Assembly: GCA_022749755.1 (NCBI GenBank)
Contig: CM040441.1
Coordinates: 10,541,475-10,605,474, forward strand
Reading direction: 5' to 3'
Length of the DNA: 64,000 nt
From: Azadirachta indica
Taxonomy: Eukaryota > Streptophyta > Magnoliopsida > Sapindales > Meliaceae
The position numbers and the translations under genes were made by a program. The notes under the pieces are model-generated. The model was not told the origin of the DNA. It searched no databases and saw only the letters and a program-made list of their open reading frames with translations. Of this stretch, positions 1 through 64,000 are shown one piece after another (the stretch's first letter is position 1; the number at the start of each line of letters is the position of its first letter).

Positions 1-1
1 T

Positions 2-2908
2 GGAGGAAGTGTAACTTTAGGAAATAATTCTACCGCACAAGTACTTGGAGTTAGAGACATTGATTTGAAGATGACTTCTGGAAAATTTTTAACTCTTAAA
101 GGAGTGAGGCATGTACCTGAAGTAAGAAGGAATCTTGTTAGCGGATCTTCTTTAGTTCAACAAGGATATAAGATTGTACTTGAGTCTAATAGGGTAATTA
201 TCTCCAAAAACAATGTATTTGTGGGTAAAGGTTATATTTGTGATGGTTTATTTAAGTTGAATAATGTTTCAAATTTCAATAAAATTTCTGAAGTTCTCAG
301 CATTGAATCATCTAGTGTTTGGCATAAAAGACTTGGCTATATAAATTTGAAAAGACTTAAAAGAATGATGGATCTTAGCTTAGTTCCTAAGGCCCAAGTT
401 GACTTCAAACAAAAATGTGATATTTGTGTTCAAGCCAAACAACCTAAGAAGCCTTATAAGACTATTGTTATAAATACTCAAATTTTAGAACTTATTCATA
501 GTGATTTTTGTGATTCTAATAGACCACCTAATAGAGGAGGAAATAAGTATTTTCTACTTTTATTGATGATTATTCAAAGTATTGTTATGTATTTTTGATT
601 AAGAGTAAGGATGAGGTTTTTGATAAGTTCAAAGTATATAAAAATAAAGTAGAAAATCAATTAGAGAAAAAGATAAAGAGACTTAGATCTGATAGAGGTG
701 GAGAATATATTCTTAGTGATTTTACTATATTTTGTGAAAAAAATGAAATTATACATGAATTATCACCACCATACTCACCACAATCTAATGGTGTTGCTGA
801 AAAAAAGAATAGAACCTTACTAGATATGGTCAATACTATGTTATTAAGTTCTGGTTTACCCGATAACTTGTGGGGAGAAGCAATGTTATCTGCATGCTTT
901 ATATTGAATAGGGTTTCTATAAAAGATCAAGAGAAAACACCTTATGAGATTTGGAAAGGTAAAATTCCTAATCTTAATATTCTTAAAGTGTGGGGGTGTT
1001 TAGTGAAAGTAGTTATACCAGATCCAAAGAGAATGAAAATAGGCCCCAAAACCATAAATACTGTGTTTATAGGTTATGCTAAGAATAGTAGTGCCAATAG
1101 ATTTTTAGTCATAAATTCTGAGGTAAGTGGAATTTCCAATAATACGGTAATAGAATCTAGAGAAGCTACTTACTTTAAAAAATATATTTTCTTTGAGAAA
1201 CAAAATTGAGAAGCCAATAAGTTTTGAAAAATCTTCTAGCAGTGCTTATATTGATCCTTCAGAAGAACTTAGAAGAAGTAAAAGACCTAGAAAGGTGAAG
1301 AATTTTGGAGAAGAGTTTTCTACTTTTCTAGTTGAAGGAGATCCTACAACTTATATAGAAGCTATGGTTTCTATAGATGCACCTTTTTTAGAAAGAAGCC
1401 ATAAGTAATGAATTTGAGTCTATTGTTCAAAACAATACTTGGGTGTTAACCGATCTTCTTCCCGGTAATAAGGCTATAGATTGTAAATGGGTTTTCAAAA
1501 AGAAGTTAAAACCTGATGGTACTATAAATAAGTATAAAATTAGATTAGTTGTTAAGGGGTTCACACAAAAAAAAGGAGTAGATTACTTTGATATTTATTC
1601 ACCTGTTTCTAGTATTACGTCAATTAGAATATTGATAGCCTTAACATCAATCTATAATCTAATTATTCATCAAATGGATGTGAAGACTACTTTTTTAAAT
1701 AGAGACTTAGATGAGGAGATATATATGAAACAACCTGAAGGTTTTGTAGTAAAGAAACAAGAACATAAAGTTTGTAAATTAGTAAAATCTCTTTATGGTC
1801 TTAAGCAAGCTCCTAAATAATGGCATGAGAAGTTTGATAGAGTAATTTTAAGATATGGTTTTAGAACTAATGAATTTGATAAATGTTTATATTATAAAGA
1901 AATTGATGGAGCACATGTTTTATTAAGTTTATATGTAGATGATATCTTAATTTTTGGGTCAAACTTGAATATAATAAATGATGTTAAGTCATATTTGTCG
2001 AAGAATTTTGATATGAAAGATTTAGGTGAAGCTCATATGATTCTAGGAATGAGAATTTGTAAGACAACTCAAGGTATCACTTTAGATTAAAGTAGTTCTA
2101 TAGAGAAGATATTAAAGAAATTTGGATATACTTCAATCTTACTTTAGTTTCTACGCCTTATGATCCTAGTATAAAATTGAAGAAAAATCAAGGTGAACCT
2201 GTGTCTCAATTGAGATATTCACAGATAATAGGATCTTTATTATACATAGCAAATAAAACTAGGCTTGATATTTCATATGCTATGGGAAGGCTTAGTAGAT
2301 ATACTCATAATCCAAGCAATGAACATTGGAGTGCTTTGGAAAGGATATTCAAATATCTTAAAGGATCAATTGATTATTCTTTATGTTATCAAGGTTACCC
2401 TAATGTGATTAAAGGATATAGTAATGCGAATTGGATAACGGATACCATAAATGTAAAATCTACTACTGGGTACATATTTCTGCGAGGAGGTGCTGCAGTT
2501 TTATGGGGATTTAAGAAACAAACTATAATCTCAAGAAGCACTATGGAATCCGAGCTTATAGCTTTAGATACTACTTGTAAAGAAGCTGAATGGATTAAGA
2601 ATCTTTTGTTTGAAATGCCTATTATAGATAAAAGCTTGTCTTCTATTCCAATACATTATGATTGTAAGGCTGTTATAGATTTAGTAAAGCAATCTCATAC
2701 AAACAAGAAAATGAATAGGCATATAAGAGTGAGATATAAGTCAGTGAAAAACCTTGTTGAGAATGTTATTATTAATTTGGATTTTGTAAAATTAGAGTTG
2801 AATATAGCTGATCTATTAACAAAAGGGCTTTCCAGGAAAGCTGTTTTAGAATTGTCGAGGGGGATGGGCCTAAGCTCACAAGGGAAGTCATCTAGGGAGA
2901 TAACCTAA
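2..2908 (+). pseudogene. Decayed Copia polyprotein (integrase-RT-RNase H)
   Basis: GAG-pre-integrase zinc region: WHKRLGYIN with CDICVQAK about 40 residues later; the usual second His of the HHCC site is Tyr. The integrase core starts at HSDF (about 500), is frameshifted near 560, and resumes with RSDRGGEY and SPQSNGVAEKKNRT, the conserved D...E part. RT runs from about 1440 with KWVFKKKLKPDG, HQMDVKT and the catalytic YVDD at 1932-1943. In-frame stops break it near 1818 (after QAPK) and 2088. RNase H (about 2400-2860) keeps TMESELIAL and IADLLTKG, but its first motif reads GYSNANW where family members have GYSDADW, so an active-site Asp has become Asn. It cannot encode a working polyprotein. 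Confidence 0.92.
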
Positions 2909-3459
2909 CCTCTGTGATTGGAGACCCCATGAAGGAGGTTCAATGGGTAGGAACAATTCATACTGCATGACTTTTAACACTAATATTATGAACATATCCC
3001 AGAGGAGATATGCTTCTACTCATCCCTATGGCAAAGTGCTAGTTTGTGACGTTAAGGAAGGGTATTTACCCTGAATGAATCCAAGGCAAGTACGTTTTAC
3101 AAGGTATAGGTCACATATACCTTTAGAGGATTCACCTAAGTGAGAGTCGTCGTGAGGCCGCGACCGTGAAAGTTGAACTGTTCTCTAAAACTCTCATGAG
3201 GATCAAGATTAAAGTGCATAGCCATTAATAGCACTAACCCGTTAAAATCAAGTCTTTGTCGCTATTATGTGTGTGGTAATTGAAGTTTGGTCAAAGGAAC
3301 TGAGTTCAAGACATAGTTCACTCTAGTGTCTCAAATGAATGTTATCAACACTAAGTGTAAGTTTAAGCTCGAAAGGCACTTACATCGATTACATAATAGA
3401 AATGTTGCAAAATATATATATATATATATATATTAAAGTTTTTAAACCTTTGTGGGGAT
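2909..3459 (+). other. Copia 3' untranslated region
   Basis: Non-coding stretch between the RNase H stop and the 3' LTR. It contains an (AT)n run at 3411-3433 and ends in TTTGTGGGGAT directly before the LTR. That purine-rich tract is in the position of the plus-strand primer (polypurine tract). No ORF of note. Confidence 0.75.
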
Positions 3460-4057
3460 TGTTGGAGATAAAGCTTTAAAAACTTCATAATATAAATCTT
3501 AGTAATTATATTTGGAGTTACAAAAGTTTAATTCTCCTATTAAACTCCATGGAGGTTATAATTTCATATTTTAAATTTCAAATCAATAGTAAATGGAGAT
3601 TAAAGGTGTTAGGAGTTATAAATCTTTTAAATTTTAAATTAGACTTTAATTCTTGTTTTAATGCCTAAGACTAAACACTACTATATAAAGAGTGTCACCT
3701 CTTAGTGTAAAACACACTTAACTATCTTTTATTTTCATTCTCAAAATTATATACACTATTTTCTTACAACAAAAACTCTCTAAGACTTGGTATTTTCTTC
3801 TTGGTGATTGTGTTCATCAAAGAAGAGTGGCTGCGAGTTAGGGTTTTATCTTGAAGTTGAAGAGATCCGTTAATACCTGCACAAAGGAAGGATTTTTTTA
3901 CTTTAGGACAATGTAACGCATGACTCCCTCTCTAAGGCCAGGTTTTTCTAAATAACTTTATTTTATTGGTTTATAATTATATTGTTAATTGATAATTTCA
4001 CAATTTATTTAAAAGATTAATAGAATAGTTAATTTTGTTTAATATATTGTTATAACA
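3460..4057 (+). repeat. 3' LTR of the Copia element (about 598 bp)
   Basis: Starts TGTTGGAGAT right after the purine tract and ends in TGTTATAACA, giving the TG...CA termini of LTRs. A TATA box (3682-3689) with an A/T-rich leader downstream matches a U3-R arrangement. The 3' boundary is inferred from the terminal dinucleotide only, because the 5' LTR is not in the window. Confidence 0.72.
3682..3689 (+). promoter_or_regulatory. LTR TATA box
   Basis: TATATAAA inside ACTATATAAAGAG, about 220 bases into the LTR, the usual place for the U3 promoter of Tork/TAR-like Copia elements. In this 3' LTR it would direct transcription outward towards 4058. Confidence 0.6.
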
Positions 4058-4141
4058 CCTACTACAAATGTAGGCAAATATCTTTTAATCGAATGGTGGG
4101 TTTCCTGCTACAAATGTAGACAGATATCTTTTAGTTGAAGG
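4058..4141. repeat. Tandem pair of a 36-bp unit with a CTACAAATGTAG palindrome
   Basis: Two imperfect direct copies (about 4058-4093 and 4104-4141). Each has the dyad CTACAAATGTAG followed by a GATATCTTTTA-like stretch, about 46 bp apart. They lie directly beyond the inferred LTR end. Function unknown. Confidence 0.5.
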
Positions 4142-4410
4142 ACAGATATCGCACTAACATATATAAAGTTATCTGTGCTGAGCCACAATTGTCAAAATTT
4201 CTTTCTAAGTCCTAGTAAAAACCTGATCTACAATATATCAATAGATGTAATATTATAATATTATAAAAAAAAAACTCAAGTAAGTAGAAAACGTAATTAA
4301 TTGCATAAAGTTATATATAATTCCCTGAAAGGAGAAATTGTGCAGCGCTTTTGACTCAAGTAGCATTTGTTTTTTAGAGATGACCTACAATAGAGAAGAT
4401 ATACGTCAAA

Positions 4411-4627
4411 AATAGTTAACTAAGGTTTTAATTTGTTAGTAAATAAATTAATAAAATAGGGATATTTTTTAAAAATAAAAATATTAAATTATTCAGATAT
4501 TTGTTCATTCATATTTAAGTCAAAATATTTAACTTAATTATATTTAATTGCTTTTAACAAATATTTAGATATAAATTAAAATACAACAACTTTTAAACAT
4601 CTAAATAATTATATTCAGATTTCAGGC
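4411..4627 (-). repeat. AT-rich dispersed repeat, family R2, copy 1
   Basis: About 215 bp that is the reverse complement of 20331-20570, with good similarity across the whole stretch. Shared blocks include ATCTGAATATAATTATTTAGA and TTTTGACTTAAATATGAAT. Non-coding. The size and AT content suggest a MITE or a fragment of one, but clean termini were not identified. Confidence 0.6.
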
Positions 4628-4761
4628 AGAAAAATAAAAAAGGCCCTCAGTATCCTTACTAATTTCAAACCGAGATAACAATATTTTCACCCCTCAATTT
4701 TGTCAGACAAATCATAACATTGTTTACCAATTTTAATAATTTAGTCCTTAGCCAATTATAA

Positions 4762-5183
4762 TGTTTGTTTAGTTTGATTTTTTTACTAGTTAAAAAAACT
4801 TTTTTTAATGATAAAAGTTCTTTTTAAATTTGTTAGTATTATTTAGTTAGCACAGAAAAAGTATTTTTAAAAATTAAAAAAGTTATTTTCCTTTTAGTAA
4901 AAAAATCCCAAAATTTGAATCTTTGCTAGTAGAGCTTTTTAAGTTTTTTTACAAGGTAAAATTGTCTAAATAACTTTTACTTTATTTTTAAAAATTTACA
5001 TTATTTCTTCAAAATAAAATATTAAATATTTTTCTATTAAAATAATTATTCAAATTTCTCCAAAATTATCTGTGATAACTAAATAATTAATAATTTTTTA
5101 TAAAAAACTCTATTTACAAAAGTCCTATGGATAAAAAATCTATTTCAAAAAGTGTTATTTAAAAAGTTATACCAAACGGAATC
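4762..5183 (+). repeat. AT-rich MITE-like repeat, family R1, copy 1
   Basis: About 420 bp similar throughout to 19808-20215 in the same orientation (shared blocks AATGATAAAAGT, AATTAAAAAAGTTATTT, AAAAACTCTATTTA). The ends are GTTTGAT... and ...ATACCAAACGG, weakly inverted, as in plant DNA-transposon MITEs. Non-coding. Confidence 0.6.
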
Positions 5184-5595
5184 ATATTTTAACTTACTTC
5201 TCGTAATGTATCACTCATGATTAAAATGTTCAAATTAAATAAACTATAACCTAATTTATTATTTTACAAAAGTTATTTCAAACCTATAAATTTATTTATA
5301 GATTATGTGGATAAATTATATACATGGAATTTTTTGTTATTGAAAGCGTGAAAAAGTTCATATTCTATCATGTATATGTGAAACTATAGATTATGTGGGT
5401 AATTATATACATGGAATTCTTTATTATTATAAGTGTTCAAAAGTTAATATTCTATAAATAAAAATTTCATAATTTAATTAACTTTTAGGGGACATTTTTG
5501 TACTTAGCTAAATTCAGAATTTTCTTTCAATTCCATCCAAAAAATAGCAATTCGGATCATTTTGCCCCTACCCAACAGAACCATAAATTCCTAAT

Positions 5596-5604
5596 TTCTA
5601 TTAT
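5596..5604. repeat. Target-site duplication, left (TTCTATTAT)
   Basis: Identical to 6094-6102, immediately outside the GGGCAA terminus. Confidence 0.85.
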
Positions 5605-6093
5605 GGGCAAATTCCCTTTCTTCCCCTAAATTTTTAGAAATACCTTTTTTATCCTTGAGGTTTGAAAATTTATCATTACATCCATATGTTAGGAAGGATA
5701 ACGATAAATTTTACTTTTTAAAGTTAAAATTGTATTTTAACACAATAAAATAAAAAAATTATACAGTACAAATAAATGTTTATTTTAATTAATATTTGAT
5801 AGTTAAAATAAAAATAGATAAATATAATATTAAAAAATATTAATTAAATATGTATATTAAAATATAAATTGTAAACACAAAACCCTACCCTAATTTATTA
5901 TAACATCCACAGCAGTCGCCTCTTGCAACTTCACCACCACCCTACTGCTGTCTCTTGCAACTTCACCACCACCACCGTCTCTTACAATTTACTGTTATCC
6001 TCTCTAACAAATGAATATAATGGGTAAATTTTCAAAGCTTAAGGGAATAAAGGGATATTTTCAAAAACTTTAGGGGAAAAAGAGAACTTGCCC
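5605..6093. mobile_element. Mutator-like MITE (489 bp) with perfect 9-bp TSD
   Basis: Terminal inverted repeats of about 75 bp: 5605-5680 begins GGGCAAATTCCC and the reverse complement of 6015-6093 begins GGGCAAGTTCTC; both carry TTTCCCCTAAA and a TTGAAAATTTA block. The 9-mer TTCTATTAT flanks both sides (5596-5604 and 6094-6102). Nine-base duplications with long TIRs are the mark of Mutator-type transposition. The interior holds a small internal duplication (CTCTTGCAACTTCACCACC twice, about 5920-5970) and no transposase, so it is non-autonomous. Confidence 0.85.
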
Positions 6094-6102
6094 TTCTATT
6101 AT
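6094..6102. repeat. Target-site duplication, right (TTCTATTAT)
   Basis: Identical to 5596-5604, immediately outside the TTGCCC terminus. Confidence 0.85.
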
Positions 6103-6245
6103 TTTATCCTAAGTTCCCAATTATCTATTAAAGAAACATAACCTTAACCAAAAGCCTATGGCATCATCTAATTAATTTCATTTTGCGATAGCAACATCAA
6201 TGACAATAGAAAATTATTTGGTGGCAGCATATTATTAGTAAGCAA

Positions 6246-6322
6246 CAATACTATGATCGAGAATGAGTCTCAACCGTAATAATATTAAGGCGATGACTCA
6301 CTATCCATCATAGTATTATTGA
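6246..6322. repeat. Imperfect inverted repeat / foldback
   Basis: Left arm CAATACTATGAT...GAATGAGTC (6246-6269) is complementary, with a few mismatches, to GACTCACTATCCATCATAGTATTATTG (split over about 6294-6321), leaving a loop of roughly 25 bases. It lies upstream of the Ca2+-ATPase gene. It could be a small foldback element; no function is claimed. Confidence 0.45.
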
Positions 6323-6701
6323 AATCAAGATTAAATTCTAATTGTAGATGATATTTGTTATAATTTTTTTTCAACCTTCAAACAACATTTCAAATTCAAG
6401 AAATTTAGCCGAACATACAATTTAAAACAAATTTTTAAACTTGAGTAATTACAAAAATTATCTCAATTTTTTTTTTGCTAATTCAACAATTTTTCAAAAA
6501 AAAAATAAAGTCATGAACCTTACGCTTATTGGAAGGATAAGAGAATAACCATATTAATTTAAAAATATATGACATATTTTTAAGGAATATTCTGCTAGAG
6601 GTAAAAACTTAAAACCAATGGCTTGGGGTGGACTGTAAACCCACAAAATATTGGAGACAAGTTAATGTCTATTAATAAATGCTGGGCTAGAAGTATAATT
6701 T

Positions 6702-6707
6702 CCGCGT
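6702..6707 (+). promoter_or_regulatory. CGCG box (possible CAMTA site) 1
   Basis: CCGCGT fits the (A/C/G)CGCG(C/G/T) consensus bound by CAMTA calmodulin-binding transcription activators. It sits about 310 bases before the start codon. Occupancy is not shown by sequence. Confidence 0.4.
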
Positions 6708-6766
6708 AATTTCCCGGTACGGACTTACAAATTCCCGGAAACCTGCCCCGCTTTCTTATGTCTTAC

Positions 6767-6772
6767 CCGCGT
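6767..6772 (+). promoter_or_regulatory. CGCG box (possible CAMTA site) 2
   Basis: Second CCGCGT, inside ACCCGCGTGCGG, 65 bases downstream of the first and in the same orientation. Confidence 0.4.
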
Positions 6773-7016
6773 GCGGAGGAATTCTTAAAAGAACGCAGTA
6801 TGAATTCATATATGCGCCAACGACAATTTTTAACACGCTAATGCACTTACTATAAGAATCATAGGAAGCCGTTCTCAATTCCCATCCTACCATTTCTTCT
6901 TTGTTTCTCTTTTCGCCGCATACATTATCGATTCCTTTGCTTTAGTCAACAAAATCTGAAGTTTTTTCTTTTCTTAAGCGGCAACTTTCGTTTGGTTAGT
7001 GTCAAAAACACTAAAT

Positions 7017-10000
7017 ATGTCTGTATATACCATTTTCCATGCAAATCTGGTTTGCATAGAGAGTTTACTCGATGTTCCTGCCACCGTTAGTGCACCTAGC
7101 AAAAAATGGCACTCGGCTTTTGCTAAAATCTATTGTTCCAGAACACTATTCTCTCTAGCAAATGATCATGCCACCAGAAAAGGTAACAATAAGTTTCCTC
7201 GCACTCCATCTTACACTGTTGTCAATCTTAGCCAAGAGAATGAATCATTCGCAACTGATCCAACAAGTCTCACTGAGCTTGTAAAGCACAAAAAACTTGA
7301 CCAGCTTCAAAAGTTTGGTGGGATTCGAGGTGTAGCTTCTGCTCTTGAAACAGATCCTGACGGTGGAATCTCTGCCAATGCTCTAGACATTGCTCGCCGA
7401 CGTAAAGAATTTGGTTCAAACACGTACAACAAACCGCCAACAAAGAGCTTCTTCCATTTTGTTGCGGAAGCTTTTAAAGATCTAACCATTTTGGTCCTTT
7501 TAGGCTGTGCAATTCTTTCTCTTGCCTTTGGCATCAAAGAGCACGGCTTGAAAGAGGGTTGGTACGACGGTGGAAGCATATTTGTTGCAGTATTTCTGGT
7601 CATTGCGGTCTCCGCCGTGAGTAACTTCAGACAGAATAGACAGTTTGACAAATTATCGAAGGTCAGTAACAATATACAAATTGAAGTCGTTAGAAATGGT
7701 CGGCGCCAACAAATTTCAATATTTGAAATTGTTGTTGGAGATGTTATATGCTTGAAGATTGGAGACCAAGTTCCGGCTGACGGATTATTCTTAGATGGCC
7801 GTTCCTTACAAATAGATGAATCGAGCATGACAGGGGAGAGTGATCATGTGGAGGTCAACAGCACCCAGAATCCGTTCTTATTTTCTGGCACAAAGGTGGT
7901 TGATGGCTATGCTCGTACGCTTGTCACATCGGTTGGCATGAACACGACCTGGGGGCAAATGATGAGCCAAATAAGCCGCGACACCAACGAACAGACGCCT
8001 TTACAAGTTCGGCTCAACAAGCTAACTTCATCAATTGGTAAGGTTGGATTGGCAGTTGCTTTCTTAGTTCTGGTCGTCTTGTTGGTTCGCTACTTCACGG
8101 GAAATACAACAGATGAAAACGGAAACCGGGAGTTTAATGGCAGCAAGACAAAGGTTGATGATATAGTGAATGCTGTTGTGGGAATTGTAGCTGCCGCCGT
8201 CACTATTGTCGTGGTTGCGATACCAGAAGGTCTGCCGCTGGCTGTTACACTTACACTAGCTTATTCAATGAAGAAAATGATGGCTGATCAAGCTATGGTG
8301 AGGAAGCTCTCTGCCTGTGAGACCATGGGCTCTGCAACCACAATTTGCACCGACAAAACCGGTACACTCACCGAAAACCGAATGAAGGTGACAAAGTTTT
8401 GGCTTGGCCAAGAACCTGTAAAAGAGAGAGTTGCTTCATCCATATCTCCAAAAATTCTTGAATTGATCCAACAAGGAGTAGCTCTGAATACAACTGGCAG
8501 TGTTTACAGGGCAGAATCAGGATGTGACTTTGAGTTTTCAGGGAGTCCTACCGAAAAAGCAATTCTTTCTTGGGCAGCACTGGAAATGAACATGGATATG
8601 GAGGAGATAAAGAAGAGTTGCATCATTCTCCAAGTTGAAGCTTTCAATTCGCAAAAGAAAAGGAGCGGGGTCACGATGAGGAAAAAGACAGACAACACAA
8701 TCCACGTGCACTGGAAAGGAGCGGCAGAGATGATTCTAGCAATGTGTTCAAGTTACTACGATGCTTCTGGAAACATGAAACATCTGGAAGATGGTGAAAA
8801 GGAAATATTTGAGCAAATTATTCAAGGTATGGCAGCCAGCAGCCTTCGTTGCATTGCTTTTGCGCATGGACAGGTTTCAGAAGAAGAAGATGATGATATA
8901 AAAGAAGAGAAGAAGATGAATGAAGACGGGCTGAGCCTGCTAGGACTGGTGGGTATTAAGGACCCATGCCGTCCAGGGGTAAAGAAAGCTGTTGAAGACT
9001 GTCAATATGCTGGAGTGAACATCAAGATGATCACCGGCGACAATGTTTTCACAGCAAAAGCCATAGCCACTGAATGTGGAATACTAAAGCCAGGTCAGGA
9101 CATGTCCACTGGTGCTGTCGTAGAAGGAGAAGAATTCAGAAACTACACCCCCGAGGAGAGAATGGAGAAAGTCGACAAAATCTGTGTGATGGCAAGATCC
9201 TCTCCATTTGATAAACTGCTCATGGTACAGTGCTTGAAACAGAAAGGTCATGTGGTTGCAGTCACCGGAGATGGCACGAACGATGCACCGGCTCTAAAGG
9301 AAGCAGATATAGGACTGTCTATGGGAATTCAAGGAACCGAAGTGGCCAAGGAGAGCTCGGATATCGTCATCTTGGATGACAATTTTGCTTCTGTAGCCAC
9401 AGTATTGAGATGGGGAAGATGTGTTTACACCAATATCCAGAAATTCATTCAGTTCCAGCTCACGGTAAACGTTGCTGCTCTTGTGATAAACTTCGTTGCA
9501 GCAGTTTCTGCTGGTGAAGTGCCTTTGACGGCGGTCCAGTTATTGTGGGTGAATCTGATCATGGACACATTAGGCGCCCTGGCTCTAGCTACAGAGCAGC
9601 CCACCAAGGAGCTCATGGACAAACCACCTGTTGGCCGTACTGAGCCACTTATCACCAACGTCATGTGGAGGAATCTTTTGGCCCAAGCTTTGTATCAGAT
9701 AGCTGTCCTCTTGACCTTACAGTTCAGAGGTGAATCAATGTTTGGTGTTAATGAGAAGGTCAAGGACACCTTAATCTTCAACACGTTCGTCCTTTGCCAA
9801 GTCTTCAACGAATTCAACGCAAGGAAGCTTGAAAAGAAGAATGTCTTTCAGGGAATACATAAGAACAAGTTATTTTTGGGAATTATCGTGATAACCATTG
9901 TTCTTCAAGTGCTGATGGTGGAATTTCTAAAGAAGTTTGCAGATACAGAGAGGTTGGACTGGGGCCAATGGAGTGCATGCATTGGTCTTGCAGCTGTGTC

Positions 10001-10094
10001 TTGGCCAATTGGTTGGGTTGTCAAGTGCATACCTGTTCCAGAGAAACCTTTTTTAAGCTACTTCAAGTGGAAGAAACAGGCTTCAAAATTTTGA
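7017..10094 (+). CDS. ACA12/13-like: P2B autoinhibited Ca2+-ATPase, plasma-membrane type (ACA12/13-like), intronless
   Basis: A 1025-residue pump that exports Ca2+ from the cytosol at the expense of ATP. The ATG at 7017 is chosen; six further in-frame codons upstream begin with GTG, not a plant start. The N-terminal regulatory segment has a basic-amphipathic calmodulin-binding stretch at residues about 29-48 (KKWHSAFAKIYCSRTL). The actuator-domain TGES is near residue 271; PEGLP in TM4 is 403-407; the phosphorylated Asp of DKTGTLT is 446; the hinge VTGDGTNDAP is 749-758. Ten hydrophobic segments are visible (TM1 near ILVLLGCAILSLAFGI, TM10 near IGLAAVSWPIGWVV). The single open exon matches the intronless ACA12/ACA13 branch; other plant ACA genes have introns. 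No damage is seen. It converges with the ATP sulfurylase gene 2.1 kb away. Confidence 0.96.
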   Translation: MSVYTIFHANLVCIESLLDVPATVSAPSKKWHSAFAKIYCSRTLFSLANDHATRKGNNKFPRTPSYTVVNLSQENESFATDPTSLTELVKHKKLDQLQKFGGIRGVASALETDPDGGISANALDIARRRKEFGSNTYNKPPTKSFFHFVAEAFKDLTILVLLGCAILSLAFGIKEHGLKEGWYDGGSIFVAVFLVIAVSAVSNFRQNRQFDKLSKVSNNIQIEVVRNGRRQQISIFEIVVGDVICLKIGDQVPADGLFLDGRSLQIDESSMTGESDHVEVNSTQNPFLFSGTKVVDGYARTLVTSVGMNTTWGQMMSQISRDTNEQTPLQVRLNKLTSSIGKVGLAVAFLVLVVLLVRYFTGNTTDENGNREFNGSKTKVDDIVNAVVGIVAAAVTIVVVAIPEGLPLAVTLTLAYSMKKMMADQAMVRKLSACETMGSATTICTDKTGTLTENRMKVTKFWLGQEPVKERVASSISPKILELIQQGVALNTTGSVYRAESGCDFEFSGSPTEKAILSWAALEMNMDMEEIKKSCIILQVEAFNSQKKRSGVTMRKKTDNTIHVHWKGAAEMILAMCSSYYDASGNMKHLEDGEKEIFEQIIQGMAASSLRCIAFAHGQVSEEEDDDIKEEKKMNEDGLSLLGLVGIKDPCRPGVKKAVEDCQYAGVNIKMITGDNVFTAKAIATECGILKPGQDMSTGAVVEGEEFRNYTPEERMEKVDKICVMARSSPFDKLLMVQCLKQKGHVVAVTGDGTNDAPALKEADIGLSMGIQGTEVAKESSDIVILDDNFASVATVLRWGRCVYTNIQKFIQFQLTVNVAALVINFVAAVSAGEVPLTAVQLLWVNLIMDTLGALALATEQPTKELMDKPPVGRTEPLITNVMWRNLLAQALYQIAVLLTLQFRGESMFGVNEKVKDTLIFNTFVLCQVFNEFNARKLEKKNVFQGIHKNKLFLGIIVITIVLQVLMVEFLKKFADTERLDWGQWSACIGLAAVSWPIGWVVKCIPVPEKPFLSYFKWKKQASKF

Positions 10095-12185
10095 TAATTA
10101 TGTTCTTTTTGTCAGCAATTTCTTTCATTTTACTATGTGTTGTGACCATTTCTCAGATGCCTATTAATTACTTATTGCTCATGTACTTGGAAAAAAAATA
10201 ATGTGGTAAAGATATAAAACTTTTTGTTGTTATTCTTTTAGTGGCATAGATTGAAGTTTAATTTTTTTTTAATTTCTATTTTTTGGGTGGTCACTGTGAT
10301 TTAATGTAATATCAATCTAGAAATGCTGCCACTTAATTGCATATCTTTCTGTTCTTTTGGGTACCAAGCCAGTTAAGTAAACTAAAAGGGAAATAGTTAA
10401 CTTGGTTTCTATGGGGCATTAGCATACAATTACAGCTAAGTTTTGCTTGTTTTTTATAGAAGAAAACGTGGACTAAAATCTCATATGCTGGTATACGTAT
10501 TCCTACTTTCCAATGCTTAGCTGAAATGTCTTCCGCTAATAGGTAGTCCATAAATGTTACTTTTTAGGAAAAAAAAAAAATCCTATCTACCATGCAGACT
10601 GAGTGAAACTGTATGCATTTTTAACCCTGGAAGATGAGACGTCACTCCTAAAGTGCAAGTTAGCACCAATCCTTCTGGGCAGCAAGACTAAAACCTCATC
10701 ATTTTCAGATAGGGTTAGTTTTATTATTTTACAGGTTCATAGCTTCTTCACCAGATTGAGTAATATTCTCAAAATTCTCTCTCTCACGATTGTGCTCAAT
10801 CAGAATTTGAATTTATTCTTTTTTTTTTTTATGAGTAATAAATTTGAGCATATTCTTACTAAGCAGTAACAGAGATAAAAATGAACAAAGTTTACTATCA
10901 GCAGAGGTAAGTTAATGTGGTCGACATAGAACCCAAACAACAAAGTAACCAAATATACTTTTGGGTTATGACTGATACTGCTCACACAACTCCGGCAATA
11001 CCTTTTCTTTTATTTTTTGGGGGGGCTGAATTCCGGTAAAACTTGAATAAAATTAAGAATGACCGCTTCCCTACAGTCTAGCTAAGCAATGTGAGCTACC
11101 TATAAAGCATCGTTGATCTACATCCCTTCCACAGATACAATCCTTAATTCACTCAAACAACCTTTTGTTCTTGGTTGGTTTCTTTTTCCTTTTCTTTTAT
11201 TTTAATGGCTACAAATTTTTCAACATATAGCGCCTAATGACATGAACACCTAAATCCCAATAACCCCCGCCAGAGGTTCTGTACTCAAGATGTCAACATG
11301 TAATTTTGTCGATCATATAGCATGCTTTCATGTTGCAGAAAAAGAAACCAAGCTGACATAAATTATTCGCCAAAAAAAGTAAAAACATTCATTGAATGTG
11401 GTGTTATTTAATTTCAAAATGAACACAAAAAGAGAAATATTTTTGCTTTCAGTTGGCAAGGAACCTGGTACATTGCAGCGCGCGGGCCGCCCCACCTTTG
11501 ACATAGGAAAGATGCTACAGCACTTGTAGCATATTCACAGTCCAGTTCTTTCCGCAGAATTGTTTGTAGGCCTCTTATATTGCCTTCCTACAGATACCAA
11601 ATAAGTGATTTTTCTTCCTTTTGTTTTGGAAGCAAAAAGAATCTGTAGATGGTCACGTCAAGGTCTAGGTGATTTCATAGCTCGCATAATCATCACATGG
11701 CCAATTAAACCCGGAGCACCAATTCCAGCCTACAAAAAATTTAAAAGCAACAGAAAAGTTGTACAATATCACCCACACGGGGAAGTTGCACGACTTTTGC
11801 GTTATATGGTTTCTAATTTCTATGGCTGCTTCTTGTCTCGTCATCATCTTCAATCACTGGATATTCTGCTTCTAAGCATTAACATGAACTATATTTTAAA
11901 ACTAAAATGTCCCACACAACCTTTGTCCTTCATTTAAACACAAACCACAATACGGTACAAGAAAACAAATTACATCCTCATTGAGAGGATAACGCCTTGT
12001 AAGATTCAACAAGGGCGCGCCTTTAATTACAAAGAGGCAATTCTTGTGTCTCTGTACCAGTGCCTCCCGTCATTTATTCATGATCTGGACAGAGCTTTTT
12101 AAACAATCCGGACCAGATACCGGATAAAAGCTCTTTAAAGTTTCTCCCAATCAAATGACATTACATTATGATACAGCAATTTTTC
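10095..12185. other. Convergent intergenic region / 3' UTRs
   Basis: Between the stop codons of two convergent genes. The first 250 bases are T-rich with AATAAT-type signals and probably hold the ATPase 3' UTR. The last 200 bases probably hold the sulfurylase 3' UTR (minus-strand AATAAA-like signal at about 12071-12076). A small perfect dyad, ATGCTACA-GCACT-TGTAGCAT, lies at 11512-11532. Short ORFs here have no recognisable domains and are not called. Confidence 0.5.
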
Positions 12186-15100
12186 TTAAACCGGAACGGC
12201 TTCAGGGACTCTGCCATTTTCAGCCAGAGTCAAACTGTCATAGTATTCCACCAACACTTTCCAGCCACCAGGGCACATAAATCCAGGAGGAGGATTCTCT
12301 TTGTTCTTCGCAAGTGTTCGCATCTGCAAAGAAAAAACAAGCAAGCCTTGTTTTAAATACAATATATAAAAAACATGAACAACACCTCTCTTTGGTTTGG
12401 TCTTTAAATTACTCTTATTAACTAATGGTCTATACTGAATTAGAGATGTATGGGAAGTGATTTTGTGAAAGAAAAAGATACCTTGGTGCCTGAAATGAAC
12501 AGGAAGTCCTGAGGCCTTGAGGGATCAAAGAAAGCCATCTTACCCTGTGTCTTATCATATGCCGCAACCTACAGCCACGTCAAATTAATTATCACCAGGA
12601 ATTTAATTACTTAAGCAGTGGTGCGCATAACCAACACGAAACATCTATAGCCAGATTCTTTATATATACCTTGAAAGGAAGGATGTTTAGCCGCTCTAGT
12701 CCAGGTGCCATGCTCAATACCTTCTTGCCATGGTCAGCATCATACAAATCTCTCTTCTCAACTGGATGACTCATTCCAGCTGGGTCCCTACCAACAATAT
12801 AAAAGTTGGCCCCAGCATTAATCCTAGCCTTAGCATGCCACTGCACCTCAGTTGGGCCAGCATAGTGCATGGGAGAGGGAAATATAGAAACCACAGTGGT
12901 CTCTGGATCAAGAACCCCATCTTCCAGCACCTGGAAACACATTAATATTATGAAAGAAAATTAGTATTCAGCTGAAGTAAGGCAACTGTATAGTATTTTT
13001 AGTAGCAGGAAAACTTCATCCTGGTCAACTCCAAGGCTTTCAAGTTGAAGGATAAACAATACTCGCTCTCATTAAAAGTCCAGTTCTCCTTCAATACCAA
13101 AGAATTCAAGTTCCCATATGGTTTTAGTTTCCCAAAGATGGAAAATATTTATTAAAAAATGAACAGAGTAGGGGAATACATTCAGGGTAAAGTGGAGTAT
13201 AAGACGTGTTAGCCTCTTCTGCATATGTATGATATTTGGAAAAAAAAACAATTTCAATCTCCCTTATTGCCTAAAATAGGTAATTCAATAATAACATATC
13301 CATATAGAGGGTAAAAGGTTCCATTATTAATCTATATACCTTTTCGTGTTGTTTCATTCGCCAACTAAGGGGAACATCGTCAGCCTTTGTGTAGCCTCCC
13401 AATGGATGTAGCAAGAGGATTGGGTTCTTGTAACCCATGTCCAGAAGCCGGCGACGAGTATCAGTCATCAATAGAGCATGACCATTGTGCACAGGATTCC
13501 TAAGCTGGAAAGCAAACACTGCATCAGCATTGCGCTTTGCAAATTCCTCACGAAGTTCTGCAGGTGACAATCGAAAACGATCAAGACCATCACGATACTT
13601 GATAGGTTCTATAACCTCCAAGTCACCTCCAATCAGCCAATTCCCAGCATTACTTATGGCCTCATCAACATAAGGTAGACCTGGGGCAGTTGTTCCCCAA
13701 GTTCTAGCTGTCCTTTCCTCTTTGGGATGCTTGTAGATTTCAATGCTGAAATAGACAGTGAATAAGAAACAACATTAGAATTGAAAATGAAACTGCTTGC
13801 AGACTAGTTAATAAATAACAAATTCTGTTCTGCGATTCATAAAATTTATCATAATGCTAATATTGACACAGGAGAAGCTGGTATTATTAGATGAACTTGC
13901 ACTTGCACGACTTAGTCTTGAGATCATTTTGGCATGCTTGTTAACAATGTTGAAATGTGTAATATAATATGGTCTGGTGATGACTGGAAGGTATTAATGA
14001 CTAGATGCATCAGAAAAGTTATATGATCTTCATTTTGAATAGTCAACTAGTCTTTCAAACATCATTCTTACGTCGTAAGTTCATAATTTCTAGAGATTTT
14101 TGCATGACGTCATAAGTCTAAACAAGAAAGCATAAGAAATTAGTTTTACGTCCTTGACGATTTAACCAGCAAATAAAACATAATTGACTAATTTCTAAAG
14201 AAGAATAATAATAGCAACAGCATGGAACAAAGTTTTAATGATTGGAGCAATTGAAAGTATTGAAACATATCCAGAAAGAAATTAATTTCACAGATCTCAA
14301 AACATCTGTTCACCACTATAATAATAAAAAATGTATCCATGTTAAAATCTACTAATGATAACAGTATGTGAACACTCACCAGACGATAAAGCTTATCACA
14401 CAACTAAATGAACAAGAAAACTTGGCATGGAAGACACAGCAGGAATGAAAATGACATCTACTATTCATTAATTTATTCATCCTTAATGATCCCAACTCTG
14501 GATAACTACTAGAACAGTTTGTCAAAGTGCAGCACAGCTTTTCTAACATACTGCAGCGAAAAGTAAATCAAATACAATAAAAGCCCAAAAACTAGGATTC
14601 AATTTCACACCCCAAAATCAAATACAATAAAATTAGTCATGCATAATGGGTATTTTCCGGGTACTATTATACATAAAAGTTATCCCAACAAAAGCGGCAC
14701 CTATCATTAATTGTCAATGTGATGAATAATTTTTGACCTTGTAGCATAAGGAATCACATGCCAGATGCTACAAACTTTGTGTTCCAACTTTGTGCGTGAA
14801 TGTTACTCCTAATATTCATCTTCACAAGTCACTGATTACAAGTTAAATTTATTTGTTTGCAATGTTTTTTTTTTTTTCTTTTGGAAGGGGGTGGTTTGAG
14901 AAAGGGTAAATTTTACCGTATAAAGCGGCTAATAAAAAGAAAACCATACACAAATAAATCCGAACCATCTAGTGACAATAGGCTTCAAAAATGCCGACAA
15001 GAACCGAGCGAAACAAAAGTGACGTGAAACTTACTCGCTCAAAATTGCGACAGGGTTATTGTCCGAGTCAACGAGAGCGACCCGGCTGGACTCACCAATC

Positions 15101-15534
15101 CGGTGCTTCTGCTCGTCGTCGATCGCCAAAACGATCGGCACGGACATGTTGACAACCGACCCGTCTTCAAGACGGAGCGAGTTGAAATGAAGAGTTTGGA
15201 GGAACTCGGATTCTCTCATGAATCCACGGAGCGGACTGGCCCACCCCTCGCTCAACACGTGTACCCATTGAAGATCAATCCTGGAAAGCTTGATCCTGGG
15301 CAACGTTATCGCCTCTCTCTTTTTAACATCCTTTAAAGAATTATCCACGAAGAGTTCTGCCAGTCTGCCGCCGTCAGGTTCGATCAGCCCGGCACGAGTC
15401 CGGAGCTTGAAATGGGCGGTTTTGAGCTTGAAGGAGAGAGTGACGGAGGGGGGAGCGAAATGGGAAATCTGGGATTTATTGATGGAACGAAAGGTAAGTG
15501 GGGTTTTGGTGAAGATGGTAGACATAGTTGCCAT
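12186..15534 (-). CDS. APS1-like: ATP sulfurylase (sulfate adenylyltransferase), plastid-targeted, five exons
   Basis: First enzyme of sulfate assimilation: ATP + sulfate to adenosine 5'-phosphosulfate + PPi. Exons by GT-AG borders: 15534-15035, 13745-13340, 12930-12670, 12568-12482, 12323-12186; total 1392 nt, 463 residues, the usual plant length. The exon 1/2 split codon restores ILSDIEIYKH. Residues 1 to about 48 are Ser/Thr/Lys-rich and lack acidic residues, like a chloroplast transit peptide. Key motifs: nucleotide-binding [10 protein letters not shown] (247-256, with the HNGH pair), [18 protein letters not shown] (349-355) and SGTKMR (415-420). Intron 1 is 1289 bp, the others 100-410 bp. 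Exon 1 carries a miR395-complementary site. No disabling change is visible. Confidence 0.95.
15187..15207 (-). promoter_or_regulatory. miR395 target site in ATP sulfurylase exon 1
   Basis: The 21-base segment encodes EFLQTLH (residues 110-116). Its plus-strand copy differs from the conserved plant miR395 sequence at only three places: positions 1 and 7 are mismatches and position 14 gives a G:U pair with the mRNA. ATP sulfurylase mRNAs are established miR395 targets induced in sulfate shortage, and this is the known location. Cleavage would be expected opposite miRNA positions 10-11, which pair perfectly. Confidence 0.85.
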
Positions 15535-17176
15535 TGTTAAACAGAGAGAGCGGCAAAGAGAACCCAGGGAAGAGTTGCCGAGTGACGGTTTCGTTAAATA
15601 ATGGAGGGCAAGGGTAGTTTTGGAATTCCGTGTATTCTTTTGGGGACAATCATCAAGTGAAAACTGAAGACACTGATGTGCCTGAGTTCTGTTTTCATAG
15701 AAATTGATTGGGTAAAACCGGAAACTGCCGGATTATTTGGGAGGATGAACCTGGACAACTTTGTTTTGGCGTTTCTTCCAATTTTTAATGCAATTCTGCA
15801 ATTTCGGAATTTTTTGCTTGAAATGCCCGAAGTGCCCCTGTCTTGGCTGTTCTCTATCCATGTTTTATTATTTTCTTCCGTGGAGTCGATTAAGGGACGA
15901 CAGACAATCTGTGAATAGCAATCTGTATCTTTTAATTTCTAAAATTAAGATATTATCCAGCAAAAAATGATAAAAACATATGATCTAATCAATAATATAA
16001 TACCAAATGGGCCAATATATATATATATATATATATATCATGATTTGAATCTTTGTCAAAAGTTAATTGATCTATAATTAGTTTAATGTGACCATTCTAA
16101 TAATATAATATATATCACACTAGCTATCTCACAAAGTCGCTGACTGATTTGATAATATTTTACAAAATTAAAAAAAAAAAACTCCCAAAACTAAAAATTG
16201 AAAATCAATTTTATATTTATAAGATTATTGCATCCATTTAAAAGTAATTGTTTAAACACAATATTTGATATTAATATGTAATAGTAGCTAAAAATTTTAA
16301 GATATATTTATGTTATATAAAAAAAATCAACATACATAGCCAATTATGAAATTTTAAAAGTGATACCAGAAATAGGAGAAAATATTTTTTTTATTTTTTA
16401 ATAATAATGTTTTAATTAGAGATCTACTAGCAGCAATACTTTGAATTTGGATAAATATATGTTTTTGTATAATTTAAAAGTTTATCTTTAAACAAGTTAT
16501 TTTTATTTTAAAAGTGCTTTGGATTTACTGAACGGTTATCTCATTTTATAATTTAAAATTTTACTCTTAAAATAGTTGTGAGGAAAAACAATTCTTCCTT
16601 TCTAATCATTAAAAATTTAGAATAAAATTCCCATAAAAAAAAAAATTGTAGGTGAGCTTTTATTGTTCAAACGAAAGAATCAGAAATTTTTTTTTTTTTT
16701 CCTAATCCTATTTTTTAAAAAGAAAAATAGCGTATACTAATTTTCTTTCAGGTATAGAAAACATTGGGCATTGGCTGAGAGGTCCATAACAAAAAGGGAG
16801 AAAAAAATTCAAAGTAGGGGCAATATAGTCTCTTCACACCAAAAAAATAATTTTATTTTCTTTTTATTTTTATCATTAATTTCGTGATTTAAATTAGCCG
16901 CCATCATTAAGAGAGTTAATATTTCTTGGTGGACAATGTGTGCACAAATGAAGTAACGATGCTCTTACATTCTACGAATCTTCGTGATTTTGAATTCAAA
17001 AAAAAAAAATGCAATGTTTTCATGGGATGGTGACCACTTTCTTAGTTATTGTCGGGCTCTACCATTTTCATTTTTATTTTCAAACTGAACATTCCCGGTT
17101 TCACGACCACATTCAAATTCCCATCTCAGTGCGTGCACCCGCGTTAAAGACCAACTTAAACTTGCCTTCTTTTATA
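15535..17176. other. Intergenic region upstream of ATP sulfurylase
   Basis: The first 150 bases hold the sulfurylase 5' leader and proximal promoter (minus strand). Beyond about 15950 the DNA is AT-rich, with homopolymer runs and an (AT)12 microsatellite at 16015-16038. No gene or recognisable element was found. Confidence 0.5.
16015..16038. repeat. (AT)n microsatellite
   Basis: Uninterrupted AT dinucleotides, about 12 units. Confidence 0.9.
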
Positions 17177-18626
17177 TGGGTAATTTTCATATACCTCCCA
17201 TAAGGTTTGCCAAATTAACACCTAGAGAGAATGTATGATGCAGTCCACACATGCCTCCTCTGTCAGTTAATAGAAATGCACTTTTCCGTTGGGTAAAATC
17301 CAATTTTAAATAAAAAGTCTAGTTTACCCTCGATTCAAGTTCATATAAAGCTGCAACTCTGAAATGTCTTGTCTAGTCAATAAAAATATGCAGAAAATAT
17401 GTCTTACAATTGTAACGATTATATGCTTCCTAGCTGAATATACATACCTTACAAGATTATCCAGTTTTGAATAAATATTTTATAAATCCATGCATGTTTG
17501 TTTAATTAATTAATTACAATCATTTTCTATATATATAGTGCATGCTCCGAGTGACTGATTACAAGTCTTACAGGGTTGGACGTTCCACTCATGTTTCTTG
17601 TGCATTTAATAAGTGTATATTAGAAGCATTAATTCATAGCTGATAAAATTAATCCTCCATTAATCAATAATTAATTTCATTTAAATTTTAATTACCAAAT
17701 TATTCAACAAACATTGATATATATATATATATATATAAAATCCTTTCAGCATTTTGATTTAAACCTTGCTTAATTAATTAGCTTAGCTTAGCCAGCTAGC
17801 TTATAATTAAGCAACAGTTAACTAAATCCATCTAATTAAGAAATATTTAAGCGACTCTTTTTAAGGGTTGTTTATGTATTTTTTTAAAAGTATTTTCAAT
17901 TATTCTCTTGAACATAATTTTTAAGTTAATTACATTTAATTTTTCTTAAAATAACTTTATTAATTATTATTAATTTTAAAAGTACATTAAGCATACGATT
18001 TTACTACTTTTTTTATTTTAAAATTTTATTTTTAACAAACAGTACTAACAACCAACTCATAATTTTTTTTTTCTTTTTTTAAAAACAGTGTTCAAAATTA
18101 ATATTAATTCTATAATTTTTCATAATATTGTTGTAGAAATTAAATTAAAGGATATTAATTCAACACAAGTTAAAGACAAGTTGTTTGAATTTTTTATTAA
18201 TTTCTGAAATTTTAAGTGGGATATGAATGTGATGCTGTGGAAGATAGTTCGTTTCACTTTCCTATAACTATATATAAAAATATTAGTGCACGGTGACCAA
18301 TGAAAATTTTGCAGCATACATTTTTTCTCTATAAAAGGTTTGCGAAAAGAGTCGTTGTTGTTATCATTGATATATTGCAGCAGCAATGGTGTGCGTAAGA
18401 AGTCAAAATTCAGACAAAATTGTGGGTAAGAAGTCAAATTCAGACAACATTGCACGTACGGCTATGTCCATGAGGAAATGTCTTCAATGCCCTTTTACCA
18501 AACGGAAAAGTTAACTTCCGTTAAATGTGAGGGGAAGTATGCGTGAATCATGTCATATATATATATATATATATTCTCTCTAAGTATAATTTGATAAACC
18601 TTAGGGGAGGTATGTGAAACTTCCCA
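17177..18626. mobile_element. Mutator-like TIR element (1450 bp) with perfect 9-bp TSD
   Basis: Long imperfect terminal inverted repeats of about 130 bp: 17177-17310 starts TGGGTAATTTTCATA and the reverse complement of about 18480-18626 starts TGGGAAGTTTCACATA. Both contain ACCTCCC, TAAGGTTT, AGAGAGAAT and TTTTCCGTT blocks in order. The 9-mer TCTTTTATA flanks both ends (17168-17176, 18627-18635). The interior is AT-rich with an (AT)n run at 17717-17736 and no transposase, so it is non-autonomous. The ACCTCCCC-type TIR resembles that of the element at 22266-23918. Confidence 0.85.
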
Positions 18627-19807
18627 TCTTTTATATATCTACCTTATTTTTTGTATTACCTGCTTCTTTATGTACCATTCGTCACTTATTTTTCTATTTT
18701 TTAAACAATTTTTTTTTTTTAAATTCTCAACTTACAGAATATATTTAATAAAATTAAAAATTATAATTAAAAATGTTGGAGATCACGATAAAAAATTTAA
18801 AAGAATTGAATGATACAACGTACATAGGAATGCAGCATACCTTAACTCACATTTTTAAAAGTAGGTCGGCTGCAGTAATACCAGGCGTCCGATTGAAAAA
18901 TTGTTTGTGGCTTAATTGATTTGTACCGTCTAATTTGCTGTAATAACACATGGGTCCCTCCGTTTTTATAAGTTTACGATTGATAATATAGTTTCTCAAA
19001 TAAATCTTATTTCCTAACGAAATAACTAAAATATCCTCACAATGATGATTTTTTAACCATCACAAAATAATGGTAACTTGATATGAAAGGGCATTTCAAT
19101 TATTTGAATAGAATTTTATAAATTATTTGATATAAAAATATTTATGGATAGGACCCCTGTGTTGATATTTTTTTTAAAATATATATATAGATATATATAT
19201 ATTATGTTGTTGTGGGTGGACCAACCAGGGTATTAAATTAGCAGGCATTGTGGAATATTTGTTGGATTCATTATATATCCACGTTAGAAAGTTTTAAAAA
19301 ACAACAAGACAAAACAAATGTTCACTGATATGTGCAAATACGCAACATGGCAATCTGAGACAATTAAATATTGATATAATTCACATAATCCCATTTCTAT
19401 TGTTATAATTTATTTCACAAGTATCTTGAGTAGGATAATATATAAATTTTGATGAATTAAATTTCGTTCACAATTAAATTAAAATAGAATTTAATTTACA
19501 AACAAAATTAATAATCTTTCTGTAATTTTTTGTTTTATATAATTTTTAATAATTTAAAGATAAATTTTATCTTTGGATGTGTGTATGCAAGAATGGTATT
19601 GTAAGATTTCAAGTTTTATTGAATAAATTTTTTCTAGCTTTCCTTGTGTAGTAAGCTATAAATAAGATGAATATCATATTCATTTGAGTGCTTACAAAAC
19701 ATTTAGATAATTTAACCATTAAATGGTTTAATAACAAGCAAATTTCGCCATTAGCTTTTGTAAATGGTTTAAATTAATTTAGAAAAGCAATTTAAACGCA
19801 ACACTAA

Positions 19808-20215
19808 TTGCCCGTTTGATTTAGCTTCTTAATTGGTCCAAAAAGCTTTTAATGATAAAAGTCCTTTTTGTTTGGTTAGCATTGAAAAATAACTTTTATG
19901 AATTAAAAAAGTTATTTCTTTTTTATTAGAAGAAATATAAATTTTAAACTTTTATTAGTAGAGTTTTTTTAACTTTTTTAAAAGATAAAATTGTTTAAAA
20001 TACTCTCACTGTATTTAAAAATTTTATATTATTTCTTCTAAATAAAACATTAAAAATTTGTTTATTAAAATAATTACTCAACTTTTTCTAAAAATTTTTT
20101 ATGACAATCAAATGATTAACAAATTTTTATTAAAAACTCTATTTATAAAAATTTTATATATAAAAGATCTAATCGAAAAAAAAACACTATCTCAAAATTT
20201 ATACTAAACAGACAC
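19808..20215 (+). repeat. AT-rich MITE-like repeat, family R1, copy 2
   Basis: Same orientation and similar along its length to 4762-5183. The left end reads GCCCGTTTGATTTAG and the right end ATACTAAACAGAC, an imperfect inverted pair. No coding potential. Confidence 0.6.
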
Positions 20216-20330
20216 GCTTTGTACTAATAGTCATAGTAAATGGTTGATGTTTTGAAAATGCGATTTTCACCCAATCTATTTTTTTTAAAAAAAAATAAAG
20301 AGATTAACTTAAAAAAATAATGAAGACTTA

Positions 20331-20570
20331 GAGTTGTTTGTTTTTCTAGATAAAATCTGAATATAATTATTTAGATATCTCAAAGTTATTTATTTTTTAA
20401 TTTATATATGAATATTTATTAAAAATATATGAATATAATTAAATTAAAAATTTTGACTTAAATATGAATAAATGTCTAAATAATTTTAATATTTTATTTT
20501 TAAAAATATCCATATTTTATTAATTTATTTATTAATAAAATTAAAATTCTACTTAAGTATTTTCAGCATA
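20331..20570 (+). repeat. AT-rich dispersed repeat, family R2, copy 2
   Basis: Reverse-complement partner of 4411-4627, sharing TCTGAATATAATTATTTAGA and GACTTAAATATGAATAAA-like blocks. Possibly the left part of a larger TIR element ending near 21045. Confidence 0.6.
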
Positions 20571-21952
20571 TCTTTGCTCAATGGTGGGTCCCTCTACTTG
20601 TCTTCTCAATCATTCTTATTTTATATTTTAATTATTATAATAAATTTGTATATTTACATAATTACAATTATATTACAATATAACTTATTATTTTTATTTA
20701 TTTTTTATTAATCCTTATATCATTGATTAGAAATTATTTTTTTAAAAAAATATCACATATCAAACAAATAAATAATGTACATACTAATATAATTTATTAA
20801 TTTTTTATTTATTATTGTCTTAATATAATTAAAATTATTATAAATATAAGTTTATTATTTAAAAGGGTATATATGTTAAAATATTAATTTTCAAAATTTT
20901 ATTTTGTCAAAACAAATAACTTCATATTTATTTTCACATGTTTTAAAATAAAAAATAAATATATCATTCAAATTTAAATTTCAATTAAATTCATATTTCA
21001 GTTATGTTCAGAGTTCAAATAAATGAAAAAAACAAACGCTTTTTATTTGACAATAATCATTTCGAATTCGAATAATAATAAAATGTAGAATTTTGAATTC
21101 AAATAATGATAGGAGGTAAATGTCAATTTTTTAAAAAAAATACTAATTTAAAAAATAAAAATTATTTCTAATAGAATTTTTTTTATTTATTTTATGTATT
21201 CTAAATTAATTTAAACCAGATATTTAGAATTGACTTATAAATCGATGTATATACATTTCTAATAAATTTAAAAGAGAAGAATGTTTATTACCCTCTGCTT
21301 TTTAAATTAATGTTCTATTATTCTCTTATATTTTTTTTAATATTCCATTACCTTCTTTTTTTTTTTTCGACTTTACCTCTTCAATTTAATTAATTTATAA
21401 AATAATAAAATCAAAAATATATAAAATATTAAAAGATAAAATCAGAACTCAGTAATAAAATATAAAAAAAAAAAATATCATGAGTAATAAAATATTAAGT
21501 TAAAATGAATGGAGTAAGAAGTATTCTCCAATTTAAAAGAATTACGGTAACATTTGAAACTGACTTGTATTAATTTATTACAGTATTTATAAAAAATTCA
21601 AAATTTTTAAATGTCGACAGAATAAAAGGTTAAATAAAAACTTTATATTGAAAATAAATAAATAAAAATTATGGAAATCTTTTATATGGCCCCCACCACG
21701 CATAGCCCCGACCCGACGCGACGCTTGTGTGTGCCAATGGACGTAAATGTGCAGTGGTGAATGGTGATACATCCAGCCATCCATCCACATTAAACACGTG
21801 CGTGCATACTAAAAGTAGTGATCAGCTAAAACGCTGCGCTCAGTCAATCATTGAGAAGTAAACCGTGGGCCATGCCTTGGTCATCATATGATCAGATCAT
21901 ATGTATAAATTTGAAGCAATGAGGTTCAACGTTATTGCGCGTACGTTTATTT

Positions 21953-21956
<4 letters not shown>

Positions 21957-21990
<34 letters not shown>
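21957..21990. repeat. (AAT)n microsatellite
   Basis: About eleven uninterrupted trinucleotide units. Confidence 0.9.
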
Positions 21991-21991
<1 letters not shown>

Positions 21992-22562
21992 TTTTTCTGT
22001 TTTTTCCTATATATATTTGCTCATACATTTGACAATTGTTATTTAATGCAAAAAATTTTGAATAGAGAAATGCTTCCCCAAGTCAGCTAATATTTTATAT
22101 TTATCATTATAGACTTTCATGTATATCCATAAAAGATAAAAGACCTTAAAAAAAAAAAAAGTTGGTGTTTACTTTGTGAAATTTAAAGTTTTAAGTTCAC
22201 AAACAGAAGTAATTATATAGGATATATAACCAAAAATTATATTCTTTATAAATATGGATAAATATGGAGAATTAACACATATTTTTTCTAAAGTTTGAAA
22301 AAGTAACACCTACAAAGAAATTATGAGAAAGGAAACACATATCTCTCCTACGCTATCCTAATCCATCCATTTTCAATGAAAATACTTATTTATTTTTCAT
22401 TTACTATTTTTTGATTTGTTAAATAAAGACAAAAATTAAACTAAATACTTATTATATTTTTAAAATAAGCCCACATTGTCCCAATTAGAAGTAATTCCTA
22501 TCATTATTTAATAAAATTAAACCAAACTCTTCTTGTAGATAGAAGAGCTTTGCCTTCATTTC

Positions 22563-22832
22563 TTAATACTTAGGCTTGTAAGATTCACAAGAGCTACCTC
22601 TTGATCCACCTTCACAATCAATTTGGTTTGAATTATAAAATATAGTTGATGAGACACCTGAACTATTATTGCCCTTGCCTTTAACCTCTCTATCAAATAC
22701 ATTATTAATAGCATCAGCTTCTGTTGAAACCGAATTGAAAGCTAAAAAAGTAACTCGATCTCTAGAGACTTTCTTAGATACATTGCTTATTTTAGAAAGT
22801 TTTGATCTAGTTAAATTACAAGATTCATCCAA
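22563..22832 (-). pseudogene. Unrecognised coding-like fragment inside the long-TIR element
   Basis: A stop-free stretch of about 90 codons, Ser/Asn/Lys-rich (contains SKLSKISNVSKKVSRD and NNVFDREVKGKGNN). There is no in-frame ATG at its start; the open frame extends further upstream with FESQPKSSW before any stop. I do not recognise it. It could be a captured exon or chance; its place inside a TIR element is the main reason to record it. Confidence 0.3.
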
Positions 22833-23302
22833 GAGCTCTTGGGTTGGCTTTCAAAATCTAGAGCTGTCTTCAATTAAATGCATTAACAAATGACAGTAAT
22901 ACCTAATTAACAAAATTCCATGATTCAAGATTACTAAGCTCTCTAATAGAATACCAAGCAATGTTGACAATGGCCGAACATCAACAACTCCTAAACAAAG
23001 CACAAATAAGCAAGATAGTTACCCCGGTCACCTCATCTCATTCAAATCCTTAATCAACATTTCATGAAATAGACTCAAGACTTTATTATGCCTTATGATC
23101 TACATAAAGCAATAAATCACTGAGTTCCAAGAAACAACACTTCTCTCTCTCACTTGCCTATATTAAAACATCATCATTCTCAAAGAATCCATAAATCAAC
23201 TAATTCCACACTATGGCATCCTTATGACACCTTCATAGCATTCTCTATGTCACAGTAAGTCATGTATCACTTAGCAACCCTAATTCTTATTACTCCAAAA
23301 CC

Positions 23303-23611
23303 CTAAAATCCACTTCTAATAATCTCTCCATGAACATATCGACCAACATTAACATTATAAATACTCGCACACGCCTTTAGCAATGGCAAAAATGTATATT
23401 CATCTGGTAAAATACTCATTTCATCATGAGTGGCGTGCCACAACATACTCACCTTTTCCTTCAAAAATTCATCACATTTCCCTTTTTTGTTGGATAGTGT
23501 TTCCGATAAGTTTTCAGCCTTGGCCCCAATTTCATTTTTTGCAAAGACTCCTTCCAAAGCATGAAGCAACGATAAGAACCCGCCCTCATCAATATACTTT
23601 TGAGCCGCCAA
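23303..23611 (-). pseudogene. PPR-protein gene fragment captured in the long-TIR element
   Basis: Open frame without an ATG. Its C-terminal 38 residues (PDEYTFLPLLKACASI, then GRYVHGEIIRSGF) match the consensus of plant pentatricopeptide repeats (PDEYTF..LLKAC....GR.IH..I.KSG). The preceding 60 residues (YIDEGGFLSLLHALEG...) are not PPR-like and may come from another source, making a chimera. No organelle-targeting start and no repeat series, so it is a relic rather than a gene. Confidence 0.6.
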
Positions 23612-23918
23612 GTATCACATTGACAAGCCGCTCAACAGATCGACAATTTTAAGCTCGATGCTCATTCATTTATATAGCCAGCTTATCCTCCACTTGCAAA
23701 ACTCTCTTTTTCTCTGCAAATTCATTTCTGCTATGCAATATTTAAGTTAACAAAAAGAAATAGGGAAACTAATCGGTCATTTTACCATAATACCCCGAAA
23801 ATAAACTGTACACTAATGGAGATGGATGGCGTCAGGGGAGGTATGTATTCCTTTTTCCATATCTTCTCTTTAGGTGTTACTTTCCTAAGTTTCAGGGGAG
23901 GTATGTGTTAATTCCCCT

Positions 23919-25316
23919 TACAAATATTGAAATTCTCTCGATATCTTTTTTGGACTACTGAATTTGGATTTTATTCACTATATATATACACGTAATATCA
24001 CAAATTAAGAAGAAAAAGGTTGGGGCTAAGCTAGTTTTCTAGTTCAAATCTTGCGTTTCCAATTAAGTAAACAATTAAAAGTGCAATACCAACATATAAA
24101 TATCTATAAGCTGTGTGTGAAGAGAATCAATGATTTGAATGACTGCAGTTGGTGTGGTCTATTGCAAGGCCTTAATGTTGATTTCTAATTTAATTTGCAT
24201 ATTTTACAAATTACTCAGTTGTCATAAAAGTAGTTATGAAGATTTAATTTAATATTGGCAAGCAGGACTTAATTTTTTTAATATGTTATGTTGTGATGAT
24301 ATCTTGAATTCGATCCAATTTTGGATTTGAATATCTCTTCTTTTGTTATTACAAAATTGAAATTTTCCTTCCATATCATTCAACATGCATTTTGAATGTA
24401 CAGTTTTCTGCACTGGATATTGTTTTAACATTATCGGGTAAACAAAGTTCGATACAGGCGCGTCATTTCATTTGCTAGCTCGAAATTACACTGACATCTT
24501 TATCAACGTTTAATCACTGGACTGGCTAGATTTGCTCGGCCCATATTCTAAGCCAGCTTCATCAAATGAAGTCCTTTTCTGATGGGCTTCTTGGCCCTAA
24601 TCTAACGAGGCCACAGGCTGCCGAAGGCCGCGTGAATAAAATTAAAAATTTGTTCGACTCCTCCATTTCCATAGTTAATTTATTGCGTTGTTAAAGTCAG
24701 ATTTTAACAAATCCAATGCCTATAACTCATTGATTGTTTGATTCCTAAAATAAAGTTAAAAAGCGAAGAAAAGAAATATTAAATTAATAGTATATAATGT
24801 GGATGTACGTACGTACAATTACAAATCAAGAGATGCAAAAATAAAATAAAATAAATGAATAAATAAACGTACAAATGAAAGGATAATGTTGGGCACGGAT
24901 ATGTATAACAGTCAAAAGAAAGAAATTTGTTTTTGTTTATTATTAAAAAAAAAAAAAAAGTTAGATAATGTTTCGTTTGGTCTTTAAGAGATCAAAGGCT
25001 GTGTTTGGTCCATCAGGTCCCAACAACAATCAACTTTTGTCATCTCCAATACAAATTTATAAAAAGTGAAAGTGAAAGTGAAAGCTAAACAAAAACACTT
25101 TCTCCAGTTTGAAAACACCTTTTGACGAATATGATGTAACACATTTTTAACCCAGCTCCATGATTGATTCCCAACCAAACCAATGCAATAATCTCCAAAA
25201 TTTTAACATTTATTTTCCTATCATATCATACTCCTTTTTTATAAATAAAAGAAGTTGTTAATAGAAAATAAAAGATTTTCGACCCCACATATAACATGAT
25301 TGGAGGAATTGTATTT
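23919..25316. other. Intergenic DNA up to the assembly gap
   Basis: AT-rich with A- and T-runs. A moderately GC-rich patch at 24460-24660 has no identifiable domain. A GAAAGT triplet repeat (25067-25084) and short TA runs are present. No gene is supported. Confidence 0.5.
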
Positions 25317-25416
25317 NNNNNNNNNNNNNNNNNNNNNNNNNNNNNNNNNNNNNNNNNNNNNNNNNNNNNNNNNNNNNNNNNNNNNNNNNNNNNNNNNNNN
25401 NNNNNNNNNNNNNNNN
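25317..25416. other. Assembly gap (100 N)
   Basis: Exactly 100 N, the conventional placeholder for a gap of unknown size. The sequence resumes inside LINE copy A, about 65 bases beyond the expected 5' end, judged by alignment with copy B (AACATAGAAATCAC at 25417 equals 28041). Confidence 0.99.
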
Positions 25417-27940
25417 AACATAGAAATCACTTTTCCGGCAACGTTTCCGGCGAGTACAATCTCACCTCCTGCGCCAAAACATTCCTCTCTTGCCGATCTA
25501 CGTTTTGAGGTATGATTCGCATAATTTGAAGCTAAATTTGGGCCGAATTAATTTGAAATTCGGCTACTATTCATCCAATAGTAATCCGAATTTGATTTGA
25601 TCTCCTTGGCTAGTTTTCTTCGTCCTCGACCTATTATTTTGAAATATGTTAATGTTGGGGCATTTTGGAAACGTTTAAATGCCTTTGGTTGTGATTTTTC
25701 GGGTTTTTTCCGGAAATTTCGAACTTGCTACAATGAATTTCATAAAGCTACAGTAATTTCGTTCCTGCTACAGTATCATTAATTTCTACAGTAATCGTTT
25801 AAGCTACAGTATCGGATTAACAGTATTGGGCTATTGTTCACAGTGTTGGATCAACAGTACTACAGTATTGGGTTAACAGTGCTACAGTTTTGGGTTAACA
25901 GTTGCTACAGTGTTCGGTTAACAGTGCATAGCCATTACTATTTCTACAGTGAAATATGCTACAGTGACTCCGCGAGTTTAGAATATTTCTTGCATCATCA
26001 TGCCCACTCCGGGCAGTGACGGGGGTCGGTAGCCGCCGCCGCCTCTGCCGAACTTTGATACGGACTTTCCGCCACTATCGTCTATGCAACGACCCCCTAC
26101 TACAAACTCTCGACCGTGCAAATCTTTTTTGAATGCCGTCTCCGACTCTCAGGTTTCCAAATCTACCATTCCGCTCAAGCCAATCTCGCTCCATAGAGGA
26201 GAGCCAGCAGTCCTCTTCACAAAAGAGGAAATTCAGACTTTGGCAGCCCCTTTCAAGCTATCATTGGTCGGAAAATTTTCGTTTGGTCGGCCCACAATGC
26301 CAATCATTCGAAAATTTTTTACTTCACTCGGACTCAAAGGGCAGTGCCATGTATCTTTACTAGACCAACGCCATATCCTGATCAGGTTGCAACTCGAGGA
26401 AGATTACACCAGGATTTGGCTACGGCAGATATGGTATGTCAGCGGAAAATCTATGCGAATTTTCAAATGGTCCACCACATTTCGTTGCTCTGAGGAATCT
26501 CCTATTGTACCGATATGGGTATCCTTGCCCTTTCTTCCAGTCCACTTTATGTTGTGCAGGGATGCCCTTTTCTCTATAGCAGCCGCCATCGGCAAGCCTC
26601 TCCGTATAGATCAGGCGACAGCTTCGCTTAACCGACCCTCGGTCGCCAGAGTGCTCATAGAGTATGATATTTCTCAACCTTTGATACAGAGACTTTGGAT
26701 TGGCGAGGGCGACGACGGATTCTGGCAGGATATCATATTTGAGAGAGTTCCGCAATATTGTGGAGCATGCAAACATTTGGGACACTCTCGGGACGAGTGT
26801 TATATTGCCAGACCAGAACTACGAGTTGCGTCCAAGTCTAACCAATCAGTTTTCACGCAGACTCGAGAGAAGCAGGGGCAGCTAATAACGGATGATAAAG
26901 GAACACAGTCGATGGGGATTACCAAGTCTCAATACATTGTCAGAGCCGATCATAGGGGTCATTCGAGGACAGATACAATGGCAGAATCTAGCGAGAGACT
27001 TACACCGATTCAGGACCCATCAATTCAGCATGCCCCACTTGATGAGAGTAGAGACACCACAAGCGGACAGGAACAGTCAATGACAGAGCCGACTCACCTG
27101 ATAGGTAGTGAGGAGGCCGACATTGAGCATGAGACTCGAGATACCACAGACGGTCAAGATCCAACCATGCAACCACCTACAGAGGCAATAACCATAGAGA
27201 GAGTCAACATAGAGGCCAAGATCATTACAGAAACACCTCAGGAGACTATCACCACAGAGAGCGCTGTCTCATTACTAGAGGACACCACTCATGCGACACC
27301 TCTAGCAGTGGGACTAACAGAGAGGGTAGATGAGATAGTAGAGACTACTCATGTGACACCACTGGTTGCCCCAGTCAGAGCAACTACTCAAGAGCAATAT
27401 GCAATGGGTAGGCGCATTCCAGACCCAAATAACCCTAATGTGGTTACAGTGGAATTTTTACCGCCGATTGTTCCTGTTTATAGATCAGAAGATTATATCA
27501 CTGAGGGGACAGTCGATGAGGAGGAGCTCGCATGTGAGCTTAACACAGAGGATACTCGTATACCTACAGTCAGCCCGATAGTTCGTCAGAACACGAGCCG
27601 AGTTGGCAGAAGCATTCGGGCCGAGGATTTAGAGCCCAGTGACGACGATATGCACGACGACTACTATGGATTTCCAGACGATTTTCATGTGGATAACTCT
27701 CATCAGCGTGTTAGGAGATCATTTCGTATTCGTAGTCGTAGACGTAGGTATTAAACTTTTATTATCATTTAATTGTTTTCAGCAACTTATTGTATTTTTC
27801 ATTGTATTTTTCATTATCTCCGAAGGTAAGGTTTTATGTCCCCCTTCAGTATTGTACTTTCAGATATTTTCATTAATGAACAGATAGGGGTCCGGCCTAA
27901 CCCCCCACCATTTGGTGGCTTTTAATAAAAAAAAAAAAAA
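25417..27940 (+). mobile_element. Telomeric LINE family 1, copy A (ORF1-only)
   Basis: CTACAGT-rich 5' UTR (25417-25999, first ~65 bases lost in the gap), one ORF1, a ~140-base 3' UTR, the tail GTCCGGCCTAACCCCCCACC with hairpin CCACC-ATTT-GGTGG, and poly(A) to 27940, followed at once by (CCCTAAA)n. There is no endonuclease or RT ORF. Estimated full length is 2.59 kb, almost equal to copies C (2564 bp) and G (2565 bp), so the short form is a lineage and not a random deletion. It is the best preserved family-1 copy. Confidence 0.85.
26000..27754 (+). pseudogene. ORF1 of family 1 copy A (DUF4283-like / CCHC), one nonsense codon
   Basis: The frame starts at ATG 26000 (MPTPGSDGG, as in copies B and C) and is open for 584 codons except for TAG at codon 11, where copies C and G have CAG. 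From Met 29 (26084) it is open to the stop. Numbering from Met 29: DUF4283-like RNA-binding domain at about 48-195 (FKLSLVGKFSFGRP, then IWVSLPFLPVHF and GKPLRID); zinc knuckle C226-x2-C229-x4-H234-x4-C239; acidic/Thr-rich linker at 255-500; Arg-rich C-terminus ending RIRSRRRRY. This is the ORF1 layout of plant L1-type LINEs (RNA-binding, Gag-like). Low-complexity linker repeats contain many TTxE motifs. Confidence 0.85.
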
Positions 27941-27975
27941 CCCTAAACCCTAAACCCTAAACACTAACAATTTTT
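27941..27975. repeat. Telomere-type spacer between copies A and B
   Basis: About four CCCTAAA-like units (the last degenerate), then a T-run, before the CCCGCACTGC start of copy B. The junction with the poly(A) of copy A reads AAACCCTAAACCC. Confidence 0.9.
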
Positions 27976-29727
27976 CCCGCACTGCTACAGTACATATTTT
28001 CTACAGTAACAATTTCTCTCAAATGCTACAGTAACGTCCAAACATAGAAATCACTTTTCCGGCCACGTTTCCGGCGAGTGCAATCTCACCTACTGCGCCA
28101 AAACATTCCTCTCTCGCCGATCTACGTTTTGAGGTATGATTTGCATAATTTCATGCTAAATTTGGGCCGAATCAAGCATTTGAAATTTGGTTACTATTCA
28201 TCCAATAGTAATCCGAATTTGATTTGATCTCCTTGGCTAGTTTTCTTCGTCCTCGACCGATTATTTTGAAATATGTTGATGTTGGGGCTTTTTGGAAACG
28301 TTTAGATGCCTTTGGTTGTGATTTTTAGGGTTTTTTCCTGAAATTTCGAACTTGCTACAGTGAATTTCATAAAGCTACAGTAATTTCGTTCCTGCTACAG
28401 TGCGTTTGATCTCTACAGTGATTGTTTGTGCACAGTATCATTAATTTCTACAGTAATCGTTTAAGCTACAGTATCGGATCAACAGTATTGGGCTATTGTT
28501 AACAGTGTTGGATCAACAGTACTACAGTTTTGGGTTAGCAGTACTACAGTTTTGGGTTAACAGTTACTACAGTGTTCGGTTAACAGTGCATAGCCGTTAC
28601 TATTTGTACAGTGGAAAATGCTACAGTGATTCCTCGAGTTTAGAATATTTCTTGCATCATCATGCCCACTCCGGGCAGTGACGGTGGTCGGCCGCCGCCG
28701 CCGCCTCCACCGAACTTTGATACGGACTTTCCGCCACTATCGTCTATGCAACGACCCTCTACTGCAAGCTCTCGACCGTGCAAATCTTTTTTGGATGCCG
28801 TCTCCGACTCTCAGGGTTCCAAATCTACCATTCCACTCAAGCCAATCTCGCTCCACAGAGGAGAGCCAGCAGTCCTCTTCACAAAAGAGGAAATTCAGAC
28901 TTTGGCAGCCCCTTTCAAGCTATCATTGGTCGGAAAATTTTCGTTTGGTCGGCCGACAATGCCAATCATTCGAAAATTTTTTACTTCACTCGGACTCAAA
29001 GGGCAGTGCCATGTATCTTTACTAGACCAACGCCATATCCTGATCAGGTTGCAACTCGAGGAAGATTACACCAGGATTTGGCTACGGCAGATATGGTATG
29101 TCAGCGGAAAATCTATGCGAATTTTCAAATGGTCCACCACATTTCGTTGCTCTGAGGAATCTCCTATTGTACCGATATGGGTATCCTTGCCCTTTCTTGC
29201 AGTCCACTTTATGTTGTGCAGGAATGCCCTTTTCTCTATAGCAGCCGCCATCGGCAAGCCTCTCCGTATAGATCAGGCGACGGCTTTGCTTAACCGACCC
29301 TCGGTCGCCAGAGTGCTCATAGAGTATGATATTTCTCAACCTTAGATACAGAGACTTTGGATTGGCGAAGGCGACGACGGATTCTGGCAGGATATCATAT
29401 TTGAGAGAGTTCCGCCATATTGTGGAGCATGCAAACATTTGGGACACTCTCGGGACGAGTGTTATATTGCTAGACCAGAACTACGAGTTGCGTCCAAGTC
29501 TAACCAATCAGTTTTCACGCAGACTCGAGAGAAGTAGGGGCAGCTAATAACGGATGATAAAGGAACACAGTCGATGGGGATTACCAAGTCTCAATACATT
29601 GTCAGAGCCGATCATAGGGGTCAATCGAGGACAGATACAATGGCAGAATCTAGCGAGAGACTTACACCGATTCATAGGGGTCCGGCCTAACCCCCCACCA
29701 TTTGGTGGCTTTTAATAAAAAAAAAAA
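27976..29727 (+). mobile_element. Telomeric LINE family 1, copy B (internally deleted)
   Basis: Complete 5' end CCCGCACTGCTACAGTA, 5' UTR with about 13 CTACAGT motifs, 5' 60% of ORF1, then an abrupt jump near 29673 from ORF1 (ACCGATTCA) into the terminal tail (TAGGGGTCCGG), hairpin and poly(A). About 0.85 kb is missing relative to copies A, C and G. The poly(A) is followed by CCCTAAA. Confidence 0.88.
28662..29680 (+). pseudogene. ORF1 fragment of copy B
   Basis: ATG 28662 (MPTPGSDGG), Pro-rich N-terminus, intact DUF4283-like part; nonsense TAG at about 29344 (after EYDISQP). The frame then continues through a good knuckle (CGACKHLGHSRDEC) to a second TAG at about 29535, where copy A has CAG. 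The rest is lost by the internal deletion. The second stop is shared with copy C. Confidence 0.85.
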
Positions 29728-30058
29728 CCCTAAACCCTAAACCCTAAACCCTAAAACCCTAAACCCTAAACCCTAAACCCTTAGCCCTAAAACCCTGAGC
29801 CCTAAAACCCTGAGCCCTCAAACCCTGAGCCCTGAACCCTGAACCCTGAACCCTGAGCCCTGAGCCCTGAGCCCTGAACCCTGAGCCCTGAGCCCTGAGC
29901 CCTGAGCCCTAAACCCTAAACCCTAAACCCTAAAACCCTAAAACCCTAAAACCTAAACCCTGAACCCTATACCCTAAAACTCTAAAAAACCCTAAAAAAC
30001 TCTAAACCCTAAACACTAAGCCTAAACCCCAAAAACCCTAAACCCTTTAACCCTTTAA
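29728..30058. repeat. Degenerate telomere array with CCCTGAG/CCCTGAA variants
   Basis: Starts as good CCCTAAA, then about 100 bases (29790-29920) of CCCTGAG and CCCTGAA heptamers, then CCCTAAA/CCCTAAAA again. Plus-strand polarity is the C-rich strand. Confidence 0.9.
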
Positions 30059-30358
30059 CCCTACGTAAATAGACAAGTTAAGGGCTTCCATGACAATGAG
30101 GTCCTTCTTGCATGGGCTTGGGCTTGCTTTGATGATAGGGGTAGGCTTCTTGTGTTTTGGCCCTTCTGTGGGCTGGAATCGAGGAAAGCAGGCGTGACAG
30201 GCCCAAGTCTGAATTTGTAGGACTTTCTTTGATGGTTCATGGTTGCGGGTGTTCTGTTAATCCGCACAGGACCGGGTAGGCCGAGGGTTAGAAGGACGCC
30301 TTAACGCCTTCTCCTGTGAGTTGCCTTTCTGAGGCTAACCCGTCATACCCCTGAATCC
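30059..30358. other. 300-bp non-telomeric island inside the telomere array
   Basis: GC-balanced unique-looking sequence between two telomere-repeat tracts (starts CTACGTAAATAGACAAG, ends near CCCGTCATACCCCTG). It has no similarity to the LINE families and no recognisable protein or RNA. Probably a captured fragment or filler DNA. Confidence 0.6.
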
Positions 30359-30700
30359 CAAAACCCGAAACTCTAAAACCTTAAACCCTAAACCCCAAAC
30401 CCTAAAATCCTAAACCCTAAACCGTAAAACCCTAAACCCTAAAACCCTAAACCCCTAAACCCCAAACCCCAAACCCTAAAATCCTAAACCCTAAAACCCT
30501 AAACTCTAAAACCGTAAACCCTAAAACTTTAAACCCTAAACCCTAAACCTTTCTCCAACCCTAAACCCTAAACTCTAAACCCTGAACCATGAACCCGAAA
30601 CCCTAAACCCCAAACCCAAAACCCGAAACCCTAAAAACCCCAAACCCGAAACCCTAAACCTCAAACCCTAAACCCTAAACCAAACCCGAAATCATTTTTT
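30359..30700. repeat. Degenerate telomere-like array before copy C
   Basis: CCCTAAA mixed with CCCCAAA, CCCGAAA and CCCTAAAA; contains a CCTTTCTCC interruption (about 30548) also seen at 47684-47715. Ends in a T-run at the start of copy C. Confidence 0.88.
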
Positions 30701-33264
30701 CCCGTACTGCTACAGTACCCATTTGCTACAGTAGCATTTTCTCTCAAAATGCTACAATAACGTCCAAACATAGAACTCAAGTTTCCGGCCACGTTTCCGG
30801 CGAGTGCAATCTCACCTCCTACGCCAAAACATTCCTCTCTTGCCGATCTACGTTTTAAGGTATGATTTGCATCATTTCAAGCTAAATTTGGGTCGAATCA
30901 AGTATTTGAAATTTAGTTATTATTCATCCAATAGTAATCTGAATTTGATTTGATCTCCTTGACTAGTTTTCTTCGTCCTCGACCGATTATTTTGAAATAT
31001 GTTGATGTTGGGGACTTTTATAAACATTTATATGCCTTCGATTGTGATTTTTCTGGTTTTTTTTGGAAATTTCGAACTTGCTACAGTGAATTTCCTAAAG
31101 CTACAGTAATTTTTTATCTCTACAATGATTGTTTGTGCACAGTATCATTGATTTCTACAGTAATTGTTTAAGTTACAGTATCAAATCAACAGTATTGGCT
31201 ATTGTTAACAGTATTGGATCAACAGTGCTACAGTATTGGGTTAACAGTGCATAACCGTTACTATTTCTACAGTGAATTATGCTACAGTGACTCCGCTAGT
31301 TTAGAATATTTCTTGCGCCATCATGCCCACTCCGGGCAGTGACGGTGGCCAGCCGCTGCCTCCGCCAAACTTTGATACGGACTTTCCGCCACTTCCGTCT
31401 ATGCAACGACCTCCTACTACAAACTCTCAACCGTGCAAATCTTTTTTGGATGCCGTCTCCGACTCTCAGGGTTCCAAATCTACCATTCCACTCAAGCCAA
31501 TCTCGCTCCATAGAGGAGACCCAGCAGTCCTCTTCATAAAAGAGGAAATTCAGACTTTGGCAGCCCCTTTCAAGCTATCATTGGTCGGAAAATTTTTATT
31601 GGTCGGCCCACAATGCCAATCATTCGAAAATTTTTTACTTCACTCGGACTCAAAGGGCAGTGCCATGTATCCCTACTACACTAATGCCATATCCTGATCA
31701 GGTTGCAACTCGAGGAATAATACACTAGGATTTGGCTACGGCAGATATGGTATGTCAACGGAAAATCTATGCAAATTTTCAAATGGTCTACGACATTTCG
31801 TTGCTCTGAGGAATCTCCTATTGTACCGATATGGGTATCCTTGCCCTTTCTTGCAGTCCACTTTATGTTGTGCAGGAATGACCTTTTCTCTATAGCAGCC
31901 GCCATCGACAAGCCTCTCCGTATAGATCAGGCGACGGCTTCGCTTAACCGACCCTCGGTCGATAGAGTGCTCGTAGAGTATGATATTTCTCAACCTTTGA
32001 TACAGAGACTTTGGATTAGCGAGGGCGACGACGGATTCTGGCAGGATATCATATTGGAGAGAGTTCCGCCATATTGTGGAGCATGCAAACATTTGGGACA
32101 CTCTCGGGACGAGTGTTATATTGCTAGACCAGAACTACGAGTTGCGTCCAAGTCTAACCAATCAGTTTTCACGCAGACTCGAGAGAAGTAGGGGCAGCTA
32201 ATAACGGATGATAAAGGAACACAGTCGATGGGGATTACCAAGTCTCAATACATTGTCAGAGCCGATCATAGGGGTCAATCGAGGACAGATACAATGGCAG
32301 AATCTAGCGAGAGACTTACACCGATTCAGGACCCATCAGTTCAGCATGCCTCACTTGAGGAGAGTAGAGACACCTAGGCAGACAGGAACAGTCAATGACA
32401 GAGCCGACTCACTTGAAGGCAGTAGGCAGTGAGGAGCCCAACATTGAGCATGAGACTCGAGATACCACAGACGGTCAAGATCCAACCATGGAACCACCTA
32501 TAGAGGCAGTAACCATAGAGAGAGTCAACATAGAGGCTAAGATCATTACAGAGACACCTCAGGAGACCATCACCACAGAGAGCGCCGTCTCATTACTAGA
32601 GGACACCACTCATGCAACACCTCTAACAGTGGCACTAACAGAGAGGGTAGACGAGATAGTAGAGACTACTCAGGTGACACCACTGGTTGTCCCAGTCAAA
32701 GCAACTACTCAAGAGCAATATACAATGGGTAGGCGTATTCCAGACTCAAATAACCCTAATGTGGTTACAGTGGAATTTTTACCGTCGATTGTTCCTGTTT
32801 ATAGATCAGAGGATTATATCACTGAAGGGACAGTCGATGAGGATGAGCTCGCATGTGAGTTTAACACTGAGGCTACTCGTATACATATATAGAGCCTGAG
32901 AGTTCGTTAAAACACGAGTCGAGTTGGCAGAAGCATCCGAGCCGAGGATTTAGAGCGTAGTGACCACAATATGCATGACGACTACTATGGATTTCCAGAC
33001 GATTTTCATGCGATTAACTCTCATCAGCGTGTTAGGAGATCATTTTGTATTCGCAGTCGCAGACGTAGGTATTAAACTTTTCTTATCATTTGATTGTTTT
33101 TCAACTACTTTTTGTACTTTTCATTGCATTTTTCATTATCCCTGAAGGTAAGATTTTATGTCCCCTTTCAGTATTGTACTTTCAGATATTTACATTAGTG
33201 AACAAGTAGGGGTCCGGCCTAACCACCCACCATTTGGTGGCTTTTAATAAAAAAAAAAAAAAAA
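30701..33264 (+). mobile_element. Telomeric LINE family 1, copy C (ORF1-only, 2564 bp)
   Basis: Full length: 5' end CCCGTACTGCTACAGTA, CTACAGT-rich 5' UTR, decayed ORF1, 3' UTR, tail with hairpin CCACC-ATTT-GGTGG, poly(A) ending 33264, then CCGTAAACCCTAAG. Within one base of copy G in length. Confidence 0.88.
31323..33075 (+). pseudogene. ORF1 of copy C, multiply disrupted
   Basis: ATG 31323 (MPTPGSDGG). A frameshift near 31590 removes the FGRP context, stops follow about 31700, TAG at 32187-32189 after the knuckle (shared with copy B), and further breaks near 32377 and 32890. DUF4283 residues, knuckle CGACKHLGHSRDEC and the Arg-rich C-terminus are recognisable along 31.3-33.08 kb. Non-functional. 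Confidence 0.85.
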
Positions 33265-33316
33265 CCGTAAACCCTAAGCCCTAAACCCTAAAACCCTAAA
33301 CCCTAAACCCTTTTCT
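33265..33316. repeat. Telomere-type spacer between copies C and D
   Basis: Six CCCTAAA-like units, then CCCTTTTCT at the start of copy D. Confidence 0.9.
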
Positions 33317-33759
33317 CCCGCACTGCTACAGTACCAATTTGCTACAGTAGTTTTTTCTCTCAACTGCTACAGTACTTTGCTATAGTACCCGAAGACCTAA
33401 ATTCAATTTCCGGTGACTTTTCCGGCAAGTGAATGCACACCTCCGCCACCAAAATAATCCTCATCCTCCGATCTACTCTCTTAGCCACCCTTTCCTTTTA
33501 CTTACCTTCTATTTGAAATCTAATTTCCTGTAAACTTTCGGGTCACTATTCCCCAAAAGATAATTTCTAATTTTAGGCCTATTTCCATGATTTCGGTTGG
33601 CAAATATTGAGGCTGTGATGTTGTTTAAGCATTTAGAGTGATTGATTTTGATTTTTAGTGGTTTTTTAGGACTATATCTCAATTTTTCGCTTTTGCTACA
33701 GTACCTATTCTTCAAACTACAGTATCGTGTTCTTCAAGCTACAGTCACTTTGATCTGAA

Positions 33760-34695
33760 GAGTCTCCTATAGTCCCAATATGGATCTCACTACCATACCT
33801 TCCAGTTCACTTTATGCATTGTAGACAGGCTCTCCTCTCCATCACTTCAGCCATCAGCAAACCCTTACGAATTGATCAAGTAACAGCTTCTCTCAATAGG
33901 CCCTCAATTGCCAGAGTACTCATAGAATTCGACATTTCACAAGCATTGCCCAAAAGACTTTGGATCGGAGAGGGTGAGACAGGCTTTTGGCAGGATATTA
34001 TCTTCGAGAAAGTTCCCCAATATTGTGGAGATTGTAGACATTTGGGGCACTCCTCCGATGCATGTTTCATCACACAACCAGAATTGAGAGCTCCCTCTAA
34101 ATTGATTCAAAGAAAGGAAAAAGCTAAAGAACAAGTTAAGGAGAAAGAGAAGGAATTCGCGATCAAAAACGGAGTTCAACTAAAGGAGTCTACTGGAACT
34201 AAGTATGTTATCAAGGCTGATAATAGAGAAACTAATACAGGGGAAGTGACAGCAGTGGAAAATTGCAAGGAACTGTGAGAACAAACATATGACTTAGAGA
34301 GATGTGTGAACACCACACAAGAGACCAATATCACCGTACAAGATCAACATACTGTTTCTAACACGGATAATAAAGCATCTACCGTTACTAAAGAAGCCAC
34401 AGAAGCATCTAAAGAGAATAACACCCAAAATGCCTTGACTATAATTCCCCCAGAGACCTTGCAAGTAAGTTTTAATACAGAATCTTCAGATATACCTGAT
34501 TTGGAAGCCCCTTCTAGGTTAGTGGGCACCAGTTACACAACAGAGGATATAGATTTCAGGGATGATTTTGGAGATGAAGAGAGATTGCCATCAGATTCAG
34601 AAATTCCAAGCGCTAGAGTTGCAGTGGTTTCTCCTCGCAAGATTCGAAAATCTACCCGGAGGCTTCGTGCTACCTTCACATCATCATCATTATGA
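33760..34695 (+). pseudogene. ORF1 (C-terminal two-thirds) of copy D
   Basis: Encodes the second half of the DUF4283-like domain (GKPLRID-type region), a complete knuckle CGDCRHLGHSSDAC, a charged Lys/Glu stretch (RKEKAKEQVKEKEKEF), a Thr/Glu-rich linker and a basic tail (RKIRKSTRRLRAT). TGA at 34276-34278 replaces a CGA codon of copy H. The stop overlaps the ORF2 ATG by four bases (ATGA, 34692-34695). Confidence 0.82.
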
Positions 34696-35258
34696 TTAAT
34701 TTTCTTATTTGGAACATAAGGGGGATCATAAAATCTCCTGCAATGCGAAGATTGAGGAAATTAACTCAGATGCACAAATTATCACTTATTTGCATATTAG
34801 AGCCTTTTGTTGATTCAGCCAGATTAGATCACATGAGACTTCGACTTGGGATGGACTATGCAGTTTCTTCCAGTTCTGGGAAGATTTAGGTCTTTTGGTC
34901 TACCCCTTTCTCGGTTTAGGTCTTGCAAGATGCAGGGCAGGTGCTTCATTGTAGGGTTTGTCATTCTTTCTTCCCTGACCCTATTTATATTTCTTTTGTT
35001 ATGCTAGCTACTCTGCTTCTTTAAGGGTTGGTTTATGGGATGCACTTGCATCTTTTGCCAGAGATAGAGATATGGATGACCCTTGGATGATTGGGGGAGA
35101 TTTCAATGTTGTACAGGCTCAATCCGAGGATCTTGAGGGAAATCCCCAGCCACAAACAGCCATTGATGCTTTCAATCTAGTGCTTATGGAGTGTGGGTTA
35201 AAGGATGCAAGTTTTACTAGGAGTCCTTTTACTTGGACTAATGGCAGGACAAGACGCG
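34692..35258 (+). pseudogene. ORF2 N-terminus of copy D (AP-endonuclease fragment)
   Basis: Starts MINFLIWNIRG; LEP (LICILEPF) and GGDFNVV follow, the N, E and D/N motifs of APE-type LINE endonucleases. Unlike copy H it keeps the D of GGDFN. A stop near 34888 and a frameshift before 35072 break it, and it is cut off at 35258. Confidence 0.82.
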
Positions 35259-36283
35259 CATGCACTTTCCGTTGATATACCATACATGTCTGCTCTATAG
35301 TCGAGAGTAATCCTCTTCTAATTGCAACATAATAAGTATATGTCGTTGATCCAGAAGAGACACTTGAAAATTACCCTTCAGTTCGAGCCTGGTGAAGAAT
35401 TGGCGGATAATGGACATATGGGGGCGGCCAAATGAAAATTTTCCTAGCAAGGAAAGCTTGAAAGGTTTGGCCATGAGTTGAACCTGCTTTGTTGTGAAAC
35501 AAACGGCCGGTTCACCCTTGTATAATGTTGCAGATCTAGTGGAAATATCGGGTTTAGCATCTTGAGTACCCAATGCTACAACCAAAAATAATTTGCATGG
35601 CCGAACTTGAGTGTTGAACTTTTGTTGATGCGATGGAAGAGGTGGAAAGTCCACAATGGAGTCTGATGGGGTTGGCGATTGATCGCCATCATCGTTCGGA
35701 GCGGGCATGAATGCGTTGGAAACTCTCAAAACTGTTTCAGTGTAGTTCGGTTATTGTTCAAATAGTATCTAACACTAATGTAGCAATACTGTGCAAACAG
35801 TTACTGCAGCGATTAAGGGTACTGTAGTAACATGTATTGTAGAGATCAAAATCACTGTAACTTGAAGAACACGACACTGTAACTTGAAGAATAGGTACTG
35901 TAGGAAAATCAAAAAATTGAGATCTAGTACTAAAAAACCACTAAAAATCAAAATCAATCACTCCAAATGCTTGAACAACATCACAGCCTCAATATTTGCC
36001 AACCGGAATCATGGAAATAGGCCTAAAATTGGAAATTATCTTTCGGGGAATAGTGACCCAAAAGTTTACAAGAAATTGGATTTCAAATAGAAAGTAAGTA
36101 AAAGGGAAGGGTGGCTAAGAGAGTAGATAGGGGGATGAGGATTATTTTGGTGGCGGAGGTGTGCATTCACTTGCTGGAAAAGTCACCGGAAATGAATTTA
36201 GGTCTTCGGGTACTGTAGTAAAGTACTGTAGCAGTTGAGAGGAAAAACTACTGTAGCAAATTGGGACTGTAGTAATGCGGGAG
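35259..36283 (-). mobile_element. Inverted family-2 fragment: 5' UTR and ORF1 N-terminus
   Basis: Reverse complement of the family-2 5' region: element 5' end (CTCCCGCAT) at about 36283, CTACAGT-rich leader, then ORF1 from ATG 35708 (MPAPNDDGD) to about 35259. The break (CATGCGCG in ORF1) lies only about 30 bases before the point where ORF1 resumes in copy D, so the two pieces are nearly complementary in content. Confidence 0.82.
35295..35708 (-). pseudogene. ORF1 N-terminal fragment, family 2 (inverted)
   Basis: Starts MPAPNDDGDQ, homologous to MPTPGSDGG of family 1; contains DFPPLPSHQ, RPCK and the first half of the DUF4283-like domain (KPFKLSLLGKFSFGRP, SLLDQRHILI) up to LEEDYSRL. This fixes the family-2 ORF1 start codon, which is lost in copy H. 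Confidence 0.82.
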
Positions 36284-36383
36284 AAAATGGTTTGTTTTAG
36301 GGTTTAGGGTTTAGGGTTTTTAGGGTTTAGGGTTTTTACGATTTAGGGTTTAGGGTTTAGGATTTAGGGTTTAAGGTTTAGTG
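36284..36383 (-). repeat. Inverted telomere-type spacer (TTTAGGG on plus strand)
   Basis: The only tract in the window where the plus strand reads TTTAGGG. It lies between the two inverted LINE fragments, so the whole block 35259-36880 was turned over together with its telomeric spacer. Confidence 0.88.
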
Positions 36384-36880
36384 TTTTTTTTTTTTAATTA
36401 AAAGCCAACAAATGGTAGGGGTTTAGGCCGGACCCCTACCTGTTCATTAATGTAAATATCTGAAAGTACAATGCTGAAGGGGGACATCAAATCTTACCTT
36501 CAGAGATAATTAAAAATGCAATGAAAAATACAAAAAGTAGCTGAAAAACAATCAAATGATAATAAAAGTTTAATACCCACGTCTGCGACTGCGAATACGA
36601 AATGATCTCCTAGCGCGTTGATGAGAGTTAACCACATGAAAATCGTCTGGATATCCATAGTAGTCGTCGTGTATATCGTAGTCACTACGCTCTAAATCCT
36701 CAGCCCGGATGCTTCTACCAACTCGACTCGTGTTCTGACGAACTATCAGGTTCAATGCAGGTATACGAGTATCCTCAGTGTTAAGCTCACATGCGAGCTC
36801 ATCCCCATCGACTGTCCCCTCAGTGATATAATTCTCTGATCTATAAATAGGAACAATCGGCGATAAAAATTCCACTGAAT
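36384..36880 (-). mobile_element. Telomeric LINE family 1, fragment E (inverted 3' end)
   Basis: Minus-strand 3' part of a family-1 element: ORF1 C-terminus, 3' UTR, tail GTAGGGGTCCGGCCTAAAC with a mutated hairpin (CTACC-ATTT-GTTGG), and poly(A) (poly(T) 36384-36395 on plus), then telomere repeats. Its internal edge at 36880 joins a plus-strand tail. Confidence 0.83.
36570..36875 (-). pseudogene. ORF1 C-terminal fragment, family 1 (fragment E)
   Basis: Encodes the acidic linker end and the Arg-rich tail RRSFRIRSRRRGY of family 1, about 100 residues, without a genuine start. Confidence 0.8.
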
Positions 36881-36936
36881 AGGTAGGGGTCCGGCCTAAC
36901 CCCCCACCATTTGGTGGCTTTTAATTAAAAAAAAAA
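36881..36936 (+). mobile_element. Isolated family-1 3' tail with hairpin and poly(A)
   Basis: Only the last ~55 bases of the element (GTAGGGGTCCGGCCTAAC, CCACC-ATTT-GGTGG, poly(A)) in plus orientation, joined on its left to the inverted ORF1 fragment. Followed by degenerate CCCTAAA. Confidence 0.85.
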
Positions 36937-37176
36937 TCGTAAACAGTAAATCCTAAAACCTTAAACCCTAAACCCTAAATCCTAAACCCTAAAACCCTAA
37001 AACCTTAAACCCTAAAACCCTAAAACCCCAACCCTAAAACCCTAAACCCTAAACCCTAAGCCCTAAAACCCTAAACCATAAACCCTAAACCCTAAACCTC
37101 AAACCCCAAACCCCAAACCCCAAACCTCAAACCTCAAACCCTAAACCCCAAACTCTCAACCAAAAAACTATTTTTT
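36937..37176. repeat. Degenerate telomere-like array before copy G
   Basis: CCCTAAA, CCCTAAAA, CCCCAAA and CCTCAAA units ending in AACTATTTTTT at the start of copy G. Confidence 0.9.
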
Positions 37177-39741
37177 CCCGCACTGCTACAGTACCTATTT
37201 CCTACACTAGCATTTTCTCTGAAAATGCTACAGTAACGTCCAAACATAGAACTCACTTTTTCAGCCACGTTTCCGGCGAGTGTAATCTCACCTCCCGCGC
37301 CAAAACATTTCTCTCTCGCCGATCTACGTTTTCAGGTATGATTTGCATCATTTCAAGCTAAATTTGGGCCGAATCAAGTATTTCAAATTTAGATACTATT
37401 CATCCAATAGTAATCCGAATTTGATTTGATCTCCTTGGCTAGTTTTCTTCGTTCTCGATCGATTATTTTGAAATATGTTGATGTTGGGGCATTTTGGAAA
37501 CATTTGGATGCCTTTGGTTGTGATTTTTCGTGGTTTTTTCGGTAAATTTCGAACTTGCTACATTTTATTTCTAAAACTACAGTAATTTCGATCTTGCTAC
37601 AGTGAGTTTGATCTTTATAGTGATTGTTTGTGCACAATATCATTGATTTCTACAGTAATTGTTTAAGCTACAGTTCAACAGTATTGGGCTATTGTTAACA
37701 GTATTGCTTCAACAGTTGCTATATTATTGCTACAGTATTGGGTTAACAAATGCTACAGTTTTGGTTAACAGTGCATAACCATTACTATTTTTTGGGCCAT
37801 CATGCTCACTCCGGACAGTGACAGTGGCCAGCCGCTGCCTCCGCCGAACTTTGATACGGACTTTCCGCCACTTCCGTCTATGCAACGACCCCTTACTACA
37901 AACTCTCGACCGAACGAATCTTTTTTGAATGCCGTCTCCAACTCTCAGGGTTCTAAATTTACCATTCCGCTCAATCGAATCTCGCTCCACAGAGGAGAGC
38001 CAGCAGTCCTCTTCACAAAAGAGGAAATTCAGACTTTAGCAGTCCCTTTCAAGCTATCATTGGTCGGAAAATTTTCGTTTGGTCAGCCCACAATGCCAAT
38101 CATTCGAAAATTTTTTACTTCATTCGGACTCAAAAAGCAGTGCTATGTTTCTCTACTAGACCAACGCCATATCCTGATCAAGTTGCAACTCGAGAAAGAT
38201 TACACCAGGATTTGGCTATGGCAGATATGGTATGTCAGCGGAAAATCTATGCGAATTTTCAAATGGTCCATCACATTTCGTTGCTCTGAGGAATCTCCTG
38301 TTGTACCGATATGGGTATCCTTGCCCTTTCTTCCAGTCCACTTTAGGTTGTGCAGGAATGCCCTTTTCTCTATAGCAGCCTCCATCGGCAAGCCTCTCCG
38401 TATAGATCAAGCGACGGCTTCGCTTAACCGACCCTTGATCGCTAGAGTGCTCGTAAAGTATGATATTTCTCAACCTTTGATACAGAGACTTTGGATTGGC
38501 GAGGGCGACGACGGATTCTAGCGGGATATCATATTGGAGAGAGTTCCGCAATATTGTGGAGCATGCAGACACTTGGGACACTCTCGGGAGGAGTGTTATA
38601 TTGCCAAACCAGAACTACGAGTTGCGTCCAAGTCTAGCCACTCAATTTTCACGCAGACTCGAGAAAAGCAGGGGCAGATAATAACGGATGATAAAGGAAC
38701 ACAGTCGATGGGGATTACCAAGCCCCAATACATTGCCAGAGCCGATCACAGGGGTCATTCGAGGACAGATACAACGGCAGAATCTAGGGAGAGGCTTACA
38801 CCGATTCAAGACCCATCAGTTCAACATGCCTCACTTGATGAGAGTAGAGACACCACAGGTGGACAGGAACAGTCAATGACAGAGCCGACTCACCTGAAGG
38901 CAGTAGGCAGTGAGGAGGCCGATATTGAGCATGAGACTCGAGATACCACAGACGGTCAAGATCCAACCATGGAACCACTTACAGAGGCAGTAGCCATAGA
39001 GAGAGTCAACATAGAGGCCAAGATCATTACAGAGACACCTCAGGAGACCATCACCACAAAGAGCGCCGTCTAATTACTACAGGACACCACTCATGCGACA
39101 CCTCTAGCAGTGGCACTAATAGAGAGGGTAGACGAGATTGTAGAGACTACTCAGGTGACACCACTGGTTGCCCAGGTTAGAGCAACTACTCAAGAGCAAT
39201 ATGCAATGGGCAAGCGCATTCCAGACCCAAATAACCCTAATGTGGTTACAGTGGAATTTTTACCGCTGATTGTTCTTGTTTATAGATCAGAGGATTGTAT
39301 CACTGAGGGGACAGTCGATGAGGATAAGCTCACATGTGAGCTTAACACTGAGGATACTCGTATACCTACATTAAGCCCGATAGTTCGTCACAACACGAGT
39401 CGAGTTGACAGAAGCATCCGGGCTGAGGATTTAGAGCGTAGTGATGAGGATATGTACGACGACTATTATGGATTTTTAGGCGATTTTCATGTCGTTAACT
39501 CTCATCAGCGTGTTAGGAGATCATTTCGTATTCGCAATCGCACACGTAGGTATTAAACTTTTATTATCATTTAATTGTTTTTCAGCTACTTTTTGTACTT
39601 TTCCTTGCATTTTTCATTATCTCTGAAGGTAAGGTTTTATGCCCCCCTTCAATATTGTACTTTTATATATTTACATTAATGAACAAGTAGGGGTTCGGCC
39701 TGACCCCCCACCATTTGGTGGCTTTTAATAAAAAAAAAAAA
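37177..39741 (+). mobile_element. Telomeric LINE family 1, copy G (ORF1-only, 2565 bp)
   Basis: Full length: CCCGCACTGCTACAGTA 5' end, CTACAGT-rich leader, ORF1, 3' UTR, tail with hairpin CCACC-ATTT-GGTGG, poly(A) to 39741. Then only two to three telomere units separate it from copy H. Confidence 0.88.
37802..39556 (+). pseudogene. ORF1 of copy G, three nonsense codons
   Basis: ATG 37802 (MLTPDSDSGQ). Frame open apart from TAG at 38519-38521 (copies A-C have TGG), TAA near 39073 and one nearby. DUF4283-like domain, knuckle CGACRHLGHSREEC and Arg-rich tail are present. After the Ca-independent Thr/Glu-rich linker it ends at the same codon as copies A and C. Confidence 0.85.
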
Positions 39742-39767
39742 CCCTAAACTCTAAACCATTTTTTTCT
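39742..39767. repeat. Very short telomere-type spacer between copies G and H
   Basis: CCCTAAACTCTAAACC followed by a T-run. Two elements are separated by fewer than 30 bases of telomeric sequence. Confidence 0.88.
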
Positions 39768-40307
39768 CCCACACTGCTACAGTACCAATTTGCTACAGTA
39801 GTTTTTCTCTCAACTGCTATAGTACTTTGCTACAGTACCTGAAGACCTAAATTCATTTTCCGATGACTTTTCTGGCAAGTGAATACACACCTCCGTCACC
39901 AAAATAATCCTCATCCCTCGATCTACTCTCTTAGCCACCCTTCCTTTTTACTTACCTTCTATTTCAAACCCAACTTCCTGTAAACTTTTGGGTCACTATT
40001 CTCCAAAAGATAATTTCCAATTTTAGGTCTATTTCCATGATTCCAGTTGGCAAATATTGAGGCTGTGATGTTGTTCAAGCATTTGGAGTGATTGATTTTG
40101 ATTTTTAGTAGATTTTTTGGCCTAAATCTCAATTTTTTGACTTTGTTACAGTACCTGTTCTTCAACCTACAGTGTCGTCTTCTTCAAGTTATAGTACCCC
40201 TAATCGCTACAGTGACTATTTGTACAGTATTACTACAGTGATATTAGATACTATTTAAACAATAACCGAACTACAGTGAAACGGTTTTAAGGGTTTCCAA
40301 CACATTC

Positions 40308-41731
40308 ATCCCCGCTCCGGGCGATGATGGCGATCAACCGCCAACACCATCAGACTCCATTGTGGACTTTCCACCACTCCCATCGCATCAACAAAAGTTC
40401 AACACTCAAGTTCGGCCATGCAAATCATTCTTGGATATAACATCGGGTACTCAAGATGCTAAACCCACTATTTCCACTAGATCTGCAACATTATACAAGG
40501 TGAACTGGCCATTTGTTTCACAACAGAGGAGGTTCAACTCATGGCCCAACCTTTCAAGCTTTCCTTGGTAGGAAAATTTTCGTTTGGCTGCCTCGATATG
40601 TCCATTATCTGCTAATTCTTCACCAAGCTCGAACTGAAGGGTAATTTTCAAGTGTCTCTTCTGGATCAATGACATATGCTTATTATGTTGTAATTAGAAG
40701 AGGATTACTCTCAACTGTAGAGAAGACATGTATGGTATATCAGCGGAAAGTGCATGCGCGTGTTCAAATGGACAACCGATTTTCGCTGTTTTGAAAAGTC
40801 TCCTATAGTCCCAATATGGATCTCACTACCATACCTTCCAGTTCACTTTATGCATTGTAGACAGGCTCTCCTCTCCATCGCTTTAGCCATCGGCAAACCC
40901 TTACGAATTGATCAAACAACAGCCTCTCTTAGCAGGCCCTTAATTGCCAGAGTACTTATAGAATTCAACATTTCACAGCCATTGCCCAAAAGACTTTGGA
41001 TCGGTGAGGGTGACACAGGTTTCTGGCAGGATATTATCTTTGAGAACGTTCCCCAATAATGTGGAGATTGTAGACATTTGGGTCACTCCTCCGATGCATG
41101 TTTCATCACAAAACTAGAATTGAGAGCTCGCTCTAAATTGATTCAAAGAAAGGAAAAAGCTAAAGAACAAGTTAAAGAGAAAGAAAAAGAATTCGCGAAC
41201 AAAAACGGAGTTCAACTGAAGGAGTCTACTGGAACTAAGTATATTATCAAGGCTGATAATAGAGAAACTAATACAGAGGAAGTAACAGCAGTGGAAAATT
41301 ACAAGGAACCGCGAGAACAAACATATTCCTCAGAGAGATGTGTGAACACCACACAAGAGACCAATATCACCGTACAAGATCAACATACTGTTTCTAACAC
41401 GGATAATCAAGCACCTACCATTACTAAAGAAGCCACAGAAGCATCTAAAGAGGATAACACCCATAATGCCTTGACTATAATTCCCCCAGAGACTTTCCAA
41501 GTAAGTTTTAATACAGAATCTTCAAATATACCTGATTTGGAAGCCCCTTCTAAGTTAGTGGGTACTAGTTACACAACAGAAGATATAGACCCCAGGGATG
41601 ATTTTGGAGATGAAGAGAGATTGCCATCAGATTCAAAAATTCCAAGCGCCAGAGTCGTAGTGGTTTCTCCTCACAAGATTCGAAAATCTACCCGGAGGCT
41701 TCGTGCTACCTCCACATCATCATCATTATGA
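40308..41731 (+). pseudogene. ORF1 of copy H (start codon lost)
   Basis: The start, ATG in the inverted fragment D', is ATC here (40308). N-terminal DFPPLPSHQQ and RPCKSFL are followed by a frameshift near 40497 and another before 40754. The DUF4283-like domain continues 40754-41059; TAA replaces the Tyr of the PQYCGDC knuckle lead (about 41057). Then come the remaining knuckle residues, a Lys/Glu-rich stretch, a Thr-rich linker and the basic tail HKIRKSTRRLRAT. Stop and ORF2 start overlap as ATGA at 41728-41731. Confidence 0.84.
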
Positions 41732-44700
41732 TTAATTTCCTTATTTGGAACATTAGGGGGATCATAAAACCTCCTGCAATGCGAAGATTAAGGAAATTAA
41801 CTCAGATGCACAAATTATCACTTATTTGCATATTGGAGCCTTTTGTTGATTCAGCCAGATTAGAACACATGAGACTTCGGCTTGGGATGGACTATGCAGT
41901 TTCTTCCAGTTCTTGGAAGATTTGGGTCTTTTGGTCTACCCCTTTCTCGGTTCAGGTCTTGCAAGATGCAGGGCAGGTGCTTCATTGTAGGGTTTGCCAT
42001 TCTTTCTTCCCTTACCTTATTTATATTTCTTTTGTTTATGCTAGTTGCTCTGCTTCTTTGAGGGTTGGTTTATGAGATGCACTAGCATCTTTTGCCAGAG
42101 ATAGAGATATGGATGACCCATGGATGGTTGGGGGACATTTCAATGTTGTACAGGCTCAATCCGAGGTTCTTAGGGGAAATCCCCAGCCACAGAAAACCAT
42201 TGATGCTTTCAATCTAGTGCTTATGGAGTGTGGGTTAAAGGATGCAGGTTTTACTAGGAGTCTTTTTACTTGGACTAATAGCAGGACAAGGCAGCGTCTT
42301 GACAGGGTGGTGGCAAATCCCCATTGTGTGCAGGTTATTTTCCTGTTTTCAAGATTTCTCACCTGAACTGCACAGCTTGATATCACTCTCCCCTCTTGAT
42401 CTCGCTTGAAAAACGCATGACCAAAGGACCCTCCAGGTTTAGGTTTTTACATACTTGGCTACGACACCCAAATTTTCTTGATGTTATCAGACAGAGTTGA
42501 TCGGAACCAGTATCGGGCACAGGAATGGTTGGCTTTCAGCAGAAGCTTACTCGACTGAAGCTTTGTTTGAAGGCTTGGAACAGAGAAGTTTTTGGCAATG
42601 TCTTTCAGAAGGTTCGAGAGGCAGAGGAGGAGGTTACAGAGAGGGAGCGCATCTATGACCTGTCGGGCTCGACTCAGGATAGAGTTTTTTCTTCTAAGGC
42701 CAGGGCTCGATTACAGCATGCTTTGAGTTGCGAAGAGACTTCTTTGAGGCAAATCTCCAGTGTTAGATGGGTCCGTGAAGGGGATTCCAATACACAGTTC
42801 TTCCACGCCATGATTCGTAAAAAGTGGCAGTCTTCCTATATTCATAGGATTCAGGGAGCTGACTCAGCTTGGATTTCTGATCCTTCTGCTATTGCCGCCT
42901 CAACAGTTGATTACTATCAGGACCTTTTATTCGTGGGCGTCAGTCACTTCCAACAAAGAGATTTCAACTTCATTCCAACCTTGGTGACAAGCGAGGACGA
43001 TATGGACTTATGCAAGATGCCTGAATCAGATGAAATTAGAGAGGTGGTTTTTTCCATTGATCCAGACAGTGCCCCGGGATCAGACGGATTCTGTGGCAAA
43101 TTTCACCAGTCTTGTTGGGATATTATCAGAGATGATCTCCATGATGCTGTCATAGACCATTTCAGAGGGTCAGCTATGCCTCGGGGCTTTCAGAGTACTA
43201 TTTTGGTTCTCTTGCCTAAAAAGACTTCTCCGTCTACTTAGGCAGACTTTCGACCTATTAGTTTGTGTAATGTGAGCAATAAGATTCTGACGAAGATACT
43301 TGTATCTCGTTTATCGTCTTTATTGCCACGCATCATCTCGCCCTCTCAGAGTGGATTTGTTCCCGACCGAGTGATTCATGATAATATCTTACTAGCTCAG
43401 GAGTTAATGCATGATTTGAGCCGCCGCTCACGTGGAGGTAATGTTGTGCTGAAGCTCGACATGGCTAAGGCATATGATAGAATGTCTTGACCCTTTATCA
43501 TTCAGATGCTCAGGAGTTTTGGTTTCTCAGATCGGTGGATTTTCTTGATCAGAAAAGTAGTTATAGGACCTTGGTTTTCGGTAATGGTGAACGGGACTCT
43601 CCACAGTTTCTTCCAATCACAGGGTGGTCTCAGGTAGGGCAACCCTCTATCCCTTTGTTTGTTCATTATTGCTGCAGAGTTCTTATCCAGAGGATTGGAT
43701 GACTTGTATTCTAGGTACCCATCCATGGTTTATTGTACTACTGCCCCGCTAACCATCTAGCATTTGAGTTTTACAGATGATATCGTGATTTTTGCTAATG
43801 GAGATAGGGCCAATCTACAGAATGTTATGGATTTCCTTCATCACTACAAGAATGTTTCAAGTCAGAGGATCAGCCAGACTAAGTGCAGTTTCTATATAGC
43901 GAGATCTTTATCGACCTCTAGACAGACTATTATCCACTCAGTCACAGCCTTCCATCAGAGGCAATTACCGATGATATACCTCGGGTGCCCTATCTACATG
44001 AGGAATCTTAAGTCTCATTATTTTGATGATTTGATTCAGAGAATCAGAGATCGGATTTCAAAATGGGCGAATCGTTTACTTTCTTTCAGAGGTAAGTTGG
44101 TTCTGATCAGACACGTGCTCTCTTCTATGCCTATGCGCTTGTTCCATTTTCTTCGACCTCTGGCAGAGATTTTCTATCAGACGGAACGACTTCTTACCCG
44201 TTTTCTTTGGGGAGACACCGCACACATAAGACAGATTCATTGGTGTAAATGGTCTACAGTTTGTTTCCCTTTGGAGGAGGGTGGACTAGGCATTCCCTCC
44301 TTTGATGACACGGCTGAGGCGTGTGAGTTGAAATTATGGTGGCGATTTCAATCTCAGCAATCCTTGTGGGCTTCATTTATGAAGTCCAAATATTGTAGGT
44401 CAGACCAGCCGAGCACGGTTTTATTTCGATATCCTGCATCCCCTATTTAGAGAAGTCTTTGCACTATACGGATCACCGCTGAGCCCTCAGTGAGATGGTT
44501 AATGAGATCTGGTGATTGCAGTTTCTGGTATGATTGTTGGATAGGATCTTGCCCACTTTATTTCTACAACCCAAGGGCAGTTACTATGGCCACAGTTTCG
44601 GCCTATTAGACGGGCACAGTATGGGATAAAGGGAAGCGATCAGCTGTGCTACCGGCTTCTATTATCGACCAGATTCTGACCATTCTATCTCTATTAATGG

Positions 44701-45835
44701 TCCAGATGTGATTAGATGGAGCTTATCATTAGATTAGGATTTCTCTCTGTGCTCTGCATGGGAGCTCATTCGCTGTCCTATGCCTACAGACGAGGTTTAC
44801 ACTTGTATTTGGCAGCGACACATCCCGTCTCAGATATTCTTTTTCTTATGGAGACTTATCAGAGGCTATTTGGCCACAGATGATGCCTTATGTTCGAGAG
44901 GTTTCCATATGGTTTCGAGATGCATTTGTCATAGCTCAATAGAGACTATTAGACACCTATTTCTTGATTTTCCTCTGTCTCAACAAATGTGGAGACACTT
45001 TAGCTCATTGATCGGACTTCGACGATCCTCATTTTCGTCGCCTCGGGCTCTTTTAATTCACTGGACGAGATCAGCTACGTCAAAGACGCATTTCAAAGGC
45101 ATTCTCGCCTGCATCATCTTTCGGTAGATTTGGAAGACGCGGAACGCCTCACGCTTCGATTTCACTGTCTTTCAACCATCTGCAGTCATTTATCAGACCA
45201 TTGGCTACCTTCGAACAATTGGCCTTGCAATTGGATATAGGTCAACACAGGTCAGAGGCATCAAGGAAATAGATTTTATTAGTGACTTGAGGACTGTTCT
45301 TCCTAGACTGAGGCCGATTAGATTGATTTCGTGGGAGCGACAGGGACAAGGAACTGTAAAGCTTAACGTGGATGGCTGTTCCAAAGGTAATTCTGGCATG
45401 GCAGCTATTGGAGGGATCTTTCGAGATAGTAAGGGTCAGGACTTACACGCCTATGCTCATTTCCTGGGCAATAGGACTATTCTTCATGCAGAGTTGACAG
45501 CTATTTATGAGGGGCTTAAGATAGCTTTGGAGTTGGGATATTCACACTTAGTGGTAGAGTCAGATTCAACCACAGCGATTTCTTGGATTTCGTCGCGGGA
45601 CACTGGACGATGGGATTATGCATATATTCTGGCACGGATCCGCCTTCTTTGCAGGTCTTTGTCCCTTCATATCAGACACATACTTCGAGAGGCGAACCAT
45701 ACAGCGGATTTCATAGCCAACTGGGCTTGCACGCACCACCTTCGCAACAGATTCTACAGCAGACATGACCTTCCGACCGGCATTACTAGCATCATTATTA
45801 TAGACTCTCAGCAACTACCTTATATCAGGAGATGA
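41728..45835 (+). pseudogene. ORF2 of copy H: AP endonuclease - RT - zf-RVT - RNase H
   Basis: Endonuclease 41728 to about 42420: WNIRG, LEP, GGHFNVV (catalytic D changed to H), TWTN, RLDRV and a degenerate SDH region. RT about 43030-43830: DSAPGSDGF, RPISLCN, QSGFVPDR, LDMAKAYDR, GLRQGNPLSP and FTDDIVIF (active-site DD). zf-RVT-type region 44780-45020 (RCICHSS...HLFLDFP). RNase H 45340-45720 with LNVDGCSKGN, HAELTAIYEGL, ESDST and REANHTADFIANW, all catalytic residues present. Stops interrupt near 42073, 42365, 43240, 43488, 43760, 44448 and 45125; there is a frameshift about 43676. This is an L1-type plant LINE with the plant-specific RNase H. Confidence 0.9.
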
Positions 45836-46008
45836 CGCAATCTTTCATATGTATTTTATTTTTTCCTTTTATTGTATCATTCTCTTAATCTGGAGGTTTG
45901 GTATATGTCCCCCTCTAGCAATATATTTCACGTGATTTTGATCTATTTTACAGGTAGGGGTCCGGCATAACCCTCCACCAATCGGTGGTTTATAATTTAA
46001 AAAAAAAA
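45836..46008 (+). other. Family-2 3' UTR and poly(A)
   Basis: T-rich UTR containing TATATGTCCCCCTC, alike in position and sequence to TTATGTCCCCCTTC in family 1; then the shared tail and hairpin. The common 3' end is the likely recognition signal for the LINE RT. Confidence 0.7.
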
Positions 46009-47736
46009 CCCTAAACCCTAAACTCTAAACCCTAAAATCCTAAAACCCTAAACCCCTAAACTCTAAACCCCTAAACCCTAAACCCCTAAACCCTAAACTC
46101 CAAACCCTAAACCCTAAACCCAAACCCAAACCCAACCCCCAAACCCTAAACCCCAAACCCTAAAACCCCAAACCCTAAAACCCCAAACCCTAAACCCCAA
46201 ACCTCAAAACCCCAAACCCAAACCCCGAAACCCCAAACCCTAAACCCCCTAACCCAAAACCCTACCCCAAAACCCAAACCCCAAACCCTAAAACCTAAAC
46301 CCTAAACCCTAAACCCAAAACCCAAACCCAAACCCCAAACCCCAAAACCCCAAATCCTAACCCCAAACACCAAACCTTAAACCCCAACCATCAAACCCTA
46401 AACCCCAAACCCCAAACCCCAAACCCTAAACCCCCTAAACCCTAAACCCTAAACCCTAAACCCTAAACCCTAAACCCCAAAACCCTAAACCCCAAACCCC
46501 AAAACCCCAAAACCCCAAAACCCTAAAACCCCCCAAACCCAAAACCCAAACCCAAAACCCCAAAACCTCAAAACCACAAAAACTCAAAACCCTAAACCCT
46601 AAAAACCCTAAAAAACACTAAACCCTAAACCTTAAATCCAAAACCCTAAACCCTAAACTATAAACCCTCTCTCCATTCACCTTAAACCCTAAACCCTAAT
46701 CCCCTAAACCCCAAACCCCAAAACCCTAAACCCCTAACCCCTAAACCTTAAACCCTAAAACCCTAAACCCTAAACCCTAAACCCTCAAGCCTCAACCTTA
46801 AAACCCTTAACCTAAGCCAAACCCCCAACCCCAAACACCGAACCCCGAACCCCGAAGCCCGAAAAGCCCGAACCCCGAACCCTCAACCCAAAAATCCTAA
46901 ACCTTAAAACCGTCAACCCTAAACCCTCAACCCTAAACCCTAAACCCAAACCCCAAAACCCCCAAACCCCCCACCCTAAACCCTAAACCCTAAACCCTAA
47001 ACCCTAAACCCTAAACCCAAAACCCAAACCCTAAACCCTAAACCCTAAACCCAAAACCCCAAAAACCCCAACCCAAAAACCCCAACCCCAAAACCCCCCA
47101 AACCCCCAAAACCCAAAAAAACCCCAAAACCCAAAACCCTAAAAACCCTAAAAACCCCTAAACCCTAAACCCTAAACCCTAAACCTTAAATCCACAATTC
47201 TAAACCCTAAACTCTAACCCCTCTCTCCATTCACCTTACACCCTAAACCCCAAACCCTAAACCCTAAACCCTAAACCCCAAACCCCAAACCCCAAAACCC
47301 CAAACCCTAAACCCCTAACCCCTAAACCTTAAACCCTAAAACCCTAAACCCTAAAACCTCAAGCCTCAACCCTAAAACCCTCAACCCTAAGCCGAAACCC
47401 GAACCCCAAACACCAAACCCCGAACCCCGAACCCTCAAACCTCAACCCTCAACCCAAAAATCCTAAACCCTAAAACCCTCAACCCTAAACCCTCAACCCT
47501 AAACCCTAAACACTAAACCCCAAAACTCGAAACCCCAAACCCTAAACCCTAAATCCTCAAACCCTAAACCCTAAACCCCAAACCCCAAAACCCTAAAACC
47601 CTGAACCCTAAACCCTAAACCCTAAACCTCAAACGCCAAATCCTAAAACCCTAAACCGCTAAAACTTTAAATCCTAAACCCTAAACCTTTCTCCAAAACC
47701 TTAATCCTTTCTCCAAAACCTTAAACCCTAAACCCT
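46009..47736. repeat. Long degenerate telomere-like array (1.7 kb)
   Basis: C-strand heptamers and variants throughout (CCCTAAA, CCCCAAA, CCCCTAAA, CCCAAAA, CCCGAA, CCCTCAA). Best-preserved CCCTAAA runs are at 46435-46475 and 46975-47015. An internal duplication is visible: the CTCTCTCCATTCACC interruption at 46667 and 47221 with similar variant order on both sides. Plus-strand polarity is the same as in all spacers except 36284-36383. Confidence 0.93.
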
Positions 47737-50700
47737 CTTCAGTACGGTTGAAAATAACATCAAGACGGTCGAAGATGTCTTTAATATAGCTTATGGAGAA
47801 TTTATTCAATGTGACAAAAAATTTCTCCGTAACAGCAGAACAATTCTTCATCACAACAGAAAATTTCTTCCTAACGAATGAATAATTATTCTTACAGTTG
47901 AAAATCTCTCTACATGATTGAAAATATTTTCAATACGGCTAAAAACATTATCACCATGGTTGAAATTGTCTACCATACGGCTTACCAAAAATTTATGTAA
48001 TATGATAAAAGATTTCTTCTTTACGATTAAATAATTCTTCATCATGACAGAAGATTCTTCCTAACAACTGAAAAATTATTTTTATGCCTGAAAATCTCTC
48101 TATATGACTAAAAATCACTTCAATACTACTGAAAACATCATCAACATGGTCAAAAATGTCTTCTGTATAGCTTACTGAAAATTTATTCAATATAACAAAA
48201 GATTTCTTTCTTACGATGAAACAATTTTTCATCACCACAGAAAATTTCTTCCTAACGATTGTAAAATTATTCTTACCCTTGAAAATCTCTCTACACAACT
48301 GAAAATCTCTTCAATTCCGCTGTAAACATCATCAACTTGGCCGAAAATGTCTTCCATATGACTTATTGAAAATTTATTCAATATAGCAAAAAATTTCTTT
48401 CTTACGACGAAACAATTCTTCATCACGGTGGAGGATTTCTTCCTACCGACTGATGAATTATTCTTATATCTGAAAATCTCTCTGCACAAGTAAAACTCTC
48501 TTCAGTACGATTGAAAACATCATCAGGATAGTTGAAAATGTCTTCCATATGGCCTACTGAAAATTTATTCAAAATGATAAAAGATTTGTTTCTTACGACA
48601 AAAAATTTCTTTATCACGACAGAAGATTTCTTCCTAACAACTAAAAAATTATTTTTACATTTAAAAATCTCTCGATGCAATTGAAAATCTCTTCAGTGCG
48701 GTTGAAAACATCATCAACATGATCAAAAATGTCATCCATATTACTTACTTAAAATTTATTCAATATAACAAAAGATTTCTTCCTTACGATAAAACAATTT
48801 TTCATCAAAAATTATTTTTACGCTTAAAAATCTCTCTATACAATTGAAAATCTTTTCAGTGCGGTTGAAAACATCATCAACATGACTCAAAATCTCTTCA
48901 ATATGATTTCTGAAATTTATTCATTATGACTGAAAATTTCTTTATCACGACTAAACAATTATTCACCACGATAGAAGATTTCTTACTAACGATTGAAAAA
49001 TTATTTTTACACTTGAAAACCTCTCTACACGATAGAAAACCTCTTTAATATGGTTGAAAACATCATCAACATAGTCGAAAATGTTTTTCATATGACTTAT
49101 TAAAAATTTATTCAATATGACAAAATATTTATTCCTTACGACTAAACAATTCCTCACCACTATGAAAGATTCCTTCCTAAAAACTGAAAAATTTTTGTTA
49201 CGCTTGAAAATCTATTCTCAAGACTGAAAATCTCTTCAATACTGCTGAAAACATCATCAACATGGCTGAAATGTCTTCAATCCAAATTACTAAAAATTTA
49301 TTCAATATGACAGAAAATTTCTTCCTTACAACTAAACAATTTTTCACTACAATGGGAGATTTCTTCCAAACAAGTGAAAAATTATTTTTACGCTTCAAAA
49401 TCTCTCCACACAGTTGAAAATCTCTTCAATACAGTTGAAAACATCATCAACATGACTGAAAATATCTTCAATATAGTTTACTGAAATTTGTTCATTATGA
49501 TTGAAGATTTCTTTCTTATGACCAACGAATTATTCTTATGCTTGAAAACCTCTCTACACGAATGAAAATCTCTTCAATACGACTGAAAACATCCCAACAT
49601 GGCTGAAAATGTTTTCAATATGGCTTACTGAAAATTTATTCAATATGACAGAAGATTTCTTCCTCACGACTAAACAATTCTTCACCATGATGGAGGATTT
49701 CTTCCTGAGAACTAAAGAATTTTTCTTGCGCCTAAAAATTTCTCTTCGCGACTATAAATCTCTAGAATACAATTGAAAACATTAACAACATGGTTAAAAA
49801 TATCTTAAATATGGCTTACTGAAAATTTATTCAATACGACTGAAAATTTTTTCATTATGACTAAACTATTTTTCATCATAACTAAATATTTCTTTCAAAC
49901 GACTGAAAAATTATTCTTACGCTTGAAAATCTATCTATACGACTGACAATCTCTTCAATAAAGTAGAAAATATTGTCAACATAGTTGAAAATGTTTTCAA
50001 TACGACCTACTGAAAATGTTTTCAATACGATCTACTGAAAATTTATTGAATATAACAGAAGACTTCTTCCTTACAATTAAGCAATTCTTCATCACGACGG
50101 AAGATTTTTTCCTAACAACTGAATAATTATTCTTATGCCAGAAAATGTCTCTACACAACTGAGAATCTCTTCAATATGAATCAGAACATCATCCAAATGA
50201 ATGAAATGGTTTGCAATACGGCTTACTAAAAATTTCTTCAACATGACAACAATCTCTTCTTTACCACTAAACAACTCTTTATCACGACGAAAGATTTTTT
50301 CTTAAAGCTGAAAAATTATTTTTACGCCCTCAAATCTCTTTACATGACTGAAAATCTAATACAACTGACAAAGGATTACTACAAATTTATTTAATATGAC
50401 AGAAAATTTCTACCCTACGACTAAACAATTCTTTATCACGATGGAAAACTTCACCCTAACCTCTGAATAATTATTCTTACGCCTGAAAATCTCTCTGTAC
50501 GACTAAAATCTCTTCAATACGGCTGAAAACATCATCAACATGGCTGAAAATGTTTTTAATACATCTTCACTAAAATTTATTCAGTATGACTAAAAATTTC
50601 TTCATTACGACTAAACCATTCTTCATCACGACAAAAGTTTAATCCTGACGACTAAAGAATTTTTTTTACGCCTAAAACTCTCTCTGCATGACTTAAATTT

Positions 50701-53700
50701 CTTCAATACGGCTGAAAATGTCTTCATTATGCCTTACTAAAAATTTATTTAATATAACAGAGAATTTCTTCCCAACGACTTAATAACTCTTTATCACAAC
50801 GGAAGATTTTTTCATAACGATTGAAAAATTATTCTTATGCTTGAAAACTTATCTACACAACTGAAAATTTCTTCAACATAGTTGAAAATGTCTTCAGTAT
50901 TGCTTACTAAAATTTACTCATTATGATTAAAGATTTCTTCCTTACGACTAAACAATTTTTCCTCACGACGGAAAATTTTTTCCTAACAACTAGACAATTT
51001 TCCTTACACTTGAAAACCACTCGACACTACTGAAAATCTCATCAATACAGCTGAAAACATCATCAACATGACTAAAAATGTCTTTAATACGGTTTATATA
51101 AAGTTTATTCAATATGACTGAAGATTTCTTCATTATGACTAAATAATTCTTCATAATGACAAAAAATTTATTTCTAACGACTGAAGAAATTTTTTTACGC
51201 CTAAAAATCTCTTCAATGCAGTTTACTAAAATTTGTTCATTACAACTGAAGATTTGTTTTTTACGACTAACGAATTATTTTTACACTTGAAAACCTCTCT
51301 ACACGACTGAATATCTCTTCAATATGGTTGAAAATATCATCAACATAACTAAAAATGTCTTCAATACGGTTTACTGAAAATTCATTCAATATAACTAAAA
51401 ATTTCTTTCTTACGACTAAACAATTCTTCACCATGACGGAAGATTTCCTCCTAACGACTGAAAAATTGTTCTTATGCCTTAAAATTTCTCTCCACAGCTG
51501 AAAGCATCATCAACATGGCTGAAAATGTCTTCAATATAGTTTACTGAAATTTATTCCTTATAACCGAAGATTTCTTTCTTACGACTAAACAACTCTTCAT
51601 CATGACTATATATTTCCTCCTAACAACTGAAAAATTATTTTTACACCTGAAAATTTCTCAACACGATTGAAAATCTCTTCAATATAGCAGAAAACATTAT
51701 CAACATGGCTGAAAATGTCTTCAATATAGTTTACTGAAAATTTTTTCAATATGACAGAGAATTTCATCCTTACTACTAAACAATTCTGCATCACGATAAA
51801 AGATTTCTTCTTAACGACTGAATAATTATTCTTACACCTGAAAATCACTCTGCATGACTGAAAATCTCTTCAATACAGCTGAAAACATCATCAACATGAC
51901 TGAAAATTTCTTCAATATGGCTTATTGAAAATTTATTCAATATGATATAGGATTTCCTCCTTACAACTAACGTCTGAAAAATTATTTTTACACTTAAAAA
52001 TCTCTATTCACCACTCAAAATCTCTTTTATACGGCTAAAAACATAATCAACATGGTTGAAAATATTTTCAGTATGGTTTATTAAAAATTTATTCAATATG
52101 ACTGATGATTTCTGTCTTACGGCTAAACAATTTTTCGTTACAACTGAACATTTCTTTCTAACGATAAATTTTTGCACAAGTGAAAATCTCTTTACACAAG
52201 TGAAAATCTCTTCAATACCCTTTAAAATCTTATGAATATGGCTAAAAATGTCTTCAATAAGGCTTACAGAAAATTTATTCAATATGACCAAAGATTTCCT
52301 CCTTCCGACTGAACAATTCTTTCCTATGACTGAAAATTTCTTCCTAACAATTGATTCATTATTCTTCTACCTGAAAATCTCTCTACACGACTGAAAACAC
52401 TTTCAATACAATTAAAACCCCTATGAATATGGCCGAAAATGTCTTCAATAAGACTTATGAAAAATTTATTCAATATGACTGAAGATTTCTTCTTTACGAT
52501 TAAACAATTCTTCTTACGACTAAAGGTTTTTTCTTAACAGTAGAAGAATTATTCTTATGCCTAGAAATCTCTTTACACGATGAAAAATCTTTTTAATACC
52601 ACTAAAAGCCTCATGAATATGGCTGAAAATATTTTCACTAGCGATTATAGAAATTTTATTCAATATAACTGAAAATTTCTTTCCTACAACTGAACATTTA
52701 TTCCTCAAGACTAAAGATTTTTTTCTATCGACTGAAGAATTATTTTTTCGCAAGAAAATCTCTCTACAATTTTGGAAAGCTCTTCAATCCGACTAAAAAC
52801 TTCAACCATATGATTGAAGATTTCTTCCTTACACTGAATAATTATTTCTTGTAACTGAACATTTATTCCTAATGACTGAAGAATTATGTTTAGGACTAAA
52901 AATCTCTTCTATATGACAAAATCTTTTTAATATGACTGAAAACCTCATTAATATGGCTGAAAAAGTCTTCAATACAGCTTATTGAATATTTATTCAATAA
53001 TACTGAAGATTTCTTTCTTACAACTAAACAATTCCTTCTTACGAGTAAAGAATTATTCTTACGCCAAAAAATCACTACATACGACTAAAAATTTCTTCAA
53101 TACCACACAAAGCGCCATTAATATGGCTGAAAATGTGCCCAATAGGGCTTACAGAAAATTTAATCAATATGAATAAAGATTTCTTCCTTACGACTAAAGA
53201 TTTTTTCTAATCGCTGAAGAATTATTCTTACACCTAAAAACCTCCCTACATGACTAAAAATATCTTCAATACCACTGAAAACTTAATGAATATGGCTTAA
53301 AATGTCTTCAACAATGCTTACAAAAAATTTATTCAATATAACTGAAGATTTCTTCCTGACGACTGAACAATTATTCCTTAAAACTAAAGATTTCTTCCGT
53401 ATGCTGAAAAATTATTCTTCCGCCTTAAAATCCCTTCAATACCATTAAAAACCTCATGAATATAACTGAAAATGTCTTTAGTAGGGCTTACACCAAATTT
53501 ATTCAATACGACTGAACATTTCTTCCTTACGACTGAAGATTTCTTTTCATCGACTGAAGAATTACTTTTTCACATGAAAATCTCTCTACAGGTCTAAAAA
53601 CCTTTTCAATTCAACTAAAAACTTTATCAATATAATTGAAAATGTCTTCAACGCGATTTACTGAAAATATATTCAATATGACTGAAAATTTCCTCTTTAC

Positions 53701-56700
53701 GACTAAATAATTCTTCATTGCGACTAAACAATTTTTTCTTAATGACTGAATAATTATACTTAGAACAGAAAATATCTTTTATATGACTAAAAATCTTCTT
53801 AGGACGATTGAAAACCTCATCAATATGACTAAAAATGTCTTCAATACGGCTTATTGAATATTTATTCAATAAGACTGAATATTTCTTTCATACGACTGAA
53901 GATTTCTTTTTAACAATTGAAAAATTATTCTTTCGTGTGAAAATCTCTCTACACGACAAAAAAGTCCTTCAATACCAATTGAAACCATATGAATATGGCT
54001 GAAAATGTTTTAAATAAGGCTTATTGAAAATTTATTTAATATTATTGAAGATTTCTTCCTTACAACTAAGCAATTATTCCTTACGATTAAAGTTTCTTCC
54101 TAATCGCTGAAGAATTATATTTAGGACTGAAAATCTCTTCTATATGACTGAAAATTTTTTTAGTACAACTAAAAACCTCATAAATATGGCTAAATCATCA
54201 ACAGGGCTTATAGAAAATTTATTCAATATGACTAATGATTTCTTCCTTACGACTAAATAATTCTTCTTAATGACTGAAAATTCCTTCTTAACGATTAAAA
54301 AATCTCTCTACACGACTGAAAGTTCCTTCAATACTACTGAAAGCCTCATGAATATGGTTAAAAATATCTTCAATGAGGCTTATAGAAAATTTATTTAATA
54401 TAACTGACTAAATATTTCTTCATAACAACTGAAGATTTCTTCCTAACAGTTGAAGAATTATATTTAAGACTGAAAGTCTCTTTTATATAACCCAAAATCT
54501 TTTTAGTACGATTGAAAACCTCATCAATATGGCTGAAAATGTTTTCAATAGGGCTTACAAAAAATTTATTCAATACAATTAAAGATTTCTTCATTACGAC
54601 TGAATAATTTTCCTTTACGACTGAGAATTTCCTCTTCACAGCTGAAAAATTATTCTTACGCTTGAAAATCTCTCTATGCGATTGAAAATTTTTTAGTCAA
54701 TATGATTGAAAATTTCTTTCTTACAAGACTGAAACTTATTCCTTATGACCGAAAATTTCTTCCGCACGACTGAAGAATTATTTTTCTACCTGAAAATTTC
54801 TCTACAAGACTAAAAATCCCTTCAATACCATTAAAAATCTCATGAATGAAACTGAAAATGTCTTCAATAGGGCTTACAGAAATTTTATTTAATATGACTA
54901 AATATTTCTTTTTTGCGATAGAACAATTCTTCCTTACGACTGAAGATTTCTTCCCATCGACTAAAAAATTATTCTTCCGCATAAAAATCTCTCTACAGGT
55001 CTGAAAAGCTTTTCAATTCAACTGAAAACTTCATCAATATAATTGAAAATGTTTTCAACACGACTTATTAAAAATATATTCAACATAACTAAAAATTTTC
55101 TCCTTACGACTAAATAATTCTTCCTTATGACTAAACATTTCCTGCTAACGACTGAAGAATTATACTTAGAACTGAAAATATCTTCTATATGATAGAAAAT
55201 CTTTTTAATATAATTGAAAACCTCAACAATATGGCTGAAAATGTTTTGAATACGACTTATTGAATATTTATTCAATAAGACTGAAGATTTCTTTCTTACG
55301 ACTGAAAATTTCTTTCTAACGATTGAATAATTATTTTTACGCCTAAAAATCTCTGTACAAGACTGAAAATCTCTTTAATATTACTAACAACCTCATGAAT
55401 ATGCCTGAAAATGTCCTCAATAGGGCTTAAAAAAAATATATTCAATATAACTGAAAATTTCTTCCTTACGACTCAACAATTCTTTCTTATGACTAAAGAT
55501 TTCTTCCTCATAACTGAAGAATTCTTTTGACGCCTGAAAATCTCTCTACAAGACTGAAAATCTCCTCAATCCTACCAAAAACCTCCTGAATATGCCTGAA
55601 AATATCTTCAATAGAGCTTACAAAAAATTTATTTGATATAACTGAAGATTTCTTCCTAACGACTAAAGAATTATTTTTCCACCTGAAAATCTTTTTACAT
55701 GATTAAAAATACCTTCAGTACAACTAAAAACCTGATGACTATAGCTGTTAATGTTTTTAATAGCGTTTACAAAAAATTTATTTAATATAACTAAAAATTT
55801 CTTCCTTAAGACTGAACATTTCTTCCTAACAATTGAAGAATTATTTTTCTGCCTAAAAACCCCTCTACATTATTAAAAATCCCTTCAATACCACTAAAAA
55901 CCTCATGAATATGATTAAAAATTTCTTCCTTACGATTGAGCATTTCTACCTCACGACTAAAGATTTCTTCCTATCGACTAAAGATTTATTCTAACGAATG
56001 AAAATTTCTCGTAGACGACTAAAAATATCTTCAACGTAATTGAAAATATCATTGACAAATCTGAAAATATCTTCAATATGGCTTATAAAATATTTATTCA
56101 ACATAACTGATGATTTCTTCCTCCGCTTGAAAATCTCTTGTATACGACTAAAATCTCTTCAATATTGTTGAAAATTCTATAAAACGGCTAAAATTGTCTT
56201 CAATATGACTTACCAAAAATTTATTAAATATGACTAAAGATTTCTTCCCTACGACTGAACACTTCCTTCTTATAACTAAATATTTCTTCTTAACGATTGA
56301 AGATTTATACTTCCGCTTAAAAATTTCTTCTATAAGACTAAAAATCTCTTCAATACGATTGAAAAACTCTTCGATAAGGTTTAAAATATCTTCAACATGC
56401 CTTACAAAAAATTTATTCAATATGATTAAAAATTTCTTTCCTACAGTTAAATATTTCTTCGTAACAAATAAAGATTTATTCTTACGCCTAAAAAACTCTT
56501 GTATAAGACTGAAAACCACATCAATATAACTGAAAATCTCTTTAACAAGTTTAAAATTATCTTCAATACGGCTTGCCAAAAATTTATTCAATTTGACCGA
56601 AAATTTGTTCCTTACGACGGAACATTTTCCCTTGACGACTAAAGATTCTTCCTAACGATTGAAAATTTATTCTCATGCCTAAAATTCTCTTGTATACGAC

Positions 56701-59700
56701 CAAAAACCTCTTCAATATAATTGGAAACTCTTTAATAAGGCTAAAAATATTTTCAATATGACTTACCAAAAATTTATTCAATGTGAATGAAGATTTCTTT
56801 TTCACGAATGAACATTTTTTTCTCACGACTAAAGATTTCTTCTTAACGATTGAAAATTTATTCTTATGCATCAAAATCCTTTCTATACGACTGAAAGACT
56901 CTTCAATATCACTTAAAAACTCATCAATAGGACTAAATAAATTTTCTCCTAACAACTTAAAACTTATACTTATGCTTAAATATCTCCTGTATACAACTGA
57001 AAACCTCTTCAATAGGGCTGAAAAACTATTTAATACGGCTGAAAACTTCTTTAATATGGTTTACCAAAAATATATTCAACATAACTGAAGATTACTTCCT
57101 AACGACTGAAGATTTTTTCCTTATAACTAAAGATTTCTTCCTGATGACTGAAGATTTGTTCTCACGTTTGAAAATATTTTGTATACAACTAAAAAAATTT
57201 TCTATATCACTGAAAAACTCTCTAAAAATATTGAAAATATCTTAAATATTACTTATTAAAAATTTATTTAATATGACTGAAGATTTCTTCCTTACAACTA
57301 AACATTTTTCTTCTAACAACTGAATATTTATTTTTACGCCTGAAAATATCTTCTGTACAACAGAAAATCTCATCAAAACGACAGCAAAACTCTTTGATAA
57401 GCCTAAAAATATCTTCAATATTGCTTACCAAAAATTTATTCAACATGACTAAAAATTTTTTTCTTACGAATGAAAATTTATTCCTTACGACTAAAGATTT
57501 CTTCCTAACGATTGCAGATTTTTTCATAAGGCTGAAAATCTCTTGTATTCGTTTGAAAACCTCTTCAATATCACTGAAAACTCTTTAATAAGGCTTAAAA
57601 TGCCCTCAATATAGCTTACAAAAAATTTATTCAATATAACTGAAGATTTCTTCCTTATGACTGAACATTTCCTCTTCACGACTAAATATTTCTTCCTAAC
57701 GATTGAAAATTCTTTAATAAGGTTGAAAATGTCTTTAATATGACTTACCAAAAGTTTACTCAGCATGACTGAAGATTTCTTCCTTGTGACTAAACATTTC
57801 TTCCTCACGACTAAAGATTTCTTTCTAATGATATAAGATTTATTCTTAAGCCTGAAAATCTCTTGTATATGACTGAAAACCTCTTCAATATTATTGGAAA
57901 CTCTTTAATAAAGCTAAAAATGTCTTTAATTTGGCTTACCAAAAATTTATTCAACATGACTGAAGATTTCTTTCTTACAACTTAGCATTTTTTCCTTACG
58001 ACTAAAGATGTCTTCCTAACAACTGAATATTTATTCTGACGCCTAGAGATCTCTTATATATGACTAAAAACCTCTTTAATATCACTAAAAAACTCTTTAA
58101 TAAGGCTGAAAATTTCTTGAATATGGCATACCAAAACTTTATTCAATTTGACTGAATAATTCTGTCCTACAACAGAATATTTCTTCCTCATGACTAAAAA
58201 TTTCTTCCTAACAACTGAAGATTTGTTCTTACTCTTGAAAATCTCTTGTATACAACTGAAAACCTCTTCAATATCACTGAAAACTCTTTAATAAGATTAA
58301 AAATGTCTTCAATATGGTTTACCAAAAATTTATTCAATATGACTGAAAATTTCTGCCTTACAATTGAATATTTTTCTTTCTCACAATTAAAAATTTCTTC
58401 CTCACAGTTGAAATTTTATTCTTATGTTAGAAAATCTATTGTATACAACTATAAATCTCTTTAATAGAATTGAAAAATTGTTTAATAAAGCCGAATATGT
58501 CCTTTATATGGCTTTCCAAAATTTTATTTAACATAACTGAAGATTTCTTCTTTAAGAATAAAAATTTTTTTCTCACGACTAAAAATTTCTTCCTCACGAC
58601 TAATAATTTCTTCCAAACGACTAAACATTTCTTCTTAAGCTTGAAAATCTATTGTCTACAACTGCAAACCTCTTCAATATGATTGAAAAACTCATCCACA
58701 ACCCTAAAAAGGTCTTCAATATGGCTTATCAAATATTTATTAAGTATGACTAAAAATTTCTTCCTTATGATTGAACATTTCTTCCTCACGACTGAAGATT
58801 CTTCCTCCGCCTAAAAATCTCTTGTATACGAAGGAAAACCTCTTCAATATCACTGAAAAACTCTCTACAAAGGCTAAAAATATTTCCAATATGACTTACC
58901 AAAAGTTTATTTCAGTCGTTAGGAAGAAATCTTTAATCGTAAGAAAAAAATGTTCAGTCATAAAGAGGAAATTAATAATCGGCACTATTCTACATTTTGC
59001 TCCTACTTGCACCACTTAATTACAAAGACACATCGATAATAAAATGGAAAACAAGACATCTCTAGACAATGATCCAAATAAATATCTATTAGTAACTGAC
59101 ATTTAACAACATTCATATACAATTTAACAGTAAGTGCTTGTCTCTCTCCTGAGATATTTATTCTTACGGCTGAATATTTCTTCTATATGACTAAAATTCT
59201 CTTCAACACAACTAAAAAACTCTTTGATAAGATTGAAAATATTTTCAATATCACTAAAAACTCTTTAATAGTTCTGAAAACGTCTTCAATATAACTTACC
59301 AAAAATTTATTCAATGTAAACGTAGATTTTTTCCTTACGACTAAACATTTCTTCCTCCTCACTAAAGATTTCTTATTAACAACTGAAGATTTATTCTTAC
59401 GCATAAAAATCTCTTCTATACGACTGAAAACCTCTTTAATATCACTAAAAAACTCATCAATAACGCTAAAATGGTTTTCAATATGGCTTATCAAAAATTT
59501 ATTCAATACAATTGAAAATTTCTTCTCTAAAACTGAACATTTTTTCCTCACAATTTATGATTTCTTCCAAATAACTGAAAATTTATTCTTACGTTTGAAA
59601 ATCTCTTGTATACGACTGAAAATCTCTTCAATATCACTGAAAAACTCATCAATAAGTCTAAAAATGTCATCAACATGGTTTGCCAAAAATTTAACCAACA

Positions 59701-62700
59701 TGACTGAAGATTTCTTCCTTACGACTAAAGATTTCTTTCTCACAAATAAAGATTTGTTTTTACGCCTGAAAATCTTATACATACAACTGAAAACCTCTTT
59801 AATATAACTGAAAACTCTTTAACAAAGCTGAAAATGTCTTCAGTAAGGTTTACCAAAAATTTATTCAATCTGATTGAAGATTTCTTCCTTACGACTAAAG
59901 ATTTCTTCCTAACAACTGAAAATTTATTCTTACACCTAAAAATTTCTCCTATACGACTAAAAATTTCTTCAACATAACTGAAAAATTGTTTGATAAAGCT
60001 AAAAATATCTTCAATATACCTTATAAAAAATTTATTCAACATGACTAAAAATTTCTCTCTTATGACTAAAAATTTCTTCCTCACAACTAAAGATTTCTTC
60101 TTAACTAAAAATTTATTCTTACTCCTAAAACTCTCTTATATACGACTGAAAACCTCTTCAATATCACTAAAAAACTCATCAATAAAGCTGAAAATATCTT
60201 CAATATTACTGAACATTTTTTCTCTATAACTGAACATTTCTTCAGTACAACTAAAAATTTCTTCCTAACGACTAAAGACATATACTTACACTTAAATATC
60301 TCTTGCATACGATTGAAAATCTCTTTAATAAGATTGCAAAATAGTTTAGTAAGGCTAAAAATGTTTTCAATATGACTTATCAAAAATTTATTCAACATGA
60401 TTGGAGATTTCTTGCTCACGACTAAAAATTTCTTTTTAATGACTGACGATTTGTTCCTACACCTGAAAATAACTTGTATATAACTGAAAACCTCTTCAAT
60501 ATCACTAAAAAACTTTTTAATGAGACTGACAATATCTTCAATATGACTTACTAAAAATTTATTCAATATGACTCAAGATCTCTTTCTTACGATTAAACAT
60601 TTCTTCCTCTGCTAGAAAATCTCCTGGATACGACTAAAAACCTCCTCAATATCACTGAAAAACTCTTTAAAAGGGCTAAAAATGTCTTCAACATGTCTTA
60701 CTAAAAATTTACTCAATATGATTGAGGATTTTTTCCTTACGACTGAACATTTTTTCTTTACAACTAAAAATTTCTTCTTAACGACTGAAAATTTATTCTT
60801 ACACTTGAAAATTTCTTCTATATGATTAAAAATCTTACCAACACGCCAGAAGAACTCTTCAACATGATTTAAAACTCATCTATAAGCCTAAAAAATTCTT
60901 CAATATGCTTTACCAAAAATTTATTCAATATGATTGAAGATTTCTTCCTTATAATTGAACATTTATCCTTCACTACTAAATATTTCTTCCTAAATACTGA
61001 AGACTTCTTCCTCCGCTTGAGAATATCTTGTACACGACTAAAAATCTCTTCAATATCACTAAAAAACTTTTTATAAGGGCTGAAAATGTCTTCAATATGG
61101 CTTACCAGAAATTTATTTGATATACTGAAGATTCCTTCCTTATGACTGAATATTTATTTCTCACAACTAAAGATTTCTTTCTAACAACTGAAGATTTTTT
61201 CTGAAGCGAGAAAACCTCTTCAATATCACTGAAAACTCTTTAATAAGACTTAAAATGTCTTCAACATAATTTATTAAAAATTTATTCAATATGATTGAAG
61301 ATTTATTCCTTACAACTGAATATTTTTTCTTCATGATTAAAGATTTCTTCCCAACAACTGAAGATTTATTCTGACACTTGAAAATTTCTTGTATACGACT
61401 GAAAACTTCGCCAATAACACTAAAAACTCTTCAACAAGGTTAAAAATGTCTTCAATATAGCTTACCAAAAATTTATTCCGCGTAGCTAAAGATTTATTCT
61501 GACGCTTGAAAATCTCTTGTATACGACTGTAAACCTATTCAATATCACTGAAAAACTCTTTAATGAAGCTCAAAATGCCTTTAAAATGGCATACCAAAAG
61601 TTTATTCAATTTTGCTAAAGATTTCTTTCTTACGACAGAATATTTCCTTCTCACGACTAAAGATTTCTTCCTCACGATTGAAAATTTGTACTTATGCTTG
61701 AAAATCTCTTGTACACGACTGAAAATTTCTTCAATAGGACTGAAAACTGTTTAATAAACCTGAATATGTCTTCACTATGATTTACCAAAAATTTATTCAA
61801 TATAACTGAATATTTTTTCATTAAAACTAAAAATTTCTTCCTTACAACTAAAACTTTTTTCATAACGGCTGAATATTTGTTCTTATATCTAAAATCTCTT
61901 GTATACTACTTGAAATCTCTTCAACATGATATAAAAACTCATTTCTAAGCCTAACAAAAATCTTCAATATGTTTTACCAAAAATTTATTCAATATTACTG
62001 AAGATTTCTTCATTACAACTGAACATTTCTCCTTCACGACTAAAGATTTTTTCCTAAATACTGAAGACTTCTTCCTCCACCTGAGAATATCTTGTATACG
62101 ACTAAAAATCTCTTCAATATCATTGAAAAACTCTCTAGAAAGGCTGAAAATAACTTCAATATGGCTTACTAGAAATTTATTTGATATGATTGAAGATCCC
62201 TTCCTTATGACTAAACATTTCTTCCTTACAACTAAAAATTTTTTACTAACAACTGAAGATTTATTTATACGTTTGAAATTTTCTTCTATACGACTAAAAA
62301 TTTCTTAAATACAATTGAAAAACTTTTTGATAAAGCTAAAAATATCTTCAATATGACTTACCAAAAATTTATTCAAACGACTAAAGATTTCTTTCTTACG
62401 ACTGAAGATTTCTTCCTCCGCTTGAAAATCTCTTGTATACAACTGAAAACCTGCTCAATATCATTGAAAAACTTTCCAAAAAGGCTTAAAATGTCTTCAA
62501 TATAGCTTATCAAAATTTATGCAATATAACTGAAGATTTCTTCCTTATGACTGAACATTTTTTTCTTACGATTCAAGTTTTTTTCCTAACGACTGAAGCT
62601 TTATTCTTACGCCTGAACATTTCTTATATATGATTAAAAATCTCTTCAACACGACTGAAAAACTCATTAATAAGGATGAAAATCTCTTCATTATCGCTTA

Positions 62701-64000
62701 CCAAAATTTTATTCAATATCACTGAAGATTTCTTCCTTACAATTGAAGATTTCTTTCTCGCGACTGAAGATTTCTGCCTCACGACTAAAGATTTCATGCT
62801 AATGACTGAACATTTGTTCATGCGCCTAAAAGTCTCTTATATACGACCAAAAGCCTCTTCAATATCACTGAAACCTCTTTAATAAGGCTAAAAATATCTT
62901 CAACATAGCTTGCCAAAATTTCTTCAATTTGACTAACTATTTCTTCTTTACGATCGAACATTTCTTCCTCACGAATAAAGATTTATTCATAATAAATGAA
63001 GATTTATTCTTATGTCTGAAAATTTCTTTTATACTAATACAAATCTCTTCAAAACAACTGAAAAACTTTTTGATAAGGCTGACAATATCCTCAATATGGC
63101 TTACCGAAAGTTTATTTAACATAACTAAAGATTTCTACCTAATGACTAAAGATTTCCTCCTAACGACTACAAATTTCTTCTTAACAATTAAAGATTTGTT
63201 TTTACACCTAAAAATCCATTGTATACGACTGAAAACTTCTTCAGTATCACTAAAAACTATTTAATAAGGGTAAAAATGTGTTAAATATGGTTTACCAAAA
63301 ATTTATTCAATATGATTAAGGATTTCTTCCTTATGACTGAACATTTCTTCCTCACGATTAAAGATTTGCTCTTACACCTAAAAATCTCTTATGTACAATA
63401 GAAAATTTCTTCAATATGACTGAAAAAGTCATATATAAGCCTTATCAACATGGTTTACTAAAAATTTATTCAATACGATTAAAAATTTTATCCTTGCGAC
63501 TAAACATTTCTTCCTCACAATTAAAGATATCTTCCTAATGACTAAAGATTTATTTCTTAACCTGTAAATCTCCTGTATACGATTAAAAATAGATTCAATA
63601 GGACTAAAAAACTATTTAATAAAAATGAAAATGTCCTCAATTGGCTTACCAAAAATTTATTCAATATAACTGAAAATTTCTTCCTTATAACTGAAGATTT
63701 TTTTTCTCACGATAGAAGTTTTCTTCCTAACAACTGAAGATTTGTTCTTACACCTGAAAACCTCTTATATACGACTGAAAATCTCTTTAATATAACTGAA
63801 AAACTTATCCATAAGCCTGAAAAAGTCTTTAATATGTCTTACCAAAAATTTATTCAACATAACTGAAGATTTCATCCTTCGGACTAAACATTTCTTCCTA
63901 ACAACCAAACATTTCTTTCTCCTCCTGAAAATCTCTTGTACACAACTAAAAAGCTCTTCAATATCACTTAAAAACTCTAAAAAGAATAAAAATATCTTCA
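47737..64000. repeat. Subtelomeric satellite array, ~190-bp unit, extends past window end
   Basis: About 16.3 kb, roughly 85 units. The anchor ATCATCAAC recurs near 48137, 48328, 48518, 48708, 48870, 49060, 49250 and 49441, a spacing of 190-191 (once 162). Each unit is itself a chain of about eight ~24-bp subunits of the form TACGACTGAAGATTTCTTCC. Divergence between units is high. Three successive variants are seen: CATCATCAACATGG up to about 52.1 kb, CCTCATGAATATGG about 52.2-55.95 kb, and TCACTGAAAAACTC from about 56.5 kb. Long stop-poor frames occur on both strands but are a by-product of composition; 190 is not a multiple of 3. Confidence 0.93.
58915..59158. other. Interruption of the satellite: inverted subunits plus ~180 bp unrelated sequence
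   Basis: 58913-58975 has the repeat in reverse orientation (CAGTCGTTAGGAAGAAATC, GTTCAGTCATAAAGAGG), followed by unrelated sequence (58976 to about 59158) before normal repeats resume. No ORF or known element is recognised in the insert. Confidence 0.75.

What the first reader, a model, noticed from the sequence alone, without database searches (positions are those of the whole stretch)
25417..46008. Array of LINEs embedded in telomere repeats: a candidate plant telomeric retrotransposon system
Five full or nearly full plus-strand elements (A, B, C, G, H) and parts of others follow each other with only 24 bp to about 1 kb of CCCTAAA-type DNA between them. Every visible 3' end is poly(A) followed by CCCTAAA, and every visible 5' end starts at the same point next to telomere-like DNA. 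Known parallels are Drosophila HeT-A/TART/TAHRE, Bombyx TRAS/SART and Chlorella Zepp; I know of no equivalent two-family system in a flowering plant. Novelty itself is not verified.
Basis: partly seen in the sequence, partly recalled or inferred. Interest (0 to 1): 0.95.

Follow-up and report, generated by a model that had tools for sequence, protein, structure and literature searches.

The report
Plant LINE elements living in telomeres
In what is probably the neem tree genome, a family of jumping genes (LINEs) sits almost only inside repeats of the kind that cap chromosome ends, a lifestyle known from insects, fungi and algae but, in the literature searched, not reported for a flowering plant.

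Summary
Window 25417-46004 holds plus-strand L1-type LINEs separated by CCCTAAA-type DNA. A, C and G (about 2.57 kb, ORF1 only) and H (6.25 kb, ORF1 + endonuclease/RT/RNase H) are full or nearly full; B is internally deleted, D partial, and 35251-36877 inverted. Of 60 places with the family's 3' end scored in two searches (one search scored 40 of its 60 candidates), 59 are followed by telomeric or telomere-like DNA, two of them weakly. Of 40 exact A10-CCCTAAACCC junctions in the genome, 39 are this family. One insertion plus duplication cannot explain this, though local duplication is common. All 14 outer edges I saw are N gaps on the terminal side; eight are 100-N joins with non-telomeric DNA beyond, as expected of chromosome ends misplaced by scaffolding. 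Best reading: an L1-clade, TRAS-like telomere-repeat-targeting LINE with an ORF1-only partner, in a Meliaceae tree. A 2025 review says no such telomeric retrotransposon was known in plants. Activity, FISH position and telomere function are untested.

The parts
25317..25416 (.). 100-N gap directly outside (5' of) the LINE block; left of it is ordinary non-telomeric DNA
   Evidence: sequence read
25417..27940 (+). Copy A, ORF1-only A-type LINE (5' end cut by the gap): 5'UTR with CTACAGT repeats, ORF1 (DUF4283) 26000-27754 with an early stop, 3'UTR, poly(A)
27941..27970 (+). CCCTAAA spacer between A and B
27971..29727 (+). Copy B, A-type with an internal deletion of the 3' part of ORF1
29728..30690 (+). 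Telomere-like array (to 30063 and from 30349) with about 280 bp of non-telomeric DNA between
   Evidence: sequence
30691..33259 (+). Copy C, A-type, near full length
33260..33310 (+). CCCTAAA spacer
33311..35253 (+). Copy D, partial H-type (5' 435 bp plus an ORF1/endonuclease stretch)
35251..36877 (-). Inverted segment: 5' end of an H-type copy (36287-35251), TTTAGGG array (36296-36386), 3' end of an A-type copy (36877-36386)
36878..37168 (+). Stub of an A-type 3' end with poly(A), then a CCCTAAA-like array
37169..39740 (+). Copy G, full-length A-type (2572 bp)
39741..39756 (+). Short CCCTAAACTCTAAACC spacer
   Evidence: 3' flank listed
39757..46004 (+). Copy H, 6.25-kb autonomous-type LINE: ORF1 region (from about 40266), endonuclease-like pieces (41614-42363), RT pieces (42501-44447), RNase H (45128-45832); ORFs broken in this copy
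   Evidence: endonuclease, RT, zf-RVT and RNase H matches on sister copy L084
46005..47730 (+). 1.7-kb degenerate CCCTAAA array, inner edge of the block
   Evidence: 46006-47687, 77% match
47731..64000 (+). About 191-bp AT-rich satellite; the same satellite adjoins telomeric arrays on C7 and C9
   Evidence: L044; L102

Best explanation
This is a misplaced or internally joined chromosome-end contig of a plant (probably neem, Azadirachta indica). It carries an L1-clade LINE family that inserts into telomeric (CCCTAAA/TTTAGGG) repeats. Proposed mechanism: the ORF2 APE-type endonuclease nicks the G-rich strand at GGGTTT^AGGG; the freed GGGTTT-3' end pairs with the RNA's poly(A) tail and primes reverse transcription, so each copy reads 5'-(CCCTAAA)n-element-poly(A)-(CCCTAAA)n, with its 3' end pointing inward. 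Two sister families share the form of their ends and their target: a 6.25-kb autonomous form (ORF1 + EN-RT-RNase H) and a 2.57-kb form that encodes only ORF1 and must borrow the RT, analogous to TART/HeT-A. Arrays then grow by new insertions and by local duplication and inversion. Shown: telomeric flanks of nearly all copies read, orientation, domains, contig edges. Inferred: the nick site, trans-mobilisation, the terminal position, and a 'safe haven' lifestyle beside ordinary TTTAGGG repeats rather than replacement of telomerase.
For: Of 60 scored 3'-end places, 59 have telomeric or telomere-like 3' flanks. 39 of 40 exact A10-CCCTAAACCC junctions in 281 Mb are 3' ends of this family by position; the other is unrelated. 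In the 50-row table 39 flanks begin CCC after the A run, as a GGGTTT-3' primer would give. 17 true 5' ends lie beside telomere-like DNA, 9 with AAACCA directly before the T run. By position, 17 of the 29 RT hits (16 copies, among them all with at least 86% identity) lead to a telomeric or telomere-like 3' flank. 14 of 14 outer edges seen are N gaps on the side the G-strand 3' end faces; 8 are 100-N joins with non-telomeric DNA beyond. Only 2 of 15 large-scaffold right ends (600 bp each) carry telomere-like repeats, and no array was seen in the first 10 kb of these 15 (two all N, two mostly N), as expected if end contigs were scaffolded inside. Domains on L084: DUF4283, Exo_endo_phos 1.1e-11, RVT_1 5.7e-35, zf-RVT, RVT_3. 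RT matches human LINE-1 ORF2 protein (8sxt, 1.7e-45) far better than R2-type RT (1.9e-17). RT-region dN/dS 0.20-0.35 in six pairs. TRAS1 EN is reported to nick TT^AGG between T and A (PMC7265360 passages).
Against: No intact ORF2 was seen in the four H-type copies examined (window H, L084, L085, L086 with Ns); ORF1 is open in two. A-type ORF1 carries stops in the window copies, and its dN/dS (0.40-0.87, six pairs) and that of H-type ORF1 (0.29-0.79, ten pairs) show weak constraint. An 80-82% relative on C4 sits in ordinary DNA (three 3' flanks alike, so one insertion duplicated). One search scored only 40 of 60 candidates. The CCC start is weak evidence for a fixed nick, because 4 of the 7 possible phases would look so. 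Of the 59, C12:5601705 has only about 20 bp of telomere-like DNA (coverage 0.56, equal to its shuffle maximum) and C7:1305437 is degenerate (0.61 against 0.45). N runs also occur inside the C1 array (2 of 5 samples) and the longer N runs (6 of the 14 edges) could be withheld sequence or sized gaps. Telomere purity of 3' flanks shows no gradient with distance from the outer edge (rho -0.07, p 0.69, n 36). No G-quadruplex motif on either strand of A, C, G or H. The satellite also occurs away from known arrays. No FISH or reads; TERT could not be searched.
Confidence: 0.82

Rival explanations
1. The arrays are interstitial (for example pericentromeric) telomere-like repeats, not chromosome ends; the LINEs target CCCTAAA-like DNA there.
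For: The window lies at 10.5 Mb of a 25.3-Mb scaffold; the inner array is degenerate (77% match); a few copies (C19 4.08 Mb, C7 1.3 Mb, C13 21.99 Mb) sit in degenerate telomere-like DNA; a short telomere tract at C14 21.496 Mb has ordinary DNA on both sides, without a LINE; N runs also lie inside the C1 array.
Against: 14 of 14 outer edges seen are gaps, each on the terminal side, and beyond each of the 8 100-N joins the DNA is non-telomeric. Scaffold ends nearly lack telomeres. Long near-pure arrays lie outside the LINEs on C13 and C1. The satellite lies on the inner side on C7 and C9.
Confidence: 0.14
2. One or a few insertions spread to all clusters by segmental duplication and subtelomeric exchange, with no target specificity.
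For: Clear duplications exist: the 98-99% inverted copy of this block at C2 10.49-10.51 Mb, 21 roughly 1-kb-spaced 3' ends on C12, and a C6/C8 pair with the same flank. The 37 flank groups overstate independent events, since C12 tandem units and one C2 duplicate pair fall into separate groups.
Against: Poly(A) runs of 8 to 26 bp in most rows; three H-type copies with the same 3'-end variant on C11, C12 and C19 have different telomeric flanks; the C4 6.54-Mb copy ends inside the 3'UTR directly at CCCTAAA; older relatives on C1 (80% in RT), C13 and C19 also have telomere-like flanks.
Confidence: 0.06
3. An ordinary L1 that inserts at TTT/A sites anywhere but survives only in telomeric arrays because selection removes it elsewhere.
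For: TTT/AGGG fits the usual L1 nick preference (recalled); the C4 relative is in ordinary DNA.
Against: 39 of 40 poly(A)-telomere junctions are this family although LINEs make up 1.08% of the genome (PMC9069239 passage), so other LINEs do not collect there. 59 of 60 places telomeric is extreme for passive survival.
Confidence: 0.1

Closest known systems
TRAS1 (Bombyx mori, R1 clade)
   Same: APE-type LINE in telomeric repeats; reported EN nick between T and A of the G-rich strand (PMC7265360 passages); coexists with simple repeats; poly(A) joined to the C-rich strand repeat (orientation recalled)
   Different: L1-type RT, plant, TTTAGGG target; has an ORF1-only partner family; target cleavage here is inferred only
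HeT-A / TART (Drosophila, Jockey clade)
   Same: Gag/ORF1-only element alongside an RT-bearing relative; head-to-tail arrays with 3' ends pointing inward (recalled for Drosophila)
   Different: Here simple telomere repeats lie between and outside the elements; no evidence of a maintenance role
Zepp (Chlorella vulgaris)
   Same: LINE accumulated in telomeric regions of a green-lineage organism (cited in PMC10088271)
   Different: Green alga, not a land plant; no sequence comparison made here
MoTeR / FoTeR (fungi)
   Same: Telomere-associated non-LTR elements (PMC10088271 and PMC12857005 passages)
   Different: MoTeR's clade (CRE) and restriction-like endonuclease are recalled; this element has an Exo_endo_phos endonuclease
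Ordinary plant L1 LINEs (Theobroma, Citrus, Melia homologues)
   Same: Same domains; RT pieces 50-64% aa identity to Theobroma and Citrus proteins; ORF1 41-75% over parts to Melia and Citrus proteins
   Different: I know of no report that they target telomeres; positions of the Citrus and Melia copies could not be checked

Membership tests
L1-clade non-LTR retrotransposon | APE endonuclease, RT closest to L1, ORF1 + ORF2, poly(A) 3' end | tested here: met
   Exo_endo_phos 1.1e-11, RVT_1 5.7e-35, zf-RVT, RVT_3 on L084; LINE-1 ORF2 protein is the best solved match; poly(A) ends. No clade tree was built.
Telomere-repeat-specific LINE (TRAS/SART kind) | Nearly all copies inserted in telomeric repeats in one fixed orientation | tested here: met
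   59 of 60 scored 3'-end places; A10-CCCTAAACCC 39 of 40
Telomere-repeat-specific LINE (TRAS/SART kind) | Fixed insertion register in the repeat unit | tested here: inconclusive
   3' side CCC-start in 39 of 50, but 4 of 7 phases would look so; 5' side AAACCA in 9 of 17, the rest vary
Telomere-repeat-specific LINE (TRAS/SART kind) | Endonuclease cuts telomeric repeats | not testable with these tools
   needs a nicking assay
Telomere-repeat-specific LINE (TRAS/SART kind) | Location at chromosome ends | tested here: inconclusive
   contig-edge and orientation evidence favours ends (14 of 14 seen), no FISH or reads
TRAS / SART | Membership of the R1 clade | not tested
   No R1 elements were compared; the L1 match makes it unlikely
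HeT-A/TART telomere-maintenance system | Replaces telomerase-type repeats | tested here: not met
   simple CCCTAAA arrays lie between and outside the elements

The most novel reading that the evidence does not exclude
A flowering plant carries a long-standing two-part telomeric retrotransposon system: an autonomous L1 and an ORF1-only dependent with like ends and the same target, both written into chromosome ends by priming on the telomeric G strand, and contributing to end length and end-to-end exchange alongside telomerase.
Probability: 0.4. Interest if true: 0.93.

Novelty: new variant of a known kind. Interest (0 to 1): 0.85.

Why it matters
Telomere-associated retrotransposons are reported from animals, fungi, protists and a green alga. 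[quoted passage not shown] A plant genome with TTTAGGG telomere repeats in which a LINE family lives almost only in those repeats would add flowering plants, and an L1-type element, to the list. It makes testable how an L1 endonuclease becomes repeat-specific and how plant telomeres tolerate or use such insertions. It also exposes probable misjoined chromosome ends in a reference assembly.

Tried and rejected
Age layering: flank purity against distance from the outer edge gave no trend. G-quadruplex enrichment: none by a strict motif. Interstitial-array and single-insertion readings: see rivals. Scaffold ends as telomeres: only 2 of 15 right ends, one of them (C3) on the wrong strand. Sequence search of solved structures with the endonuclease piece: no match at 0.01. 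A first junction-finding script was too strict (2 rows) and was replaced. Telomerase gene: the same PF12009 search was sent ten times and never answered, so nothing is claimed about TERT. Rfam: no match in the window at gathering scores. The wheat subtelomere paper (PMC2756281, passages) mentions LINEs among genes, not in telomeric repeats.
Full report
Source. The window is C2:10541475-10605474 of a 280.8-Mb assembly in 21 contigs. Fourteen large scaffolds plus a 7.9-Mb one, the total size and a scaffold of 19,542,217 bp fit the neem assembly of Du et al. (PMC9069239, passages: 281 Mb, 14 chromosomes, ALLHiC scaffolding, scaffold N50 19,542,739). The nearest named ORF1 relatives are Melia and Citrus proteins. 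The species name is an inference, not a look-up.

Anatomy. Window 25417-46004 holds two sister LINE types. A-type copies (A, C, G; about 2.57 kb) have a 5'UTR rich in CTACAGT (9, 8 and 8 in about 0.6 kb, H 7, against 1 in window 1-25000), one ORF with DUF4283, a 3' hairpin-like CCACCATTTGGTGG and poly(A). H (39757-46004) has the same kind of ends plus ORF2. On the C12 sister copy (L084) the pieces match Exo_endo_phos, RVT_1, zf-RVT and RVT_3, and the RT best matches human LINE-1 ORF2 protein among solved structures, so it is an L1-type element; no tree was built. B is internally deleted, D partial, and 35251-36877 inverted. A 1.7-kb degenerate CCCTAAA array and a 191-bp satellite follow.

Genome-wide flanks. 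Searching the A-type and H-type 3' ends gave 40 and 39 hits, 60 distinct places. One search had 60 candidates and scored 40, so weaker copies may be missing. I examined the 3' flank of all 60: 45 lie in the 50-row table, two were read by eye, seven are confirmed by the exact junction pattern and six were fetched last. 59 are telomeric or telomere-like; one (C4:17348404) is not. Two of the 59 are weak: C12:5601705 (about 20 bp before another 5' end) and C7:1305437 (degenerate). The table also holds five junctions outside the 60: three telomeric on C2 and two non-telomeric on C4, which share the flank of the first C4 case, so they are one old insertion duplicated. By strict score 41 of 50 table rows reach 0.6 coverage. 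Six more begin with telomere-like DNA but score lower, five because the spacer is short before other element-derived sequence and one because it is degenerate. Three score zero. Random controls: 0 of 2000. Among 40 exact A10-CCCTAAACCC junctions in the genome, 39 lie at 3' ends of this family by position; the other (C3) is unrelated.

RT hits. One search gave 29 RT hits down to 70% identity. By position 17 of them (16 copies, including all at 86% or more and an 80% copy on C1) lead to telomeric or telomere-like 3' flanks. The other 12 do not belong to the 60: three 81-82% copies on C4 (two 3' flanks read, ordinary DNA), C14 (cut off by the satellite), four C12 hits at 70-74% (one 5' flank read, coverage 0.69 against a shuffle maximum of 0.68, so only weakly telomere-like), and four short C4 pieces, not read.

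Independence. Grouping flanks at 8% edit distance gives 37 groups from 50; 34 count as telomeric by a crude rule (at least two CTAAA), the rest being two C4 groups and, as far as the printed flanks show, a CCCTTAAA-type flank on C13. The number of groups overstates independent events: C12 tandem units and one C2 duplicate pair are split. Clear duplications are the C2 inverted block, the C12 units and a C6/C8 pair. Copy A's 3' end is 99% like a C7 copy but only 90-92% like its neighbours C and G; B, 94.5% like A elsewhere, lacks the segment. Copies have thus moved between clusters.

Chromosome ends. At each of 14 outer edges that I saw, the sequence stops at Ns on the side faced by the G-strand 3' end: 100-N joins in the window, C2:10509962, C4, C5, C7, C8, C12 and C14:9.615 Mb; longer N runs at C1, C2:0.23 Mb, C2:10.036 Mb, C11, C13 and C19. 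Beyond the eight 100-N joins the DNA is not telomeric. Three edges (window, C4, C19) fall inside an element, the C11 run lies about 2.6 kb outside the first RT hit, and at the C14 array I found no LINE. Edges were not reached on C6, C9 and C10. N runs also occur inside the C1 array (2 of 5 samples; the other 3 are near-pure CCCTAAA). A short telomere tract at C14 21.496 Mb is truly interstitial and has no LINE. The first 10 kb of 15 large scaffolds show no array (two all N, two mostly N) and only 2 of 15 tails of 600 bp do. The plain reading is that chromosome-end contigs were placed inside scaffolds. The 98-99% inverted twin block at C2 10.49-10.51 Mb could be the second haplotype of the same end (0.896% heterozygosity); that is inference. 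The satellite lies inside the arrays on C7 and C9 but is also found away from known arrays.

Mechanism. Poly(A) followed by CCC (39 of 50 rows) is what priming from a GGGTTT-3' end would give, the nick reported for TRAS1 being TT^AGG (PMC7265360, passages); but four of seven phases would look so, hence the nick site is inferred. The 5' side most often reads AAACCA before the T run (9 of 17 true 5' ends after dropping 10 of 27 rows: seven internal motif matches, two non-telomeric C4 copies and one 5'-truncated copy; two of the 17 are duplicates in the C2 twin block and one has only nine bases before a gap). One copy (C4 6.54 Mb) lost its 3'UTR end and joins CCCTAAA directly, reminiscent of the internal initiation described for SART1. 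The RT region evolves under constraint (dN/dS 0.20-0.35, six pairs), A-type ORF1 less (0.40-0.87, six pairs), H-type ORF1 0.29-0.79 (ten pairs). No intact ORF2 was seen in four H-type copies and A-type ORF1 carries stops in the window copies, so present activity is unproven.

Novelty. I saw passages of a 2023 survey that lists telomeric retrotransposons in insects, Giardia, Chlorella, a fungus and a lizard (PMC10088271), and of a 2025 plant review saying that none similar is known in plants (PMC12477314). Ten paper searches were answered; from each I saw the listed titles and abstract starts only, and among these no flowering-plant case. Passages of two plant telomere reviews (PMC7046594, PMC6356271) name retrotransposon telomeres only in insects. 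Most subscription papers and preprints are not held. The general kind is known; the host group, the L1 type and the ORF1-only partner make it a new variant.

Noticed in passing
C2:10.487-10.510 Mb against window 25417-64000: A 98-99% identical inverted copy of the LINE-satellite block lies about 56 kb away across two 100-N gaps, possibly an unmerged haplotype or a misjoin.
   Followed up: partly
G000 contigs C15 and C17: Small unplaced contigs start as (TAAACTT)n 7-mer arrays, a telomere-sized unit of unknown meaning.
   Followed up: no
window 25840-25927, 28502-28587: 5'UTRs carry about 22-bp tandem repeats and 7-9 copies of CTACAGT per element on one strand, perhaps promoter elements.
   Followed up: partly
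C12:14.597-14.617 Mb: 21 A-type 3' ends about 0.8-1.3 kb apart with telomere repeats between, a tandem array at the outer edge.
   Followed up: partly
C4 1.08, 17.17, 17.22, 17.35 Mb: 80-82% relatives sit in ordinary AT-rich DNA, repeated in several places with one common flank.
   Followed up: partly
C6:1024900-1025300: Plastid-like DNA (judged by eye, not searched) lies beside the C6 telomeric LINE cluster.
   Followed up: no
window 6978-10094: Open frame of 1038 aa resembling a plant calcium-transporting ATPase (recalled, not searched) about 15 kb left of the gap.
   Followed up: no
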